Shown: positions 1-64,000 of the stretch, one piece after another
Layout of the letters: every line of letters starts with the position of its first letter
Position numbering within the stretch: the first letter of the stretch is position 1
Assembly: GCA_028284415.1 (NCBI GenBank)
Contig: JANQRU010000004.1
Coordinates: 620,001 to 684,000, forward strand
DNA from: Pyrinomonadaceae bacterium
GTDB lineage: Bacteria; Acidobacteriota; Blastocatellia; Pyrinomonadales; Pyrinomonadaceae
Direction: 5' to 3'
Length of the DNA stretch: 64,000 nucleotides
Made by a program: the position numbers and the translations under genes
Notes under the pieces: generated by a model
What the model saw: only the letters and a program-made list of their open reading frames with translations
Database searches by the model: none
What the model was told of the DNA's origin: nothing

Positions 1-233
1 ATCACATACTCACCTCGCACATTTTTCGCCTTGGTGTGAGCTTCTTTCGCCGTCTCTTCGCTAACGACAACCTGCGTCAAACCATAACGATCCCGCAGAT
101 CAATAAAGGTAAAAATCCCAAAATCACGCTTCTTCGCCGCCCATCCCATCAGGACAACTTCTTCGCCAACATTTTCCGCACGCAATTCTCCACAAGTGTG
201 CGTTCTTTCTAAACTTCCTAAATTATCTAACAT
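1..233 (-). CDS. aspS: Aspartyl-tRNA synthetase, N-terminal part (truncated by window edge)
   Basis: The 77 visible residues form the N-terminal anticodon-binding OB fold of AspRS, which charges tRNA-Asp in the cytosol. The start is [17 protein letters not shown] and is followed by [10 protein letters not shown] and [14 protein letters not shown], which match the family pattern of a GW(V)xxxRDxG turn and FIDLRDRxGxxQVV strand. The catalytic class II core lies beyond position 1. The ATG at 231-233 is the only sensible start because the conserved domain begins about ten residues after it. It is the most downstream gene of the minus-strand run here, but a terminator at 313-352 separates it from cdsA. 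A close relative such as AsnRS is less likely given the RTHTCGEL opening typical of AspS. Confidence 0.9.
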
Positions 234-237
234 TTTT

Positions 238-305
238 TTAAGTGAATAGTGAGCAGTGAATGATGAATAGAAAAGTCTATTTACTATTTACTTCTCACTA
301 TTTTC
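238..305. repeat. Dispersed inverted repeat, family 1 (GTGAGCAGTGA type)
   Basis: Short tandem-like units AGTGAATAGTGAGCAGTGAA on one side face TTTACTATTTACTTCTCACT on the other, giving an imperfect palindrome between aspS and cdsA. A related copy lies at 2152-2224. Confidence 0.6.
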
Positions 306-312
306 TGTTTTC

Positions 313-352
313 CAAAATAAAAAACGCCTTTCGATTAAAACGAACGAAAGGC
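313..352 (-). terminator. Rho-independent terminator downstream of cdsA
   Basis: Read on the minus strand, GCCTTTCG (345-352) pairs with CGAAAGGC (326-333), followed by GTTTTTTATTTT. It lies 80 nt past the cdsA stop and before aspS. Confidence 0.75.
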
Positions 353-431
353 ATTGAACAAATCTCGTTTTTGTCCAAGCCTTACAAATTATTATCGTCG
401 CTGTTTAATCGAATTGCGTTTCGCATAATTC

Positions 432-1286
432 TTAAAAATAAAACCGTGCAAAATAATACAAGATAGGAGCATTAAAAAGCAAACTGTCTAATCTATCAAG
501 CAAACCGCCGTGTCCGGGAAGGATGTTGGCAGCATCTTTTGTATCCGAACCGCGTTTCATTGCACTTTCGGCTAGATCACCACCGACTCCAACCAATGCC
601 ATCAAAATTGCCAGTGGAATTGAGACTTTATATGGAAATTCAGGGAAAAACCAAAATGTCGAAAGAGCTGCAAAACCAATCGCTAATAAAATCCCACCGA
701 TGAAACCTTCCCAAGTTTTATTAGGTGAAATCTTCGGAACAAGCTTCCGTTTGCCAATTCCCTTACCAATAAAATATGCTCCGACGTCTGATCCCATCGT
801 TACCAAAAAGAAATATAAGAGAAGTTTGGTAGATAAAAACGGAATCGCCGTTTCGTTGAACCCTGCCCGCATTGCTACCAAAAAACCACCCAAAAATGCG
901 ATATACATCGTACCTAAAAGAGTTACGCCAACTCCCGTGAGCATTTTTGAGAAGTCTTCTCGAAAGCGAAAAGTTTGCGTGATGAGCAGAACGGTTAAAA
1001 ATACAGTAGTTGTTAGAAATAACAATTCAGGAGCCTTGGCGGGTGCATCAAACAAAAAGGCGACAAAATACAGGGCAGAAAATAAATAAGCAATTGAGGC
1101 ATCTGCTTTAAGTTCCAATTTTTTTGTAAGCGAGAAAAATTCAAATAGTCCGGCGGTCATTGCTAAAGCAACCAATAATTCAAACAACCATTTTACTTGT
1201 TCAAATTGTGGAACAAGCATCGGTAAAATAATCGCTACAATTAAAATTGGAAGGGCAAGAGCTGCCGTTAAAAGTCTGTTTTTCAT
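432..1286 (-). CDS. cdsA: Phosphatidate cytidylyltransferase (CDP-diglyceride synthase)
   Basis: CdsA makes CDP-diacylglycerol from phosphatidate and CTP at the inner membrane, the entry point to phospholipid synthesis. The 284-residue product is almost entirely hydrophobic helices. It carries the family signature near the C-terminus, KRGSDTKDAANILPGHGG followed by LLDRLDS, and the loop KISPNKTWEGFIGG. I start at the ATG of MKNRLLTAALALP; the open frame continues upstream, but that extension is encoded by a dispersed repeat (1287-1364) and is not family-like. The gene lies 78 nt after uppS, a classic uppS-cdsA pair, so the two are probably co-transcribed. Confidence 0.93.
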   Translation of the reverse strand: MKNRLLTAALALPILIVAIILPMLVPQFEQVKWLFELLVALAMTAGLFEFFSLTKKLELKADASIAYLFSALYFVAFLFDAPAKAPELLFLTTTVFLTVLLITQTFRFREDFSKMLTGVGVTLLGTMYIAFLGGFLVAMRAGFNETAIPFLSTKLLLYFFLVTMGSDVGAYFIGKGIGKRKLVPKISPNKTWEGFIGGILLAIGFAALSTFWFFPEFPYKVSIPLAILMALVGVGGDLAESAMKRGSDTKDAANILPGHGGLLDRLDSLLFNAPILYYFARFYF

Positions 1287-1364
1287 TTGCAATTTGCGGT
1301 TCACAATTTGCGATTTGGGTTTACAAAAAACCACAAAATCAATCGCAAATCGCAAATCCAAAAT
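1287..1364. repeat. Dispersed inverted repeat, family 5 (CAAATCCAAAATC type)
   Basis: The uppS-cdsA gap consists of ATTTGCGGTT/ATTTGCGATTTGGG units facing AATCGCAAATCGCAAATCC and a final AAAATC. The same oligonucleotide type recurs inside coding sequence at 12859-12888 and 18170-18205. Confidence 0.6.
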
Positions 1365-2144
1365 CTAGTTTTGTTTTACTCCGCCGAACCTACGGTCACG
1401 TTTCTGAAATTCGAGTATAGCTTTGAAGATTTCCTTGCGGCGAAAATCTGGAAAAAGTGTTTCGGTGACATAAATTTCGCTATAAGCGACCTGCCATAAA
1501 AGAAAATTAGAGATACGCATTTCACCGCTTGTGCGAATCATAAAATCAACTTCTGGTAAGCCGTGCGTGTATAAATTCTGCTCAATGTGCTTTTCGCTAA
1601 AATCTTCTATCGAACCGCCATTTCTGCTTATTTCTTCAAAGGCTTTTTTGCAGGCTTCAACAATTTCCGCACGCCCTCCATAATTTAGAGCTACACTTAA
1701 TTTTGTTCCCGTGTTGTCTTTGGTTAATTCTTCAGCGTCGTGTATTTCCCTTTGCACGTCTTCGGCTAAACCTTTGATGTCACCAATAGCTTTGAAACGA
1801 ATTTTATTTTCATTTACTTCGTCAATTTCTTTATTGATGTAGTATTTGAGCATCTCCATTAATCCCTTTACTTCATCTTCAGGACGCTTCCAATTTTCCG
1901 TCGAAAAAGCATAAAGTGTAACTGCCTTTATTTCTAAACGTGCAAAAGTATCAAGAATCGAACGAACCGATTCAGCACCTTCTTTATGCCCATACAAACG
2001 GGGTTTTCCACGCAATTTTGCCCAACGCCCATTGCCATCCATAATTATCGCAACATGATTTGGCAAACGACCCAAATCAATCTGCGAAAGCATTTCGGCT
2101 TCTTCAGAATCTGGTTCTAAAATTTCGGCAAAATTTTCGTGCAT
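1365..2144 (-). CDS. uppS: Isoprenyl transferase (undecaprenyl diphosphate synthase)
   Basis: UppS condenses isopentenyl diphosphate onto farnesyl diphosphate to give the C55 carrier lipid for peptidoglycan and O-antigen synthesis. The 259-residue product shows the cis-prenyltransferase motifs in order: IIMDGNGRWA (the Asp binds Mg-diphosphate), GHKEGAESVR, LYAFSTENWKRP, and the C-terminal RTSGEMRISNFLLWQVAYSE. The length is usual for the family. The N-terminus before LPNHVAIIMDG is about 30 residues, slightly longer than in many homologues. cdsA follows across a repeat-filled 78-nt gap. Upstream is another repeat (2152-2224), so the promoter may lie in or beyond it. Confidence 0.95.
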   Translation of the reverse strand: MHENFAEILEPDSEEAEMLSQIDLGRLPNHVAIIMDGNGRWAKLRGKPRLYGHKEGAESVRSILDTFARLEIKAVTLYAFSTENWKRPEDEVKGLMEMLKYYINKEIDEVNENKIRFKAIGDIKGLAEDVQREIHDAEELTKDNTGTKLSVALNYGGRAEIVEACKKAFEEISRNGGSIEDFSEKHIEQNLYTHGLPEVDFMIRTSGEMRISNFLLWQVAYSEIYVTETLFPDFRRKEIFKAILEFQKRDRRFGGVKQN

Positions 2145-2151
2145 GTTTGTG

Positions 2152-2224
2152 TCAGTTTATAGTGAGCGGTGAACAGTAAAGAGTTTTTTCTATCGTTTCT
2201 GCTTACTGCTCACGACTCACTACT
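2152..2224. repeat. Dispersed inverted repeat, family 1
   Basis: TATAGTGAGCGGTGAACAGTAAAG faces CTTACTGCTCACGACTCACTAC in inverted orientation (arms quoted are split at about 20 nt). One arm encodes the last residues and the stop of the DUF952 gene. Confidence 0.65.
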
Positions 2225-2502
2225 TTAACTATTGAATCCATATTTACTTCCCCGTAAATGTGCGGATAAATCTCATCATTTGTTGAAGGCTCATTAATCA
2301 ACTTTGAGTTTAATTTATCCGTTTCGATTTCTAAAATCAAAACCTCTTTTACGCCTTTGTAATATCTTTTTAATACGTCTTCAAGCTGTTCGGCAAAACT
2401 GCAATGAATAAAGCCCTCTGTATCCAGACTTTCCGCTTTGTAAAACTCTTTATCTTTAAAACTTTCCCAAACTTCGGGCAAAACGATGTGGTAAATTTTC
2501 AT
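2203..2502 (-). CDS. DUF952 family protein
   Basis: This is a 99-residue protein of the DUF952 family, whose function is unknown. The family hallmarks are visible: an opening MKIYHIV, the SLDTEGFIHCSFAEQ block and the closing PHIYGEVNMD block. It has no signal peptide or membrane segment, so it is probably cytosolic. It starts 2 nt after the truA stop and is likely co-transcribed with it. The last six residues, VVSREQ, and the stop codon are encoded by one arm of the inverted repeat at 2152-2224, so the natural C-terminus has been replaced or extended by repeat sequence. Confidence 0.85.
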   Translation of the reverse strand: MKIYHIVLPEVWESFKDKEFYKAESLDTEGFIHCSFAEQLEDVLKRYYKGVKEVLILEIETDKLNSKLINEPSTNDEIYPHIYGEVNMDSIVKVVSREQ

Positions 2503-2504
2503 TT

Positions 2505-3257
2505 TTAATCGTAATACACCTTTAGAAGCGTCAAACCGTTGGCGGGTGCTGTAACTCCTGCTAAGTCGCGTTCGCCCGTGACTATTGCTTGTTGAATTGT
2601 ATCAGTTTTCTTTTCGCCACGCCCGACCTCAAGAATCGTTCCGACGATTGAGCGAACCATATAACGCAGAAAACCATTTCCCGTTATCTTAAACTCAATC
2701 ATTGAGGCATTTGCCCGATTATCCCAATGAGATTCGACGGTGAATTCTTGAATTGTACGAACCTTATTTTCAGAGTCAGATTGAGCATTTGAAAAGGCTG
2801 TCCAATCGTGTTCTCCCAGAAAAAATCTTGTTGCCTCGTGCATTTTAGCAACATCTAAAGGGCGTGATTCCAAATGTGCATATCTTGCCCAGAAAGGCGA
2901 GATCACAGGAGCATTGATAACGCGATACAAATAAGTTTTTCCCTTTGCTGAGAATCTTGCGTGAAAATCATCATCAACATCCTGACAATCCAGAACCCGT
3001 ACATCACGCCAGGAATTTCCATTTATCGCAGCTCGTAATTTTTCAGGCTTGAAGGTTTTATTTAGCTTTACATTAGCAACCTGCCCTTCAGCGTGAACAC
3101 CGGCATCGGTTCTGCCTGAACCGGCTACGTGAGCTTCCGAATCTTCAAGAAGTGAAACAACCCGCTCAAGTTCTCCCTGAACAGTCCTTTGGTCACTCTG
3201 AACCTGCCAACCGTGAAAATCCGTGCCGTCGTATTGAATTAAAAGTTTATAGTTCAT
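2505..3257 (-). CDS. truA: tRNA pseudouridine(38-40) synthase TruA
   Basis: TruA isomerises uridines 38-40 in the anticodon stem of many tRNAs. The 250-residue product carries the catalytic motif GSGRTDAGVHAEGQV, in which the Asp is the nucleophile. It also has YDGTDFHGWQVQ at the N-terminus and FLRYMVRSIVGTILEVGRG near the C-terminus, all typical of TruA. The ATG at 3255-3257 gives MNYKLLIQYDG; a GTG one codon upstream is an alternative. The promoter region is occupied by an inverted repeat (3272-3401). Confidence 0.95.
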   Translation of the reverse strand: MNYKLLIQYDGTDFHGWQVQSDQRTVQGELERVVSLLEDSEAHVAGSGRTDAGVHAEGQVANVKLNKTFKPEKLRAAINGNSWRDVRVLDCQDVDDDFHARFSAKGKTYLYRVINAPVISPFWARYAHLESRPLDVAKMHEATRFFLGEHDWTAFSNAQSDSENKVRTIQEFTVESHWDNRANASMIEFKITGNGFLRYMVRSIVGTILEVGRGEKKTDTIQQAIVTGERDLAGVTAPANGLTLLKVYYD

Positions 3258-3271
3258 CACAAAGAATTATT

Positions 3272-3401
3272 TAACCACAGATAAACACAGATGAACACAG
3301 ATAGTTTCGATAAAAATTACTGAGCTTATTATTTTTCTTTATTTGAGAATTTCTAAGCAGACTTTCTTAAAATCAGCGTTTATCTGTGTTCATCTGTGGA
3401 C
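3272..3401. repeat. Dispersed inverted repeat, family 2 (ACACAGAT type)
   Basis: The left arm, ACCACAGATAAACACAGATG plus AACACAGATAG, is matched by a right arm GTTTATCTGTGTTCATCTGT plus GGA. The two arms enclose about 70 nt between truA and the ATP-grasp gene. Confidence 0.7.
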
Positions 3402-3407
3402 AATTTC

Positions 3408-4259
3408 TTACCTCATCCACTCATCAAAAACTCTCGCAAAGCGCTTCGGCGAATCCGCATCCATACGAAAATATAATGCAGGTTCGATGAGTTCAAGTTC
3501 CATCAAAGCGAAATCATCCTGCTCGTCACGCACAAGATCAACTCTTGCATAAAGCAATTTTTGCCCGATCTTTTCTAAAACAAATTTAGCTGTTTTAAGC
3601 ATTTTTTGACTTGGATCAATCAGTTTATTGATCCCACCAAAATCTTCCTGCACGCGAAAATCATTTTGCTTTGGAGTTTTAAGCATCACGTGGCTGAAAT
3701 TTCCGCCGAAATAAAATAGCGAGTATTCGCCTTCTTCGACAATGTTTCGCATAAATGGCTGAACCATATATTTTCGATTGCGAAAAACATCTGTAATTTC
3801 TGGCAAAAACTTTTTCACGCGAAAAGTATCTTGAGCCGTCGCACTAACAATCGGTTTGATAATTATTTCATTTGTATCAAATTCTTCAAGCCAACTTAAA
3901 AACAGATTTTCATTTATCAAATCATCCGAAAAAATTGTCGGAACAGTTTTAACGCCTTTTTCTTGTAAATCCTGCAAATAAGTTTTGCTCAAATTCCATT
4001 TAACAATTTCGAGCGGATTTTCGAGCCGTGTCGCATTTTCAATCTTCTGCAATGTATCTAAAAACTCTTTTGGCGAATTCTGATAATCCCAAGTCGTACG
4101 AATTATCACCGCTTCAAACTTGCTCCAATCAACATTTTCCACTCGCCAAGAAATTGTTTCAACTTCCCAACCAAGTTTATTTAAAGGCTCAATCGTTAGT
4201 TCATCATCGGTAACATAATCATCCAAATCATCCATTGAAAGAAAGCAAAGTTTTTTCAC
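3408..4259 (-). CDS. ATP-grasp family protein (glutathione-synthetase-like / DcsG-like)
   Basis: This 283-residue protein resembles the ATP-grasp ligases of the glutathione synthetase/RimK group, the closest named type being DcsG of cycloserine synthesis. Visible features are an N-terminal pre-ATP-grasp domain ending VIIRTTWDYQNSPKEF, the switch NPLEIVKWNLSKTYLQDL, the ATP-binding strand EIIIKPIVSATAQDTF, the EGEYSLFYFGGNFSHVMLK block and the metal-site strand YARVDLVRDEQDDFALMELE (split into its two halves, DLV and ALMELELIEP). The substrate cannot be told. The start is GTG at 4257-4259; no in-frame ATG precedes it. Neighbours are unrelated housekeeping genes. Confidence 0.75.
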   Translation of the reverse strand: MKKLCFLSMDDLDDYVTDDELTIEPLNKLGWEVETISWRVENVDWSKFEAVIIRTTWDYQNSPKEFLDTLQKIENATRLENPLEIVKWNLSKTYLQDLQEKGVKTVPTIFSDDLINENLFLSWLEEFDTNEIIIKPIVSATAQDTFRVKKFLPEITDVFRNRKYMVQPFMRNIVEEGEYSLFYFGGNFSHVMLKTPKQNDFRVQEDFGGINKLIDPSQKMLKTAKFVLEKIGQKLLYARVDLVRDEQDDFALMELELIEPALYFRMDADSPKRFARVFDEWMR

Positions 4260-4265
4260 AATAAA

Positions 4266-4568
4266 CTAAATCCTTTTAAGCCAAAGATAATTATTAGGGT
4301 TGAAGAAAAGAAAGTATAAAGCAGTAATGAAGTTAGCATTATTTCCACAAGTAAAGTTTATTATTTCATCATTACTAACTTCAAAAGTTATTTCTTCACT
4401 GCTACACCAATCAATTTTCAGTTTAATTCTGTAAATTCCCGGGTTAATATCAAAAAGTTCAGTTTCACCTGCTTTGACTGTTCCTAACAAACTATCATTA
4501 AGAGTTATTTCGTAAGCACGAAGATAATCTCTAAATTCCTTTGTTCTACTAACTTTTATCTTTGCCAT
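4266..4568 (-). CDS. Small conserved hypothetical protein
   Basis: This is a 100-residue protein beginning MAKIKVSRTKEFRDYLRAYEI, two nucleotides after the pyrE stop, so it is probably translated from the pyrE transcript. It has a compact beta-rich look (LNDSLLGTVKAGE, PGIYRIKLKIDWCSSEE, FEVSNDE) reminiscent of small PEGA-like carriers, then a hydrophobic stretch ANFITALYFLFFNP that may touch the membrane. I recognise the general pattern of a widespread uncharacterised family with a conserved KIDWCSS motif but cannot assign a function. The longer upstream frame overlaps pyrE and is unlikely to be used. Confidence 0.6.
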   Translation of the reverse strand: MAKIKVSRTKEFRDYLRAYEITLNDSLLGTVKAGETELFDINPGIYRIKLKIDWCSSEEITFEVSNDEIINFTCGNNANFITALYFLFFNPNNYLWLKRI

Positions 4569-4570
4569 TG

Positions 4571-5143
4571 CTAAATAAATCTTGATCCAGGTTTTACCGC
4601 TTCTGTTCCTTCTGCACACATCGGGCAATTCTCTTTCTCGTAGCTCGGAACATCCAATTCGACTAGCGAAATTCTGGGGACACCAACATCTGCCTTTCCG
4701 CCGGAGCGGTCAATTATCGAAGCAGCGTTTGTCACATTTCCGCCGTGATCTTTCAATACATCAATACATTCTTTGACCGAACCGCCAGTCGTGATTACGT
4801 CTTCAACCGCTAAAATCTTTTCACCTTCTTTAATTTGAAAACCACGTCGTAAGGTCATACTTCCTGCCTTTCGTTCCGTCCAGATAAAGCGTACATTTAA
4901 GGCTTTGGCAACTTCATAACCGATAATCAAACCACCAATTGCGGGTGATGCGACCGTTTCAATTCCTGCATCCACGAAATGTTCTGCAATCGCTTTTCCG
5001 AATTTTGCCGAATCAAAAGGGTATTGCAAAGCCAAAGCACATTGGAGATATTTTGGGCTGTGCAGACCGCTTGAAAGTATAAAATGCCCCTCTAAAAGAG
5101 CATTAGTATCGCGGAAATGTTCGATAATTTTTTCTGATTCCAT
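4571..5143 (-). CDS. pyrE: Orotate phosphoribosyltransferase
   Basis: PyrE joins orotate to PRPP to form OMP in pyrimidine synthesis. The 190-residue product carries the PRPP-binding loop ILAVEDVITTGGSVKE and the substrate region SSGLHSPKYLQCALAL, and its length fits the family. The C-terminal tail contains CPMC (in ENCPMCAEGTEAVKPGSR). A Cys pair there is also known in the Thermus/thermophile-type branch of PyrE. The gene is separated by only 45 nt from a divergently transcribed exonuclease gene, so both promoters must lie in or very near that gap. Confidence 0.95.
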   Translation of the reverse strand: MESEKIIEHFRDTNALLEGHFILSSGLHSPKYLQCALALQYPFDSAKFGKAIAEHFVDAGIETVASPAIGGLIIGYEVAKALNVRFIWTERKAGSMTLRRGFQIKEGEKILAVEDVITTGGSVKECIDVLKDHGGNVTNAASIIDRSGGKADVGVPRISLVELDVPSYEKENCPMCAEGTEAVKPGSRFI

Positions 5144-5188
5144 ATTTTTCGCTTGAAGTTTCGTATTTTAGAGTTAAAATCAAGTTTT

Positions 5189-5998
5189 ATGACACCGTAT
5201 CCTAACCTAATTTCAGAGTCCCTGCTTGTCAATGAAACGATTGAACTTTTGAAATCAAACGGTGGAAATGTGCCAGCTGTGAAGGTTGTGGATTACGTGA
5301 TGAACATTCCGAAGCCTGAGCCAAATCTCGCTAAAGTCCTCGTTTCAGACATTATTGATACCGATCCAAGACTCAACTTAAATAATGACACGGTCGAACT
5401 TATCGGAAAAGGTTTTGAAAATCGAAAACTCAATGAAACTGATTTTGTTGTTTTTGACTTGGAAACAACGGGAGCCAAAACTCCGCCTTGTCGTATCACA
5501 GAAATTGGTGCTTACAAAGTTGAAAAAGGCAAAATTACTGATGAATATAAAACTCTCGTAAATCCTGAAACATCGATTCCGGCATTTATCACAGGTCTGA
5601 CGGGAATCAGCGATTTAATGGTCAAAGATGCTCCGAAATTCCCCGAAATTTCTTCGGATTTTATGAATTTTATTGGCGATGCAGTGCTCGTCGCTCACAA
5701 CGCTCATTTTGATATGCGTTTCCTAAATCACGAAATTGGTAAAATCCACCGCGAATACCGCGTTGGAAATCCATATCTCTGCACCGTCCAACTCTCAAGA
5801 AAACTCCTCCCCGACATAGCCAACCACAAACTAAACACAGTCGCCGAACACTACGAAATACGACTCGATAACCACCACCGAGCCACCGACGATGCTTATG
5901 CAACCGCACAAATTTTTGTAAATTTATTGAAAATGTTGGAAGAGCAAGGAATTAGGGATTTACTATCGGCGAGGAAATTTAAAAAGAGAAAAGCCTGA
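5189..5998 (+). CDS. DnaQ/PolC-type DEDDh 3'-5' exonuclease
   Basis: This 269-residue protein has an N-terminal region of about 80 residues of unknown fold, then an exonuclease domain with all five DEDDh residues: FDLETTG (D, E), AHNAHFDMRFL (D) and HRATDDAYAT (H, D). The nearest family is the PolC-type or DinG-like exonuclease; it could proofread or take part in repair. I prefer the ATG at 5189 over a TTG at 5153 because the conserved region starts well downstream. No polymerase or helicase domain follows. The last residues are basic (KKRKA). Confidence 0.85.
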   Translation: MTPYPNLISESLLVNETIELLKSNGGNVPAVKVVDYVMNIPKPEPNLAKVLVSDIIDTDPRLNLNNDTVELIGKGFENRKLNETDFVVFDLETTGAKTPPCRITEIGAYKVEKGKITDEYKTLVNPETSIPAFITGLTGISDLMVKDAPKFPEISSDFMNFIGDAVLVAHNAHFDMRFLNHEIGKIHREYRVGNPYLCTVQLSRKLLPDIANHKLNTVAEHYEIRLDNHHRATDDAYATAQIFVNLLKMLEEQGIRDLLSARKFKKRKA

Positions 5999-5999
5999 T

Positions 6000-6587
6000 C
6001 TAGTTTTCTTTTTTAGCGATGGGTAACTTCCAAGTCATAAAAGTCGTTTCATCTTCAAACTTAACAACAGTTACCGTTATAAAAACCTTGGTAAAATTCA
6101 CTTTTCCCGTTCTCATTTCAATACCTTTTCGGTCTCGCTCATAATGTGCTTCATTACGAAATAATGTAACTTCTTCTTTCGGCAGTATGGCTTTTTGATC
6201 ACCATAATCAATGCCCGTACTTAAAGTCCTGCCATATTCCAGGCTAAATCCCATTCTGGATTTTTTGTATTTGGTTTCGGGCAGAGCAAATCCTATTCTT
6301 ATCGCTGAAATCGGTCTTCCTGATATGTTTTTTACCTTAAAAGTTAAGTCGCTCAACCAATCTCCATCAGCAGAAAAGGATTTTCCCAGTTCTACAACTT
6401 CATTGCCAATCTTGATTTCAACTATCTCAATAGCTTCATCTTTTGTGGGAATCATTTTTCCATCTTCACCTTGAATAAGCCCACCCATTGTTTTTGGCGG
6501 AAAGTCAATTATCCTCTCCTCCATCTGACCGAATGTAATTAATGGTAAAGTGCTCAAAACAAGAACTAGAGAGTAAATTATCTTCAT
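6000..6587 (-). CDS. Exported hypothetical protein
   Basis: This 195-residue protein has a clear signal peptide (MKIIYSLVLVLSTLPLITFG, then Q). The mature part is polar and beta-rich. The middle block, GDWLSDLTFKVKNISGRPIS, reads like one strand pair of an immunoglobulin-like fold. I do not recognise a family. It converges tail-to-tail with the exonuclease gene with a single nucleotide between stops and is probably monocistronic. Confidence 0.6.
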   Translation of the reverse strand: MKIIYSLVLVLSTLPLITFGQMEERIIDFPPKTMGGLIQGEDGKMIPTKDEAIEIVEIKIGNEVVELGKSFSADGDWLSDLTFKVKNISGRPISAIRIGFALPETKYKKSRMGFSLEYGRTLSTGIDYGDQKAILPKEEVTLFRNEAHYERDRKGIEMRTGKVNFTKVFITVTVVKFEDETTFMTWKLPIAKKEN

Positions 6588-6650
6588 ATTATTGCTCGAC
6601 TTAAAGAATTCTCACTTACTAAAAACAATGACAAAAACATATTATCTATT

Positions 6651-7037
6651 TTAAGTTCTCGCTTTTTGAATTCTCTCTTGAATCGTTTCAGTTTCCGCTA
6701 TTTCATAAAGACTAATCAGACTATTTTCGATAGTAAAGATTTGTCGAATCGTAGCATCCGCTAATAAATTGCCTTCCATATCTTTGATGACTTGATGAAC
6801 AGTAACAACATCCCGATTGCGTTCATCAGTCTCAAACTTTATTATCCTAAGCTCAGGTTGAATATTCTTAAACTGCTCAATCCAATATTCGCGTACCGCA
6901 GTGCGTCCATAAATAAAACCACCTTCCAAACCGTTTGCCCATTTCACATCCGATTGCATTGACGAAATAATTGTTTCAATCTCACGTCTGTTAAAGGCAT
7001 CATATAAATTTCGCAAAAGTTCTCGATTTGAATTCAT
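6651..7037 (-). CDS. SnoaL-like / NTF2-fold protein
   Basis: This 128-residue protein has the NTF2-like pattern: an opening helix LLRNLYDAFNRREIETIISS, then MQSDVKWAN, a GRTAVREYWIEQF helix and four strands ending FTIENSLISLYEIAET. SnoaL-like members include small cyclases, isomerases and many proteins of unknown role; no catalytic residue can be assigned here. It lacks a signal peptide and sits alone on the minus strand. Confidence 0.75.
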   Translation of the reverse strand: MNSNRELLRNLYDAFNRREIETIISSMQSDVKWANGLEGGFIYGRTAVREYWIEQFKNIQPELRIIKFETDERNRDVVTVHQVIKDMEGNLLADATIRQIFTIENSLISLYEIAETETIQERIQKART

Positions 7038-7117
7038 AATTACTCAAATATATGTCACAAATTTTGTTAAAACAAGAAAACTGCATGATCTTTAGATTCT
7101 TTTGGAATCTAAAGTTT

Positions 7118-7612
7118 TTATCCGTATAATTTTTTCTCTTTCTTAAATTTCTTAATTACCATTTCCCGACGCATTTTTGGTAGATGGTCTATGAATAATT
7201 TGCCGTCACAATGATCGGTTTCGTGCAAGAAGCAACGGGCGGCATAACCTTCGGCTTCCGTCTCGAACCATTCGCCGTTTACGTCTTGGGCTTTGAGCTT
7301 TGCTTTATCGGGACGGACGACGACTGCCGGAACTTTTCCGACCGAGAGACAGCCCTCTTGTCCGCTTTGTTCACCGGAGGTTTCGATGATTTCGGGATTT
7401 GCGGCGATAAGTTTGATGCCTTCGCAGTCCATCACGAATAAACGGAGAGACAAGCCAATCTGCGGTGCGGCAAGCCCGACGCCTTCATCATCATACATCG
7501 TCTCAAACATATCATCACAAAGTTTCTGCAATTCTTCGCCAAATTCCGTAACGGGTTTGCCGACCTTGCCGAGAACTTCTGCTGGATATTCTGTAATTTT
7601 CCTGATACTCAT
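7118..7612 (-). CDS. def: Peptide deformylase
   Basis: Deformylase removes the formyl group from the initiator methionine of nascent proteins. The 164-residue product carries all three motifs: GVGLAAPQIGLS (motif 1), EGCLSVG (motif 2, metal-binding Cys) and HETDHCDGKLF (motif 3, two metal His and the catalytic Glu). I start at MSIRKITEYP. The open frame extends five codons to MASKD, but those are encoded by an arm of the inverted repeat at 7622-7697. No fmt gene is adjacent. Confidence 0.95.
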   Translation of the reverse strand: MSIRKITEYPAEVLGKVGKPVTEFGEELQKLCDDMFETMYDDEGVGLAAPQIGLSLRLFVMDCEGIKLIAANPEIIETSGEQSGQEGCLSVGKVPAVVVRPDKAKLKAQDVNGEWFETEAEGYAARCFLHETDHCDGKLFIDHLPKMRREMVIKKFKKEKKLYG

Positions 7613-7621
7613 ATCTTTGCT

Positions 7622-7697
7622 TGCCACGAACGAACACGAAATTTCACAAAAAATTTTTAAAGTTCTTTTCGTGTTTATTCGTGTTATTTCGTGGCTA
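7622..7697. repeat. Dispersed inverted repeat, family 3 (CACGAA type)
   Basis: GCCACGAACGAACACGAAAT at the left is inverted at the right as TCGTGTTTATTCGTG plus TTATTTCGTGGC. Further copies lie at 9562-9596 (one arm), 11410-11485, 14055-14088 (one arm) and 14474-14566. Confidence 0.75.
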
Positions 7698-7702
7698 TAT
7701 TC

Positions 7703-7912
7703 CTAACGAGGAATTACTCCTCGTCTCGATCGTCTTCGGAAATCTCGTTTGGCGTTGAAACCTTTTTCCTCACGCATCTGGCATTCCCAGCAAACATGGC
7801 GTGTCTCATTGGTCGGACTTACAAATGTGTAGTATGTATCAACTTCCCGGTCGCATTCTGCACATCTTTCAATCGGTTTTGGATTCTTATTTTTTAGTTT
7901 GTCTTCGCTCAT
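7703..7912 (-). CDS. Small zinc-ribbon-like protein
   Basis: This 69-residue protein has two Cys pairs, CAEC and CWEC, about 25 residues apart, which suggests a treble-clef or zinc-ribbon metal site. The C-terminus is very basic (KRDFRRRSRRGVIPR), consistent with nucleic-acid contact. It starts inside the last codons of the upstream GT39 gene (4-nt overlap), so the two are translationally coupled. No family name can be given. Confidence 0.6.
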   Translation of the reverse strand: MSEDKLKNKNPKPIERCAECDREVDTYYTFVSPTNETRHVCWECQMREEKGFNAKRDFRRRSRRGVIPR

Positions 7913-9507
7913 TTTTTCCTCAGTAAAAGCACTCTTTCTTTATAGAAATCTTTTATTTCAATTATAGTGTAATTCTCTTTTATAAATTTTTCCAAAGGTA
8001 AACAGGCTTGTGTTTCCTGACAAACCGATTCCGTTAAAAGCCAAATTTCTTCGGCATCCTTCGGAATTATTGAAATTGTGTATTCGATCTGGTTTTCAAA
8101 ACTCTTTGGCGAACCAAATTCTGCCTCGTAATTCCATTTGAAAAAATTTTCGTTAGGTAAAATCTTATTTTTGCCTTCGTAATGATAAGGCAAATTCAAA
8201 GCTTGGTAGTTTGAAAAAATAATTATCGGTTGATTTTGTTTTTCATTTTTTTCGATATATGTGCCAACTCTTTCCCAATCACCACGCTTCACAAATTCGG
8301 GGTAAATCGCCGATATTCCATATGAATAAAAAACGATCAGCAAAACGGCTAAGGCTCCTAAAATATAAAAATTCTTAGGATTTTCATTACCTTTTTCCCC
8401 TTCAGGAAGAACAGCATTAATAACTGCAACTATCAAAAAACAAATGAAAGCGAATAAACAAGCAGCATGGCGAATCTCAATGTAAATTTCGCTCAGCATA
8501 AAGTAAGCAAAATACATGAATGCCAAAATCACTGCTGACATTGTGCCAAAAATTAGGATTTTTTGGTCAAAAATCTTGCGTTTTATGATTAACAAAACCA
8601 CGACTGCTACACCTAAAATTCTTATTATCCAAACTCTCAAAAAAGATATAAAAGTTTGTTCTTCGGGCGGATAAAGTTCGGTTGGCAAGATAAAAGTTAT
8701 CAAATGATTCCAAAGTTCTTTTAATCCTTCTATCCAATTTGTTGCTTGAAAATGTCCACCTGTGTTGACTGCAAATTGAGATTTAATCACCCAAAGCATC
8801 GGCAAAAACATCAAACCGACAAATGCCATCTGCCCAAAGTAGATCATTGAAACCCGACGCCTCTTCAAAACGAGAAGCACAGCGAAAAAAGCAACTAAAA
8901 CAAAACCTAAATAATAATTTGTATAAAGCGAAAAAATTGCGACGAGAATGAACCAAATCTGTCTTTTTGTGACGAGTTTTTGTTTGTATAAGTCTTTCGC
9001 CCGGCGGCGTTCCAGATAACCTCGGAAAAAGAGTTTTGTTAAGAGAAGCGTAAGGAAAATCATCAGCGAATAAACTCTGATTTCCGTGCTTGCGAAGATT
9101 AAATATGGATGAATTGCAAAGAAAAAGCCCGCAAAAATCGCCGTCTTATCATTCCATATTCGCCTAACCAGATCGTAAAAGAGAAAAACCGAACCGAGCG
9201 AACAGATTATCGAAAAAAGACGAGCAAAAAAGATCGAATCATTTATCTCTCGCCATAAACTCAGAATCAAAAAATAAAGCGGAGCTTGTTTTTCATCTCC
9301 CAAAGTATTTTGAAAAGCCTGAAAAAACCCATTCTGAGTTGTGTAAAGGGTCGAACCTTCGTCCGCCCAAATATTCAAATAATAAGCAAATGGCAAAGCA
9401 ATCAAGAGATGCAAAATGGGTAATACATAAAAAAAACTCGGCAAACCTTTTGTTTGGCTCTGCCTAGTCATCTCATCTAATTCTTTGAGTCTATCTTTGC
9501 TGTTCAT
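7909..9507 (-). CDS. GT39-like (ArnT/PMT-fold) integral-membrane glycosyltransferase
   Basis: This is a 532-residue membrane protein with about ten hydrophobic helices. The first long periplasmic loop contains IWADEGSTLYTTQNG; an acidic residue after the first helix (here the DE pair) is the catalytic hallmark of GT-C/GT39 enzymes using polyprenyl-phosphate sugars. The C-terminal soluble part, GDWERVGTYIEKNEKQ onward, is the usual periplasmic domain. It probably adds a sugar to a lipid, protein or glycan on the outer face of the inner membrane; donor and acceptor are unknown. I start at MNSKDRLKEL; an upstream frame exists without family similarity. It heads the polysaccharide cluster's downstream end. 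Confidence 0.8.
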   Translation of the reverse strand: MNSKDRLKELDEMTRQSQTKGLPSFFYVLPILHLLIALPFAYYLNIWADEGSTLYTTQNGFFQAFQNTLGDEKQAPLYFLILSLWREINDSIFFARLFSIICSLGSVFLFYDLVRRIWNDKTAIFAGFFFAIHPYLIFASTEIRVYSLMIFLTLLLTKLFFRGYLERRRAKDLYKQKLVTKRQIWFILVAIFSLYTNYYLGFVLVAFFAVLLVLKRRRVSMIYFGQMAFVGLMFLPMLWVIKSQFAVNTGGHFQATNWIEGLKELWNHLITFILPTELYPPEEQTFISFLRVWIIRILGVAVVVLLIIKRKIFDQKILIFGTMSAVILAFMYFAYFMLSEIYIEIRHAACLFAFICFLIVAVINAVLPEGEKGNENPKNFYILGALAVLLIVFYSYGISAIYPEFVKRGDWERVGTYIEKNEKQNQPIIIFSNYQALNLPYHYEGKNKILPNENFFKWNYEAEFGSPKSFENQIEYTISIIPKDAEEIWLLTESVCQETQACLPLEKFIKENYTIIEIKDFYKERVLLLRKK

Positions 9508-9561
9508 ATTTATTTCGCCCACAAATATGTGCCAATACACTTAAATTTAACATATAAATTA

Positions 9562-9596
9562 TCTGTGTAAATTCGTGCAAATTCGCGGCTGGCAAC
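9562..9596. repeat. Single arm of family 3 repeat
   Basis: CTGTGTAAATTCGTGCAAAT followed by TCGCGGCTGGC resembles one arm of the CACGAA-type inverted repeats; no opposite arm was seen within the gap. Confidence 0.45.
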
Positions 9597-9602
9597 ATTC
9601 TA

Positions 9603-10433
9603 TTATTTTTTCTTATACAGAACCCAAAATAGATCCTCCGAAGGATACGGAAAATTAATGCTTTCGGGAATTAGTTTTAACAAAAAGTTGTCGCCGATGC
9701 GATATTTGAGTAGCGATTTGGCGTGTTTGCCGGAAATTTTTTTTGATGGTCGCCCCGAAGAGACTTTTTCAAACCCGAATTCTTGAACAAACTCCGTTAA
9801 ACCATCAAGTGAAAACCATTGTAAAACGCTTGGTGGCGAATATTCGTGCCAGTTTTTTCCAAATACTTTAGCTGAAAACGATTCACGATTCCAAGTTTCG
9901 ATGAGCAAAAAACCGTCTTTTTTTAATAGTTGTGAGGCATTTTCAAAAGCCTTTCGCGGCTCATAAAAGTGTGCGACAACCTGAATCATTGAAATTAAAT
10001 CGAATTTTTCTTCTATTTCAAAAGATTCAAGCGAACCTTGCCGAATGTCTAAGCCAAATTCATCACGCCCAATTTTAGCAATTTCTGCATTCGGCTCTAA
10101 ACCAATTCCATTCCAGCCTTCATCTATAAAACCCTGCAAAATAAAACCCGCCGCTGCTCCAACATCTAAAAGTTTTCCTTTTTTATCGACAAACTTTTTT
10201 AATTTATCCCCATACATATGCCCACGTTTGATGAGCATTTCTGATTCTGCTGAATAATCCGAATATCCCGCTCCGCCGCCGTCAAAATATGAATCGTCGT
10301 AAATTTCCGCAACGTGCTTTTCATCTGCCGAAATTTCAGCAAAGCGATGTTTGCATTTAACACAATCAAGCAAATTATAGCCTTTCGCTTCAAATGCAAA
10401 TTTTGATCTTGATTGGCAAAGCGGACAATTCAT
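9603..10433 (-). CDS. Class I SAM-dependent methyltransferase with N-terminal zinc ribbon
   Basis: This 276-residue protein has an N-terminal Cys-pair module (NCPLCQSRSKFAF and LLDCVKCKHRF), then a Methyltransf_23-type Rossmann domain with KGKLLDVGAAAGFILQGF (SAM motif I), GIGLEPNAEI (motif II) and FDLISMIQVVAHFYEP (motif IV region). Proteins with this layout methylate sugars or modify polysaccharide intermediates. The start ATG overlaps the stop of the deacetylase upstream by four nucleotides (ATGA), so expression is coupled. Confidence 0.85.
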   Translation of the reverse strand: MNCPLCQSRSKFAFEAKGYNLLDCVKCKHRFAEISADEKHVAEIYDDSYFDGGGAGYSDYSAESEMLIKRGHMYGDKLKKFVDKKGKLLDVGAAAGFILQGFIDEGWNGIGLEPNAEIAKIGRDEFGLDIRQGSLESFEIEEKFDLISMIQVVAHFYEPRKAFENASQLLKKDGFLLIETWNRESFSAKVFGKNWHEYSPPSVLQWFSLDGLTEFVQEFGFEKVSSGRPSKKISGKHAKSLLKYRIGDNFLLKLIPESINFPYPSEDLFWVLYKKK

Positions 10434-11401
10434 CAAACTGTAAGTTCTTCCATCTTTCGGGATTTAACTTCTTTTTGCTGGATTGAGTTAGCGTGAGTTC
10501 TCATATCAACAACTTCAAATTCTTTTGCATAAACTTCCAAAATATCGCTGACAAATTCTAATTTTTCTTCGATGCCCAAATTCATCGCAGGAAAAAACTT
10601 TAATTCCTCCGCATCTTCGCCAGAAAGAAAATCAAGCGGGTGAAGCAAAAGCGACGGCTGAACATCAAACATCTTGCACATTTTCAGAGAGGTTTTCCAA
10701 TAACTTCGGGCGGCGAACTTTGAGAAGGTCGAGAGATAAACGACATAGCTTGCGTGAATTGGAGTTTTAAAAATCGGCAAAGTCGTAACGGGAATTTCCG
10801 TCAATTCCCTTTCACCTATTTGCCATTTGTAAGGTTTTAGAGATTGAAAACCATCGGAGAATTTTCCGAACAATTTTTTGCGTTTTTCCTTTTCTTCTTC
10901 TGACATTTCGGGAGATTTAAAGAAGTAATAAGCCCTCGCAATCGGTGCAATGTAAGTCGGCAAGGTCGAGCAATCATACTCGTACCCGCGTTCCGCTAAA
11001 ACTTCCAAAACCGTCGGCGAAAGCGAATATCCAGGACCGCGAAAGCCTTTTGGCAATTTCCCTGTTGCTTCCTGCAAAGCGTCTTCTGTTTTTTGAAATT
11101 CTTCGACTAATTCTTCCTTTGAATAAAGATGTAACCAGGGTTCGTGTTTGAAAGAATGATTCGCAATTTCATGTCCCGCTTTTGAAATCATTGCGAGTGA
11201 TTCGTGATTTTTCTCCAAAGCTGCATCTTGCCCCACGATAAAAAACGTAATCTGCAAATCCCTTTCTTTCAAAAACTCCAACACACGCGGAATGCAGACA
11301 TCTAGATACGACGGATAACTTTCCCACCCCGCATCACCGTGCGTTTTCATATACGACCATTTATTGTCGAGGTCTAGACTTAAACTGGCTATCTTTTTCA
11401 T
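10433..11401 (-). CDS. Polysaccharide deacetylase-like protein (NodB homology domain)
   Basis: This 322-residue protein of the NodB family removes N-acetyl groups from surface polysaccharide sugars or, in related members, other acyl groups. The catalytic set looks intact: LSLDLDNKWSYM (paired Asp), HEIANHSFKHEPW (metal-binding His pair), GFRGPGYSLSP and the late LLLHPLDFLSG (His). It has no signal peptide, like other cytoplasmic-side members of this group. I start at MKKIASLSLDLD because the conserved strand follows at once. It is coupled to the methyltransferase by a 4-nt overlap. Confidence 0.85.
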   Translation of the reverse strand: MKKIASLSLDLDNKWSYMKTHGDAGWESYPSYLDVCIPRVLEFLKERDLQITFFIVGQDAALEKNHESLAMISKAGHEIANHSFKHEPWLHLYSKEELVEEFQKTEDALQEATGKLPKGFRGPGYSLSPTVLEVLAERGYEYDCSTLPTYIAPIARAYYFFKSPEMSEEEKEKRKKLFGKFSDGFQSLKPYKWQIGERELTEIPVTTLPIFKTPIHASYVVYLSTFSKFAARSYWKTSLKMCKMFDVQPSLLLHPLDFLSGEDAEELKFFPAMNLGIEEKLEFVSDILEVYAKEFEVVDMRTHANSIQQKEVKSRKMEELTV

Positions 11402-11409
11402 AAGAAATT

Positions 11410-11485
11410 TGCCACAAAATAACACAAAATTTCACGAAATTTTATAAATTCTTCTTCGTGTCTTTTCGTGTAAATTCGCGGTTAA
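11410..11485. repeat. Dispersed inverted repeat, family 3, overlapping a gene end
   Basis: TGCCACAAAATAACACAAAA and TTTCACGAAAT face TTCGTGTCTTTTCGTG plus TAAATTCGCGGTTAA. The right arm encodes the last residues (about RKDTKKNL) and the stop codon of the FAD oxidoreductase. Confidence 0.65.
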
Positions 11486-12902
11486 AGAATTTTTCCGCGA
11501 GCTGAATAGTTTCATTAACATTCAAAGTGCCATTCGTAATTTGCGATGAATTTACAACATACACATTTTCAAGCGAAGTTTTTACGTCGGGAACATTTTC
11601 CGAATACTCCAAAGTCGGAAGAGGAAAAACTTGTCGAACACGAGAGATTTTGAATTCGACTACATCTTTTTTATCAAAATGTGGATACATCTTGTCTAAT
11701 TCATTTAAAAACTCCTCTTCAATTTCCGCATCTGTTTTTTCAAATAATTCATCATTGGGCGAAACGTATTTCGGCAAATAAATAAGTGCATTTCCGCCAA
11801 ACTCTGATTTATCAACCAACGCTGACATTTCGATAATTCCTGTAAATGGCGTTTCATCTGTGATGTTCGTTACATAAAATTTCGATAGAGATTTTTTTGT
11901 CAAAACCGACGCACAAACGATGCCTTGATATTTAATATCTTCGAGTTTTGCTTTTTCCACATTGGTCAACTGTGGCAACATTTTCCCGGCTATGTTTGAT
12001 GTTGTAGTAATGATGACTTTATCAAAATTTTCAACCGCAAAGGTCGCAAAGTTGTTTGGTAAAGATTCTGATATACTTAGACTTTGCGTAATCGAATTAG
12101 AGAATACTATTTCTTTATTTATAGATTTGAAATCCTTTGCGTTCTCCGCGTCCTTTGCGGTTAAACTTATCTTTCCGTCATTTTTTTTAATTTTCTCAAC
12201 CCTTGTATTTAATCGGATTTCAACACCTTTTTCTTCCAAAACCTCTGCAAATCTTTTCAAAACACTTGCATAACCGCCACGTACATATCCGAACATTTCT
12301 TTTTTGAGTCCCGAATTTCTTGCCGCATACATCCGCTGAATCGTCGCCCAAATAAACGCGGCGGAAGTTTCTTTGTAAGCTTCGCCAAGTTTTGCTTTGA
12401 GAAGCGGTTTCCAAATCTTTTCAAAAGTCTTTTTTCCCGACAATTTTGTCAGCCAATCTTCAACCGAAATTTTCTCAAGTGCTTTCCAATTTTTCACACG
12501 AGAAGCATAAAAGATCGTTCCACCTAGTCGAAATTTGCTTATCAAATCAAGCGGCGGGAATTTCAAAAACTCTAGCGAATTCGACATCGAAACGAGTTTG
12601 CCATCTGTATAAAAACCCGTTTTTGTTTCAACCCACTCAAACTCATCTTTTAATCCAATTTCTTCAACAACCTTCCGTGTATAAAAATCAGAAAGAAGCG
12701 TTACATGATAATGCTTATCCCAAGTTATATTGCCGATCTGCCAAACGCTCGCCAATCCACCGATCTCATTTGCGGATTCAAAAATGGTTACGTCATGTCC
12801 GTTTTCGACAAGACGCAAAGCAAGCGTTAACCCAAGAAAACCGCTACCAACAATGGCAATTTTGGATTTTGGGTTTTGGATTTTGGAAGGTTGGTCTTTC
12901 AT
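11442..12902 (-). CDS. FAD/NAD(P)-dependent amine-oxidase-like oxidoreductase
   Basis: This 486-residue protein belongs to the flavin amine oxidase/protoporphyrinogen oxidase/UDP-galactopyranose-mutase-like superfamily. The dinucleotide fold is at IAIVGSGFLGLTLALRL, with the acidic ribose-binding residue in VTIFESANEIGGLASVW, and the C-terminal FAD contact is near VYVVNSSQITNGTLNVNE. In a polysaccharide cluster such proteins act on lipid-linked or nucleotide sugars or carotenoid-like lipids; the substrate is unknown. Three stretches are made of dispersed repeats: the N-terminus (residues about 5-15, QPSKIQNPKSKI), an in-frame 132-bp palindrome near residues 247-290, and the last eight or so residues. 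The reading frame is intact throughout. Confidence 0.8.
   Translation of the reverse strand: MKDQPSKIQNPKSKIAIVGSGFLGLTLALRLVENGHDVTIFESANEIGGLASVWQIGNITWDKHYHVTLLSDFYTRKVVEEIGLKDEFEWVETKTGFYTDGKLVSMSNSLEFLKFPPLDLISKFRLGGTIFYASRVKNWKALEKISVEDWLTKLSGKKTFEKIWKPLLKAKLGEAYKETSAAFIWATIQRMYAARNSGLKKEMFGYVRGGYASVLKRFAEVLEEKGVEIRLNTRVEKIKKNDGKISLTAKDAENAKDFKSINKEIVFSNSITQSLSISESLPNNFATFAVENFDKVIITTTSNIAGKMLPQLTNVEKAKLEDIKYQGIVCASVLTKKSLSKFYVTNITDETPFTGIIEMSALVDKSEFGGNALIYLPKYVSPNDELFEKTDAEIEEEFLNELDKMYPHFDKKDVVEFKISRVRQVFPLPTLEYSENVPDVKTSLENVYVVNSSQITNGTLNVNETIQLAEKFFNREFTRKDTKKNL
12033..12164. repeat. In-frame palindromic element, family 4 (CCGCAAAGG type), inside a gene
   Basis: AACCGCAAAGGTCGCAAAG at the left end is inverted at the right end as CTTTGCGTTCTCCGCGTCC plus TTTGCGGTTAA. 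The length is 132 bp, exactly 44 codons, so the FAD oxidoreductase frame is kept. It encodes low-complexity polar peptide beginning SLTAKDAENAKDFK. The same arms flank small genes at 15577-16058. Confidence 0.75.
12859..12888. repeat. Family 5 repeat (AAATCCAAAATC) within the N-terminus of a gene
   Basis: Minus-strand units TCCAAAATCCAAAACCCAAA and ATCCAAAATT encode the SKIQNPKSKI peptide at the start of the FAD oxidoreductase. Confidence 0.6.
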
Positions 12903-12964
12903 CTAAGCAAAATAATTATAAGGTAGGATTTACAATGAGGAAAGATAAATATTTGTATGAAAAC

Positions 12965-13402
12965 TTAATTTATCATTGAGGAATCTAACTTGAAATAGTC
13001 AATCACTTCGGAATCATTTTCGGCAATGTGATCTGTTATGTGAAAAACATCATTAATCCAAGGATGATTTAAAGCCTCGTTTCGATCAAGCATTCTTCCC
13101 AGTATTTCCACGTCATGCCAAGGCGACTCATTACTATCCGTTAAGCTGATTTTGTAGCCATTTTCGTCATGCCATAGAACAAAAGGAAAGGCGACACGGT
13201 TTTCAGGCAAATCTTCGCTTCCCCAACCGCCTAAGCTGATAACCCCTGCAAGTGCATCATCCATGTGTGTTTCGGAAAACATTACATAATAAACCGCATA
13301 TGCGTCTCCATTTTGATAAACAAATCTAGTCAAACTTGTGTTCGTCCCGCCACAACAACCACAAATAGACCTGTTTGGTTCTGTTAATTCAATTTCAATC
13401 AT
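12965..13402 (-). CDS. Hypothetical protein with CxCC motif
   Basis: This is a 145-residue acidic, cytosolic-looking protein. It opens MIEIELTEPNRSICGCCGGT, placing three Cys within four residues, a possible metal site. The middle, YAVYYVMFSETHMDDALAG and VISLGGWGSED, is regular alpha/beta. No family is recognised; the composition and size resemble many immunity or cargo-like proteins, but nothing nearby supports that. It stands alone between two polysaccharide genes. Confidence 0.5.
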   Translation of the reverse strand: MIEIELTEPNRSICGCCGGTNTSLTRFVYQNGDAYAVYYVMFSETHMDDALAGVISLGGWGSEDLPENRVAFPFVLWHDENGYKISLTDSNESPWHDVEILGRMLDRNEALNHPWINDVFHITDHIAENDSEVIDYFKLDSSMIN

Positions 13403-13440
13403 AAAAACAAACGACTAAATTCGGACACTTGCAAAGAATC

Positions 13441-14046
13441 CTAATCCAACTCTTTAACTTTTTCGTTTTCAATTTCGTACCGAAGCGTACATTTACAAGA
13501 AACTTCTATTGCCTCAATATTTCCATCGAACCGATGAAAAAGCTGACCGCATTTGCAGACTGCCCCAATTGATTTTGCGGGTGAACCAATGACAAGGTGA
13601 AAATCAGGGATGGATTTTGTTACGAGCGAACCCATTCCGACCATTGCCCAGCGTCCGATTTCGAGATCGTTGCCGATTGTACATCCCGCACCAATTGTTG
13701 CACCTTCGCGGACGAGTGTTGGTAGAGTGTGTTCATCGGGTTCGGACGGTCGCAAGGTTTTCAGATCGGGCATCGTCGCACGAGGGAAACGGTCGTTGGT
13801 AAAGATCGTTCCGGCAGAAATCATCACGCCGTCTTCAATCGTAACTTCCGCACAGATATAAACCATCGCGTTGATTTTGACGAGATTACCGATTTTGACA
13901 TCGTAGGCAATATAAGTCTTTTCACCGACAATGCAGTTTTCACCAATTTCAGCACCGTGACGTATGTGAACATTGTCCCAAATACTCGTGCCTTCGCCGA
14001 TTAGGACGTTTTCTTCGATTATTGCTGTGGAATGGATTTTAGGCAT
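13441..14046 (-). CDS. Left-handed beta-helix sugar N-acetyltransferase (WbpD/WlbB-like)
   Basis: This 201-residue protein is built of hexapeptide repeats ([LIV]-G-x-x-x-x) from about residue 8 to 165, for example VLIGEGTSIWDNVHIRHGAE and IGENCIVGEKTYIAYDVK. It also has the loop SAGTIFTNDRFPRA found in WbpD/WlbB-type acetyltransferases. Those transfer acetyl from acetyl-CoA to the 3-amino group of UDP-GlcNAc3NA-type sugars. A C-terminal cysteine module follows (CKCGQLF and VSCKCTLRYE). I start at MPKIHST; the upstream MATKF is encoded by a repeat arm. The neighbouring Gfo/Idh, DegT and WecB genes fit the same kind of diamino-sugar pathway. Confidence 0.8.
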   Translation of the reverse strand: MPKIHSTAIIEENVLIGEGTSIWDNVHIRHGAEIGENCIVGEKTYIAYDVKIGNLVKINAMVYICAEVTIEDGVMISAGTIFTNDRFPRATMPDLKTLRPSEPDEHTLPTLVREGATIGAGCTIGNDLEIGRWAMVGMGSLVTKSIPDFHLVIGSPAKSIGAVCKCGQLFHRFDGNIEAIEVSCKCTLRYEIENEKVKELD

Positions 14047-14054
14047 AAATTTTG

Positions 14055-14088
14055 TAGCCACGAAAGGACACCAAACTTCACGAAAAGG
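14055..14088. repeat. Single arm of family 3 repeat
   Basis: TAGCCACGAAAGGACACCAA followed by ACTTCACGAAAAGG lies between the acetyltransferase and GxxExxY genes. Confidence 0.5.
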
Positions 14089-14089
14089 T

Positions 14090-14449
14090 TTAATAAACCA
14101 ATCTTTCGTACGTAAGTCTCTCTTTACCGAAATTTAAGATTATTGCGAGCTTTAATCCTGTCGCTTTCAAGTAATTTAGTGTTTGGGCTTTTTCATATTT
14201 GGTAATTGCTTGAACAGTTTTTAATTCAAGAATGATTGAATCTTCGACCAAAATATCGGCGACGTAATTTCCGATGGTTCGTCCGTGAAAATTAACTTTT
14301 ATCGGAAATTGCTGTACGGCTTTGATTCGGTTTTCTTCCAGCAAAACCATCAAAGCGTTTTCATAGACCTTTTCAAGGAAACCATAACCGAGTTCTTTTC
14401 TAACTTGAATCGCTAAACCAACGATTTTATAAGAAAGTTCTCGATGTAT
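14090..14449 (-). pseudogene. GxxExxY family protein with non-standard (ATA) start codon
   Basis: The minus-strand frame gives a full-length member of the GxxExxY family, of unknown function: HRELSYKIVGLAIQVRKELG, the signature GFLEKVY, and the VADILVEDSIILELK strand. The codon where ATG is expected is ATA (14447-14449), eight nucleotides after a good ribosome-binding site AAGGAAG. No in-frame ATG, GTG or TTG lies upstream before a stop; the first in-frame ATG (14351-14353) would remove the signature motif. An ATT seven codons above ATA is the only other weak option. So either translation starts at ATA at low level or a point mutation has silenced the gene. The body of the frame is intact. 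Confidence 0.65.
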
Positions 14450-14473
14450 GATTTTATCTTCCTTAATTCATTT

Positions 14474-14566
14474 TGAGCCACTAACAAACACGAAATTTCA
14501 CGAAATTATTTATGAATTAAATTTTTTTGAAATTTTCGTGTCTTTTCGTGCTCTTTCGTGGCTAAC
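14474..14566. repeat. Dispersed inverted repeat, family 3
   Basis: GAGCCACTAACAAACACGAA plus ATTTCACGAAAT faces ATTTTCGTGTCTTTTCGTG plus CTCTTTCGTGGCTAA. The right arm runs into the stop codon region of the Gfo/Idh gene. Confidence 0.7.
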
Positions 14567-15566
14567 TTCCCACGCTTTCACTCTTTTCAATCACTTTCTG
14601 CCACAGGTTTTGATTGAGCGATTTGTAAGCGGCTTCGATTACTTCGACTGATGCAAGTGCATCGGATGGTTTGATTAGTAATTCTTCTTCGCCGCGGATT
14701 GCGTTTCTGAAATTCTCTAATTTTGATTTAAACGCCTGGACTTTGTCATATCCCTTGCCGAAGACTGTCCATTCAGAATGGTTGTTGAGTTTGTATTTTG
14801 ACCCGCCCCAACCAACATGGAGAGTGCCGTTTGTGCCGTAGATACTAATGAAATTCGGGAGTTGTTTGTTAATTCCCCAAGTTAAATCAACGCTGGCAAC
14901 AACACCGTTTGCAGTTTTGGCAAACATTTTTACGTTTTCATCAACGCTCAAACCTTGAGTTGCTCCTGCGTCAACTGCCAAGACATCGGAAATTGAACCG
15001 AGGAAATAGCGAATAATATCAACTGAATGAGTTCCGTTATCCATCAAAACGCCGCCACCGCCGATTTTTGCGTCGGAATTCCAACGCTTCGACATATCAA
15101 CATCTGCCGTAAATGCGTTTTCAAATTGAATAACATCGCCCAAAATTCCCGAAGCAACAAGAGATTTTGCTTTGACTGCATCCGCAACATAGCGAAACTT
15201 TGAAGCCATCGTAAATTTAACGCCCGTCTCTTCCGCACATTCAAGCATTTCTTTGGCTTCGGCTACTGACAAACAAAGCGGTTTTTCGCAAAGAACGTGT
15301 TTCCCTTTTCGCATAAAGTACATTGCGATTTCGGGATGAGAATTCGGCGGAGTCGAAACGATTACTGCATCAAACTCAGAATTTTCTGCTAAAGTTTTAT
15401 AATTTTCAAAACTTTTCGCCCCGAAAGGCTCTGCAAAAGCATCTGCCGAATCTTTATTGACATCAGCAACCGCCACGAGTTCGCAACAATTGCTTTCATT
15501 AAACGCCATTGCGTAAGTTTGGGCAATTCCGCCCGTTCCGATAAGTGCAAATTTTAATTTACTCAT
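14562..15566 (-). CDS. Gfo/Idh/MocA-family NAD(P)-dependent oxidoreductase
   Basis: This 334-residue protein has an N-terminal Rossmann fold (FALIGTGGIAQTYAMAFN) followed by the family motifs VIVSTPPNSHPEIAMYFM and HVLCEKPLCLSV (the EKP lysine is catalytic). It also has the DNGTHSVDIIRYFLG helix that supplies the active-site His/Asp. Members oxidise sugar hydroxyls, commonly at C3 of nucleotide sugars. The genes on either side (acetyltransferase, DegT aminotransferase) suggest it supplies a keto-sugar for transamination, but that is inference. Confidence 0.88.
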   Translation of the reverse strand: MSKLKFALIGTGGIAQTYAMAFNESNCCELVAVADVNKDSADAFAEPFGAKSFENYKTLAENSEFDAVIVSTPPNSHPEIAMYFMRKGKHVLCEKPLCLSVAEAKEMLECAEETGVKFTMASKFRYVADAVKAKSLVASGILGDVIQFENAFTADVDMSKRWNSDAKIGGGGVLMDNGTHSVDIIRYFLGSISDVLAVDAGATQGLSVDENVKMFAKTANGVVASVDLTWGINKQLPNFISIYGTNGTLHVGWGGSKYKLNNHSEWTVFGKGYDKVQAFKSKLENFRNAIRGEEELLIKPSDALASVEVIEAAYKSLNQNLWQKVIEKSESVGS

Positions 15567-15576
15567 ATTATTTATT

Positions 15577-15777
15577 TCAACGCTGAGGGTGCAGAGACTT
15601 TTCTGCTTTTTGGCTCTTGATAACCGCTGTTAAAACTCCAAAAAAAGGAGCAACAAAAACTGCAAGTACAAATCCAGTTAGATGGTCTGGAATGGTAAAT
15701 AGAACAACAAAACATAAACCGATATACCAAATACAACTCCAATAAAGAATTTTCCAGAACCATTTTAAGTACTTCAT
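15577..15777 (-). CDS. Small two-TM membrane protein, copy 1 (repeat-flanked)
   Basis: This 66-residue protein starts MKYLKWFWKILYWSCI and has two hydrophobic segments (WSCIWYIGLCFVVLF and FVLAVFVAPFFGVLTAV) and a short basic tail. It is a paralogue of the next gene (MKYLNLIWKLFAWNLI). The start codon directly follows a repeat arm (CGCAGAGGTTTT before ATG), whose AGAGG can serve as ribosome-binding site. The last residues, SLHPQR, and the stop come from the opposite arm. The function is unknown. Confidence 0.5.
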   Translation of the reverse strand: MKYLKWFWKILYWSCIWYIGLCFVVLFTIPDHLTGFVLAVFVAPFFGVLTAVIKSQKAEKSLHPQR

Positions 15778-15803
15778 AAAACCTCTGCGTTCTATTCATA
15801 AAA

Positions 15804-16019
15804 CTATTTTTTTATCGCAGGGTCGCCAAGACGCAGAGACTCTATGTATTTTTGATATCTAGCAATTCCTATAATTGTTCCAATCGGAAAGCCTATAATT
15901 AGTGTAGCCATTAAAATAAATGGAGGATTTCCACTAATAAATGCAAAGAAAACTAAAAAGGCGAAAAAGCAAATTAGATTCCATGCAAAAAGCTTCCAGA
16001 TTAAATTTAAATATTTCAT
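15804..16019 (-). CDS. Small two-TM membrane protein, copy 2 (repeat-flanked)
   Basis: This 71-residue paralogue of the preceding gene has two hydrophobic helices (WNLICFFAFLVFFAFI and FILMATLIIGFPIGTII). As in copy 1, ATG follows a repeat arm (CGCAGAGATTTT before ATG). The C-terminal residues, ESLRLGDPAIKK, are encoded by the opposite arm. The two copies differ a good deal in sequence, so the duplication is not recent. The function is unknown. Confidence 0.5.
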   Translation of the reverse strand: MKYLNLIWKLFAWNLICFFAFLVFFAFISGNPPFILMATLIIGFPIGTIIGIARYQKYIESLRLGDPAIKK

Positions 16020-16059
16020 AAAATCTCTGCGTTCTTAGCGACCTTTGCGGTTAATTTCT

Positions 16060-17349
16060 TTAAACCTCGTAGCATTTATTTCCGCCACAAACTACACAAT
16101 CTTTGTTGCCTGCTTCGGCGTTTTCGATTTTCGTGTCATTTACTGCTTCGCGGATCGAATTGGCGACGAATTCGATGTGTTCTTCCGTGTATTTTTCATT
16201 GATGGGCATTACCAGAACATCGTGCAAACCTTTGAACGTGCCTGGGAATTTTTCTTCAGAGTAATCAACTGCTTCCGGACGAGCTAAATTAAATGGAAAA
16301 TGGCTGTCGCCAAATGTGTTTTGCTCACGAAAGACTTGGCAACGGAAAGCAGGTTTTTGAACATATCTTGGTGCAGAGAAAACATCGTAAGTTCTCAATG
16401 CTCCTGCAAGTCCAACCGAACCGTCTTTGATTACCGAATCATCAACTCGCAAGCAGAATTTCCAATAGGTCATCGTTGCATTATCGGCTGGCTTATAACT
16501 TTCAATTCCTTCAATGTCTGCGATTTTCTCATCAAGAAGTTTTGCCATTTTTTGGCGTTGCTCAACTGATGCATCGAGTTTTTTCAATTGCTCGTAAGAA
16601 ACTGCGGCTTGCAATTCGGTCATACGATAATTCAAAGCGATAAAATAATGATCAGGATTTTCGTCACCGTAGCCCCAAGCTTTGTTGATGCAAAGATACA
16701 AACGTCTTGCCAAATCATCATCATTTGTTACAACGATTCCACCTTCGCCTGTTGTCATCTGTTTTCCTTGTTGGAATGAAAATGCTCCGATTGCTCCAAT
16801 TGTTCCGACCTTTTCACCGTCAACCGTTGCTAAGAAACTTTGGGCTGTATCTTCAATTACAGGAATGCCTTTTGAATCAGCAAGTTCCATAATCTCTTTC
16901 ATCTGACAAGGATTTCCGAAAAGATGCGTAACGATAATCGCCTTCGTTTTTTCCGACATTGCCGCTTCGATCGTTTCTGCTGTTACATTCAAAGTTTTTG
17001 GACAAACATCTGCAAATACAGGAATCGCACCTTGGTAAATAATTGGAGTTAAAGCTCCCATATCAGTAATTGAGGTTGTAATGATTTCATCACCCGGATT
17101 TGGATTTATCGCGGCAATCGCAACGTGAACCGCCGCCGAACCTGAGTTACAAGCAAATGCGTATTTAACACCCATTTTTTCAGCAAAAGATTCTTCTAGC
17201 ATCTTGCCGTATTTGCCTTTGGTCGTAATTAAAGTTCCAGTTTCCAGAACTTCTTTAACAGCGTTTAGCTCTTCTTCGCCGAAAGTTCTGCCGGAAATGT
17301 CTTGATCATTTGGTAATTTGATATTCTTCACTTTTGCTACTTCTGTCAT
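16060..17349 (-). CDS. DegT/DnrJ/EryC1-family PLP-dependent sugar aminotransferase
   Basis: This 429-residue enzyme transaminates a keto-nucleotide-sugar. Visible family features are AFACNSGSAAVHVAIAA (phosphate pocket), VIEDTAQSFLA (Asp pairing with the pyridine N), FSFQQGKQMTTGEGG (the Lys forms the Schiff base) and NYRMTELQAAVSYEQL. The C-terminus carries an unusual cysteine tail, DCVVCGGNKCYEV, not part of the usual fold and suggestive of a metal site. It lies upstream of the Gfo/Idh gene and fits a shared amino-sugar pathway with it and the WbpD-like acetyltransferase. Confidence 0.9.
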   Translation of the reverse strand: MTEVAKVKNIKLPNDQDISGRTFGEEELNAVKEVLETGTLITTKGKYGKMLEESFAEKMGVKYAFACNSGSAAVHVAIAAINPNPGDEIITTSITDMGALTPIIYQGAIPVFADVCPKTLNVTAETIEAAMSEKTKAIIVTHLFGNPCQMKEIMELADSKGIPVIEDTAQSFLATVDGEKVGTIGAIGAFSFQQGKQMTTGEGGIVVTNDDDLARRLYLCINKAWGYGDENPDHYFIALNYRMTELQAAVSYEQLKKLDASVEQRQKMAKLLDEKIADIEGIESYKPADNATMTYWKFCLRVDDSVIKDGSVGLAGALRTYDVFSAPRYVQKPAFRCQVFREQNTFGDSHFPFNLARPEAVDYSEEKFPGTFKGLHDVLVMPINEKYTEEHIEFVANSIREAVNDTKIENAEAGNKDCVVCGGNKCYEV

Positions 17350-17412
17350 AATTTTAGGGTAATAAGTAATTAGTAATAGGTATTTGGTGTTTGGCTTTGT
17401 AAGTTTGAATTT

Positions 17413-19104
17413 TTACAATTTACCGTCCACTTCTTTCTCTGATATAGAAGTGTCAATAGCTTTATTTTTCCGAAATAAACGCTGATTTGAGAGACGTGAG
17501 AGCAATTTGAGATGTCCGAAGACCGTGCGGACAGTTTTCATCTTTGAAATTCCGAAAAGCCGAACTTCTAGAATTGCGGGGTATTCGATAATTTTTCCAC
17601 CTTTCAAATCAAGTTTTCCGAGCATTTCAGCAACGCCCAAAAAACCTTTTTCTTTGATGTCCAAATCGAGCATCGCTGTTCGCCGATAAACTCGAAAACA
17701 ACTTGTGTAGGTCGAAAGTTTTGCATTTAAGGCACGACGGTAAAGCCATGAAGCTCCTTTCGATAAAAACAAACGCCATTCGGGAACATTTCGCACACCG
17801 CCTTTTTTATGATAAGGCGATGCCGTAACCATAGCTATTTCATCAGTTAAGAGTGGAATCATTTTAACGAGTTCGTGCGGATCATATGTGCAATCGCAAT
17901 CCATCGAACAGACAATTTCCGTTTCCGCCGCTTTAATTCCCGTCATAATTCCCGCTGCAACGCCTTGATTTTCATAATGTTGCAAGATTCTGAAATTATT
18001 CTTATCGCCAAATAATTTGTTTAATTTATCAAATGTGTCGTCCGTGCTTTTATCATCGACAAATATAAAATTTGGCTCAAAGCCATTTTCGTTTAATTCT
18101 TCCTCGACGCTCTTTAAAGTTCTCGATAAATAATTCAAAGCATCTGACTCGTTGTAACAAGGAATCACAACGGAAATTTTGGATTTTGGGATTTGGATTT
18201 TGGATTGCTTTGGCTTAATTGAACTCTGAACTTTAAGCTCTAAACTTTGAACCTGTAAAGATTCTTTTAAGTCTAAAAACTCCGCAACGTCGCAGAATTC
18301 GTAGAGTTCTAAGTTTTCTTTCAAAATCCATTCCATCTTGTCGAGTTTTCGGTAATGGCGAATCTGATTGTATCTTGATGCAGCAGAGATTTTCGGTTGT
18401 TCGGGGTCTAATTCCCAGACGTGAAAGTAGAAAACAAAAGGCTCTTCATAACGATTTGTCCAATCCTTTACAGCGTGTCGCATCAATGTGTATGGAATTT
18501 GCCGAAAATAATTTCCGCCTGAGATCGGTAAAAGTCCTAAGCCTAAATTTCTGGTTGAATAGGGAAACTCCCAAATTGCCTTGCCATCTTTGTGAACTTG
18601 GTGGGCAAAACGTTTCGGTTTTTTATCTGATTTTACAGGCACGAATGAAGCATCATAGGCAAAACCCTCGTCTGCCAAAATCTCCAGAATTCTTTCATCT
18701 TTTTCATATGAAAGTTTCTCTGCTGAGCGATAACCGATGATTTTTTGTCCGCTTGCGTCTTGCAAAACGTGATTTGTTTTACGCAGGTCTTCGCGTATTT
18801 CTTCGGGCGTCAGCTGACTTAAGCTTCGGTGATAAAATCCGCGCGAAGCTATTTCATGTCCACGACCGGCAATTTCTTTGATTAATTTTGGGTTTTGCTC
18901 GGCAATCCATCCAAGAATAAAAAATGTGGCTTTCGTTTTGTATTGATCGAGCAAATCGAGAGTTTTGAGAGTGTTTTGTTCGTAACGAGGCTCAAAATTT
19001 CGCCAGTTTTTTTGCTGAATGAGATCGCCAAAAGCCCCGACGTGGAAATAGTCTTCCACCAGAACGGTTAGCAGGTGTTTTTTATTATTTGGAGAGCGAT
19101 CCAT
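17413..19104 (-). CDS. Fusion: XrtA-type (DUF3473) polysaccharide deacetylase-like domain + GT2 glycosyltransferase
   Basis: This 563-residue protein has two parts. Residues about 10-280 match the polysaccharide deacetylase family linked to exosortase XrtA (VEDYFHVGAF, KATFFILGWIAEQNP, GYRSAEKLSYEKD, FYFHVWELDPEQP). Two catalytic positions are changed: the first Asp of motif 1 is Leu15 (TVLVED) and the first His of the HxxxH metal motif is Arg88 (ASRGFYH). Residues about 310-555 are a GT2 domain (ISVVIPCYNESDALNYL, IFVDDKSTDDTF, SMDCDCTYDP) of the dolichol-phosphate-mannose-synthase-like type. The linker (about 285-310) is encoded by dispersed repeats, suggesting two once separate genes. The deacetylase part may be inactive or regulatory. 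Confidence 0.82.
   Translation of the reverse strand: MDRSPNNKKHLLTVLVEDYFHVGAFGDLIQQKNWRNFEPRYEQNTLKTLDLLDQYKTKATFFILGWIAEQNPKLIKEIAGRGHEIASRGFYHRSLSQLTPEEIREDLRKTNHVLQDASGQKIIGYRSAEKLSYEKDERILEILADEGFAYDASFVPVKSDKKPKRFAHQVHKDGKAIWEFPYSTRNLGLGLLPISGGNYFRQIPYTLMRHAVKDWTNRYEEPFVFYFHVWELDPEQPKISAASRYNQIRHYRKLDKMEWILKENLELYEFCDVAEFLDLKESLQVQSLELKVQSSIKPKQSKIQIPKSKISVVIPCYNESDALNYLSRTLKSVEEELNENGFEPNFIFVDDKSTDDTFDKLNKLFGDKNNFRILQHYENQGVAAGIMTGIKAAETEIVCSMDCDCTYDPHELVKMIPLLTDEIAMVTASPYHKKGGVRNVPEWRLFLSKGASWLYRRALNAKLSTYTSCFRVYRRTAMLDLDIKEKGFLGVAEMLGKLDLKGGKIIEYPAILEVRLFGISKMKTVRTVFGHLKLLSRLSNQRLFRKNKAIDTSISEKEVDGKL
18170..18257. repeat. Families 5 and 6 repeats forming the linker of a fused gene
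   Basis: On the minus strand, units CAAAATCCAAATCCCAAAAT (family 5) are preceded by TTCAAAGTTTAGAGCTTAAA and GTTCAGAGTTCAATT (family 6). They are read through in frame to give the LQVQSLELKVQSS and SKIQIPKSKI peptides. Confidence 0.65.
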
Positions 19105-19138
19105 TTTTTTGGTTGGTTGAATTCTTACTTGTTCAAGT

Positions 19139-20299
19139 TCAGGTATTACCCGAACTACTTATCGCTTTGAGGATATTAGCAATTCTCTTAGCACTTTTTC
19201 CATCTCCGAAAGGATTTTGCACTTGCTTAACTGAATTAATCCAAGTTTGTGCCAGATAATTATCGCTTAATAACTGTGCTAAAACTCTTGGGTTTCCACC
19301 AACGAGCTTAGCAATTCCGCACATAATCGCTTCGGGTCTTTCTGTATTTTCACGCAGGACCAAAACCGGCTTTCCCATACTCGGAGCTTCTTCCTGAACG
19401 CCACCAGAATCGGAAACAATTAGCCAGGCATTTTCCATAACATACAGAAAATCTACATAGTCCAGCGGTTTAAGCAAAAATACTCTTTCGCAGTCAGCTA
19501 AAATTTCTTTCGTAAGGTTTTGAACATTCGGATTTAGATGAACGGGAAAAATCAAGCACGTATCTTTTCGGTCTTCAACAAATTTGCGTAAAACCTCTAG
19601 ATTTTCACGCATTGCTGTACCGAAGCTTTCCCGTCGGTGAGTTGTTAATAAAATTCGCTTAAAACTGTTTGTTTGATTAATAACATTTTGGATAGATTGG
19701 CTCGGCATATATTTGCGACGAATCTGTCTCAGGGAATCAATAATCGTATTACCCGTAACAAAAATCTGATTTTCGGGGATATATTCCTTTAGGAGATTCT
19801 GCCGATTTTCGACAGTCGCGGCGAAATGCAAAGTAGCAACCCTTGAAACCATACGGCGATTCATTTCTTCGGGAAACGGACTGTTAATATCCCCCGAACG
19901 CAAACCTGCCTCGATGTGTCCAACAACAATCTGCCTGTTAAATCCTGCTAAAGCTCCTGCTAAGGTTGTCGTGGTATCGCCCTGAACCAAAATTAAATCA
20001 GGCTTTTCCGTTTCCAAAATGTTGTCTAAAGATTCAATCGTCCGGGCTAAAACCTGATTCGGAGTTTGATTTGCAGTCATTACTTCCAAATCAAAATCTG
20101 TTTTAATTTCAAAAATTTCTAAGAAGGGTTTGAGCAAATCCGTATGCTGGCTCGAAGAGACAACTATCGTTTGAAAATTTGGAATCTTCTTCAATTCAGA
20201 AATTATCGGAGCTAATTTAATAGCTTCCGGTCTTGTTCCAAATAAAACTAAAATTTTGGAATGCTGTGAAGTTTTTCTTCGATCGCCAATTGTTTCCAT
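19139..20299 (-). CDS. wecB: UDP-N-acetylglucosamine 2-epimerase (non-hydrolysing)
   Basis: This 386-residue enzyme interconverts UDP-GlcNAc and UDP-ManNAc for surface polysaccharide synthesis. The motifs are complete: FGTRPEAIKLAPII, VQGDTTTTLAGALAG, HIEAGLRSGDINSPFPEE, TTHRRESFG and SDSGGVQEEAPSMGKP. The length is normal. A WbpI/MnaA-type epimerase on a related sugar such as UDP-GlcNAc3NAcA cannot be excluded given the WbpD-like neighbour. It is the first gene of the minus-strand polysaccharide run; its promoter lies in the 87-nt gap shared with the divergent TonB receptor. Confidence 0.93.
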   Translation of the reverse strand: METIGDRRKTSQHSKILVLFGTRPEAIKLAPIISELKKIPNFQTIVVSSSQHTDLLKPFLEIFEIKTDFDLEVMTANQTPNQVLARTIESLDNILETEKPDLILVQGDTTTTLAGALAGFNRQIVVGHIEAGLRSGDINSPFPEEMNRRMVSRVATLHFAATVENRQNLLKEYIPENQIFVTGNTIIDSLRQIRRKYMPSQSIQNVINQTNSFKRILLTTHRRESFGTAMRENLEVLRKFVEDRKDTCLIFPVHLNPNVQNLTKEILADCERVFLLKPLDYVDFLYVMENAWLIVSDSGGVQEEAPSMGKPVLVLRENTERPEAIMCGIAKLVGGNPRVLAQLLSDNYLAQTWINSVKQVQNPFGDGKSAKRIANILKAISSSGNT

Positions 20300-20386
20300 A
20301 AATTTTGTTTGTGTGAAATAAACAACCTTCGATTAATTATATTAAACTAATAAAAACTGTATTTATTTACTTTTCATGATTAATTT

Positions 20387-22672
20387 ATGAGATTTTTATT
20401 TATTGCTTTATTAACTTTCGTTTTTTTCTATCAAACTTTTTCCCAAGACATAAACATACAGGGACAAGTAATTGACTCAAACAAACTGCCGATTTCAGGA
20501 GCTGAAATCAAAATTTTGGGTAATGCATCAGAACTGGCTGTTTGTAAAAGTAATGAGGAAGGGCGTTTTTTATGTCCTATAAATAATGACCAAGATTTTA
20601 TTTTGTCCATCCGAGCTGATGGCTATTCTATTCTACGACAAACATTTAGAAACATTCAAGAATTCGAGAATAATTCTACATTTACGCTCTCGCCCGCACC
20701 ACTGCGTGAGAATGTAACCGTTACGACTAATCGAACAGACACTTTGCTTGATGAAACTCCTGCAAGCATTGCCACACTTTCGAAGACCAATCTTGAAACA
20801 ACCGCCTCGCCCGCAGTTGATGATGCACTTCGGCAAACAGTCGGTTTTACACTTTTTAGGCGTTCGAACAGCCGTAATGCCAATCCGACAACGCAAGGAA
20901 CTTCTTTACGCGGAATAAATGCGAGCGGGGCATCCCGTTCGCTAGTTTTGTATGACGGAATTCCTCTAAATGATGCTTTTGGCGGATGGATTTATTGGAG
21001 TCGCGTGCCGTCAGTTGCTGTCGAGAGAATAGAAGTTTTACGTGGTGGTTCATCAAGTCTATATGGAAGCGATGCTCTCGGCGGAACAATAAATGTAATT
21101 CCCAGAACTGCTGATAAAGAAAAGGATTTCACCGCATCGGCAGAGATTTTTGGCGGAACGCAAAATACTTTTTCAGCCTCGACATTTTTTGGATTTGCGA
21201 AAAATAACTGGTCGGCAGACTTTGTTGCCGGCACCTTTCAAATAAGAGGTTATAAGCGAGTTGATGAAGCCGAAAGAGGGTTAGTTGATGATTTTGTAAA
21301 TTCCCGTAACACTAACTTTTCGGGACGCATTGCGAGAGATTTTGGTGAAAATTCAAACCTATTTTTTAAAGGAATTTACTTTGGTGAAGAAAGAAATAAT
21401 GGAACGCCGATTCAAAAAAACAGAACGCTTTTCCGTCAATTCGCTTTTGGCGGAGATTTTGATTTAGGTGATTTAGGACTTAAGACTCAGAATTCAAGAC
21501 TCTCGCTTAGAACTTATGGTGGCACACAGGTTTTTGACCAGAATTTTTCCGCGATAGTAAACAATCGCAATCGGGAATTTTTAGTTCGCTTGCAGAGAGT
21601 TCCTTCGCAAAATTTTGGGTTTTCGAGTCAATTTACAACCTCATTCAAAAACAACACTTTTCTCGCAGGGTTTGAGGTCAATGAAGTTCGCGGTTCTTCA
21701 AATGAAAACGGATTTTTTGGTGGAAACTTAACATCCCGTTTGGGAACAGGCGGACGCGAAAGAACTTATGGTATTTACATTCAAGACTTTGCAAACATTG
21801 GAGATAGAATAGTTTTAGTCGGAAGTCTTCGCTATGATTCGTGGGAGAATTCCAGTGCATTAAATTCACTTTTATCAATCTCTTCAAATCAAACCACAAC
21901 AACAATTTTTCCTGACCGAACACAAAATGCTTTTTCACCAAGCGGTTCGATTTTGTTTCAAGCTACAAACGAAATTTCACTCTATTTCAATGCTTCAAGG
22001 AGTTTCCGTTCGCCAACTTTGAATGAATTATATAGAGGCTTTCGCGTCGGAAGCGTGATTACAAATCCAAATGAAAATCTTGTTGCAGAAAGAGCTAATA
22101 ATTTTGAAGCAGGCTTGAGTTACAGCAAACATAATTTCTACATTCGAGGGAATTTTTATTACACGCAGGTCGAAGATGCCGTTTCAAATGTAACGACAAA
22201 CACAACGCCAACTTTGATTTTTCGTCAAAGACAAAATGCTGGTGAAACAAGAGTTCGAGGTTTAGAAATCGAAGCGGAAACCCGCATTTCAGATTTTAAT
22301 TTCTCGGTCGGATATTTACTTGCTGACGCAGAATTTTCGGACTTTCCTTCAAACCGAACGTTAGAAGGTTTGCGAATCCCACAAGTTCCGCTTCATCAGT
22401 TTACATTTCAAACCCGCTACGCGAATAAACAAGGCTGGAGTTTTTCATTGCAAGGACGTGCAAGCTCCGAGCAGTTTGACAACGACTTGAACACTCTAAG
22501 ATTAGAACCATTTTTTCAACTAGATGCCTTCGGAGCAAAACGCTTCAAAGAAAAATGGCAGGTTTTTATCGGAGTTGAGAATGTTTTCAACTCAAGATAT
22601 TCAATTGGCAGAACACCAGTCAGAACTGTTAATTCGCCGATAAATGCTAGGGCTGGGCTACGTTGGAATTAG
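20387..22672 (+). CDS. TonB-dependent outer-membrane receptor with carboxypeptidase-regulatory-like N-domain
   Basis: This 761-residue protein has a signal peptide (MRFLFIALLTFVFFYQTFS), then a CarboxypepD_reg-like beta-sandwich (VIDSNKLPISGAEIKILG), a plug domain (LRGINASGASRSLVLYDG, EVLRGGSSSLYGSDALGG) and a C-terminal 22-strand-type barrel ending in GLRWN. It imports a ligand (siderophore, cobalamin, sugar or peptide) across the outer membrane using TonB energy; the ligand is not evident. It is transcribed away from wecB and followed by about 500 nt with no clear gene. No tonB/exbBD is nearby. Confidence 0.9.
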   Translation: MRFLFIALLTFVFFYQTFSQDINIQGQVIDSNKLPISGAEIKILGNASELAVCKSNEEGRFLCPINNDQDFILSIRADGYSILRQTFRNIQEFENNSTFTLSPAPLRENVTVTTNRTDTLLDETPASIATLSKTNLETTASPAVDDALRQTVGFTLFRRSNSRNANPTTQGTSLRGINASGASRSLVLYDGIPLNDAFGGWIYWSRVPSVAVERIEVLRGGSSSLYGSDALGGTINVIPRTADKEKDFTASAEIFGGTQNTFSASTFFGFAKNNWSADFVAGTFQIRGYKRVDEAERGLVDDFVNSRNTNFSGRIARDFGENSNLFFKGIYFGEERNNGTPIQKNRTLFRQFAFGGDFDLGDLGLKTQNSRLSLRTYGGTQVFDQNFSAIVNNRNREFLVRLQRVPSQNFGFSSQFTTSFKNNTFLAGFEVNEVRGSSNENGFFGGNLTSRLGTGGRERTYGIYIQDFANIGDRIVLVGSLRYDSWENSSALNSLLSISSNQTTTTIFPDRTQNAFSPSGSILFQATNEISLYFNASRSFRSPTLNELYRGFRVGSVITNPNENLVAERANNFEAGLSYSKHNFYIRGNFYYTQVEDAVSNVTTNTTPTLIFRQRQNAGETRVRGLEIEAETRISDFNFSVGYLLADAEFSDFPSNRTLEGLRIPQVPLHQFTFQTRYANKQGWSFSLQGRASSEQFDNDLNTLRLEPFFQLDAFGAKRFKEKWQVFIGVENVFNSRYSIGRTPVRTVNSPINARAGLRWN

Positions 22673-23173
22673 TACGAATTGGCTATATTTTCATATATAA
22701 AAATGTTTTCTCTTTATTACTTACTATAGAATTAGAGAATTAAATTCTAATGTTTAAAATTAGAAAAACCTCAACTAAATCAATATGAATTTGGTTTTGC
22801 TATGAAAAAATTCACACTTATCTGCGATAATTTTCCGAAAACCTTGTCCACCTTTGCTTAAAATCAAACAATTTTATCAAGTCTTCCCAGACACTAAGCC
22901 AACTTGGAAAAATCCGGAGAGACAAAATGATGGAATGCAAATTAACTTAAGTCCTAATTTATTTGGCTAAGAATTGAGAAATCCCAAAATTTAATTATAG
23001 AAACTCGAAAGTGAGGTAAACACGATAACTGAATGAATTCCTTGCAATTGCTCTCTTTTTATTACGGCATAATTCTTGCACTTTCTAAAATAAGGTCTCT
23101 TTAAAGTAACTAAAAAGAAACCAAGTTTGTTATTAAGAAATATTTTTAACAAATGATTATTGAGGAGGTAAAT
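22673..23173 (+). other. Gene-poor stretch with a possible degraded short frame
   Basis: No convincing gene. A short frame MKKFTLICDNFPKTLSTFA begins at 22802. After a frame change it could continue to a stop at 22969 as IKQFYQVFPDTKPTWKNPE and more, which looks more protein-like than random and may be a gene remnant. The segment ends with the ribosome-binding site GAGGAGG of the next gene. Confidence 0.3.
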
Positions 23174-23746
23174 ATGAGTCCAGCAAATAAACAAAAAACG
23201 TACATCTTAATGGGAGAGCCGTTCGGCATACACAAAGTCCGCCACAATATGGAATGGGGCAAGAAAAAGTTGGTGGATTTTCTCAACAAACTCTCCCAAG
23301 AGTGGGGTCGAAACCCGTACTGGCAATATGATGAATATGGCAATTGGGCAGATATTCCGCTTGGCGACATCAGTCGCAAGGGTGGCGGTCCGAAAAGGTC
23401 AAAGGTTAAAAAATTTGGTGGACACGGTTCTCATCGGTGCGGATGGGATGTTGATTTATACTACATCGCTAAGGATGGAGTGCCAAGAGAAAGTGCTGAC
23501 TATAGATACGAGAAAATTTTTGATTTGGAGCGAACCAACCTTTTGGGTAAAGCTATCCTGAAGCACGGAGGAACAAACCTCGAAAAGATTTTCGTTGGCG
23601 GTCAGAATGTGGTCAATTTTATGTATGAAGAAGCAGCAAAAATGGGTCTAAGCCAAATCATCGACAATGACAGTTCCGGAATGCACCATAACCATTTTCA
23701 CGTCCGTTTCAAAAATTTGGATAAGGACTTGATGTGCGTTATGTAA
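23174..23746 (+). CDS. M74 (MepA-like) murein endopeptidase family protein
   Basis: This 190-residue protein carries the LAS-type metallopeptidase residues of penicillin-insensitive endopeptidase MepA: GGHGSHRCGWDVDLYYI (His and Asp zinc ligands) and MHHNHFHVRF (HxH). MepA cuts D-Ala-mDAP cross-links in peptidoglycan. The start at MSPANKQ is set by the GAGGAGG ribosome-binding site six nucleotides upstream. Unlike E. coli MepA there is no signal peptide, so export would need another route, or the substrate is not periplasmic. The neighbours do not look phage-derived. It could act on a different peptide. Confidence 0.75.
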   Translation: MSPANKQKTYILMGEPFGIHKVRHNMEWGKKKLVDFLNKLSQEWGRNPYWQYDEYGNWADIPLGDISRKGGGPKRSKVKKFGGHGSHRCGWDVDLYYIAKDGVPRESADYRYEKIFDLERTNLLGKAILKHGGTNLEKIFVGGQNVVNFMYEEAAKMGLSQIIDNDSSGMHHNHFHVRFKNLDKDLMCVM

Positions 23747-23878
23747 ACTTTTAAGTTGGAAGTTTTTTCTTTACTCTGGCTATCTTGAACAAACCTCAGC
23801 ATAACGTGTGGGTCATTTTGTGGTCATGATTGGACAATCTTCGCCAATTCGTATGAAGCTTAGTTTCTAATAAATATT

Positions 23879-24448
23879 CTATTTGTCTTTTGTTTCCAAT
23901 CTCTCAAGAATCAATTTTTCTAAATCACCAAATTTAATCCTTAATGTGCCTGACATAATTGATATTGGAGTCCCATATTTTTTGTGGTTAGCTTCCAACA
24001 CACGCCTAAAACGATTTGTCTCTGCACGATTAATGTATTTTTCTGGTTTATCCGTAAATAACAACAAGATTTTCGTTTTAGCAATCTTAACTCTTTTTGT
24101 TCCCGTAATGTCGTTCCAATCTATAAAACCGACACTTGTAGAATGTGAATTGTCGGTAATTCCATTTTTATCAATAGTCAGACCAGCATTTTTCTGAAAT
24201 AGCAGCCTAATTATATTCACTAAGCAAATACCGAAAAATATAATACCCAAGATCCCTCCAACAGTCGGAACTAATTGGTATGTGTTTCTGGACAATGCTA
24301 CAGACTCCGAATTTATAATTAGCCAAAACCCAATTAAAATAAAAAGAACTGTACCGAGCAGGGACAAGAGAAGCTTACCTGTACTCATTTCTATTTTATT
24401 TTTAGTAGATCTGGTCTTGATTTCTATCTTTTTTCGGTTCTGAATCAT
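23879..24448 (-). CDS. STM3941 family membrane protein
   Basis: This 189-residue protein resembles the STM3941 family, which is uncharacterised. Two transmembrane helices (KLLLSLLGTVLFILIGFWLI and VGGILGIIFFGICLVNIIRL) are followed by a cytosolic PH-like domain with the family blocks GLTIDKNGITDNSHSTSVGF and IDWNDITGTK. It sits convergent with the endopeptidase gene. A terminator pair at 24549-24580 lies upstream of its start and belongs to the ferredoxin gene. Confidence 0.8.
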   Translation of the reverse strand: MIQNRKKIEIKTRSTKNKIEMSTGKLLLSLLGTVLFILIGFWLIINSESVALSRNTYQLVPTVGGILGIIFFGICLVNIIRLLFQKNAGLTIDKNGITDNSHSTSVGFIDWNDITGTKRVKIAKTKILLLFTDKPEKYINRAETNRFRRVLEANHKKYGTPISIMSGTLRIKFGDLEKLILERLETKDK

Positions 24449-24548
24449 TATTTACACGTGCCTTTTGCTTTCCCCTATAAAAGTTATATCTCAACCTTTA
24501 CCAAAGTAAAAGGTAAGCAAATCTTACAAACCAAATTCTATATGAAAT

Positions 24549-24580
24549 AAAAAAGCGAGCTGATTATTGCTCGCTTTTTT
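24549..24580. terminator. Rho-independent terminator (works on both strands), past fdxA
   Basis: AAAAAAGCGAGC (24549-24560) and GCTCGCTTTTTT (24569-24580) form a 12-bp stem with an 8-nt loop and T runs on both strands. It ends the minus-strand ferredoxin transcript. Confidence 0.85.
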
Positions 24581-24603
24581 ATAATTTTATAAATTTTATT
24601 TCT

Positions 24604-24900
24604 TTACTCTGGCGGTCCTGAACAGCCTTCTGCGTATAGTGCAGGTTGTTTTGTGCTGATGATCGGGTATTCTTCAGCTTTTGCGTTTTCGCCCATCCAA
24701 TTTTCGTATTCGGGTGGATAAGACATGTCTGAATAGATTGCTTCGACCGGGCATTCGGGTAAGCAAGCATCGCAGTCAATACAGACGTCGGGATTAATAA
24801 GAAGTCTATCGGGTGTTTCGTGAAAAGCCTCGACCGGACAGACTGCCGCACAGTCGGTATATTTGCAATTTACACACGGCTCAGTAACGATATATGTCAT
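24604..24900 (-). CDS. fdxA: Seven-iron-type ferredoxin (FdxA-like)
   Basis: This 98-residue electron carrier has the ferredoxin I pattern: CVNCKYTDCAAVCP (3Fe-4S/4Fe-4S ligands) and CIDCDACLPECP (4Fe-4S), followed by the long C-terminal extension (PPEYENWMGENAKAEEYPII) typical of Azotobacter-type 7Fe ferredoxin. The start MTYIVTEPC aligns with known members. It is a separate transcription unit on the minus strand, divergent from glpX. The redox partner is not evident from neighbours. Confidence 0.92.
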   Translation of the reverse strand: MTYIVTEPCVNCKYTDCAAVCPVEAFHETPDRLLINPDVCIDCDACLPECPVEAIYSDMSYPPEYENWMGENAKAEEYPIISTKQPALYAEGCSGPPE

Positions 24901-25034
24901 TTAATAAAAATCTCCTCTAATATTTAACCTAAAAGTCAAAATAAAAACCTAATATTCAAAGAATAACTTGTCAAAGCAGGTTAGACAAGTGTTAGAATGT
25001 GCGAATTACAAAACTTTTACATTAAGGAAAACAG

Positions 25035-26078
25035 ATGAAAAATTTGATTAAATCAGATGAATTAGCTTTGGACTTTTTGCGTGTTGCGGAAGCAGCGGCA
25101 ATTGAGTCTGCCCGAACGATGGGGCAAGGAGATAGAAAACACTCAGACCACGTTGCGGTTGAAGCAATGCGGGAAGCGATGGACACGGTTGCGATGCGCG
25201 GAAGAATCGTAATTGGTGAAGGCGAACGAGATGAAGCACCGATGCTTTACATTGGCGAAGAAGTCGGTGGTGGTGACTTTAGCGAAGAAATGCGGAAGGA
25301 TTTCCCCGAAATTGATATAGCTGTTGATCCTTTGGAAGGGACTAATTTGTGTGCTTTAGGGGCGAATAATGCGATTGCTGTTTTGGCGGCTTCGGAACGC
25401 GGCGGATTGCTCAACGCACCTGATATTTATATGGATAAGATCGTTGTCGGACCTTCTTGTAAAGGTGCAGTAGATATTGAAGCCCCGGTTAAGTACAATC
25501 TCAAGGCAATTGCCTTATCGCTTAGCCGCGATATTGATGATTTAACCGTAATCGTTCTTGATCGCCCAAGACATGAAAACCTTATCAGAGAAATCCGTGA
25601 GGCAGGAGCTAGAATCCGTTTGATCTCAGATGGTGATCTCTCGGCAGGAATTTCGGCGGCAGTTGCAGGAACAAATATTCATGCATTAATGGGAATCGGT
25701 GGAGCTCCAGAAGGAGTATTAACTGCGGCGGCAATGAAATGCTTAAATGGTGAAATTCAGGCTAAGCTTGAATTCGATCCTGAAAGACTAAGTGTTGATA
25801 AAGATAAAGTTCCCCCGGCTGATGAGGTTATGGCTCGTTTGAGAGATATGGGAATAGATGACCCCGATAAAATATATAATACTGATGACTTAGCACCTGG
25901 AGAAAGAATTATTTTCGCCGCTACGGGAGTGACAGACGGAGCATTATTAAGAGGCGTCCGTTTCTTTGGTGCGGGTAAAAGAACTAATTCGGTTGTAATG
26001 ACGACCGATACAAAAAATATACGTTTTGTAGATACCGTCCATGTAGAGGGTGGTCCTGATTCAGTAATTCGTTTCTAA
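25035..26078 (+). CDS. glpX: Fructose-1,6-bisphosphatase class II
   Basis: GlpX dephosphorylates fructose-1,6-bisphosphate in gluconeogenesis. The 347-residue product has the Li-sensitive phosphatase motifs: [26 protein letters not shown] (metal-binding Asp and the DPxEGT motif), [10 protein letters not shown] and [18 protein letters not shown]. The length is normal. The ATG follows AAGGAAAAC. In related bacteria it can also act on sedoheptulose-1,7-bisphosphate. The next gene (radical SAM) is on the same strand after 100 nt and may be separate. Confidence 0.95.
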
Positions 26079-26182
26079 ACATATATAGCGTTCAAAACGT
26101 ATAAATTTATATCAATCAAATAACTAAAAAAACTTGTTTGAACTGATTGACACTCATTTCAGACGCTTTGGAGGTTTCTTTT

Positions 26183-27991
26183 ATGAGCGACGTAACAACA
26201 AATGGCAATCAATCAGTAGCTAAATCGAACGACTCCGCCGTCCCCGAAGACGGCGGTAAGCTAATCGTGTTGACTGCCCCTTTAACCGAAGCAATTGACC
26301 ACGCAGGGTATTTTATCCAAATGGCAATGGCTTCACTACCAATTTGGCTTGAGAGCATTCTCAACCGCAAATATCCCGACTGGCGTAAGGTCGAACACTA
26401 TGAAGACGGCTCGGCAAAATATATGCCTGCAGGTGTTCGTCTAGTCGAAAAATCTCTGCAAAGACAATATAACGAAGATGATATTGTTTGTTGTTTTCCA
26501 GAAGATTTAGATAAATTTGTCGGTCCAAACACGAGAGTCGTTGCGGTTTCCACACACAATCCACTCGGCGTAACATTTGCGGCGGGAGTTTACACTTCGA
26601 TTTTTGGTTCATCCAAAATGCCAATTAATTCGCACTACTCACGCGAACTTTTTGCACAAATCAAAAACAATAAATATCGAGATAATTATAAAGTTATCGT
26701 TGGCGGTTCGGGTGGTTGGCAAATTATCCAAACGGATATGTATGACGAACTTGGAATTGACTGCATCGTTGATGGGCGAAGTGAATCAGACGATACATTA
26801 AAGCTTTTTGATGATGCAATAAATGGTAAAGACTTGCCGAAGGAAGTTGTAGTCAAACATCCGACTGATCGTGATTCAATAATGTTTCCTGACACACGAA
26901 CGACTTTTGGCGTGGTTGAAATGACAACAGGTTGCGGACGACGTTGCAAATTCTGTGTTCCTGATTTAAATCCGCAAATCGATTTGCCGAAAGACAAAAT
27001 TATGGATGCGGTGCGAGCAAATGTGCGTGAAGGCAATAAGCAAATTTCACTCGCTACGGAAGATATGTTCATTTGGGGACAGGTTCATACGGACACGCCT
27101 TTTTACTTTCCAAATCGAGAAAAATTAGTTGATTTATACAAAAGCGTTGTCGATACGCCTGGCGTTGAGCAACACGTTTTGAGTCATTCTACAATTGCTC
27201 CAGCGGTTGTTGATCCCGTTATGATTGAGCAGCTTTCGGAAATCTTGTTGCCGAAAAGCCCGATTCATTTTCCATATCTCAGCACGCATCCCGAAAAGAA
27301 AGCACTCGCTCCTTTGATTGGCTTGGAAACTGCTTCAATTTCGATGGCAAGAAAGGTTATGCCAACTAAAGGAATTCCTTTCAAAATTGATTATTGGCAA
27401 AGCGTCGTTATCGAAGGTTTGCGTGTGTTGAATAAAAATAATTGGTTCCCTGCAATGACTTTGATTGTTGGAAATCCAGATGAAACTGATGAAGACGTTA
27501 AAGCAACGATTGATTTGGTTTACGAAATGGAACGCCAAGGTTTGTTCGCATTCTTGATTCCTTCAATTTTCACACCTCTGCACGATACTCGTATGGAAAT
27601 GGAAAAAGGCGTTACAAAAACTAAACAGCTTTCTGAATTACAATGGCAATTGATGATGAAATGCTGGAAGATGAATTTGCGTCCAGGACAATATTCCTGG
27701 TGGGGACCGACAGCTTGGCGAGTTGGCTCAATCGGAATGTGGCTTTACAAACTGCGTAAATTAAATGGACCAAATTTCACATATCCACTCTTAATGTTCT
27801 CAGGTGCTTTATCCGAAAAACGTCTTGCCAAGATGGGTAAAATCTATCCCGGCAAACCGCTTGAATTATTGAACCGCAAAGAACTTTTGGCTACGCTCAA
27901 GCCAAAACAATTTCAATACATACGCGAAGACACAGGTGATATGCCTGATGAATATTATGAGGCGAAAAAAGCACTCGCTGTAAATGCGTAA
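26183..27991 (+). CDS. B12-binding-type radical SAM protein
   Basis: This 602-residue protein has an N-terminal cobalamin-binding-like region (VIVGGSGGWQIIQTDMYDE), a [4Fe-4S] motif TTGCGRRCKFCVPDL (Cx3Cx2C) at about residue 253 and a TIM-barrel core with NPDETDEDVKATIDLVYEME. The C-terminal tail is long. The original frame begins 36 nt earlier, but MSDVTTNG follows a good GGAGG site. Members of this class methylate or rearrange unreactive carbon centres; the substrate is unknown. The terminator at 28021-28053 follows. Confidence 0.85.
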   Translation: MSDVTTNGNQSVAKSNDSAVPEDGGKLIVLTAPLTEAIDHAGYFIQMAMASLPIWLESILNRKYPDWRKVEHYEDGSAKYMPAGVRLVEKSLQRQYNEDDIVCCFPEDLDKFVGPNTRVVAVSTHNPLGVTFAAGVYTSIFGSSKMPINSHYSRELFAQIKNNKYRDNYKVIVGGSGGWQIIQTDMYDELGIDCIVDGRSESDDTLKLFDDAINGKDLPKEVVVKHPTDRDSIMFPDTRTTFGVVEMTTGCGRRCKFCVPDLNPQIDLPKDKIMDAVRANVREGNKQISLATEDMFIWGQVHTDTPFYFPNREKLVDLYKSVVDTPGVEQHVLSHSTIAPAVVDPVMIEQLSEILLPKSPIHFPYLSTHPEKKALAPLIGLETASISMARKVMPTKGIPFKIDYWQSVVIEGLRVLNKNNWFPAMTLIVGNPDETDEDVKATIDLVYEMERQGLFAFLIPSIFTPLHDTRMEMEKGVTKTKQLSELQWQLMMKCWKMNLRPGQYSWWGPTAWRVGSIGMWLYKLRKLNGPNFTYPLLMFSGALSEKRLAKMGKIYPGKPLELLNRKELLATLKPKQFQYIREDTGDMPDEYYEAKKALAVNA

Positions 27992-28020
27992 AAATTAAAA
28001 CTTCTAAAGCCACTGAAAAA

Positions 28021-28053
28021 GGGTTCAGTAATCCTAAGTTGCTGAACCCTTTT
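28021..28053. terminator. Bidirectional terminator between convergent genes
   Basis: GGGTTCAG (28021-28028) pairs with CTGAACCC (28042-28049), with A and T runs on either side. It serves the plus-strand radical SAM gene and the minus-strand operon ending at 28070. Confidence 0.85.
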
Positions 28054-28069
28054 CCATTTTTTTTCTTCA

Positions 28070-28936
28070 CTAAGGTCTGTTTATATCCAAAACAGCATAA
28101 CGATAACCGTCAAGTAATGTGTAATTTTCCTTTGATTTAGTTAATTCAATTTCAACTGTTTTTCCACTGGAAGTTAATTCAAGATATGATCGCCCTTGAA
28201 AAGAATAGATTTTATACGTTCCTTCCCCTTTGTTTCTATTTCTTCTAATATCTGATCCGCTCTGTCCCCAGTAGCCTGTACTGGCACTAAAGTAATATGA
28301 GAATGTGCCGTCCCTGTAGAGTTTGATTATTCTTGTATCAGACTGCCCTGACGAGCCGCTACCTGAATCACTATTGGTTCTAGTTATCATATATTTCAAT
28401 TGCTTTCCAATAATTCGCTGCTTCCAAAAATCAGTATTTGGCATTTCTTTCTGACGAAAAAACTTTACTGACCTCGCAAGTTTTTCAGCCTCTCCAATGT
28501 GTATCTCTCCAAATTTTCCTTTTTCTGTGACCATAAAAATATTGATCCCGCTACCCAATTGATTTATTAAACCAATCGCAAAAACTCTTACTTGACTCCC
28601 GCTAAAGATGCCTTCGTAAAAACCTTCGACTCTGTTATTTCCTACTACTTTAAAATCACCTCTGGGGGCAAGTTGGATTCCTTCATTTGAAATGCCTTGT
28701 AAAGCTAGATATTTAAGTTGTTTTGTATCTTTGCTTTGATTTTTTGATAAAATCATAATCCCTGGTATTGAGGAATGTCCTAACAAATAATAATCTCCCT
28801 CAATTCTGCCAGTCCACCCTTTTGGAGTTTCAAAACTCAAACCGAATTCCTTAAATTCTATCTTTTTATTTGTTTGTGAACTTACAATTGAACCGCTCAT
28901 TAATAATGTTATTAGTACAAAAATTACTTTTCTCAT
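28070..28936 (-). CDS. Exported two-domain hypothetical protein
   Basis: This 288-residue protein has a signal peptide (MRKVIFVLITLLMSGSIVSS). The N-terminal half is a PsbP-like or DUF1795-like shape (EFGLSFETPKGWTGRI to about residue 165). The C-terminal half has a lipocalin-like order of strands (DGTFSYYFSASTGYWGQ, GEGTYKIYSFQGRSYLELT, DGYRYAVLDI). The separating loop is Ser/Gly-rich. It is the last gene of a three-gene operon (28964, 30229 upstream) under the shared motif at 32491-32536. I do not know its function; the operon suggests work in the cell envelope. Confidence 0.65.
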   Translation of the reverse strand: MRKVIFVLITLLMSGSIVSSQTNKKIEFKEFGLSFETPKGWTGRIEGDYYLLGHSSIPGIMILSKNQSKDTKQLKYLALQGISNEGIQLAPRGDFKVVGNNRVEGFYEGIFSGSQVRVFAIGLINQLGSGINIFMVTEKGKFGEIHIGEAEKLARSVKFFRQKEMPNTDFWKQRIIGKQLKYMITRTNSDSGSGSSGQSDTRIIKLYRDGTFSYYFSASTGYWGQSGSDIRRNRNKGEGTYKIYSFQGRSYLELTSSGKTVEIELTKSKENYTLLDGYRYAVLDINRP

Positions 28937-28963
28937 GAAATTTCTCCAAACCTCTTATCCCAA

Positions 28964-30214
28964 TTATCTCAACATAACCAATCTTTGAATTTTTGTTTTA
29001 CTCAATTCTTTTCCATTTCCATCTAATGCAACCACACGCCAACTTGGATTTTTAGCCGCAAATCTTTTCCAGAACCAAGACGGTGCTTGATAGCTCTTGC
29101 TTGGTGCGAGAAGCATCGCTGAAAGAATTGGATTATTTTCTGCGTCCAAAACCTCTAAACGATATGCGGCGGCATTTTCCAGATGATTCCAGTTAAATAC
29201 GAGGGGTTTTGTCAAATCTATTGGCGTTTCTTTTTGTGGTAAAAGTAAAGCCGTATCTTCCCAAGCCGTTTTGGCGTCTTTACCAACAACAAAAAATTTC
29301 AAAACGGGCATTGGGAAAGATGCGACTGCTCCTGCTTGGACGACACCGTTACCAACTCCGACCGACGTTAAATTTGAGCTTGATTCTTTATCGTCAACTG
29401 CTTCAATTCTCAAGAGCAAAAGATATTGTCCCTCTGCTAATGTCGGCACACGACCATTGAGTTCAAGTGGGAGTTTGAACTCCCCTGTCGGAGGTAGAAA
29501 ATGATTAAAACGGCTGATCTGCGTGTACCGTTTTTGTGCTGCTCTCTGTTCTACAGGTAATGTAGCTTCTGTTAACAAATCTCTGTCCGCCGGCGGTTCT
29601 TCGCCCGGTTGAACAATTTCCCAACGCCCTTTTAATCTGCCCGTTCCGTTGTATTTTATGTCAGCATAAATTTTAGGGAATTTCTCACCCGAGTTGATAA
29701 ACAAAATTGGTTTTTCAGAAGGCGTCTGAATTTCAACATTCGTCAAAGCAAAAGGGGTTCTCGCACCGCCGCTTCCCATACGACAGGTTACCGCGACAAA
29801 TTGGTCTGGGTCTCCATTGGTCGAAACAAATCTACGCACATAGAAAAATCCTGCATCGCCGCCTCTTTGTGCCGCTTGATATGCCCGACGAACGACTGAC
29901 GATGGTATCCCCATAATGTCTGTAAATCCTTGATTTCCGCTCGTTCTGGAACGATTTAGGCGTGCGGGGAGAGAGCCATAGATCGTTCCGGGACGACATT
30001 GCTGACCGAGTGCAGGAAAAGTTGCGGGAATTAGTTGACCACACCATAAGGCTTCTGCCGGAACATAGCCTGCGGGAATAGGTCCAAAGGTTAAAAACAC
30101 AGTCGTCGGGTTTTGCGAATTGACATTTACACCTGTCGGATTTACGCGAATCTGTGCTTGTAATGCAATCTGCAATAAAATTATTAAGCCAATGATTTTT
30201 ACAATGTTTTTCAT
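28964..30214 (-). CDS. Exported hypothetical protein of the CHAT locus
   Basis: This 416-residue protein has a signal peptide (MKNIVKIIGLIILLQIALQA). The first half contains a Cys-containing loop (ALWCGQLIPATFPALGQQC); the second half looks like fibronectin-III-type beta-sandwiches (LVFNWNHLENAAAYRLEV). A preceding block repeats a PTTVFLTFGPIPAGYVPAEA pattern. I do not recognise a named family. It starts 14 nt after the barrel gene with its own GGAGG site, so it is expressed in step with it and may be a periplasmic or surface partner. Confidence 0.65.
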   Translation of the reverse strand: MKNIVKIIGLIILLQIALQAQIRVNPTGVNVNSQNPTTVFLTFGPIPAGYVPAEALWCGQLIPATFPALGQQCRPGTIYGSLPARLNRSRTSGNQGFTDIMGIPSSVVRRAYQAAQRGGDAGFFYVRRFVSTNGDPDQFVAVTCRMGSGGARTPFALTNVEIQTPSEKPILFINSGEKFPKIYADIKYNGTGRLKGRWEIVQPGEEPPADRDLLTEATLPVEQRAAQKRYTQISRFNHFLPPTGEFKLPLELNGRVPTLAEGQYLLLLRIEAVDDKESSSNLTSVGVGNGVVQAGAVASFPMPVLKFFVVGKDAKTAWEDTALLLPQKETPIDLTKPLVFNWNHLENAAAYRLEVLDAENNPILSAMLLAPSKSYQAPSWFWKRFAAKNPSWRVVALDGNGKELSKTKIQRLVMLR

Positions 30215-30228
30215 TTTCGCCTCCGAAT

Positions 30229-32430
30229 TTAGAAAAGATTAAAGGTCAATCCAAAGTTAAAAGTCTGGGATTTATTTATTGAGTTAAAGAAAAATTGTCG
30301 GTCGATCGAATCGCCATAGCGATTTGCATAACGTATGAAAAATTGTCCTGACATTTTCTTAAATTTATTTTCACCAAGGCTGAAATTGTATGCCCATTGA
30401 GCATCAAGCTCACCGTTGCGTGTATCATTCAAATTTCCCGTATCGCCCGCCATTGTGAATGAAAAGCCACCGCTAAAGACAGAGTTTTTAATATATGGAG
30501 TAGTCCAAGTTCCTCGCGTACCTATGCGGAAAGTTCGGTCAACTTTATTTAGCTCAAAGCTTTTTTGTCTTTCTCTCGCAAAATCAAAATCTAGCCCAAG
30601 TGTTTGAAATGGTCTGTAATTGACAGTTATGCCGTTTGAAGCCGAGGCTAGATCAGCATTTGCTCTGCCGATCTGCCGATTATCCTGAAACGCTCGATTG
30701 TGAACGTAACCGATCGTCAAATTTTCAGAAATCATCCATTGAGCATTAACTGCCTGTGTGTAGCTTTTTTGGTTTGGCACTTGTGATTCATCGGTAAAAA
30801 GTCCTGCGGTCGGCAAAAATGCTCCGTATTGATGAATTAAACCAAAAGTATATGAAACGGTCGGAAGCCATTTAATAGGCTTTTCACCTGTGAAAAATGA
30901 GTTTAATGGAATGCTTACATTTACATTGTTTTGGCGATTCAGAGTTTTTAGAATCGAAGCGATGTCGTCGAGGTTATCCCTTTCACGTAAGTTTCCAAAA
31001 CCAAAATTTATTTCGCCTAAATTTCCCGTGATCTCAAATTGATTTTTGCGACGGTCAGCTTGTGTAAACACTCCGATGCTGCGGAAAAGAGGGAGAATTT
31101 CTTCATGGCGAAAAGTTCCTGTAAGTTTTAGCTTTTTTTCTTTCCAGAGCTTCAAGCCTTGAATTATGTCGAAACTAATTTCTCCGTAACGTGCATTTTT
31201 TGTTTCTGATGTAACTTGCGTAACCTCAAATTCTTGTTCAAGATTCGGATCGCTTGGATTTGTAAATTTGCTTCTTGTAAAACTTGCTTCATATCGAAGT
31301 CTTTCTTTCAGAGTGTTTCCAAGAATCTTAAAACCGAACCCTAAGCTTTTCTCGGCATCATTAATTTCGCCTTGATTGAAATTTTCCAAGGGGAGAAGTG
31401 AACCACGCATTACAGAAAACTCCACACGCAAACCTCCGGGTCGCTCCTTTACAAATTCACGTGCGAAGGTGCCGCTGACGAGGCTGTGTTTTTTGCGTGA
31501 GATGCCGAGAAAATTGTCATAACCGACTACCGAACTTCCATTTGCAGCCGCGAATGTAAAATCATTTTGCTTGCCAATCGGAACTGTCAGCGTAAAACCA
31601 CGACTAGAAAAACTATTTAATAAATGTCTGTTTGAGCCGAAGGAAACATGTCCGAGATTAAATTTGAACCTTCCTTTTGAAAGTTCGACCAAATAGCTTG
31701 ATAGATCTATTTTTGGGGCTTCATTCTGCAAATCTCCAAATCGTAAGGCTTCCTGAATAAATGATGAGCCTGCAAAATCAAATTGATTACTGAGTGTCCA
31801 ACCTCTTTTTGAAAACTTAAAGAGTATGTTTCCCTGTCCCGCCAAATCTGTAAATGGATTTCTTTCGGGAGCAGCATCTTCGGGAAATGTTTTTGTTTGG
31901 TTCTGTCCTTTTATATTTAGAGAGACATTTGGCGTAAATTCCCATTGCATTTTGCCATCTTCGGTATTTCCATTTTCCTCGCTAAAATCCTCCGAGCCAT
32001 TATTATTTTCGTCTGAATTTGTTTCATCAGAAACATTTTCATTTTCCCCTTCGGCTTTAACTCTCAAAGGCAATTCAGCTATGGTCTTCCATTCTCCGGC
32101 TTTGTTAATTAGATAAATCGAAAGTTGATTTTCACCAATGGGAAGTGGAAAAATGCTGGGCTGATAACTCAGAGTTTTATCTTGAACAGAAAAGAGCGAA
32201 CTGACGTCGGTTGTACCGATAAATACTGCTAATTTGCCGTCTTCACTCGTCAATGAACGGTCTAAATTCAGCTCTATTTTTTCGGTTTGGCTAATTTCCT
32301 TATCCGCGAAACTTGCCGTAACTGCAAATTCGCCATTACTTTGTGCAGAAATTTCATCTGCAACAAATATCAACAAAAACATTGTTGATAAAAAAATCGT
32401 TGCTTTTAGGATAATAGTTTTTCCGTTCAT
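30229..32430 (-). CDS. Predicted outer-membrane beta-barrel protein with N-terminal beta domain
   Basis: This 733-residue protein has a signal peptide (about 29 residues), an N-terminal Ig-like domain (about 30-130), an acidic Asn/Glu-rich linker (about 130-165) and then about 560 residues of alternating amphipathic strands ending NKSQTFNFGLTFNLF. The final aromatic residue in such a context is the usual recognition signal for barrel insertion by BamA. No plug domain and no named family are seen. It is first in a three-gene operon, and its start is 61 nt from the shared promoter motif. It is the best candidate for the export or display platform of the locus, by inference. Confidence 0.7.
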   Translation of the reverse strand: MNGKTIILKATIFLSTMFLLIFVADEISAQSNGEFAVTASFADKEISQTEKIELNLDRSLTSEDGKLAVFIGTTDVSSLFSVQDKTLSYQPSIFPLPIGENQLSIYLINKAGEWKTIAELPLRVKAEGENENVSDETNSDENNNGSEDFSEENGNTEDGKMQWEFTPNVSLNIKGQNQTKTFPEDAAPERNPFTDLAGQGNILFKFSKRGWTLSNQFDFAGSSFIQEALRFGDLQNEAPKIDLSSYLVELSKGRFKFNLGHVSFGSNRHLLNSFSSRGFTLTVPIGKQNDFTFAAANGSSVVGYDNFLGISRKKHSLVSGTFAREFVKERPGGLRVEFSVMRGSLLPLENFNQGEINDAEKSLGFGFKILGNTLKERLRYEASFTRSKFTNPSDPNLEQEFEVTQVTSETKNARYGEISFDIIQGLKLWKEKKLKLTGTFRHEEILPLFRSIGVFTQADRRKNQFEITGNLGEINFGFGNLRERDNLDDIASILKTLNRQNNVNVSIPLNSFFTGEKPIKWLPTVSYTFGLIHQYGAFLPTAGLFTDESQVPNQKSYTQAVNAQWMISENLTIGYVHNRAFQDNRQIGRANADLASASNGITVNYRPFQTLGLDFDFARERQKSFELNKVDRTFRIGTRGTWTTPYIKNSVFSGGFSFTMAGDTGNLNDTRNGELDAQWAYNFSLGENKFKKMSGQFFIRYANRYGDSIDRQFFFNSINKSQTFNFGLTFNLF

Positions 32431-32490
32431 TTCATTCCTCTCCCAAAAAACTGACAGTTAAATTTCCAAACTCAGACCAATTAAATTGCT

Positions 32491-32536
32491 TTTCACTTAT
32501 AACTGACATTTAAGCGGAAAATGTGTCGCCTTTTTT
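32491..32536 (-). promoter_or_regulatory. Shared bipartite promoter motif, copy 1 (upstream of 30229-32430 operon)
   Basis: On the minus strand CGACACATT (32520-32528) is followed after exactly 13 nt by TCAGTT (32501-32506) and ATAAGTGAAA. An A-rich run lies just upstream of the first block. Confidence 0.75.
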
Positions 32537-32550
32537 AGGATTTTCTTTAA

Positions 32551-32592
32551 ACAAAAAAAAGGCGATACTCCTTGCCGTAGAAGCATCGCCAA
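32551..32592 (-). terminator. Terminator of A1 gene (A type)
   Basis: GGCGAT (32561-32566) pairs with ATCGCC (32585-32590), with further partial pairing. On the minus strand it ends with a run of eight T. Confidence 0.75.
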
Positions 32593-32616
32593 AATAGTTT
32601 CTAATCTAAGGGGAGA

Positions 32617-33546
32617 TTAAAAACTGCAATTTGCTTTATATGTACTTCGAAAAGGTTTAACAAGGATGTCTGAGCCTTTTTCGATGTTAAATCCTTTAAT
32701 TTCGTAATTGCTATTGTTCGTAACTCTTATCTTCCACCTTCCATTTAGTTGGGCATCTGCCGCAGACACATTGTAGGTAACTCTAAATTTTCGTGGGAAT
32801 TGCCCCGACGAATGAACCGAATGAACATTTCTCCTAGAAAGAGCAACTCTTCCGTTTGGCTTCAAAAGCTGTATATTTAAGGGTGGAAAGCGTACTGGGA
32901 GAATATTATCCGCGTGCCATTTTGCACTAAGTCGTATAGTTCCTGCTGCTTTTCCAACTCTGTAGATATCTAATGTTTGGGTATTACCTTTTTTCAAAGT
33001 TAGGGTTGTCCCCTGCATATCAAGATTTACGGTTCTGGGGCAATTAGGACGATAAATTGAGCGAACACTGCTCGGAACAAAAGGGTTAACATCTGAACCT
33101 TTTTCAACATCAAAGCCCTCAACTTCATAATTACTGTTATTTGTAATTCTTAAGCTCCAGTTACCTGATCTATTCGCTTCTGCCAAACTAACGGTATAAT
33201 TAATTCTGCACTTCGGGTTTCTATTAGCATGCATTGAGTAGCAATTAAATGTTCTTAAGACTCGGCTTCCATGTCTTAGTTGAATTCTTAGCCTATTAAA
33301 CACCGGTAAAATATTTACTGCGTGCCATTTTAATCTCAATCTAATTTCTCCCGGTATGCCACGCGGGATACGTCTCAAATCTCTATTTACAGTATTTCCT
33401 TTCGGAACTGTTGCTGTTCCCCCTTGCATATCGATTCTTATGTCATCTGCAAAAGCCATCCCTGCAAAAACTCCAAGAATCATTGTCATCGTTAAAATGT
33501 AAGTTTTCACTTTAGTTTTATGTTGGTTCAAACTAAGTTTTATCAT
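32617..33546 (-). CDS. Family A exported protein, copy A1 (two-repeat beta-sandwich-like)
   Basis: This 309-residue protein has a signal peptide (LTMTMILGVFAGMAFA) and two related repeats of about 130 residues. Each repeat has the pattern DMQG...PKGNTV.R, LKWHA.NI.P, RLRIQLRHGSR or LNIQLLKPNG, GNW or GRW, and ITNNSNYEVEGFDVEKG. Conserved Cys pairs (NCYSMHANRNPKC) are likely disulfides. The start is the second ATG (MIKLSLNQHK) because the first lies inside the GAGGAG ribosome-binding site. The function is unknown. The SGNWSLRITNNSNY block resembles PPC-type beta-sandwich strands, by inference only. It has its own promoter motif and terminator. Confidence 0.7.
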   Translation of the reverse strand: MIKLSLNQHKTKVKTYILTMTMILGVFAGMAFADDIRIDMQGGTATVPKGNTVNRDLRRIPRGIPGEIRLRLKWHAVNILPVFNRLRIQLRHGSRVLRTFNCYSMHANRNPKCRINYTVSLAEANRSGNWSLRITNNSNYEVEGFDVEKGSDVNPFVPSSVRSIYRPNCPRTVNLDMQGTTLTLKKGNTQTLDIYRVGKAAGTIRLSAKWHADNILPVRFPPLNIQLLKPNGRVALSRRNVHSVHSSGQFPRKFRVTYNVSAADAQLNGRWKIRVTNNSNYEIKGFNIEKGSDILVKPFRSTYKANCSF

Positions 33547-33611
33547 CTTTTTTCTCCTCATATAATGTAAATTCTTGAACCCTGAAAACTATTAATTCGT
33601 CGTATTAATGT

Positions 33612-33660
33612 TTTCATTTGTCTAAAACTGATAAATCAAAACAAAATGTGTCGTTTTTTT
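33612..33660 (-). promoter_or_regulatory. Shared promoter motif, copy 2 (upstream of A1)
   Basis: CGACACATT (33645-33653), 13 nt, TCAGTT (33626-33631). The tail after the second block (TTAGACAAATGAAAA) is the least conserved of the set. Confidence 0.7.
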
Positions 33661-33680
33661 TAGATTTTTATTGAAATAGA

Positions 33681-33720
33681 AAAAGACAAGACTCAATAAA
33701 ATTTTTGAACCTTGTCTTTG
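33681..33720 (-). terminator. Terminator of B1 gene (B type)
   Basis: AAAGACAAG (33682-33690) pairs with CTTGTCTTT (33711-33719). The loop contains ACTCAATAAA, shared with the B2 terminator. Confidence 0.75.
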
Positions 33721-33772
33721 TTTGCATCTGTAAAGAAAATCTATTCAAACAATAAATTTCCCAACTTAGTAA

Positions 33773-34624
33773 TTATTTACATCCATCAGTTCTTTCAAAC
33801 CATATCCAAATATCCTCTGTATCTCCTCTTGAATCACCTTTAACCTCGAGCGAATAATCAGAATACGTCCTACTTATCCCATCTCTGCTTGGTGGAAGAT
33901 TATATACAAGCTTCATTTTTTTATTATTTGGAACTCCAAATGCCCTTTTCGAATAACCAGTTCCTGTAGCAACAATAGAACTACCTTTCCTTAAGATAAA
34001 TTTCAACTTACATCCAAATCGGTCAAAACCGCAACTCCCTTTCCAAACGCCAGTAATTTCCAATCTAGTTCCGTCTTTGGGATGTACAGTTCTACTTATT
34101 CGATAGTTATCTATTCGGTAAGTTATCCCTTGATTTTTTTTTAATCCCTGCCTGTTTGTTATACCTTTTCTACTGTAACTTGGAGTTGGCGGATTAAACC
34201 ATTGAAAAGTTGCAATACCAACCTGTGTGTTTTTTCTGGATGTATTCTTAATTCTTACTCTATAAGTTCCTTTTTTACTGCAACTAAAAACGACATGTCT
34301 TAAATAAACTCTCTTAAATTTGTTGTTCGTCGTCACATATTTAGTAGTCACAACATTTGTATTACCTTTTACCAAATCAATTCTGAATCTAGTGGTCTTT
34401 CCCAAACCCAAAAACCCCTTTACAGCAACATTTACGGGAATTTTGATTTCCCCGGTAGTTCGCACTGAAAAAGTTTTAGAATACGCATATTTTGAACCTT
34501 TTGGTATGTTAATTGATCCTAAATTTACTACTTCAGCATTTGTTGAGATTGCCCCCAAAATCACAAATAAAACTAAAGAAACCAAGCCACCTATTATCTT
34601 CAATACTTTCTTTTCTTTTTTCAT
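33773..34624 (-). CDS. Family B exported protein, copy B1
   Basis: This 283-residue protein has a signal peptide (VLKIIGGLVSLVLFVILGAI). The first half follows the family B pattern: LGSINIPKGSKYAYSKTF, a GEIKIPVNVAVKGFLGLG strand pair, YVTTNNKFKRVYLR and SCSKKGTYRVRIKN. The second half holds the Cys pair SCGFDRFGCKL. I start at MKKEKKV, after AAAAGGAG. The longer frame would run back into the promoter motif. B proteins share with A only size, export and Lys/Arg-rich beta character. The function is unknown; a surface or matrix role is inferred. Confidence 0.7.
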   Translation of the reverse strand: MKKEKKVLKIIGGLVSLVLFVILGAISTNAEVVNLGSINIPKGSKYAYSKTFSVRTTGEIKIPVNVAVKGFLGLGKTTRFRIDLVKGNTNVVTTKYVTTNNKFKRVYLRHVVFSCSKKGTYRVRIKNTSRKNTQVGIATFQWFNPPTPSYSRKGITNRQGLKKNQGITYRIDNYRISRTVHPKDGTRLEITGVWKGSCGFDRFGCKLKFILRKGSSIVATGTGYSKRAFGVPNNKKMKLVYNLPPSRDGISRTYSDYSLEVKGDSRGDTEDIWIWFERTDGCK

Positions 34625-34687
34625 TATCTTTCTCCTTTTTAGTTGATAAGACGGGGGTAAAAGAATATGTTCTCCTACATAAAAGCC

Positions 34688-34733
34688 TTTCACTTATAAC
34701 TGAAACATTGTGCAAAAATGTATCGTTTTTTTT
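34688..34733 (-). promoter_or_regulatory. Shared promoter motif, copy 3 (upstream of B1)
   Basis: CGATACATT (34717-34725, one base off consensus), 13 nt, TCAGTT (34698-34703), then ATAAGTGAAAGG. Confidence 0.72.
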
Positions 34734-34746
34734 CTAGATTTAAGTT

Positions 34747-34785
34747 AAAAAAGGCGACACTTCTCGCCGAAGAAGTATCGCAAAG
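34747..34785 (-). terminator. Terminator of A2 gene (A type)
   Basis: GCGACACTTCT (34754-34764) pairs with AGAAGTATCGC (34771-34781) with one mismatch. The T run is on the minus strand. Confidence 0.78.
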
Positions 34786-34800
34786 GAGTGTTTATGGGGA

Positions 34801-35721
34801 TTAAGAACAATAATTTTTATATGTACTTCTGAAATTCGGAACTGCTCGGGATGAATCTCTACCTTTTTCGATGTCAAAACCAAATATATCGCCTCTGGTA
34901 TTATTCTGAATTCTAATTTTCCAAGATCCCGAAAGTCGAGCATCCGCACTGGTTACATTATAACGGATATTCATTTTGGTTCTTCCAATAGGACTATGAT
35001 AGGAGTAAGCCGTTCTAGTTACTGCGGTTCTTCCGTTTGGTTTTATGAGTTTTACAGTCAATGGATCGTAAGTTAGAAGAGACATTGCCGAATACCACTT
35101 AGCTTTTACCAAAATTACGCCTTTTGATTTTCCAACACCATATAGATTACGAGTAAGTGTGTTTCCTTTTGAAACTTTTGCTGGTGTTCCCTGCATATTT
35201 AGATATTGGGTTTTGCTTGTACAAGGAGACGTGGAAGGCGTATATCGAAATACAGATCTGAAATTCGGAACTGCGGGGAGCACATCAGAACCTTTTTCTA
35301 CATCAAACCCCATAACCATAAATCCGCTATTATTGGTTATCTTAATATTCCACGGACCACTGCGTCTTGCTTCTGCTTGACTCACTGTGTAGTAGAGAAT
35401 ACATTTTGGATTTTTATTTGAATGGTAAGAATAACAGTTGCTCGTTCTCAAGATTCTGTTTCCGTGTCTTAAACGTACAGTTAATCTGGTAAAAATTGGA
35501 ATTGGATTTACTACGTGCCATTTTAATCTGAGTCTGATCTGTCCGGCTGTTCTTGTAGGAATTCGGTATAAACTCCGAGTTATCGTTTGACCTCTTGGAA
35601 TAGCTGCTGCCGAGCCTTGCATATCAATTCGTCTATCAATTGCAAATGCCGACACTGCAAACAACCCCAAAATCATTGTCATCACCAAAAATAAATTTTT
35701 CGCATTTGTTAATTTTTTCAT
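34801..35721 (-). CDS. Family A exported protein, copy A2
   Basis: This 306-residue two-repeat protein of family A has a signal peptide (LFLVMTMILGLFAVSAFA). Its first repeat (RIDMQGSAAAIPRGQTITR to MGFDVEKGSD) and second repeat (YLNMQGTPAKVSKGNTLTR to FGFDIEKGRD) align over their full length. The Cys sites NCYSYHSNKNPKC are kept. A 42-bp stretch near 35516-35557 is identical to one in A5 (near 40761-40802), pointing to recent duplication or gene conversion. The start is the ATG nine nucleotides from AAGGAG. The function is unknown. Confidence 0.7.
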   Translation of the reverse strand: MKKLTNAKNLFLVMTMILGLFAVSAFAIDRRIDMQGSAAAIPRGQTITRSLYRIPTRTAGQIRLRLKWHVVNPIPIFTRLTVRLRHGNRILRTSNCYSYHSNKNPKCILYYTVSQAEARRSGPWNIKITNNSGFMVMGFDVEKGSDVLPAVPNFRSVFRYTPSTSPCTSKTQYLNMQGTPAKVSKGNTLTRNLYGVGKSKGVILVKAKWYSAMSLLTYDPLTVKLIKPNGRTAVTRTAYSYHSPIGRTKMNIRYNVTSADARLSGSWKIRIQNNTRGDIFGFDIEKGRDSSRAVPNFRSTYKNYCS

Positions 35722-35801
35722 TTTCATTTTCTCCTTCAAATTAATTAATCGACATTTGATTTCGAGGAAATGTTTTATTCCCCTTAACTCTCAAAATCAC
35801 C

Positions 35802-35848
35802 TTTCATTCATAACTGCAAAAAATTTTGGAAATGTGTTGTTTTTTTTT
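35802..35848 (-). promoter_or_regulatory. Shared promoter motif, copy 4 (upstream of A2)
   Basis: CAACACATT (35831-35839), 13 nt, GCAGTT (35812-35817), then ATGAATGAAAGG. Each block has one mismatch from consensus, but the spacing is exact. Confidence 0.68.
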
Positions 35849-35854
35849 GAGTGA

Positions 35855-35895
35855 AATAAAAAGACGAGACTCAATAAATAAGTTAAGCCTCGTCC
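35855..35895 (-). terminator. Terminator of B2 gene (B type)
   Basis: GACGAG (35863-35868) pairs with CTCGTC (35889-35894). The loop has ACTCAATAAA as in B1. Confidence 0.72.
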
Positions 35896-35929
35896 TTTAT
35901 TTATTTCTTCTAATTTTTAACCAAGGAAA

Positions 35930-36727
35930 TTAACTGCACTTTGGAAAAAAACGAATTCGCGTCCTAACGTTTGAAACATTTCCATTTGGACTTCCAATAA
36001 CTTCTACTTTCCAATCACCTCCGATTTCACTTCTGCGAAGGTTGAACTCTATTTTGAAGTTTCCACTAGAAACATTCGGCTGAAGATAAGTGTATTTGTT
36101 ATTGCGTTTTAGCCGAAAACCTAATCTGCAACCACCAGGACTGAGAAAACAATTAGTTCCGCCTGCCCAATTGGCAGTCAATATAAGTCTACCAAGGCTT
36201 TTAGGTTCATGTTGTCGTGGTATATCACGAATAACAGTTCGTTTTTTTGAGACCGAAAATGACGACATGTTGTAAGAAGTCATCTTTAGTATTGGTGGGT
36301 AAAATGGATTAAAATTCGCCACACCCGGTTGAGGATTACTTGAAGAATAGTTTCTTATTCTGATTTTATATCGTCCTTTCTGATTACAATTAGAAACAAC
36401 ATATCTTAAATAAACATTTTTTCCGGCTGCGGATGTTGTTACATATTTAACCTGAACTTCTCTATTTTCTCGCATCAATACAACCCGATAACGAGAAGTT
36501 CCACCTGAACCGAAAAAACCTGCGACTGCTACTTTTACTGTAACTTTCAGTTCTCCTTTATTAGTAACCCAAAAAGATTTTGAATAAGCGTACTTTGTAC
36601 CTTTTGCAATATTGATTGATGGAAGTCTTACTGAATTTGCGTAAATCGAAACTGAACTTATAGTTCCCACTAAAGCGAAAAAAATAAAACACATCGTTAA
36701 TTTCAATAAATTATTTTTTAATCTCAT
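35930..36727 (-). CDS. Family B exported protein, copy B2
   Basis: This 265-residue family B protein has a signal peptide (LTMCFIFFALVGTISSVSIY). Family blocks: LPSINIAKGTKYAYSKSFWV, LKVTVKVAVAGFFGSGGTSR and YVTTSAAGKNVYLRYVVS, then a C-terminal half with Cys pairs NCFLSPGGC and a final PKCS. It follows A3 after 64 nt with no promoter motif and no terminator between, so A3-B2 form an operon. The function is unknown. Confidence 0.7.
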   Translation of the reverse strand: MRLKNNLLKLTMCFIFFALVGTISSVSIYANSVRLPSINIAKGTKYAYSKSFWVTNKGELKVTVKVAVAGFFGSGGTSRYRVVLMRENREVQVKYVTTSAAGKNVYLRYVVSNCNQKGRYKIRIRNYSSSNPQPGVANFNPFYPPILKMTSYNMSSFSVSKKRTVIRDIPRQHEPKSLGRLILTANWAGGTNCFLSPGGCRLGFRLKRNNKYTYLQPNVSSGNFKIEFNLRRSEIGGDWKVEVIGSPNGNVSNVRTRIRFFPKCS

Positions 36728-36791
36728 CTCATTTCTCCTTTGAATTCTCTTGAATATTGCTTTTCAAATTTGCTTAGAGTGACTTCTTTTT

Positions 36792-37754
36792 TTAGTAATG
36801 AGGTGAACATTTTGGTATGTATTCGCTTTTGAAAGATGGCACCAGCGGATTTAAATCCCTGCCTTTTTCAAGGTCAAAACCATTTATATTAAATCTGCTG
36901 TTATTTGTGATCTTTAACTGCCAATTTCCGCGAAGATTGGCATCGGCTCTGCTTACGTTGTAGGTAAAATCAAGACGTGGATATTTGCCTCTGGCTTGAT
37001 ATGAATAGTAAGAACCTGTTCGAGCAACCTGTCCATTTGGTTTAATAAGTTGAATTTTTAATTTGTTGAATGTTGGAATAACACTAGCAACGTGCCATTT
37101 TGCTCTTAACCTTAGTCGTCCTTCCTTAATAATATCTGTAGGTTTAAGATAAATTCGACGGGTTATTGTTCTTCCTTTATTGAGTGATAAAGTTCGTTCT
37201 TCCAAATCAATCCAATATTTTGCTCTACAACTAACTTTCACCTTAAAAGTGCTGTAAAAATTTGAGAGAAGCGGATTTCGATCATTCCCTTTGCGAATAT
37301 CAAATCCCTTGACGTCGTAATTGCTATTATTTGTTATGGTGAGTTTCCATTTGCCCGATCTTTTTGATTCAGTTCCACTAACATCAAATGCATAAACACA
37401 TCTCGGACTTTTTCCGGAAGCACTTAATGGATAACAATTCTTTGTATGCAGAATTCTGTTTCCATGTTTCAGTTGAATTTTTAAGCGGCTAATTCGATTA
37501 GGTATCAAAGTGTTGGTGTACCAATTCATTCTGAAGTTAAATCTTCCTATACCACCAACGTTTTTAATATTTCGAGTTACGCTTTTTCCCTTCTTAATAG
37601 AAATAGGCGTTCGTCCCTCCAAACTCAATGTATTTCCTTGAACAAAATTAGCTGCCCCAAAGACAAATACCACTAATGCAATAAAAAAGACCTTTGTTGC
37701 TGTAGTCTTTTGGGTTTCAAAACTTGTCGATATTTTGCTTAATTCTACGTTCAT
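36792..37754 (-). CDS. Family A exported protein, copy A3
   Basis: This 320-residue family A protein has a hydrophobic export signal (KVFFIALVVFVFGAANFVQG) and two repeats. Repeat 1 includes SLEGRTPISIKKGKSVTRNI and NSNYDVKGFDIRKGND; repeat 2 includes DLEERTLSLNKGRTITRRIY and FNINGFDLEKGRD. The Cys site NCYPLSASGKSPRC is kept. It is the most diverged A copy. It is first in an operon with B2, with the shared motif about 85 nt upstream of the start. The function is unknown. Confidence 0.7.
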   Translation of the reverse strand: MNVELSKISTSFETQKTTATKVFFIALVVFVFGAANFVQGNTLSLEGRTPISIKKGKSVTRNIKNVGGIGRFNFRMNWYTNTLIPNRISRLKIQLKHGNRILHTKNCYPLSASGKSPRCVYAFDVSGTESKRSGKWKLTITNNSNYDVKGFDIRKGNDRNPLLSNFYSTFKVKVSCRAKYWIDLEERTLSLNKGRTITRRIYLKPTDIIKEGRLRLRAKWHVASVIPTFNKLKIQLIKPNGQVARTGSYYSYQARGKYPRLDFTYNVSRADANLRGNWQLKITNNSRFNINGFDLEKGRDLNPLVPSFKSEYIPKCSPHY

Positions 37755-37829
37755 TTTCTCTCTCCTTTAAATTCTTTTGCCACCTTAAGATTTAGGCACG
37801 CTTTTTTTTGAAAATTGCCAAAATCTTCC

Positions 37830-37874
37830 TTCATTATTAACTGTAACCAAATAAGAACATGTGTCGGTTTTTCT
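37830..37874 (-). promoter_or_regulatory. Shared promoter motif, copy 5 (upstream of A3-B2)
   Basis: CGACACATG (37858-37866), 13 nt, ACAGTT (37839-37844), then AATAATGAAGG. Confidence 0.68.
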
Positions 37875-37879
37875 TTGAA

Positions 37880-37920
37880 AAAATGAAGAGCGAGACTTAA
37901 TTTCTAGGTCTCGCTCTTCA
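37880..37920 (-). terminator. Terminator of B3 gene (B type)
   Basis: A 12-bp perfect stem: GAAGAGCGAGAC (37885-37896) with GTCTCGCTCTTC (37908-37919). Confidence 0.8.
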
Positions 37921-37949
37921 TTTGCTATTTTGTTTTCTTACTTTGAAAT

Positions 37950-38762
37950 TTATCTACAATCTGGAATGAAATAAAGTTTTGGAGTAACGTTTGAAGCACT
38001 TCCTATCGAACTTCCAATAACCTCTAATTTCCAATCACTACCTACTCTATTTGCGGGGACATTGTAAATAATTCTCATTCTCTGATTAGAAGGATAAAGT
38101 GAGGTTATTGGATACCCGCTTTTGTAAGCAACAGTTTGGTTATTACTTTTCAGTCTAAATATTAATTTACATTTTGTAGGAGAAAGATAACAATCACTAC
38201 TCCAATTCCCGGTTATTTCTAATCTACCTGTGCCTTTGGGTTCACGGTGATTATATATATCGCGTGTAACCCTATGCCCTTGAGGAACTGCAAACCCCGG
38301 CATAGTATAGTTTATTATTTGCTTAATTGGTCGATTAAATGGTCTAAAGCTCGCAGCCCCGGGCTGCGGATTCTGGGAAGAATAGTTCCTTATCCTAATT
38401 TGATATTTGCCTGTTCTGCTGCAACTGGAAATAGGATATCTCAAATAGACATTTTTTCCTGATGTAGATGTCGTTACATATTTAACGTCAACCTCGCTTT
38501 TTTCTCGCATTAAAGCTACTCGGTATCGCGAACTGCCTCCCGAACCAAAGAAACCTTTTACCGCAACTCTCACAGTAATTTTTAGTTCCCCTTTACCAGT
38601 AACATAAAAAGGTTTTGAGTAGGCATAAGTTGAGCCTTTTTTGATATTAATGGATGGAAGTCTTGTGTTGCTACCATATATCGAAACCGAACTTAATACT
38701 CCAAACAAAACAAATAAAGTAAAACTAAAACCTAATTTCAAAAACATCTTTTCCATTCTCAT
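37950..38762 (-). CDS. Family B exported protein, copy B3
   Basis: This 270-residue family B protein is close to B2 in its first half (LPSINIKKGSTYAYSKPF, AVKGFFGSGGSSRYRVALM, RNYSSQNPQPGAASFRPF). It has a signal peptide (LGFSFTLFVLFGVLSSVSIY) and C-terminal Cys sites (DCYLSPTKCKL). ATG codons occur at residues 1 and 3, so the exact start is uncertain by two residues. It has its own promoter motif and terminator. The function is unknown. Confidence 0.7.
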   Translation of the reverse strand: MRMEKMFLKLGFSFTLFVLFGVLSSVSIYGSNTRLPSINIKKGSTYAYSKPFYVTGKGELKITVRVAVKGFFGSGGSSRYRVALMREKSEVDVKYVTTSTSGKNVYLRYPISSCSRTGKYQIRIRNYSSQNPQPGAASFRPFNRPIKQIINYTMPGFAVPQGHRVTRDIYNHREPKGTGRLEITGNWSSDCYLSPTKCKLIFRLKSNNQTVAYKSGYPITSLYPSNQRMRIIYNVPANRVGSDWKLEVIGSSIGSASNVTPKLYFIPDCR

Positions 38763-38827
38763 TTCCTTTTCTCCTTTTTAATTTAAAAGCGGGACACAAA
38801 AGGATATTTCCTTCTACATAATTGCTT

Positions 38828-38872
38828 CTCATTTTTAACTGAATAGAATTTTAGAAATGTGTCGTTTTTTTT
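38828..38872 (-). promoter_or_regulatory. Shared promoter motif, copy 6 (upstream of B3)
   Basis: CGACACATT (38856-38864), 13 nt, TCAGTT (38837-38842), then AAAAATGAGAAG; an A-run precedes the first block. Confidence 0.75.
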
Positions 38873-38899
38873 ATAAAAATCTTTTTTTGCGTTTTCAAG

Positions 38900-38935
38900 A
38901 AAAAAGCAATACTTTCCCTTTAAAAAGTATTGCTG
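38900..38935 (-). terminator. Terminator of A4 gene
   Basis: AGCAATACTTT (38905-38915) pairs perfectly with AAAGTATTGCT (38924-38934); the T run is on the minus strand. Confidence 0.78.
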
Positions 38936-38962
38936 AAGATTTATAAAGTTTATGTCCAAAAA

Positions 38963-39916
38963 TCAGTTATTAGGACACGTAGTTTGATAGTAACTATTAA
39001 ATCCCGGAATCAGCGGATTAATATCCGAGCCTTTTCTCAAGTCAAAACCAACTACATCATAACCACTATTATTTGTAACCTTTATTTTCCACTTGCCCGT
39101 AGAGGAAGCTAATGCGGGTGAAACTGGAAACTCCTTATTTCTAAGTTTTGGATTGTATGCATTAGTGGAATGAATTGAATAATAATTAGCCGCCTTCATT
39201 TTTTTTCCGTCGGGTTTGATTATTTGTATTTTTAGCTTTACATATGGCATCAAGGGATGATTTGCGTGCCATTTTCCAGTTAGGTTTATATAACCGGCAA
39301 ACTTATCAATATTTTTAATTTCTCTTATTCTTGATGCCCTGTCGGGAATGTTCAATTTTCCGCCGCTGAGCACGATATTTTTTCTCACGTTTACACAAGT
39401 GTCTGCCGTCGTTCGATAAACTGACCGAAAATTCTGCACGGACGTATCATTTCCCTTTTCGATATCAAACCCTGTTACGGCAAAACCAAAATTATTTATT
39501 ACCTTCAAATACCATAAATCAACGCTTGAATTTCGATATCTGGTTGCTTCGCTTTGGCTAACCGTGAGGTTGATGATGCATCTAGGGCTTTTTCCGTTTG
39601 CGTGGTAGGAATAACAATTTTTGGTTCGAAGCGTTCTGTTTTCTCCATGTCTGAGTTGAATTTGGAGTTTATTGAATAAAGGAGTCGAGCTTTGAACGTG
39701 CCATTTTATCTTCAATCTAATTTGCCCGGGTTTGTTTCTCGGTATCCCTGAAATTCTAAAGTTTTTTGATTTTCCAGCAGAGATTTTTCTTGAATACTGC
39801 GGATTCGATAAATATATTCTAGTATCTGTCGCAAACACCTTATCGGAAATTCCTGCAAATACTAAAAGGAAAAAAACTACTTGAATCACAACAAAATATA
39901 TTTTCGACTTAAACAT
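38963..39916 (-). CDS. Family A exported protein, copy A4 (no shared promoter motif)
   Basis: This 317-residue two-repeat family A protein has a signal peptide (FVVIQVVFFLLVFAGISDKV). It has the family blocks (KPGQIRLKIKWHVQ, NCYSYHANGKSPRC, GFDIEKGND and GFDLRKGSD), but both repeats have local insertions compared with the other copies. It is the only single-gene unit lacking the CGACACATT-N13-TCAGTT motif upstream: the segment 39940-39990 has AAACTGAAAAATGTATAG, where the two halves are too close. It may be read from a different promoter or be transcriptionally degenerate. The function is unknown. Confidence 0.68.
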   Translation of the reverse strand: MFKSKIYFVVIQVVFFLLVFAGISDKVFATDTRIYLSNPQYSRKISAGKSKNFRISGIPRNKPGQIRLKIKWHVQSSTPLFNKLQIQLRHGENRTLRTKNCYSYHANGKSPRCIINLTVSQSEATRYRNSSVDLWYLKVINNFGFAVTGFDIEKGNDTSVQNFRSVYRTTADTCVNVRKNIVLSGGKLNIPDRASRIREIKNIDKFAGYINLTGKWHANHPLMPYVKLKIQIIKPDGKKMKAANYYSIHSTNAYNPKLRNKEFPVSPALASSTGKWKIKVTNNSGYDVVGFDLRKGSDINPLIPGFNSYYQTTCPNN

Positions 39917-39990
39917 ATTCGCCCCCAGTTTATTGGTAAAAGATTAAAACTGAAAAATGTATAGCTTCTAGCTTTCTCGAAGCTCTTGTT

Positions 39991-40032
39991 AAAAAATAAA
40001 AAGGCGACACTTTGTGCTAAAAAGTGCCGCCT
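39991..40032 (-). terminator. Terminator of A5 gene (A type)
   Basis: GGCGACACTTT (40003-40013) pairs with AAAGTGCCGCC (40021-40031) with one mismatch; A-rich sequence on the plus strand gives T run on the minus. Confidence 0.78.
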
Positions 40033-40048
40033 AGGATTCTCAAATTAA

Positions 40049-40987
40049 TTAAGAACAGGAATTTCGATATGTGCTTTTGAAGTTTGGTACTAGTGGTATT
40101 GGGTCATTTCCTTTTTCAACATCAAACCCCACAACCTCAAGTCCGCTATTGTTTGTGACTTCTAGTTTCCAGCGTCCCGTCATTTGTGCATCGGCATCTG
40201 TTACGTTGTATCGGATTACCATCTTCGGTCTTCCAATTTTGTTGTGGTATGAATAAGCTGTTTTCATTCTTGCCGTTTGTCCATTTGGTTTTTTCAGCTT
40301 AACTGTCAAGGAGTTGAAAAAAGGTACGGGATTGACTGCATGCCATTTAGCTCTTAGTAAGATAATACCTTTTGATTTGCCGATATTGTAAAGGTTACGC
40401 GTTACAGTATTTCCCTTTGGAACTGTTGCAGTTGAACCTTGCATATCAATTTTTTTAGTGGCTTCACTACAAGGTGGTGGAGCAGGTGTATATCGGAAAA
40501 CTGATATGAATCTTGGAACTAGAGGTAAAGCATCTGCACCTTTTTCGACATCAAACCCGATAACTTCCAATCCGCTGTTATTAGTTACTTGCACATTCCA
40601 GTTACCGCGTCTATTTGCCATTGCATGACCAACATTGTAATTGATAATACATTTCGGAGTTTTGTTTGAATGATATGAAAAACAGTTGCTTGTTCTTACG
40701 GTCGAATTTCCTTTTCTCAGACGCACGGTTAGTCTATTAAAAAAAGGTATCGGATTTACTGCGTGCCATTTTAATCTGAGTCTGATCTGTCCGGCTGTTC
40801 TTGCAGGAATTCTGTATAAATTACGGGTTACAGTATTTCCCTTTGGAACTGTTGCAGTCGAACCCTGCATATCAATTCTTACATCAACCGCATAGGCAGA
40901 TATTGCTAATATGCTCAAAATCATTGTTGTCATCAAAAGTGTTATTTTTGTTCTTTTCAAAGCTTGTTGGAATTTTTGTTTTGTCAT
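40049..40987 (-). CDS. Family A exported protein, copy A5
   Basis: This 312-residue family A protein is the clearest two-repeat copy. Repeat 1 and repeat 2 both begin with IDMQGSTATVPKGNTVTRNL and both end with NNSGLEVIGFDVEKG-like strands, so the internal duplication is recent or under strong constraint. It has a signal peptide (LLMTTMILSILAISAYA). The Cys site NCFSYHSNKTPKC is in repeat 1, and single Cys residues sit between the repeats and at the C-terminus. I start at MTKQKFQQ, past the GAGGAG site. The function is unknown. Confidence 0.72.
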   Translation of the reverse strand: MTKQKFQQALKRTKITLLMTTMILSILAISAYAVDVRIDMQGSTATVPKGNTVTRNLYRIPARTAGQIRLRLKWHAVNPIPFFNRLTVRLRKGNSTVRTSNCFSYHSNKTPKCIINYNVGHAMANRRGNWNVQVTNNSGLEVIGFDVEKGADALPLVPRFISVFRYTPAPPPCSEATKKIDMQGSTATVPKGNTVTRNLYNIGKSKGIILLRAKWHAVNPVPFFNSLTVKLKKPNGQTARMKTAYSYHNKIGRPKMVIRYNVTDADAQMTGRWKLEVTNNSGLEVVGFDVEKGNDPIPLVPNFKSTYRNSCS

Positions 40988-41064
40988 TTTTTTTCTCCTC
41001 ACAAATTATTTAATTAGCGTTCGAGTTTAGAATGTTTTGAATCTCACTAACGCTTGAAATTGCT

Positions 41065-41110
41065 TTTCACTTGTAAGTGAAGAAAAATGCAAAAATGTGT
41101 CGCAACAAAA
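41065..41110 (-). promoter_or_regulatory. Shared promoter motif, copy 7 (upstream of A5)
   Basis: CGACACATT (41094-41102), 13 nt, TCACTT (41075-41080), then ACAAGTGAAAAGC. It directly abuts the terminator of the CHAT gene upstream. Confidence 0.7.
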
Positions 41111-41155
41111 AAGCAAAAGAGATGTAAACTTAAAAATCTACATCTCTTTTGCTTG
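41105..41155 (-). terminator. Terminator of the CHAT-TPR gene
   Basis: A 16-bp perfect stem: AAGCAAAAGAGATGTA (41111-41126) with TACATCTCTTTTGCTT (41139-41154). Confidence 0.85.
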
Positions 41156-41173
41156 TCTTTTTTTAGATTTTGA

Positions 41174-44100
41174 TTATTTCCAATCCCCTTGGACGGTGAA
41201 TGCTGCCCAGTAATATGGGTGTTTCCAACGCTTATCTTTGATCATTTGAATCTGTGCTAAGCGAAGTGCTGCCGTTGGATTATGTCCGTCTTTAAGCATT
41301 GACTGATAGAATTTTTTCATCAGTTCTGCGGTCGCACGATCTTCTACCTTCCAGAGACTTGCAACCACTCTCTCTGCCCCTGCATACATAAATCCGCGAG
41401 TTAGACCGACCATCCCTTCACCGCGTACATCTTTTCCTAAAGCAGTGTCACAAGCACTTAAAACTACCAAGTCAGCATTTAATTTTAGGTTATAAATATC
41501 GTGAAGTCTTAAATAACCTTCTTGTTGCTTTCCATCTTTGCCTACTAAAGATAAGACAATTCCTGAGAGTCCGGGGTATTCGCTCATAACGATTCCGTGA
41601 GTTGCAAGATGTATTATTTTTGCTCGACTGAATTTCGGACTTTCGAATAATTGAACATTAGCATCAAAATCAAGTGCAACTAATTTATCATTTTTCGGAA
41701 TAAACTTGGATATGGCTTCAGCTTCCCGACGGCTAAAGCGTAGTCTTGATAAATCTGAACGAAATTTTGAACTAACCAATTTAGCTTGAACATTCATATT
41801 GTCCGACAAATTGGATTTTCCATTGGATTTAGCTTTTGCTAATTCTGTTTTTACTCTTACATCATCCTTGCTAAAAACAGGGTCAGCTATTATTGCTACC
41901 AAATCTGTCGATTTAGCAGATGCTTCATTTGAACTATCGCGCAGAAACGCTAATGTCGAAATAGAAGGTAAATTAATGACCTCATTGTTTTCAATCAAAA
42001 ATTTTCTCTTATTTGAGTCCTTCGAATTCTTAAGAATAAGAGCCGAGAAAGGAATGTAATGGAGAGCATCCTCGGAAACAATTACCAGACGCTTTCCCTT
42101 TAACTTTTCCATATCAAAAGGAAACAAAATTTTGCTGAGATTTTCATTTGCTTTGAAAAATTCTTTATCTGATTGTCCCAAACGCAACTCTCTACTTCGA
42201 TAATTTTCATCTTTTACGGTCTTACTTCTCGAATTCAATGAGTCAATAAAGTTTTTCGCAACATCAAATATCTTTCTATACTTAGGTAACTTATAACTTT
42301 TAACTGAATCTTTTGTAATTGCCCACAGATAGCTTCTCTCTTCCCCCATCGAGTATTGAAGTAAAACAGTGTTTTCATCTAAGATTTCTTGCTGTACTTT
42401 TTCTAAAGAAATTGGTTTAGGACGGATCAAGGTCGCATATTTTGGATTAGCGGACTTAATTTGAGTTTTTACTTGTTCATATTCGACAAGTAATTCTTTA
42501 ACTTCTTGCTCAACCGCTTTAACTCTTTCAGCCTTTGCTTTTCTTCTTGTAAGACTAACTCGTTGACGCTCCCTTGCATTTATTCTTCCTCTAAGGAGCT
42601 TTTCTTTATCTAATAATTCTTTGCTAATTCCCTGTTGAAGGTTTGTTCTGGATTCCGCAAGAGTTTCTAATAAACTTCTTGCCCTAGCCTGTTCACTTAC
42701 TTCAAATACTTTTTTGATATTTTCAGCAGATACTTCACCTTTTCCAGCATTCATTAATAAATCTATATAAAAATCATAGATGTCCTGACTCAAAGCAAAA
42801 TACGAAGATCGTAAGTTCTGATTCAATATTACGGCACGTAAAGACTCTACTGTTTCTATCGCTTCTTCAATAGCTTTTCGGGCATTTTCAATATCTCCGA
42901 CGTCTCTTTTTATCTTAGCTATTCCTAACAAGTTTTTTGCTATTTCGCCTGAATTTCGCAACTCCTTTCTAATTTGTAAAGCTTTTTCATAGCTACTTAA
43001 TGCTTTTTCTTTTTCATTTGATAAATACAATGTGCCGGCTAAATTATAGAGAGTATTTGCTATACCTTCCTTATTGCCTAAAGATTCAAGAATATTCAAA
43101 GATTGATTCATATAATCTACAGCTTTTGAATAATCACCTTTCTTTTCATAAACAACTCCGACATTGTTCAAAATCCACCCCTCATTCTGGCGGTCTTTCA
43201 AACTTCGACTAATTTCAAGTGCTTTTAGTAGTTTGTTCAATGCTTCGTCCGGTTTGCCGATATTTAGTAGAGAAATACCGAGGTTCTTCAAACTTGAGGC
43301 ATAGTTTCGCTTATCTCCTATTTTCTGGGAAATATCAGTGGCTTGTTTATAATAATCCTGTGCTTTTGTGTAGTCGCCCAGAGCATTGTAAAAAACACCT
43401 ATATTGTTGAGTGTTACAGCTTCTCTTTGCTTATTTCCGCTTTCTCTAAAAATAGATAAGGCATTATTAAAATGCTTCATTGCTTCATCTATCTTAAACA
43501 TATCTGAGTAAGCGACTGATAAATTGATATTTATATCTGCTTCACCTTCTTTATGATTTAGAGCTTTAGCTATTTTTAGAGCTTTCGTGTAGCTTTCCAG
43601 AGCTTTATCTTGATAACCATACAAACGACTGATTAAACCTATATTATTTAACAAAGAAACTTGTGGTTTTAGTTTTCCCGATCTCTCAAAAACTGCTGCG
43701 GCTTTCTCAAAATTCTCTAGCGAATTTGGTATTTTCCCCTGTCTAAAATAGATAACTCCCAGCTCATTTAGAACCATTGCTTCTTTTTCTTCATCATTCG
43801 CAGCTTTTGCAATTTTTTGAGCTTCATTTATAGAAGATATCGCTTCAGGATATTTTCCTAATCCCCGAAAGGACTGAGACATATTCAACAAAGCAAATAT
43901 TTCTCCCTGTGAGTTATTAATTTGGTGGTTGAGCTCAGCTGATTTCTGAAAGTATGGTATGGATTTTTCAAATTGGCTAAGACGCTTGTAAATATGCCCG
44001 ATATTATTATTTGCGTCGGCTTCGTGCTTTTGCATCTCAAGTTTATTAAAGACAGGTATTAGTTCTTCATATTTTTTTATCGCCTGCTTCATTGACTCAG

Positions 44101-44233
44101 CTTTATTACTGCGATGTAAGGTTTTCGCCTCTTCATAAAGCTTTTCAGCCTCAGCCTTACTATCAACTTGTGCTGAAATGCTTACTAAACAAATAAAAAA
44201 TACTGTTGCGACTAATAACTGCTTTACAAACAT
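41174..44233 (-). CDS. Exported TPR-CHAT protein (caspase-like protease domain)
   Basis: This 1019-residue protein has a signal peptide (MFVKQLLVATVFFICLVSIS), then about ten tetratricopeptide repeats (about residues 25-480; for example ALNNIGVFYNALGDYTKAQD), a coiled-coil-rich region (about 500-620) and a C-terminal CHAT domain. CHAT is a caspase-HetF-type cysteine protease fold. The catalytic pair is visible: His879 in IIHLATHGIV and Cys928 in VVLSACDTALG, with the usual GEGMVGLTRGFMYAGA after it. The start at MFVKQ follows a GAGGAG site; the longer frame overlaps the anti-sigma gene. It is co-transcribed with that gene (32-nt gap). The substrate is unknown; the neighbouring exported A/B proteins or the anti-sigma factor are candidates by inference. 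Confidence 0.88.
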   Translation of the reverse strand: MFVKQLLVATVFFICLVSISAQVDSKAEAEKLYEEAKTLHRSNKAESMKQAIKKYEELIPVFNKLEMQKHEADANNNIGHIYKRLSQFEKSIPYFQKSAELNHQINNSQGEIFALLNMSQSFRGLGKYPEAISSINEAQKIAKAANDEEKEAMVLNELGVIYFRQGKIPNSLENFEKAAAVFERSGKLKPQVSLLNNIGLISRLYGYQDKALESYTKALKIAKALNHKEGEADININLSVAYSDMFKIDEAMKHFNNALSIFRESGNKQREAVTLNNIGVFYNALGDYTKAQDYYKQATDISQKIGDKRNYASSLKNLGISLLNIGKPDEALNKLLKALEISRSLKDRQNEGWILNNVGVVYEKKGDYSKAVDYMNQSLNILESLGNKEGIANTLYNLAGTLYLSNEKEKALSSYEKALQIRKELRNSGEIAKNLLGIAKIKRDVGDIENARKAIEEAIETVESLRAVILNQNLRSSYFALSQDIYDFYIDLLMNAGKGEVSAENIKKVFEVSEQARARSLLETLAESRTNLQQGISKELLDKEKLLRGRINARERQRVSLTRRKAKAERVKAVEQEVKELLVEYEQVKTQIKSANPKYATLIRPKPISLEKVQQEILDENTVLLQYSMGEERSYLWAITKDSVKSYKLPKYRKIFDVAKNFIDSLNSRSKTVKDENYRSRELRLGQSDKEFFKANENLSKILFPFDMEKLKGKRLVIVSEDALHYIPFSALILKNSKDSNKRKFLIENNEVINLPSISTLAFLRDSSNEASAKSTDLVAIIADPVFSKDDVRVKTELAKAKSNGKSNLSDNMNVQAKLVSSKFRSDLSRLRFSRREAEAISKFIPKNDKLVALDFDANVQLFESPKFSRAKIIHLATHGIVMSEYPGLSGIVLSLVGKDGKQQEGYLRLHDIYNLKLNADLVVLSACDTALGKDVRGEGMVGLTRGFMYAGAERVVASLWKVEDRATAELMKKFYQSMLKDGHNPTAALRLAQIQMIKDKRWKHPYYWAAFTVQGDWK

Positions 44234-44264
44234 TTTACTGCTCCTCTTGAAATGATTCTTGCTT

Positions 44265-45314
44265 TCACTTCTTTTCAACCGTGAAGTTGTAGTAATTAAT
44301 TTCTTCAACCTCACCTTCTTTGGTAATGCCTTTAACTGCGATTTCTTGATTTCCTTTTTGGAATTTATCACTCGAAATACTGATACTGATTGATTTTTGC
44401 GGACGTTTTTTGGAAGCTTTCAATTCCCGACTCCAGATCGTTGAACCACCACCATTATTTAAATCAATGATGAACTTCTCATATTTGTCGCCAAAATTAT
44501 CAAGTAAACGCAAACGAACTGTTTTTGCCGTTGAAGGAATTTTTAGCACAGGAGTTGTGCTGCTACGCAATGGCGGCAAAAGTGAAAAGGCAAAAACTTT
44601 CGGTTGTGGTCTGACAGGTTTTGGTTTCTTAACTGTCTTTGGCTCTTTCTCTACAGGTTTTGGAGTTGGTTTCGGTTTTGACTTATTTACATCAGGATTT
44701 TTTGAAACTGATTCTTTGTTTGTATCAACTGCTTTCTTATCTAATTCCTCTGATTTGTTTGTGTTTTCTTGGGTAACTTCCGAAGGAGATTTCTCCGGCT
44801 CTGGTGTAAATTCCGGCGTCGGTTCGATCTGAACAGGAATATTCTCTTTTAAGTTGGAATCCTCTTTGTTTACGATATTTTCGCCGCTTTTAGGCTGTGT
44901 CGCAATCCAAACTCCGCCAAGCAAAAGCATTAGCAAAATTGCTCCTAAGCCTCCTGCCAAAGCCAAATTTGGAAGACGAAATAAACCTGCGAGAGATTCC
45001 CAAAAACCTTTACTTTCCTCAGTTGAAACTACTTTCTCTTCATTAAATAATTCATTTTGTAAGGTTCTCGCAACGGCGACTCTTTCAAACCTACTTTCGG
45101 TTGTCAGATATTTCTTTTCAAATTTTCTTTTTTCTTCAAATAAAAGTTCCCCACGTACATATTCGTCAATCAGATCATTTTCGACTTCATCTACAAACAG
45201 ACTAAAATCTTCGTCCGTGAAAAGACGTTCTTCCAAATTATCCCGCTCGGTATTACTTAATTCCCCGTATAGATATTGAGTTGCTATTTTTTTGTTTTCT
45301 TCTATGTTTTTCAT
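44265..45314 (-). CDS. Membrane anti-sigma-factor-like protein
   Basis: This 349-residue protein has an N-terminal cytosolic helical domain of the anti-sigma type (ATQYLYGELSNTERDNLEER, EVENDLIDEYVRGEL) but without the HxxxCxxC zinc motif. One transmembrane helix (LALAGGLGAILLMLLLGGVW) follows at about residue 125. The long periplasmic part has a Pro/Lys-rich linker (KPKPTPKPVEKEPKT) and a C-terminal beta domain (about 245-349). It sits immediately downstream of the ECF-like sigma gene and upstream of the CHAT gene, the usual order for a sigma/anti-sigma pair. It is preceded by its own copy of the shared promoter motif. By inference it holds the sigma factor until a periplasmic signal, possibly CHAT cleavage. 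Confidence 0.75.
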   Translation of the reverse strand: MKNIEENKKIATQYLYGELSNTERDNLEERLFTDEDFSLFVDEVENDLIDEYVRGELLFEEKRKFEKKYLTTESRFERVAVARTLQNELFNEEKVVSTEESKGFWESLAGLFRLPNLALAGGLGAILLMLLLGGVWIATQPKSGENIVNKEDSNLKENIPVQIEPTPEFTPEPEKSPSEVTQENTNKSEELDKKAVDTNKESVSKNPDVNKSKPKPTPKPVEKEPKTVKKPKPVRPQPKVFAFSLLPPLRSSTTPVLKIPSTAKTVRLRLLDNFGDKYEKFIIDLNNGGGSTIWSRELKASKKRPQKSISISISSDKFQKGNQEIAVKGITKEGEVEEINYYNFTVEKK

Positions 45315-45351
45315 TTTTCCCGTTGCTTCCAAAATACAGTTCGGGGGTAAC

Positions 45352-45397
45352 TTTCATTTATAACTGACAAACTTACCCAAAATGTGTCGTTTTTTTT
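45352..45397 (-). promoter_or_regulatory. Shared promoter motif, copy 8 (upstream of anti-sigma-CHAT)
   Basis: CGACACATT (45381-45389), 13 nt, TCAGTT (45362-45367), then ATAAATGAAAG, with a run of A before the first block. It overlaps the last codons and 3' end of the sigma gene. Both blocks match the consensus exactly. Confidence 0.78.
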
Positions 45398-45398
45398 C

Positions 45399-45989
45399 TT
45401 AAAAATTTTTTATTTGCATACATTTTTTTATACAGGACTCCAATCTGCTACGTAATCTGACTGCACGGCTTCGTAAAGCATTCTGCGGAATGCCCAGTTT
45501 TTCAGCCATTTTTTTACGATTCTCTATCTTTTCCTGACGCTCGCCCTGATAATATCCTTTGATCAATTCTCTTTTTTCCGGTTTTAATTCATCCAGACAT
45601 TTGTTGAGACATGAAAGTTCATCTCCCTGGTCTGATTTTTCTTCCTCAACGGGCGAAATACTTACTTCAGGTAATTCATTTGATGTTTTTTGTTCGAGAG
45701 ATCGGCGTTCTTCAAGGGTGACAAGGCGAGCGATACCAAGGGCGTATGTGTTTACATTTTCAAGCTGTTCGCCTGATTCCAGTTTTTTGGCGAGGCGATT
45801 AATGACTTCATCAACCGCTGATTGTGAACGGGCAATTCCACGCACCTCAAAATACCGCAATAAATTTTTGCAGAGAAGAAGATATTTCTCTCCAGCTTCA
45901 TTACGGTCTTCAGATAAAGCCGCGAGCAATCTATCTAAAGCGACTTCCGTTAATTCCCATTTCTTATTAATTGCAACTTCCGCTTTCAT
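45399..45989 (-). CDS. ECF-like RNA polymerase sigma factor
   Basis: This 196-residue protein has sigma-70-type region 2 (about 20-95; NLLRYFEVRGIARSQSAVDE, NVNTYALGIARLVTLEERRS) and a region 4 helix-turn-helix (about 125-190; LDELKPEKRELIKGYY, KMAEKLGIPQNALRSRAVRL). Regions 1.1 and 3 are lacking, so it is a group 4 (ECF-type) factor. The start is the ATG of MKAEVAI; a TTG six codons upstream is possible. It lies directly before the anti-sigma-CHAT pair. Its own upstream region has the second half of the shared motif (TCAGTTATAA at about 46108-46116) but not the first, so it is probably not expressed from the same promoter class. Confidence 0.8.
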   Translation of the reverse strand: MKAEVAINKKWELTEVALDRLLAALSEDRNEAGEKYLLLCKNLLRYFEVRGIARSQSAVDEVINRLAKKLESGEQLENVNTYALGIARLVTLEERRSLEQKTSNELPEVSISPVEEEKSDQGDELSCLNKCLDELKPEKRELIKGYYQGERQEKIENRKKMAEKLGIPQNALRSRAVRLRSRLESCIKKCMQIKNF

Positions 45990-46162
45990 TAAGTTTTGCG
46001 ACGACAAAACTTTTTTGAACCAACAAACTATTTTTAGCGAATGAACAAAAAAATGACGATTCTACGATATTCAATTTGCACTAAATATTTTAGAACTTTA
46101 TTAAATTTATAACTGATGTATTATAAATATACTAGCAATTTTACGAATTTTCAGTTTTTTTT

Positions 46163-46708
46163 ATGCCCGATAGTGTCGAAAATTATACTCCGCAAGCTGT
46201 TTTGAAAAATTTGAAAAAAAGGGCTTTTCAGCTTTGGGGATTAGTTTTAGCCATAGTTGGCATCTGGGTTTTTGTAATTTTACTGGCACCTTTTGCTGCT
46301 TTAAATGACATAACTAATATTTCAAATCCAATCTATAATTTCTTTAGTTACGTTTGTCATCAAATGCCCTCTCGTTCATTTCACGTTCTGGAACATCAAT
46401 TTGCAGTTTGCTCAAGATGCACAGGAGTTTACTTTGGTATTTTTCTGGGTTTGATCAGCTATCCGCTCTTTCGCTCAATGGAAGAGATCGAGCCTTTCCC
46501 TAGATTCTGGCTTTTCTTAGCAATGATTCCGATGGCGATCGATTGGTCACTTACCTTTTTCGAAATTTGGGAAAATACTCATTTTACAAGAGTTACGTCG
46601 GGACTAATTTTAGGTTTTACATGTGCTGTGTTTATCGTTCCCGCACTCGTCGAATTATCGCAGTTACTGCTTTTAAGAAAACAAAGAAAAATGAAAAAGG
46701 CTGTCTGA
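46163..46708 (+). CDS. DUF2085 family membrane protein
   Basis: This 181-residue integral membrane protein has four or so helices. The DUF2085 signature is present: VCHQMPSRSFHVLEHQFAVC followed by SRCTGVYFGIF (His/Cys residues probably bind a metal) and MAIDWSLTF. The function of the family is unknown. It is divergent from the sigma gene. The stop codon is inside the terminator hairpin at 46694-46723. Confidence 0.85.
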   Translation: MPDSVENYTPQAVLKNLKKRAFQLWGLVLAIVGIWVFVILLAPFAALNDITNISNPIYNFFSYVCHQMPSRSFHVLEHQFAVCSRCTGVYFGIFLGLISYPLFRSMEEIEPFPRFWLFLAMIPMAIDWSLTFFEIWENTHFTRVTSGLILGFTCAVFIVPALVELSQLLLLRKQRKMKKAV

Positions 46709-46723
46709 TTCGACAGCCTTTTT
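46694..46723 (+). terminator. Terminator overlapping the DUF2085 stop codon
   Basis: GGCTGTC (46699-46705) pairs with GACAGCC (46712-46718), followed by TTTTT. The TGA lies in the stem-loop. Confidence 0.85.
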
Positions 46724-47028
46724 GGTAATTATATTATTTTTGATACTGATCTATAAAATTTGTGTTAGCGACGTACTATATAGCGAATAATACGCCCTCT
46801 GATAAGTTAAATTTCATTATAGCTCTGTTTCTATTTAATTTCAATTTTTTTTAGTTCTTCAGAGCCTGAATTTTCTAACCCTTTTTCTAGTAACAGTTAT
46901 GTGACTTTATGCTTGTAAAGCCTTCCTGAAATCATCTCAAAAGCATTTAATTTTATTGACTATTGATAAAAAGAATTGCAAAATTATAAATGCACCCGAC
47001 ATCTTATATTATGGTATTAATTAAATAA
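46724..47028 (+). other. Intergenic stretch with no gene seen
   Basis: About 300 AT-rich nucleotides with no frame of note and no strong hairpin. It presumably holds the promoter of the small gene at 47029. Confidence 0.5.
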
Positions 47029-47313
47029 ATGAGCCTTAATAAAGAAACAGCCACGCAAAAAGCAAGAAAAGACCTGGCAAATCGTTTAAACATAGAGGAA
47101 GATTCCGTCGAAACTGTGTCGGTCGAAGATAAGGAGTTTTCTGATATGTCTTTAGGAGCAACCGTCGATGATGAAATGGCAGCTCAAATGATTTCTTATG
47201 GTTGGTCAATTAATCTTGCGGCGAATGGCGAAGGTTATGAATATCGCGGTGATAAATATCAACTGCGACTTGTAAACTTTGATGGAAACAACCACATGAT
47301 CGAATCGTACTAG
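47029..47313 (+). CDS. Small hypothetical protein upstream of a subtilase
   Basis: This is a 94-residue acidic protein without signal peptide. The pattern ATQKARKDLANRLNIEEDSV, ETVSVEDKEFSDMSLG and YGWSINLAANGEGYEYRGD matches a widely distributed domain of unknown function usually seen as AxADLAxRL then WPDGSLGC in exported proteins; here the Cys is missing. It lies 50 nt before the subtilisin-like protease gene, and both are probably on one transcript. A propeptide-like or inhibitor-like role is possible but unproven. Confidence 0.6.
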   Translation: MSLNKETATQKARKDLANRLNIEEDSVETVSVEDKEFSDMSLGATVDDEMAAQMISYGWSINLAANGEGYEYRGDKYQLRLVNFDGNNHMIESY

Positions 47314-47363
47314 GTTGTTAGAAAAAGCAGAATTTTTTGCTTAAAGAAGTTTTTGGAGCAAAT

Positions 47364-48788
47364 ATGAATAAAAATAATTTTTGGATACATCTTGGAATAG
47401 CGTTAGTAATTATCAGCATTGCAGCGATTGCCGGACAAATTAGAAACTGGCAAGCACAAATTCAAGAAAGAAGAATTGAACGAGCAGTTGATGTTAAAGA
47501 AACAGTTACAAAACCAATTTCTATCAAACGCACAAAAAATGCCTCTGAGCCGGAAGTTTTAGTTAAATTCCGCTCAGACGTTAGTTTGGAAGAAATCAAA
47601 AGAATTGCGGCAAAAAATAATGACCGCGTTGAAGATGAAATTGAATCGGTTAACAATCTCGTAGCGATTGACGATTTAGACAATCTTGATGCTAAGTCAG
47701 TTGCTGAACAATACAGCAAAATGAGCGATTCGGTTTTATATGCCGAACCTAATTTCCAAATCAGTATTAATCAAGTCGCTGAAAACGCTCCTGTCCTAGA
47801 TGACCAGCCAACAACTGCTCCAAATGATCCGATGTTCAGTGAACAGTGGGCTCTGAATAATGAAGGTCAAGGCGGTGGAAAAGCTAAGGCTCACCTAGAT
47901 GCCTTAAAAGCCTGGCTCAAAACACAAGGAAGCGAAGATGTAGTTGTAGCTGTATTGGACACAGGAGTTGATTACACACATCAGGATTTGGTTAATAACA
48001 TCTGGTTCCGTCCAAATGATGTTCCGGCATACGTCGATGATGAAATTGGAACCATCGATGATAAAAAAGGTTTTAATGCCGATGAAAATTCCGGTGATCC
48101 GATGGATGATAATGGGCATGGAACACACTGTGCAGGAATCATCGGTGCTGAAGGAAATAACAAAAAAGGAATTTCAGGTGTTAACTGGAAAGTCGAAATT
48201 ATGCCGCTCAAGTTTTTAGGTCGTGGCGGTTTTGGTTCAACTAAGAATGCTATCGAAGCTATCAACTATGCAATTGACCGTAAAAAAGCTGGCGTAAACA
48301 TTCGTGTTATCAATGCAAGTTGGGGTTCGACTCAGTATTCAAAGGCACTCGAAGATGCAATTCGTGCAGCAGGTGAACAAGGAATTTTATTTGTAGCGGC
48401 GGCAGGAAATAACAGTACGGATAACGATAAGCGTCCGCACTATCCTTCAAATTACAACCTGCCAAACGTAATCAGCGTTGCGGCTTTGGACAGAAATGAT
48501 ACTTTAGCTTCCTTCTCAAACTACGGTGTCAAAACAGTCCATATCGCTGCTCCTGGTAAAGAAATCCTTTCAACTTGGTTAAACGATGGTTTCAGAGAAG
48601 CATCCGGAACATCTATGGCAACTCCACAAGTTGCTGGCGTTGCGGCTTTAATCATTGCTGACAATCCTAAAATTAAAGTCGAAAAGCTTCGAGAAAAACT
48701 TCTGAAATCAGTTGATAAACTTGATGTTTTAGATGGAAAGGTCGAAAACGGAGGTCGCTTAAACGCTGCAAAAGCATTGAGCGAATAA
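47364..48788 (+). CDS. Membrane-anchored or exported S8 (subtilisin-like) serine protease
   Basis: This 474-residue protein has an N-terminal hydrophobic segment (FWIHLGIALVIISIAAIAG), a prodomain of the fervidolysin/thermitase type (about 45-130; PEVLVKFRSDVSLEEIKRIA) and a peptidase S8 domain. The triad is complete: Asp in VAVLDTGVDYTHQDL, His in NGHGTHCAGI and Ser in SGTSMATPQVAGVAALI; the oxyanion Asn is in AAAGNN. I start at MNKNNFW; the longer frame is not supported. Function: general extracytoplasmic proteolysis. The terminator at 48811-48848 follows. Confidence 0.9.
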   Translation: MNKNNFWIHLGIALVIISIAAIAGQIRNWQAQIQERRIERAVDVKETVTKPISIKRTKNASEPEVLVKFRSDVSLEEIKRIAAKNNDRVEDEIESVNNLVAIDDLDNLDAKSVAEQYSKMSDSVLYAEPNFQISINQVAENAPVLDDQPTTAPNDPMFSEQWALNNEGQGGGKAKAHLDALKAWLKTQGSEDVVVAVLDTGVDYTHQDLVNNIWFRPNDVPAYVDDEIGTIDDKKGFNADENSGDPMDDNGHGTHCAGIIGAEGNNKKGISGVNWKVEIMPLKFLGRGGFGSTKNAIEAINYAIDRKKAGVNIRVINASWGSTQYSKALEDAIRAAGEQGILFVAAAGNNSTDNDKRPHYPSNYNLPNVISVAALDRNDTLASFSNYGVKTVHIAAPGKEILSTWLNDGFREASGTSMATPQVAGVAALIIADNPKIKVEKLREKLLKSVDKLDVLDGKVENGGRLNAAKALSE

Positions 48789-48810
48789 AACACTAACTAA
48801 TCAAATTGAA

Positions 48811-48848
48811 ATAAAGCGTTGAGTTTTAGAAAAACTCAACGCTTTATT
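48811..48848 (+). terminator. Strong terminator after the subtilase gene
   Basis: AAAGCGTTGAGTTTT (48813-48827) pairs perfectly with AAAACTCAACGCTTT (48831-48845). Confidence 0.85.
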
Positions 48849-49072
48849 CTTTCTATAAAACTAACCATTTGGAACACCAAACTTACGAGAATGTTAATTT
48901 ATTAAATAACTCACCAGCCACTCAAACTGCTAACCCATTATAAACTCTACATTTAGCCCACACACCACATAATTGGCACACACTTTGCTTTGTTAAAAAG
49001 CCAAAGGCAATATGCCTAAACTTTTTTGCCGAAAAGAAGTATTGCTATTAATTTGTACTAAGGAGAAATATT

Positions 49073-50053
49073 ATGGGTCGCTATAAAAATTTAATTTCGA
49101 TCTTTACATTAGCTGTAATGGTCATGGGATTAACAGTTGTTGCGTCCGCACAATGGCGTGACAACCGTAGGAACTCAGGTTACTACGGAAATTCAAACTT
49201 AAATTCAACAATCAAAAACTTAAGAAATAATGCTCGCAGATTTGAAGATGTTCTTGACCGTGAGTTAGACAGAAGCAGATATGACGGAACACGTCGGGAA
49301 GATAACCTCAACAGATTAGCTGAAAGATTCAAAAATGCCGCCGAAGACCTAGATGACGAATACGATGGATACAGAAGTATGCGTAGTAGCTCAGATGAAG
49401 CTCGTCGCGTAATCAGCACTAGTCAGCAATTAGGAAATGCACTTAGAAGATCCAGAGCTAACAGAAACCGAACTATCAGAAGCTACTGGAATAGAATGCA
49501 AAATGACATAAGAATTATCGCCCGTGCTTATAATACCCGCTATAACGGCAGAAACGACCGCTGGGGCAGAAACGATCGTGGTAGAAATGATCGTTGGGGT
49601 AGAAACGACAGAAATAGAAGAAACAATCGAAACGGAAGTTGGGGCAGAAGAGGAAACCTACGCTCAACAATCGTTAGCCTAAAATACAAGAGTGCAAGAT
49701 TTGAAGATAGAATTGACCGAGAATTTGATGACGACTATGGTCGCCGTCGCTACAGAAGCAACGTTGAGAATCTATCCGATAGATTTAACGATGCAGTCAA
49801 GGACTTAGAAGACGAATACGACAACAATCGTGATTACAATGATAGCTTCGATGAAGTTCGCAGAGTCTTAAGTCTTGGACAGCAACTCGATCGAGAAATT
49901 TCAAGAAGTCGTGTAAACAGAAGCTTGAGAAATGAATGGAACAGTATCGAAAGAGACCTCCGCACAATCGCTAGAGCTTACAATATGAGCTACAACGGAA
50001 GATACAATAATAATCGCCGTATCAGCGATATTTGGAGAAACTTTCCATTCTAA
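49073..50053 (+). CDS. Exported Arg/Asp/Asn-rich duplicated helical protein
   Basis: This 326-residue protein has a signal peptide (LISIFTLAVMVMGLTVVASA). Two related halves of about 110 residues (NSTIKNLRNNARRFEDVLDR to AYNTRYNG; RSTIVSLKYKSARFEDRIDR to AYNMSYNG) are joined by a linker of RNDRWG units. Each half is highly charged, likely helical bundles with Arg-Asp salt bridges. No family is recognised. The AAGGAG site seven nucleotides upstream sets the start. It might bind nucleic acid, polyanions or metal; this is inference from composition only. Confidence 0.65.
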   Translation: MGRYKNLISIFTLAVMVMGLTVVASAQWRDNRRNSGYYGNSNLNSTIKNLRNNARRFEDVLDRELDRSRYDGTRREDNLNRLAERFKNAAEDLDDEYDGYRSMRSSSDEARRVISTSQQLGNALRRSRANRNRTIRSYWNRMQNDIRIIARAYNTRYNGRNDRWGRNDRGRNDRWGRNDRNRRNNRNGSWGRRGNLRSTIVSLKYKSARFEDRIDREFDDDYGRRRYRSNVENLSDRFNDAVKDLEDEYDNNRDYNDSFDEVRRVLSLGQQLDREISRSRVNRSLRNEWNSIERDLRTIARAYNMSYNGRYNNNRRISDIWRNFPF

Positions 50054-50123
50054 AATTTAATCTAAAATGACTTGAGCGTGGCTTAACGTTCCAGCCCTTC
50101 TATTCATAAAAGTCACGCCCCCT

Positions 50124-50160
50124 AAAAGCCTAAGCCTGAAGTTTAGGCTTTTATTTTTTT
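50124..50160 (+). terminator. Terminator after the Arg/Asp-rich protein gene
   Basis: AAAAGCCTAA (50124-50133) pairs with TTTAGGCTTTT (50142-50152), followed by ATTTTTTT. Confidence 0.8.
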
Positions 50161-50218
50161 AAACTATTCTCTATTATTCACTTACCGTTTTAAATTTAGC
50201 TTTTAAAATACGAAGATT

Positions 50219-51061
50219 ATGCTTGGTACGCTCTACCTTATCGCAACTCCCATCGGTAACTTACAAGATATTTCCTTGAGGGCTTTGGAAATCTTGAAAC
50301 TTGTTGATGTCGTTGCTTGCGAAGACACACGTCACACCGGAAAACTCTTACAACATTTTCAGATCACACAAAAGCTTATTAGTTACCACGACCACAATGA
50401 ATCCAAGCGTGCTGAAGAACTTACAAACTTATTAAAAATTGGAAAATCCATTGCCGTAATAACAGATGCGGGAACTCCCGGCATCTCCGATCCAAGTTTT
50501 CGCATTGTTCAAAAAGCTCATGAAATTGGAGCAAAAGTAACACCTATTCCTGGTGCAGTTGCTTTTGTAAATGCCGTAATTGCCTCGGGTTTACCAACTG
50601 ATGCAATTTACTTTGGTGGTTTTTTACCTTCAAAAAAAGGCGAGCGGAAAAAGAGTTTAGAAGAAGTAAGTAACTTGAAAGCTACCTTGGTTTTTTATGA
50701 GTCCCCGCATCGTATCGCAAAATCATTGGCTGATTGCTTGGAAGTTTTGGGAAATCGAAAAGCTTGTGTTGCCCGTGAAATAACCAAACTTCACGAAGAA
50801 TTTATTCAAGATGACTTGGAAACTTTATCTAATACTTTCTCTAATCAAAATACAAAAGGAGAGATTGTTTTGATAATTGACCGAAATCAAATTGTTTCTG
50901 ATGAGCCGGAAATTAATTTATCTGAGATGATTCCTCAGAGAGTTATTGAACTTGAAGGAGAAGGACTTAATCACAAAAAAGCTTTAAAAAAAGCTGCTAA
51001 AGAATTTGGGTTAAGCAAATCCAAAGCATATAAAATCCTGCTTGAAAGCAAATCCGATTAG
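50219..51061 (+). CDS. rsmI: 16S rRNA (cytidine-1402-2'-O)-methyltransferase
   Basis: RsmI 2'-O-methylates C1402 in the decoding centre of 16S rRNA. The 280-residue product has the SAM-MT/TP-methylase signature: LYLIATPIGNLQDISLRALE, VVACEDTRHTGKLL, VITDAGTPGISDPSF and PIPGAVAFVNAVIASGLPTD. The Lys-rich C-terminal region (KKALKKAAKEFGLSKSKAYK) is also typical. The length is normal. It is a single gene with its own terminator. Confidence 0.95.
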   Translation: MLGTLYLIATPIGNLQDISLRALEILKLVDVVACEDTRHTGKLLQHFQITQKLISYHDHNESKRAEELTNLLKIGKSIAVITDAGTPGISDPSFRIVQKAHEIGAKVTPIPGAVAFVNAVIASGLPTDAIYFGGFLPSKKGERKKSLEEVSNLKATLVFYESPHRIAKSLADCLEVLGNRKACVAREITKLHEEFIQDDLETLSNTFSNQNTKGEIVLIIDRNQIVSDEPEINLSEMIPQRVIELEGEGLNHKKALKKAAKEFGLSKSKAYKILLESKSD

Positions 51062-51142
51062 ATTTGCTGGCTTTACACAGCACAATGTGAGGATCGGAGT
51101 TGGGTTAGTGTTCAAATAAAATTATTTCTGCATATTTTGAGG

Positions 51143-51180
51143 AAAAAAGGTGTGATTGCTCACTACACCTTTTTTTTTTT
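51143..51180 (+). terminator. Terminator of rsmI
   Basis: AAAAAAGGTGT (51143-51153) pairs with ACACCTTTTTT (51165-51175) and is followed by a T run. Confidence 0.82.
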
Positions 51181-51280
51181 TAACTCTTCTTATGAATTTT
51201 TAATCTAAAATATCAATTCTTTCTGAAAATTTTCTCAATTATACAACCACCTGTTTTTCCCATCTCATCTATTAATCTGA

Positions 51281-51360
51281 ACGCTACAAAAGCGTGGTAA
51301 AACCTTGTGGAGATCAGCAGTTAGAAATATCTGCAAGGTTATTTTTGTGTCAAAAACACA
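51281..51360 (+). promoter_or_regulatory. Structured 5' leader with three stem-loops before an OM protein gene
   Basis: Three hairpins in a row: ACGCT/AGCGT (51281-51295), AACCTTG/CAAGGTT with an inner AGAT/ATCT (51301-51340), and GTGT/ACAC (51347-51359). T-rich sequence follows the second stem, so it could act as an attenuator. No named riboswitch class fits. Confidence 0.4.
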
Positions 51361-51400
51361 GAAGAATTTATCTATATTCATTTCAAGGAGTACATAAAAT

Positions 51401-51952
51401 ATGAATAAGTTTTTTTTAGCTTTTAGCTTAATTTTTGCGATGAGTTTTGTTGCTGTTGCACAAGGCTCTGATGATTACAATAAAAATGAGGTTTTTGTCG
51501 GATTTTCCCATCAAAATGTTGGAGATTTGGATTCACGTGAAGGATTTAATGGAGTAAACGCTTCATATGTCCGAAACGTCACACGTTATGTCGGTGTTAA
51601 AGCTGATTTCTCAGCAGCATTCAAAAAAGAGAGATTTAATGTAAATGTCGAAACAACACGCTCAGTTTATAATTTTCTCGGAGGCGTGCAGATAAAAGAT
51701 AATGCGTCAGAAAAAAGATTAAAACCCTTTGCTCATGCACTTGTTGGAGTCGGACACAATCGCAATAAAATCTCTCCGGCAAATGTAACTTTCTCCGACA
51801 CAGGATTTGCGGGAGCATTTGGAGGTGGATTAGATATAAAAATCAATAAACGAATTGATTTAAGGGCTATTCAGGTTGATTACAATCCGATCTATTCTAA
51901 TAGTCGGGTTGACCAAAATGTTCGTTTTGGAATTGGTATTGTGTTTAAGTAA
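51401..51952 (+). CDS. Small outer-membrane beta-barrel protein
   Basis: This 183-residue protein has a signal peptide (FLAFSLIFAMSFVAVA) and a body of alternating strands (VFVGFSHQNVGDLDSREGFN, YVGVKADFSAAFKKE, KPFAHALVGVGHNRNK, GAFGGGLDIKINKRIDLR, NVRFGIGIVFK). This is the layout of eight-stranded OmpA/OmpX-type porin-family barrels. The C-terminal FK is close to the usual aromatic end. The start follows AAGGAG. It could be an adhesin or a structural barrel. The leader at 51281-51360 may regulate it. Confidence 0.75.
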   Translation: MNKFFLAFSLIFAMSFVAVAQGSDDYNKNEVFVGFSHQNVGDLDSREGFNGVNASYVRNVTRYVGVKADFSAAFKKERFNVNVETTRSVYNFLGGVQIKDNASEKRLKPFAHALVGVGHNRNKISPANVTFSDTGFAGAFGGGLDIKINKRIDLRAIQVDYNPIYSNSRVDQNVRFGIGIVFK

Positions 51953-51962
51953 TCTTTTCAAC

Positions 51963-51996
51963 AAAAAAAGCGTTCTCCTGTTTTAGAGAACGCTTT
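51963..51996. terminator. Bidirectional terminator between convergent genes
   Basis: AAAGCGTTCTC (51967-51977) pairs with GAGAACGCTTT (51986-51996), with A and T runs on both sides. Confidence 0.85.
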
Positions 51997-52017
51997 CTAT
52001 TTACATTAGTTAAAAAT

Positions 52018-53691
52018 CTAACTTCTTCTCCTTAATTCAGGTGGAAGCTTCTTATCAACCGCTGGACGTTCTTTAAGTTCTGCAAGTTCCCAAGTGGTCA
52101 AAAAGATTGTTCTAACGATTTTTTCCAGCTTCTGAAAATCAATCTTTTCAACGTGGTCACTCGGCTGGTGATAATCTTCATGAACTCCAGAAAACCAGAA
52201 AACCACTGGAATACCATTTTGTGCGTATCTATAGTGATCTGAGCGGAAGAAGAAACGATTTGGGTCTTTCGGATCATCGTATTTGTAGTTGTAGTCCATA
52301 TTCATGTACGAACTATTTGTTTGCTTTGTCACCGCTCCGAGAGTCGAGCTCATCATTTCCGAACCGATAACATAAACTTCATTCGGTCCTGAAAGTTCTC
52401 TATTTTTTGGATTGGTGTCACCTGGCTTCTTACTACGTCCGATCATATCGATATTCAGTTGTGCAACAACTTTCTTAATATCAACCGTCGGATATTTGTT
52501 AAAATACTCTGCTCCAAGTAAACCTTTTTCCTCACCTGCGTGCCATACGAAAAGCACAGAACGTTTTGGACGTTTCTTTGCTTTCGATAGAGCTTCAGCA
52601 ATTGCTAAAACGCCAACAGTTCCTGAACCATCGTCATCTGCTCCATTCCAGATTTTATCTTCACCATCAGCATTTTCGTCTGTTCCAACGTGGTCATAGT
52701 GAGCACCGATAGCAACCATTTCATCTTTTACAGGAGATTTTGCATCGCCTTCCCAAATTGCAACAACATTTCGAGTCGGAATTCTTTGCATTGCTGCAAC
52801 AACACTCATTTTAGTGGATTTTTGAATATCAAATGCATTTTTGGAACTTTCATTTCCAGATTCATCTGCAAAGATTTTTTCACCAATGCTATTTTTAACA
52901 AGGATAACAGGCATAGAAGATTTATTCTTAATAGGTCCTTTTGGAACGCCTTTTAATCCCTCTATCGACATCCCACGTCCACCAAAAAGTCCTGCAAGGC
53001 GTCCCCAAAACCGATCAATTTGTTTCGGAGCTAAAATAATAACTCCTTTCGCCCCATTCATTTTCAAGTTGGTTATAGGGTCTGCCCAGTCCACTCCTTT
53101 TTCACCTTTAATATCTTCATCAGTTATACCTTTTGGTCTTGGTGGAAAAATTTCTCGAGTAAACGCTTCGCTGTAGAGAACGACAATTTTATCTTTAACA
53201 TCAACACCCTCAAAGGCATCAATTCCTTTCGCCTTGACCATCCAGCCATCTTTTCCGAAAACCATTGGTGCATCTGCCATTCCGCTTCCGCCTGCTCTGT
53301 AGTAATTTTTGCCATAAACCAGAGTTTCACCACCGATTTTCAGAGCCATTTTACTTGTGTCAAGTTTATTTTTTCGCACCATCATTGTTTGGAAAAATGT
53401 GCCGTTGTCACCAGCAGGCTTTAAGCCCCAGCGTTTTAACATTAGAGCGATAAAATCTGCTGTAATGTCTAACCCGGGTGAAGGCGTATCGCGCCCGCCC
53501 ATTGCATCTGAAGAAATAAAAGTAAGGTATTCTCTTAGTTGTTCTGCCGTAATTGCTTCAGCCATTTCACGCTCGGCTTTGGTGATTGTAACGGTAGTGG
53601 ATTTAACATCTGCTTTACTGTCTTTAGCCAATGCTGCTGAAGGCAAAATAAAGGACAGCAATATAAAAAATATAAAAAATCGTTTTCTCAT
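52018..53691 (-). CDS. M28-family zinc aminopeptidase with PA-domain insertion
   Basis: This 557-residue exported protease has a signal peptide (RFFIFFILLSFILPSAALA). The zinc and catalytic residues are all seen: GAHYDHVG (His), NGADDDGSGTVGVL (Asp), VWHAGEEKGLLGAEYF (Glu pair), LNIDMIGR (Asp) and FRSDHYRYAQNGIPVVF (His). The region about 130-310 holds a PA-like domain. It removes N-terminal residues from peptides outside the inner membrane. Start MRKRFF follows GGAG; the longer frame is rejected. It is convergent with the OM barrel gene and not obviously operonic. Confidence 0.9.
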   Translation of the reverse strand: MRKRFFIFFILLSFILPSAALAKDSKADVKSTTVTITKAEREMAEAITAEQLREYLTFISSDAMGGRDTPSPGLDITADFIALMLKRWGLKPAGDNGTFFQTMMVRKNKLDTSKMALKIGGETLVYGKNYYRAGGSGMADAPMVFGKDGWMVKAKGIDAFEGVDVKDKIVVLYSEAFTREIFPPRPKGITDEDIKGEKGVDWADPITNLKMNGAKGVIILAPKQIDRFWGRLAGLFGGRGMSIEGLKGVPKGPIKNKSSMPVILVKNSIGEKIFADESGNESSKNAFDIQKSTKMSVVAAMQRIPTRNVVAIWEGDAKSPVKDEMVAIGAHYDHVGTDENADGEDKIWNGADDDGSGTVGVLAIAEALSKAKKRPKRSVLFVWHAGEEKGLLGAEYFNKYPTVDIKKVVAQLNIDMIGRSKKPGDTNPKNRELSGPNEVYVIGSEMMSSTLGAVTKQTNSSYMNMDYNYKYDDPKDPNRFFFRSDHYRYAQNGIPVVFWFSGVHEDYHQPSDHVEKIDFQKLEKIVRTIFLTTWELAELKERPAVDKKLPPELRRRS

Positions 53692-53815
53692 TTTGTTCTC
53701 CGAAAAATTATTTTCACACAAAAATTGCAGGGTAGATTTTAGGTAAATCTTAATTTTTGTTTTATTTACAGTTATTTGTATATTTTAGTTTCCGTGTGTC
53801 TTACGCGGGTTGGCT

Positions 53816-54628
53816 TTAATTTGTTTCGTTTAGCACACCCACTACACAGATTTTGTTTTTGTCTGCTAATTCAATCATTTCCTCACGGTCGAAAGTAAGT
53901 GTTTTATTAGCATTTATGCATAGGCACGTTGCTCCAGCCTCGACCATCGTTTTAATCGTCGGAACACCAACCACGGGAACATCAAAACGCATATCTTGAT
54001 TTGGCTTTGCAACCTTTACGACCGTTAGTTTTCCTTTCGCCAATTCTCCCGCACGTTTAATCGTTGCATCAGTACCTTCCATTGCTTCAATCGCCACACA
54101 CGCTTTTGCACGAACAATTATTGTCTGTCCCAAATCCAAGCGGGCTATTTCATTGGCAATTTTCAAACCATATTCAATATTTCCTTTTTCAGTTTCGTTT
54201 GGCTTTCGCTTGGTCAAAACACCTTCTTGGGCGAGATGGTCTTTTATAAAATAAGTTGAATCAATCAACTCAATTCCTTCTTTTGCCATTGCATCAGCAA
54301 TCCCACCAATTAATGAATCCGTATTTCTACGCGGCAGATTCCAAAGCATTTTCAACATCTTTAAGTCAGGCAAAGCACCCGAAAATATTTGAACGTGCTT
54401 AACCTGCCCAGCCATTATTGCTTTGCTGACACCTTCTTTCTTGAAAAAGGAAAGCATCTTGCCAAGTTTACCGATTCCAACCCAAATAACTTTATCAGCA
54501 ACTTTTTCTATGCGTTTATCAGTCTCTTCTTTGATAGCAACAACGACGAGTTTTTGTCCCGCTCGTTTTGCACCTTCAACCACTAAAAATGGGAATTGTC
54601 CATTTCCGGCAATTAAACCAAACATCAT
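53816..54628 (-). CDS. lpxI: UDP-2,3-diacylglucosamine pyrophosphatase LpxI
   Basis: LpxI hydrolyses UDP-2,3-diacyl-GlcN to lipid X in lipid A synthesis; it is the unrelated substitute for LpxH. The 270-residue product has the LpxI features FGLIAGNGQFPFLVVEGAKR, VIWVGIGKLGKMLSFF, AMAGQVKHVQIF, GKLTVVKVAKPNQDMRFDVP and PVVGVPTIKTMVEAGA. The length is normal. The start overlaps the lpxA stop by four nucleotides, so the two are translationally coupled. LpxI lies after lpxA here as in other LpxI-type organisms. Confidence 0.92.
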   Translation of the reverse strand: MMFGLIAGNGQFPFLVVEGAKRAGQKLVVVAIKEETDKRIEKVADKVIWVGIGKLGKMLSFFKKEGVSKAIMAGQVKHVQIFSGALPDLKMLKMLWNLPRRNTDSLIGGIADAMAKEGIELIDSTYFIKDHLAQEGVLTKRKPNETEKGNIEYGLKIANEIARLDLGQTIIVRAKACVAIEAMEGTDATIKRAGELAKGKLTVVKVAKPNQDMRFDVPVVGVPTIKTMVEAGATCLCINANKTLTFDREEMIELADKNKICVVGVLNETN

Positions 54629-55401
54629 TTAACAACTCCGCGTTTTGAAGATTCGATAAATTCAATGAGCAGATCAACTTCCGCACAGTCTTTGATATCT
54701 TGTTTGATTTTTTCGACCGCTTGAGTTGTGTTTAGTTTGGCAGAAAGTAATAAATGGAATGCATGATTGAGATTTTTGATGGTTTCTTTTGGATATCCAC
54801 GTCTTCTCATTCCTACACGGTTTAATCCGTAACATTTGGCATGATTTCCTTGAATAATGGCGAAGGGCATTGCATCTTTAACGACAACTGAATATCCACC
54901 GATAAATGCCTCGCGTCCAACTGTGCAGAATTGATGAATCCCTGAATATGCTCCGACATTTGCTTTATCAGCAATCTCTACATGTCCTGCAAGTGTCGCC
55001 GCGTTTGCCATTATTATTTCATTTCCAAGGATACAATCATGAGCGACGTGAGCCTGTGCCATAAATAAATTGTCATTGCCAATTTTTGTTAAACCGCCGC
55101 CACCTGAAGTTCCTCTATGAATTGTTACAAATTCTCTAATCTGATTTTGATTTCCAATTTCAGTTGCCGTTGCTTCACCATCGTATTTCAAGTCTTGCGG
55201 AGCTAAACCGATTGAAACAAATGGAAAGATTTTATTTTCGTCGCCAATTTTAGTTTTTCCATCAATGACAACGTGTGATTCAAGACGAACACCATTGCCG
55301 ATTTCTACTTCATCTCCAATTGTCGAATATGCCCCGATGTAACAATCTTCGCCGATTACTGCTTTTTCGCTAACTATTGCTGAAGGGTGTATAAAAGTCA
55401 T
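54625..55401 (-). CDS. lpxA: UDP-N-acetylglucosamine O-acyltransferase
   Basis: LpxA transfers a 3-hydroxyacyl chain from ACP to UDP-GlcNAc, the first step of lipid A synthesis. The 258-residue product is a left-handed beta-helix (VIGEDCYIGAYSTIGDEVEI) with the catalytic base His in AQAHVAHDCILGNE and the C-terminal helical cap (LNRVGMRRRGYPKETIKNLN). It begins six nucleotides after fabZ and overlaps lpxI by four, forming the fabZ-lpxA-lpxI core. Confidence 0.95.
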   Translation of the reverse strand: MTFIHPSAIVSEKAVIGEDCYIGAYSTIGDEVEIGNGVRLESHVVIDGKTKIGDENKIFPFVSIGLAPQDLKYDGEATATEIGNQNQIREFVTIHRGTSGGGGLTKIGNDNLFMAQAHVAHDCILGNEIIMANAATLAGHVEIADKANVGAYSGIHQFCTVGREAFIGGYSVVVKDAMPFAIIQGNHAKCYGLNRVGMRRRGYPKETIKNLNHAFHLLLSAKLNTTQAVEKIKQDIKDCAEVDLLIEFIESSKRGVVK

Positions 55402-55406
55402 AGATT

Positions 55407-55853
55407 TTACGCTTTCGGTTTATCCCCTATAACACTCATAATTTCAGCTTCGGCGGTAATATTTCCGTCAACCTTTGCTTCTCCTCGCATCTTTTGCACT
55501 TTTCTACCGATACGAAGAGCAGTAACCTCAAGCGTTAAAGTATCGCCGGGAACAACAGGACGTCGAAACTTTGCTTTATCTAAGCCGGTAAAAAATGGGA
55601 TTTTTGAATCCCGATCTTCAAATTCGCGTAAAGCCAAGATTGCCCCAACTTGTGCGAGAGCTTCGATTTGTAAAACGCCCGGCATGACAGGTGCTTCGGG
55701 AAAATGCCCCTGAAAAAAATGCTCATTGAAAGTTACTTGTTTTACCCCGACAATTCTTATTCGTGGCTCAAGTTCAATGATTTTATCGACAAGTAAAAAT
55801 GGATAGCGATGCGGCAAGATTTTCTGAATCTCGTTTATGTCGTAAGTGTTCAT
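55407..55853 (-). CDS. fabZ: 3-hydroxyacyl-[acyl-carrier-protein] dehydratase
   Basis: FabZ dehydrates 3-hydroxyacyl-ACP in fatty acid elongation and competes with LpxA for the same substrate. The 148-residue product has the hotdog-fold motifs LPHRYPFLLVDKIIELEP (catalytic His near HRYPF), FQGHFPEAPVMPGVLQIEAL (catalytic Glu) and RRPVVPGDTLTLEV. I start at MNTYDIN rather than the upstream MFSLI. It lies next to lpxA as in most diderms. A terminator at 55885-55930 separates it from the Skp genes upstream. Confidence 0.95.
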   Translation of the reverse strand: MNTYDINEIQKILPHRYPFLLVDKIIELEPRIRIVGVKQVTFNEHFFQGHFPEAPVMPGVLQIEALAQVGAILALREFEDRDSKIPFFTGLDKAKFRRPVVPGDTLTLEVTALRIGRKVQKMRGEAKVDGNITAEAEIMSVIGDKPKA

Positions 55854-55884
55854 AATTAAAGAAAACATTATAATTCAGAAAACA

Positions 55885-55930
55885 AAAAGTCAGAAACCGA
55901 TAGAAGAATTTTCTAGCAGTTTCCGACTTC
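55885..55930 (-). terminator. Terminator or attenuator between skp2 and fabZ
   Basis: AAGTCAGAAACCG (55888-55900) pairs with CAGTTTCCGACTT (55917-55929) apart from two mismatches. The minus-strand T run follows. Confidence 0.6.
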
Positions 55931-55956
55931 TTTGAAAAACAATAAAAATTTATCTG

Positions 55957-56526
55957 TTATTTAGTTGCTGTTCCGGCTGGACGCTCGTTGTAAAACTTGA
56001 TGAAATCTGCCGTTACATCATATTTTCTATCAAAAGCAAGAACTAATCCTGCCCCCTCTAATTTAGCCGCGTCCAAAATCATTGTGTAACCTTTTTGCTT
56101 GGCGTATGCCTGCATTGCTTTATAAATATCGCTAGAGATCGGACCAAGTAACGCCTGACTACGACGATCAATATCAGCCTGTGCATTTTCGCGTTTGAAT
56201 TTTAACTCTCTGACAAGTTTGTCATGCTCCTCCGCCTTTGAAGTGATCGTTTTTGGATCAACTGGAGCTTTAGAATTACGCAGAGTGTTAATTTCTTTTT
56301 TCAGATTATTGATTCTTGTTGCCAGAGTATTTAATTGCTGATTTACAGGCTTAAATTCATTATTCAACTTCGTTTGCTGAGTTACATACTTTGTAATCCC
56401 ACCTTTTTGAAGAGCGAAAGCCCTTGTGTCAATAACGGCAATTTTTTCGGCTGTTTGTGCAAATGTAGAAATCGATAATAAAGCTACAAATGCAAAACTA
56501 AATAAACTAAAACGTAATAACTTCAT
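55957..56526 (-). CDS. OmpH/Skp-family periplasmic chaperone, copy 2
   Basis: This 189-residue protein has a signal peptide (FSLFSFAFVALLSISTFA) and a long helical hairpin (NKEFKPVNQQLNTL or similar to ELKFKRENAQADID), the jellyfish-type tentacle of Skp. The C-terminal core (GYTMILDAAKLEGAGLVLAF, DRKYDVTADFIKFYNERP) is shared with copy 1. Skp holds unfolded outer-membrane proteins on their way to BamA. It has its own terminator region before and after, so it may be separately expressed. Confidence 0.85.
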   Translation of the reverse strand: MKLLRFSLFSFAFVALLSISTFAQTAEKIAVIDTRAFALQKGGITKYVTQQTKLNNEFKPVNQQLNTLATRINNLKKEINTLRNSKAPVDPKTITSKAEEHDKLVRELKFKRENAQADIDRRSQALLGPISSDIYKAMQAYAKQKGYTMILDAAKLEGAGLVLAFDRKYDVTADFIKFYNERPAGTATK

Positions 56527-56560
56527 TTTCTCTGATACTCCTTGAGATAATACTTTTTTT

Positions 56561-56607
56561 ATACAAAAAACAACTCAACTGAAATCTTTTTTAGAAGAGT
56601 TGTTTTT
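56561..56607 (-). terminator. Terminator between the two Skp copies
   Basis: AAAAACAACTC (56566-56576) pairs with GAGTTGTTTTT (56597-56607), followed on the minus strand by TGTATAAAAAAA-rich sequence. Confidence 0.68.
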
Positions 56608-56630
56608 GTATTAATTGATTCTTAATTACT

Positions 56631-57218
56631 CTACTTGGTTGCTGTTCCGGCTGGGCGAGCATTGTAAAATTTGATGAAATCTTCAGTAACATCATGTTTT
56701 CTGTCAAAAGCAAGAACTAACCCCGCTCTTTCCAATCTTGCAGCATCTAAAATCATCACATAGCCTTTTTGTTTAGCATATGCCTGCATTGCTTTTAAGA
56801 TGTCAGCATAGACAGGTCCAACAATCTTTTGACGATCAGTTTCATAACGTGCTTTTAAGTCTTCTTCCTTAAATTTATACTCACGAACTAACTTGTCATG
56901 TTCCTGTGCTTTACTTGTAATGGTTGTTCTATTAATTGGAACATTTTTGTTGGGCGGATTTTGCAAAGTGTTAATTTCTTTTTTCAAATTGTTGATTTTA
57001 ACACCCATTGCCTGTAGCTGAGATGTTTCTGTCTTATACTTTGCTTCTAAGGTATTTAGAGCTGTTACATACTTTGCAATACCCGGATTTTTATCATTTT
57101 TATCGAATGCAAATGTATTGATAACACCGATTTTGCCCGTAGCACCTTGAGCAAAAGCTGAAACTGCAAAAAGAGCAGCAAAAATCATGCTGACTGTAAA
57201 TAAACGAATCATTTTCAT
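56631..57218 (-). CDS. OmpH/Skp-family periplasmic chaperone, copy 1
   Basis: This 195-residue paralogue of the next gene has a signal peptide (LFTVSMIFAALFAVSAFA), a coiled helical middle (NTLEAKYKTETSQLQAMGVK) and the C-terminal VMILDAARLERAGLVLAFDR and KHDVTEDFIKFYNARP. The two copies are alike over most of their length, showing tandem duplication. It lies downstream of bamA, the order usually seen (bamA-skp). Confidence 0.85.
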   Translation of the reverse strand: MKMIRLFTVSMIFAALFAVSAFAQGATGKIGVINTFAFDKNDKNPGIAKYVTALNTLEAKYKTETSQLQAMGVKINNLKKEINTLQNPPNKNVPINRTTITSKAQEHDKLVREYKFKEEDLKARYETDRQKIVGPVYADILKAMQAYAKQKGYVMILDAARLERAGLVLAFDRKHDVTEDFIKFYNARPAGTATK

Positions 57219-57431
57219 TGTCTTATATTACTCCTTAAAAACTGAAAAAGGATTTATCAATTTTTATTTTATTATTTCTTTTTGGAAACTATTTTTCCAA
57301 AATTTGTTGCTTATAATCTTTAATGAAAAAGGAAAGATATATTATTTTAACAAAAATAAATTGTCAATTAACTTGTATTTCTATTTAATTGCGTTAAAAA
57401 GACGTTTTTCTTTCCTTTTTCTCTCTTAAAC

Positions 57432-60400
57432 TTAGAATGTTCTTCCAACTGTAAAGCGGAATCCGCTTCTTTTACCAGGTAAAAACAATCCTGGTACTTC
57501 ATCTGTAAACCCAAGTTTAGCCCCTGGATTGTAAAAGTAAATTAACCGGAATGGAACATTAACGATTGGCACTTGAATTCTGGCTTCGATTCCGATACTT
57601 GAACGAAAATCGCTAATACTGTTGAATGCACTATCGTCAACTCTTAGCAGAGCATTGGTTTGGGCATTACCCCGCAAGAATACCGGTACTATTCCATCAG
57701 GAATACCAGCCGGACAATCTTCTCTAACTCCTCCACAATAAGTATTTTCAAAAGCGGTTCTGGTTAAAACTTGATTCCCGTTATTTGTATCAAGTAAGAA
57801 ACTCTGAGAAATACCTCCGGGACCTACAAATAATCCATTTTCAAATTCGGGATTATTTAACAAAGCAACAGTTGTTAAAAAGTTTACCCCTCCGTTATTA
57901 AGAATTTGGTCATCCCGTAGGTCGAAATTACTGTTGATTGTCTGTGTTCCTGTTTTTCTTAAATTAAATACCGAACCGATGTCAGCAAATGCAGCAATTG
58001 TTAATGGTCCAAAAACCGGAACTCGATATTCGAGGTTTCCAAGTAGTTGTGTATCACCACCTACAAAACGATAGTTTCTTGCTAATTGAATAGGATTTGC
58101 ACCGCCTGCACCTGTAAATGTTGCAAGTTGCGTAAGTGCTGCTGCATCAGCTGCAGAAATATCAGTATTTACATCAGGCTCTCCACTTATATTATTAGCA
58201 ACTACAACATTTTGAGTTGTAACAAAGGTATCAAATGGAACGATCGGTCCGATTGAGCGTGTGTTGTATCCACGAACATCAAACTCACTTCCTAAGAAAT
58301 ATCTTTCAAATACCGGAACTCCACCAACGAAGGAAAGTGTGTTTGCATTTCTGATCTTATCGCTGGTTGCAAAACTTCCGATTGTCCCTGCTTGAACTCT
58401 AAAAGCAAATACTTCTGCATTACCACCACTTTTACGTCTGACAGGTATAAATTTTGAGTAAGAAATCGTCGGACGATAAGTTCTTACGTCGCCACCTAAA
58501 CCTGTAAATGCGAGAGAAGCAGATATCTGTGAACCGCGTAGTGTATCAATTCCGTTGGCAGCAGGTTGTCGCGTGTCATATACAAAAGTCGGTGTTATAC
58601 GACTTGTAATGATATTTGGCTGTGCAAAAATAACTGGAATTGCTCTATCAGGATCAGTTTCGTTAATCGGTGGATCGGTAATTGTTGTTGCAGAAAATTG
58701 ATATGTTAATCCAATTCTGGAGAATTGTGTAAACCTACGTTTCTTAAATAAGAATTCCGAAAGAGGTGCTGTAGCAAAAACAGAAACCCCGTATGTCTCC
58801 TGAGTAAATAAATTCTCTTCATCAGTCGTTAAACTTCCAAGTGGATTAAGTGCATCAACGAATGCGTCTGCATTATCGGAAAGAAATGTTCCTTCACCAA
58901 AGAATTTCGCCCGCGATGCAAAAACTGTGAATCCAACTGCAACAGGTCTATCTTGAAAATACGGCTCCTGAAATGAGAATTGGAAACTTTGTTGTCTGTT
59001 ACCAGCACCAAACTGGAATGAAAGAACTTCACCGCGTCCGAGCAAGTTATTGGTTGAATACTCTAATCCAAAGAACGAACCACCAATACCCGAAACTCCA
59101 CCGTTAAAGGATATTTGCTGTCTTCCGCGTTCGCTGACTTTGATAACAGCATCCACTGTTCCCTGATCCTGATTAGTCCTTATTTCTAAATCCTGATCTT
59201 TATCAATCGGGTCGAAATATTGCGTCTGATTAAGTCTTGCAATTGAAATTTCCAGTCTGTTTTGACTATAAATGTCACCCTCATTCACAAGAATTTCCCG
59301 ACGCAGAACCCTATCTCTCGTAAATGTATTACCAACAAATTCCAAACGTCTTAAGCGATATTGTTTTCCTTCATCAATATTGATTTCAATATCTACAACA
59401 CCTTCTTTGGGATTATCAGCATTATCCTTAAAGGCAGGTGTTAGCTCTGCGTCATATTCAACAAAACCCTGTGCTCCATAGATATTTTTTAGGTTCTCAA
59501 ATAAAGCTTCTCTTAAACGTTTACCGTCAGCGATTTCACCTTTTTTCAAACCGATGATTGCTTGAATTTGTTGTTCTGAAAATATTGAATTTCCTTTGAT
59601 CGTAACGTCACCAACTCTGAAAATTCTTCCTTCATTGATCGGAACAACAATTTTTAACGTATCATCTTTTGATGAAATCAAAGGTAGAGGCAAAATGCCT
59701 AAAACGGGAATCCCTGTTCGTTTGTAACCAAGTCCGACTACTTCCGGTTCTCCAATCCGAGCCTGAAAATATCCCTTTGAGGTCATATAATCACGAACAT
59801 TTTTCTGAAGGTCGTACTGAAGTTTTCTCAAGTCCAGAATATCCTGACCTTTGAAACGGGCAACTAATCCATGCTCTTTTACAAGTTGGAGTTGTTTTTT
59901 AAGCTCTCCGTCTTTGAAGTTGTCATTTCCTTCAAACTCAATTTTTACAATTCTTGAGCGTCTGCCTTGATCTATATCAAATGTGATTGCAACCGACGTA
60001 GCTGAAACTTCTTCTTCTGTAACAGTTACTTTTGCATTTGGATAACCTTTCGAAGCCAGCATTTCACGCAAAATTCTTCTTGCATTTCTGGCTTTTACAG
60101 GGTCGTAAACAGCTTCTTTTGAAATCCCGACACGATTTTCTCTGAAAGCCTTGAGAATGTCAGATTCCTGAATTGCCTTTGTTCCTTCAAACTGCAAATC
60201 ACGAATAATCGGAAGCTCCTTAACTTCAAAAATTACATTTACACCGCCGCGAACACCTTGTTCTGTCAAAACACGGGTAGCGGTTTTATCAAAAAAGTTT
60301 AGAGATAAAAGTTCTTTTAAGTCTCTTTCTAATTGTTGTGGATTATAGGTATCTCCCGGACGGGTTCTAATGTAGTAAAGTAAATCATCATCACGCAGAC

Positions 60401-60590
60401 GACGGTTTCCCTGAATGTCCACTGTTTCAACTAGTTGCTGAACACTCTCCTTTACTTCCTTTTCTACCTTCTCAGTTACTTCTTTCTTTTCGTGGGTATC
60501 TTCTGCTTTTTTATTCTCTTCTGCTAAAACGGGGGAACTTAATAGCATGAGACCTATTAAAACAAGCCCAAAGATGCGACGAATTTGCAT
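57432..60590 (-). CDS. bamA: Outer-membrane assembly factor BamA
   Basis: This 1052-residue Omp85 protein inserts beta-barrel proteins into the outer membrane. It has a signal peptide, an acidic-Lys linker (about 22-60), five POTRA domains (about 55-445; for example VDIQGNRRLRDDDLLYYIRT, DIQGRRSRIVKI-type strands, RRLEFVGNTFTRDRVLRREI) and the C-terminal barrel ending RFTVGRTF. It is longer than E. coli BamA (about 810) mainly because of barrel loops: around residues 780-990 there are long insertions, including one with a Cys pair (YCGGVREDC). It leads the block to skp, fabZ, lpxA, lpxI. Confidence 0.93.
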   Translation of the reverse strand: MQIRRIFGLVLIGLMLLSSPVLAEENKKAEDTHEKKEVTEKVEKEVKESVQQLVETVDIQGNRRLRDDDLLYYIRTRPGDTYNPQQLERDLKELLSLNFFDKTATRVLTEQGVRGGVNVIFEVKELPIIRDLQFEGTKAIQESDILKAFRENRVGISKEAVYDPVKARNARRILREMLASKGYPNAKVTVTEEEVSATSVAITFDIDQGRRSRIVKIEFEGNDNFKDGELKKQLQLVKEHGLVARFKGQDILDLRKLQYDLQKNVRDYMTSKGYFQARIGEPEVVGLGYKRTGIPVLGILPLPLISSKDDTLKIVVPINEGRIFRVGDVTIKGNSIFSEQQIQAIIGLKKGEIADGKRLREALFENLKNIYGAQGFVEYDAELTPAFKDNADNPKEGVVDIEINIDEGKQYRLRRLEFVGNTFTRDRVLRREILVNEGDIYSQNRLEISIARLNQTQYFDPIDKDQDLEIRTNQDQGTVDAVIKVSERGRQQISFNGGVSGIGGSFFGLEYSTNNLLGRGEVLSFQFGAGNRQQSFQFSFQEPYFQDRPVAVGFTVFASRAKFFGEGTFLSDNADAFVDALNPLGSLTTDEENLFTQETYGVSVFATAPLSEFLFKKRRFTQFSRIGLTYQFSATTITDPPINETDPDRAIPVIFAQPNIITSRITPTFVYDTRQPAANGIDTLRGSQISASLAFTGLGGDVRTYRPTISYSKFIPVRRKSGGNAEVFAFRVQAGTIGSFATSDKIRNANTLSFVGGVPVFERYFLGSEFDVRGYNTRSIGPIVPFDTFVTTQNVVVANNISGEPDVNTDISAADAAALTQLATFTGAGGANPIQLARNYRFVGGDTQLLGNLEYRVPVFGPLTIAAFADIGSVFNLRKTGTQTINSNFDLRDDQILNNGGVNFLTTVALLNNPEFENGLFVGPGGISQSFLLDTNNGNQVLTRTAFENTYCGGVREDCPAGIPDGIVPVFLRGNAQTNALLRVDDSAFNSISDFRSSIGIEARIQVPIVNVPFRLIYFYNPGAKLGFTDEVPGLFLPGKRSGFRFTVGRTF

Positions 60591-60895
60591 AATGCGAACT
60601 TCCTTATTATTACTTGCAAGATTTATTATGAAAAGCCCTTAAAAGCTAAGCTTCTTTGAAAAAAGATTATAAAGTTGTGTTTAAATTAAAATTCAAAAAA
60701 ACAGACTTTTAATTGTTGGGTTATACGCGAATTTAGATTCTCGTTAACAATTGATGGTTGCTTTTTAGAATCAGTCTTGGTCAACTTTCCAACAAACTTC
60801 CGAATTATACAGGCAAAAGTTAAAAAAATAAAAAGCCTCAAAGAGTTTTTGGGCTTTGTTTAATTATAAAATGTTCTTGTTTCGGGGATATATTT
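60591..60895. other. Intergenic stretch with a terminator
   Basis: About 300 nt. No gene is seen. AAAAGCC (60831-60837) and GGGCTTT (60851-60857) form a stem on the minus strand with a T run, ending the immunity-like gene transcript. The rest probably holds the bamA promoter. Confidence 0.5.
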
Positions 60896-61276
60896 TTATA
60901 AGGTTGATTTATTCTTGATATTTTCTTCGATCCTTTCAACTAAATTCCAGTCAACATCCAAACCTAAATTCTCAGCCTCTTCACACAGTTTAAATAATTG
61001 CTGGTCTAATCCTTCATCATTTCCAAAAAGCTTTTTGTATCTACCAATTAGAATGGATAGCCAATAATATTTACCGTAAAACATGTCTAGTTCGTCTTTC
61101 GGCGTTTCCACGAATTCAGGAAGATAATTTAACGCAAAATAATTCTTTGCTGATTCAAATAGGTTTTTATCCTGAAGCAAATCCTGTTCAATTTTTACAC
61201 CTTTTGAATTTAGCAACGATATAAACTGCGTTTTGTTAAGCGAGTCCTTAAACTCTATTCTCTTGATTGCTTCCAT
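60896..61276 (-). CDS. Hypothetical protein, probable immunity protein
   Basis: This is a 126-residue acidic, helix-rich cytosolic protein (LLNSKGVKIEQDLLQDKNLF, ENLGLDVDWNLVERIEENIK). No family is recognised. It follows the polymorphic-toxin-like gene by 13 nt (or 4 nt if GTG at 61283-61285 is used), the position usual for an immunity gene. Small acidic helical proteins in that position usually neutralise the toxin's tip, but this is inference from position and composition. Confidence 0.6.
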   Translation of the reverse strand: MEAIKRIEFKDSLNKTQFISLLNSKGVKIEQDLLQDKNLFESAKNYFALNYLPEFVETPKDELDMFYGKYYWLSILIGRYKKLFGNDEGLDQQLFKLCEEAENLGLDVDWNLVERIEENIKNKSTL

Positions 61277-61289
61277 TTTTTCCACGACA

Positions 61290-63254
61290 TTATTCTGGGA
61301 AATATTTTACATTAATGTCAATTCCGTTTTCCTTGAAAAATCTCTTCAATTGATTTACCGCTTCTTTGTCTGAAACTAACCATTCTACCTTCAAGCCATT
61401 GTGTTTAGCGGCTTGAACTTGTCGGACAGCTTCATCAAGAATTTTTCTTCTTAAAAACTCAGGCTTGTCATAAACCTTATAAATTGATGAATTCGGCTGC
61501 ATTACCAGCTTTCCATCTTGTAATACAGATTTGTTAAGATTCTCAAATTGAACGTATCCGCCATTCGGATGCTTTATATAATAACTCTCGTCATTAGGAT
61601 TTATTTTTCTCTCAAAAGCATCAACCCTTGAATTACTTTGAGGAACACGCCTCCCCCAGAAACCTTCTCCGTGAGGTCTGGCATCTATTTCAAGAATTCC
61701 CCATTTTATTTTGGTTGGATACTCACCCGGCGTTTTTGGAACATTTATTTCATTTACATCAAAGTTTTTTATCTCAACTTCGTCAATTTTTTTGCCAAGC
61801 TGTATCATTGCCCCGCGATATAAGTTTTCTACATGAGGTTTTATTCTATTACCGAACTCGTTCACCATTTGATTGGCAAATTCTGAAAATTTAACCGCAC
61901 CATTTTTAACTTTATTTCCTGCAACGATTGCCATATCAGCCAAAATATCCGCGGGAATACCGCTATACATTTGCGTAGCTAATTTTCTTCTCGCTCTTTG
62001 GCTGGCAATATTAGCGGCTTCGTCAGAAAAAGTTTCAGCAAATTTTGCGGCAGTGTTTAATTTAGCTAGTTTTGCTTTTTCTAGTATTTCTGTTCCGGTT
62101 TTAGTCTTAGCTAAAATGCTTCCAGCTTTGCCGATTCCTTTACCAAGTAAAATCTCAATAATTGCTGAACCGACTAATTCACCAAGCATTTCAGATTTTT
62201 CATGCGGCGGAGCGTTTTTAAATTTTTCCCAAGTTTTACCCAGTTCATTTTTGAGAGCATTAAAAGTCTCAACCGGATTTGAAACGATTTGCCAGAGTGC
62301 TTTCATCGTTCCGGGTAAATCTGTTACTAAGCCGATCGTTCCTTTAATTGAATTAAATGCTCCTTTAACAACTCCGCGTATAAATGCGGAAACCTCGTTG
62401 TTATTCATCGCATCGTAGTAAACTTTCTCAACGCGATTAGCTTTTTCCTGAACACTTATGCGAGCAATCTTTATCCTGAGAATATCGGCAATACTCAAAT
62501 CAAATCTTGCCGAATTGCCTGAAACTCGTAAATTTTGAACCTTAACTCCTGCCTCTTTTGCCAATGAGAGAATTTCCCTAAAATGATGTCCTTTTAGATT
62601 CCCGCCGCCATAAGCACTCTTGATAAGTGAAAACAAAGCATTATCCTGAACGCTCAAATTAGGAGCGTTCGATAAATTTACAAAAAATGGTTTGAGTTGA
62701 TTTGGGTCGGTTGGTATTCCGATTTTTGAAGTTAAAACTTCTGCTTGCCTCGCTAATTGCTCAAGATTAATTTTTTGAATTTGCCCGTTGTTAAAAGACT
62801 CAGAATTATTTGTGGATTGAGGTAAAGAGTATTCTTTTCCACGTCGCAATTTCCCGCCTTGTGCAATGAATTCATTTTGAAGTGCCTTGAGATATTTTAC
62901 TTGATTCGCGTTAAGCACATAAGATTGTGTCCCTCTTTCCAATTCGCCTAGTTTAATTTTTTTGCTGTCTTTTGGAGAAGGATCATCCTTTGAAAATTTA
63001 AATTCCAGCGGACTGTTCACATATCTTTCGACAAATTTTCTTTGTTGTTCAGTTCCATCCAAACCAGCTTCGCTTGTTGCTTCGAGTAAAAATCGTTTGT
63101 GAATTTCTTTGGGTGATTCATTTTTGCTAACTCGGACTGAAACAGTATTGTTTTTCGGAAAAAATTTATCTTGGAGAAGAGCTTGCCAATTATAGTTTTT
63201 GGCTTCGATTCTATTTGTGAGAAATTGTGAATTGTTGTTGAGTTCTTGAATCAT
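61290..63254 (-). CDS. Polymorphic-toxin-like protein with C-terminal nuclease-type domain
   Basis: This is a 654-residue protein without signal peptide. The N-terminal part (about 1-280) is polar and unrelated to known families. A region of hydrophobic helices and Gly (about 290-450; GTIGLVTDLPGTMKALWQIV, VGSAIIEILLGKGIGKAGSI) resembles the pre-toxin or membrane segment of polymorphic toxins. The last about 100 residues (EFLRRKILDEAVRQVQAAKH and VEWLVSDKEAVNQLKRFFKE) look like the end of restriction-endonuclease-fold toxins of the Tox-REase-5 kind. I do not see a clear catalytic ExK motif. It is followed directly by a probable immunity gene. The start at ATG is chosen over a TTG four codons earlier. 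Confidence 0.65.
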   Translation of the reverse strand: MIQELNNNSQFLTNRIEAKNYNWQALLQDKFFPKNNTVSVRVSKNESPKEIHKRFLLEATSEAGLDGTEQQRKFVERYVNSPLEFKFSKDDPSPKDSKKIKLGELERGTQSYVLNANQVKYLKALQNEFIAQGGKLRRGKEYSLPQSTNNSESFNNGQIQKINLEQLARQAEVLTSKIGIPTDPNQLKPFFVNLSNAPNLSVQDNALFSLIKSAYGGGNLKGHHFREILSLAKEAGVKVQNLRVSGNSARFDLSIADILRIKIARISVQEKANRVEKVYYDAMNNNEVSAFIRGVVKGAFNSIKGTIGLVTDLPGTMKALWQIVSNPVETFNALKNELGKTWEKFKNAPPHEKSEMLGELVGSAIIEILLGKGIGKAGSILAKTKTGTEILEKAKLAKLNTAAKFAETFSDEAANIASQRARRKLATQMYSGIPADILADMAIVAGNKVKNGAVKFSEFANQMVNEFGNRIKPHVENLYRGAMIQLGKKIDEVEIKNFDVNEINVPKTPGEYPTKIKWGILEIDARPHGEGFWGRRVPQSNSRVDAFERKINPNDESYYIKHPNGGYVQFENLNKSVLQDGKLVMQPNSSIYKVYDKPEFLRRKILDEAVRQVQAAKHNGLKVEWLVSDKEAVNQLKRFFKENGIDINVKYFPE

Positions 63255-63356
63255 CGCTTTAAACAAAAAAATTACGAATAAATTTTAGGTTAAAAAATCC
63301 CTTTACTTATTCGTAATTATCGGCGTTTTTGTTAAAAAGTTTCTCTTTATAAGAAC

Positions 63357-64000
63357 TCAGCTTGTTGCTACTGCATCTTTTTTCTTAGTCTTTTTCAAAG
63401 GTCTGAGTAAAAGTTTGTTCTCTTCGCAGTAAACCTCCACAATACTCTCCTTATCCAATTCGCCTTGGATCAATGCTTCAGAAAGTTCATCCTCGACATA
63501 TTTTTGCAAAGCACGGCGAAGCGGTCTTGCACCGTAACTTCGGTCAGCACAGGTTTTTTCAATTAACCATTGCTTAGCTTCTTTAGTCAGTTGAACCTGC
63601 AATGAGTGTTGCTCAAGAATTGTATTTAATTCGCCAACTTGTAGATCAATAATCTGAGTCAGGTCTTCATCGGATAATTCGTCGAAGACGATTATCTCAT
63701 CAAGACGATTGATAAACTCCGGTGCAAATGTTCGCTTAACCTCCGATAAAACTTGCTCTTCCATTTTTTCGCGGGAAGCATCTTCGCTTGCTTGGAATCC
63801 AAGCGTTGCACGCTTCTGAATAAATCTTGCCCCGATATTGGAAGTCATTATGAAAACGGCATTCTTACAATCAATTTCATTGCCGTGCGAATCGGTTAAT
63901 TTTCCATCTTCAAAAACCTGCAAAAGCACATTGAATAAATCGGGATGAGCTTTTTCAACTTCATCAAAAAGCACGATTGCATAAGGCGTTTGGCGAAGCC
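63357..64000 (-). CDS. ClpC-type AAA+ ATPase, C-terminal part (truncated by window edge)
   Basis: The frame continues past the window end. The visible 214 residues are the second AAA module of a Clp ATPase: LRQTPYAIVLFDEVEKAHPD (Walker B), AVFIMTSNIGARFIQKRATL (sensor 1), FAPEFINRLDEIIVFDELSD (arginine finger region) and the D2-small domain motif DRSYGARPLRRALQKYVED (sensor 2). It is closer to ClpC than ClpB in the tail, but this cannot be settled without the N-terminal and M domains. ClpC unfolds proteins for ClpP. The Lys-rich end (KKTKKKDAVATS) lies after the last conserved strand. Confidence 0.88.
   Translation of the reverse strand, partial: LRQTPYAIVLFDEVEKAHPDLFNVLLQVFEDGKLTDSHGNEIDCKNAVFIMTSNIGARFIQKRATLGFQASEDASREKMEEQVLSEVKRTFAPEFINRLDEIIVFDELSDEDLTQIIDLQVGELNTILEQHSLQVQLTKEAKQWLIEKTCADRSYGARPLRRALQKYVEDELSEALIQGELDKESIVEVYCEENKLLLRPLKKTKKKDAVATS

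Follow-up and report, generated by a model that had tools for sequence, protein, structure and literature searches.

A conserved sigma, anti-sigma and predicted-exported TPR-CHAT cassette linked to a predicted surface-protein array in Pyrinomonadaceae

CHAT proteins are common across bacteria, and we know of few with known substrates. The closest precedent for the locus described here is the type III-E CRISPR module (Cas7-11/gRAMP, Csx29, Csx30 and CASP-sigma/RpoE), in which the TPR-CHAT protein Csx29 cleaves Csx30, an inhibitor that binds an ECF-like sigma factor (PMC10028731, PMC9729208). Our locus resembles this module in that a TPR-CHAT protein is encoded together with a likely inhibitor of sigma and with an ECF-like sigma factor. 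Unlike in type III-E, the CHAT protein is predicted to be exported, the anti-sigma-like protein is predicted to span the membrane in an envelope-facing layout, and the output is a predicted surface-protein array. The RseA/DegS/RpoE and RsiW/SigW systems, which PMC10028731 likewise discusses, are alike in having a membrane anti-sigma and a presumed outside cut that frees an ECF sigma. They differ in that here the outside protease would be caspase-like, is encoded with the pair, and is sometimes fused to the anti-sigma. No Cas genes, Cas7-11-like ones included, were recognised by name among the ORFs examined, and kinship with type III-E CRISPR finds no support in the sequence. A sequence-only reading of this DNA had known of no described system with such a composition. 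For a TPR-CHAT protease directed at a sigma inhibitor, type III-E CRISPR offers a partial precedent (PMC10028731).

The locus lies in a 64-kb window, the whole stretch of DNA that was analyzed, and its 14 genes occupy positions 28070-45989, all on the minus strand, in the order sigma, anti-sigma, TPR-CHAT, A1, A2, B1, A3, B2, A4, B3, A5, OMP, g2 and g3. The one-strand locus of about 18 kb proposed by the sequence-only reading was recovered gene for gene from the ORF positions. Transmembrane and export calls were made by hydropathy scan alone. As the same reading had claimed for the exported products, an N-terminal hydrophobic segment is present in TPR-CHAT, A1-A5, B1-B3, OMP, g2 and g3, and its membrane anti-sigma has one transmembrane segment, at residues 119-147.

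The sigma factor (196 aa; 45399-45989, ATG start) matches two NCBIfam models below their curated cut-offs, TIGR02989 at 2.7e-14 and the general ECF model TIGR02937 at 1.3e-10. With the latter it scores 41.2 bits, slightly short of the cut-off of 42.9, a refinement of the earlier ECF-like assignment. Among 16 relatives, TIGR02989 was matched by all and TIGR02937 by 14 (at ≤1e-5); Pfam region 4 (PF08281) was matched in 14 of 16 (E ≤0.01), and the Pfam profile search gave no region 2 match. The hydropathy scan found no transmembrane segment in the sigma. It falls well short of the III-E sigma model, with 28.1 bits where the cut-off is 100. The adjacent anti-sigma-like membrane protein (355-aa frame; 44265-45314), conserved beside sigma in relatives, consists of an N-terminal domain, the single predicted helix, a proline-rich linker and a C-terminal domain predicted to lie outside; its match to Pfam zf-HC2 (E 0.0034, 17.9 bits) is below the cut-off of 22.2. 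The predicted-exported TPR-CHAT protein (41174-44233; 1019 aa from the ATG at 44233) matches Pfam CHAT PF12770 at 2.5e-68 and 231 bits, over the cut-off of 24. A comparison of the CHAT region with PDB sequences at E up to 1 returned one match only, unrelated, at E 0.42. Numbered from the same ATG, His879 and Cys928 are invariant in 12/12 aligned separate CHATs, and we take them to be the CHAT catalytic pair. A catalytic His/Cys pair is named for Csx29 in PMC10028731.

The A and B genes form an array of predicted exported proteins. A1 (40049-40987) has two tandem jelly-roll repeats resembling the proprotein convertase P domain (PF01483), which A1 and A3 (36792-37754) match at 26.9 and 31.6 bits, over the cut-off of 21, and A2 (38963-39916) at 15.5, below it. 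In comparison with the convertases, the A proteins comprise two such repeats without the protease domain. A2, A4 (34801-35721) and A5 (32617-33546) were assigned by alignment. B1 (37950-38762) matches the A profile in its C-terminal part, B2 (35930-36727) begins 64 bases behind A3, and B3 (33773-34624) has an ATG start. Beyond the array lie OMP (733 aa; 30229-32430), called a putative outer-membrane barrel by the sequence-only reading, without a match in Pfam or among PDB sequences, and present in 15 of 119 family genomes; g2 (416 aa; 28964-30214), a beta-rich protein with Ig/FN3-like domains; and g3 (288 aa; 28070-28936), a copy of which, 62.5% identical, occurs at locus L079.

Eight units had been proposed to share a promoter-like motif, and eight copies of CGACACATTT-N13-CAGTTA were found, all with a gap of exactly 13 bases, starting 75-118 bases 5' of the ATG. 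All are on the minus strand. Perfect copies precede anti-sigma/CHAT (45361-45389), B1 (38836-38864) and the OMP operon (32500-32528), and copies with 1 mismatch precede A1 (41074-41102), A3-B2 (37838-37866), A4 (35811-35839), B3 (34697-34725) and A5 (33625-33653); the sequence upstream of A2 holds no clear copy. The two elements are spaced 23 bases start to start, as expected for an ECF promoter. At ≤3 mismatches the window has 9 matches, the ninth a 3-mismatch site at 54885, compared with a mean of 0.70 and a maximum of 3 in 100 shuffles. Only 10 sites at ≤1 mismatch occur in the 5.02-Mb genome, where single-base composition gives an estimate of 0.19, and 8 of them are in the locus. Another precedes a sixth A gene, located via the motif at C2:1608286, ~945 kb from the locus. 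No motif was found at five other CHAT loci of this genome (L039-L043; L044 and L045 lay outside the scan).

Across 119 family genomes, the extended motif (≤1 mismatch) has 36 matches, compared with 3 for the reversed pattern. In 14 relative loci the core motif has 18, compared with 0 reversed, and 16 of the 18 precede anti-sigma or A/B genes. This placement is kept across five genera, and the motif travels with the A/B-linked sigmas, which form one group (support 99/94). Elsewhere it also precedes exported-protein genes, among them an unlinked g3 relative in genome G033. Among the points that count against our best explanation, the scan found no motif at L083 and L087, and at L085 a single copy lies away from the A/B genes. 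Further such points are A2 without a clear copy, the sub-threshold sigma scores, and the findings given below for G010, G075, G127, the window's genus and the OMP genomes without A/B.

We surveyed the same 119 genomes for the genes themselves. Sigma relatives occur in 79 and A in 12, two of these marginal; with the marginal matches dropped, 14 places have A/B genes. The sequence-only reading had held that its single-system idea would fail if the parts mostly occurred apart, and on this count the idea holds: sigma lies ≤20 kb from A/B genes in 9 of the 14 places, and in four of the five places without a nearby sigma the contig measures 4.9 to 17.7 kb. Sigma, anti-sigma, CHAT, A/B, OMP and g2 occur together in G005, G029, G081 and G033 (contig C33), and the same set is present in G127, from another family, where the motif has diverged and, as judged by eye, the first A/B gene is preceded by an altered -35 half. 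Among the 7 genomes from the genus of this DNA, a clear A is found in G000 and G005 only. G075, whose genome is 89% complete, has an A/B array, OMP and g2 with no sigma match. We conclude that the predicted cassette and its motif recur in other genera, and that another family has the cassette with a diverged motif. The earlier single-system idea keeps its support from this linkage, but its trio of sigma, anti-sigma and CHAT is not confined to A/B.

Gene content, the motif, cross-genus conservation, the A/B-linked sigma grouping and the fused proteins described below can be read from the sequence. From these we propose, with somewhat better than even confidence, that this is a conserved cassette in which the predicted-exported TPR-CHAT cuts the membrane anti-sigma, freeing sigma to switch on a predicted surface-protein array. 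At rest, sigma would be held at the inner membrane by the N-terminal domain of the anti-sigma. The TPRs would read an envelope signal and activate CHAT (His879/Cys928), which would cleave the anti-sigma on the outer face of the membrane; release may then be completed by a further, general protease, as for RseA. Freed sigma would then read the two parts of the motif as -35 and -10 elements and fire A/B, OMP-g2-g3 and anti-sigma-CHAT. Its own gene would not be included, and thus newly made anti-sigma would reset the switch. A and B would be secreted jelly-roll proteins, perhaps put on display or joined to OMP and g2 in an assembly.

The link between CHAT and anti-sigma is closest in 20 relative loci chosen mostly for long frames, that is, for fused proteins. 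In 19 of them an anti-sigma domain, a predicted helix and CHAT form a single protein near a sigma gene, with one anti-sigma match weak (E 0.002). TPRs are present in 6/6 fused proteins checked, and the motif scan found no motif in these 20 loci. This fusion suggests that CHAT probably works jointly with the anti-sigma and is located beyond the inner membrane. It points to a direct role in the switch, as do sigma/anti-sigma/CHAT triples with other payloads or none identified, and these argue against the strongest alternative, that CHAT is a co-regulated output, an exported protease acting on A/B or outside proteins, with sigma and anti-sigma alone controlling the array. We consider that alternative unlikely, but it would account for CHAT lying downstream of the anti-sigma gene's sigma-type promoter, for CHAT being on the opposite strand in two other triples of the same genome (L041, L042), and for G010, whose fetched stretch has sigma, anti-sigma and A, a 39-residue piece of OMP, and no CHAT or g2 match. 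The substrate of CHAT may be some protein other than the anti-sigma.

The fusion would equally suit a TPR-CHAT that senses a ligand as the partner of the anti-sigma and loosens sigma by conformational change alone. Such a non-catalytic sensor would have no need of the His and Cys that are kept in 18/18 readable fused proteins as well as in the separate CHATs, and we regard it as distinctly improbable. That the genes are chance neighbours, with the motif a general promoter or the site of another DNA-binding regulator that may act there, is very improbable: sigma relatives occur without A/B too, as does OMP in 5 of its 15 genomes (G015, G016, G041, G079 and G087), but a general promoter should have more than 10 sites in 5 Mb, both the linkage and the motif persist between genera, and the A/B-linked sigmas group together.

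For the cassette as we favor it, with CHAT cutting the anti-sigma, a broader reading can be put forward tentatively, with a little more doubt than belief: a CRISPR-free caspase-relative pathway, in which a periplasm-facing TPR-CHAT/anti-sigma machine, made of two proteins here and of one fused protein in many relatives, couples an envelope signal to an expandable surface-protein array, and in which such chromosomal modules were the stock for the Craspase signalling arm. The locus suggests a non-CRISPR setting for sigma-factor control by TPR-CHAT. Its legible likely substrate (the anti-sigma), its output (a motif-defined regulon) and its fused version offer a direct way to test what bacterial caspase relatives do. 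The Acidobacteriota gain a predicted private promoter and surface-protein regulon, and, with a predicted caspase-linked switch placed on surface-protein genes, the cell surface would change upon an outside signal.

All fourteen genes that a sequence-only reading had assigned to one strand were found on the minus strand of the window (28070-45989): an ECF-like sigma factor, an anti-sigma-like protein, a TPR-CHAT protein, the predicted-exported paralogues A1-A5 and B1-B3, and the OMP-g2-g3 operon. The window covers bases 620001-684000 of contig C2 in a genome of 5.02 Mb. The long protein matched Pfam CHAT (2.5e-68) and carries TPRs, and the sigma factor matched ECF models at 1e-10 to 1e-14, below their curated cut-offs. 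Among the cassette proteins scanned against Pfam, which were all but A4, A5, B2 and B3, P_proprotein exceeded its cut-off in A1 and A3, and no match was returned for B1, OMP, g2 or g3. A gene matching Radical_SAM (26147-27991) and a subtilisin-like protease gene (47337-48788) flank the cassette.

The promoter-like motif said to be common to eight units was also recovered. Each unit has CGACACATTT-N13-CAGTTA, with zero or one mismatch and constant spacing, 75-118 bases ahead of its start codon. At up to one mismatch there are 10 sites genome-wide, 8 of them in the cassette locus, where base composition predicts 0.19 for the whole genome. One of the two remaining sites, C2:1608286, was found before a gene that turned out to be a sixth A paralogue (A6; E 1e-65 to A5), and the motif is thus predictive. 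The other, C2:505725 (L046:5726-5754; one mismatch), precedes a 149-aa ORF whose start we read as twin-arginine-like, making it a possible further target. The anti-sigma/CHAT operon has a copy upstream; the upstream stretch read for the sigma gene contains no clear copy.

We searched 119 genomes of the family for the cassette genes. A matched in 12 genomes, marginally in two of them, and B in 8; OMP was found in 15, of which 5 gave no A or B match. The anti-sigma was present in 77 at E 1e-10, and 79 genomes had relatives of the sigma. With the two marginal A matches dropped, A/B genes occur at 14 places. In line with the proposal of a single system, a sigma gene lies within 20 kb at nine of them (G000, the window's genome; G005 C26; G029; G081; G010; G033 C33; G033 C7; G030; G031), with CHAT present at all but G010. 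The remaining five are the lone A6 of G000; G005 C391, a contig of 4.9 kb; G075 C244, with OMP and g2, in a genome where no sigma was found; G086 C313, also with OMP and g2, the sigma, anti-sigma and CHAT being on a different contig; and G048 C164, where anti-sigma, B, OMP and g2 sit at a contig end and CHAT and sigma are on another short contig. Loci hold from one A/B-like gene (G029, G081) to eight (the window), and only 2 of 7 genomes of the window's own genus have a clear A. In a near relative, Pyrinomonadaceae MAG SS_bin_32, the locus (L052) has the gene content of G005 C26. Judged by eye from translated starts, the flanks look alike in G005 and, in part, G081, with what we take to be an FBPase-like gene (both genomes) and a radical-SAM-like gene (G005) on one side and, on the opposite side, a subtilisin-like gene. 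This resemblance suggests vertical inheritance of the locus. Outside the family, a single stretch of one genome (G127) encodes CHAT, sigma, anti-sigma, two A/B-like genes, OMP and g2; another genome (G417) has CHAT, sigma, anti-sigma and one A-like gene. Across the class, 12 of 162 genomes have A, and a search of 5.77 billion database proteins yielded 114.

The expected enrichment of the motif near A/B genes extends to these relatives. Scanning 14 fetched loci (232 kb, two marginal loci included) with the core CGAYACRTTT-N13-CAGT at up to one mismatch gave 18 matches, versus 0 for the reversed pattern. Sixteen precede anti-sigma or A/B genes, in five genera (g1, g4, g12, g14, g22); the other two lie before a 340-aa ORF in G010 and elsewhere in G033 C33. 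No core motif was present in L083 (G075) or L087 (G086). An extended motif matched 36 times across the 119 genomes, versus 3 for the reversed control; by our own sorting, 19 matches are in cassette loci, 10 lie outside cassettes before likely exported-protein genes or the 149-aa ORF, and 7 look like background. In G033 an unlinked site precedes a relative of g3 (E 3e-8 among the fetched ORFs), and in G029 one precedes an astacin-like protease. Away from the cassettes of G029, G031 and G033 (L135, L136, L138), the motif precedes one conserved two-gene unit encoding an exported-looking protein of 154-167 aa (57-67% identical across the three genomes) together with a roughly 820-aa serine hydrolase whose copies are 70-79% identical; the one that was scanned matched PF00144.

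In L133 (G024) and L140 (G096), a CGACATGTTT form of the motif stands ahead of other exported-looking proteins, namely an M12-like metallopeptidase, a PEP-CTERM protein and a PKD/Calx-beta protein; in G024, sigma, anti-sigma and CHAT are on the same contig. A second type of locus, combining OMP, g2 and small exported-looking proteins, occurs at L152 (G041), L154 (G079), L155 (G033) and L156 (G015), and in G041 and G079 it adjoins a 706-aa protein and a CHAT relative.

Among the anti-sigma matches were many frames of 1,170-1,230 aa that matched in their N-terminal part only. We fetched 20 loci from family genomes (L159-L178), and in 19, a count that is not a frequency given that nearly all were picked for long frames, a single protein carries both the anti-sigma domain and CHAT, separated by a predicted helix. 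One of these matches the anti-sigma only weakly (L163, E 0.002), another is cut within CHAT (L174), and the twentieth locus (L175) is cut by a contig end ahead of CHAT. The fused proteins, of about 990-1,215 aa, are encoded near a sigma gene, detected by ORF scan in 18 of the 20 stretches and in all 20 once stop-to-stop frames were added. TPRs were present in 6/6 fused proteins checked by Pfam, and the His and Cys of the window's CHAT aligned in all 18 readable ones. Binding of a sigma requires a cytoplasmic anti-sigma domain; if the domain does lie there, the single helix would place the TPR-CHAT part outside the inner membrane, in keeping with the likely signal peptide on the window's separate CHAT.

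In a sigma tree of 45 rows, the ten A/B-linked sigmas fall on one side of a branch (support 99/94), a split that leaves 15 rows in no group uncounted; the G048 member of the ten is encoded on a short contig other than that of its B gene. Inside this group is an orphan paralogue of G000 (C5:320208-320759; L132:8065-8763), 71% identical; neither an anti-sigma nor a CHAT was matched within the 20 kb around it. The motif is absent from five other CHAT loci of G000 (L039-L043) and from the 20 loci of the fusion set, a sign that the other sigma types may have their own specificity. As a separate observation, two of the G000 loci, L041 and L042, are themselves sigma/anti-sigma/CHAT triples. Proteins neighbouring them (L041:12612-16371 and L042:12486-13793) resemble, by their motifs, clostripain-type (C11) peptidases, members of another caspase-fold family.

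The earlier view that no such system had been described stands in part. Sigma/anti-sigma pairs and proteolytic release are already known, and so is the key step, a TPR-CHAT acting on a sigma inhibitor, from type III-E CRISPR; but among the open-licence papers listed by our searches we found neither a chromosomal version that faces the envelope nor an anti-sigma-TPR-CHAT fusion described. The precedent for the key step proposed here is the cutting by the TPR-CHAT protein Csx29 of Csx30, a protein that binds an ECF sigma and inhibits it (PMC10028731, PMC9729208). Once cut, Csx30 is reported to leave its N-terminal fragment bound to the sigma (PMC9729208); a second step is therefore to be expected in that system too.

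Composition, motif, conservation and fusion can be read directly from the genomes; that CHAT operates a proteolytic switch is, we think, somewhat the likelier reading of them. In such a switch, the anti-sigma would hold the sigma factor until the TPRs of CHAT sensed a signal, whereupon CHAT would cut the anti-sigma on its outer side and a further protease would complete release. The freed sigma would then read the motif, and A/B, OMP and g2 would go to the surface; since the anti-sigma and CHAT are themselves served by that promoter, the switch would reset.
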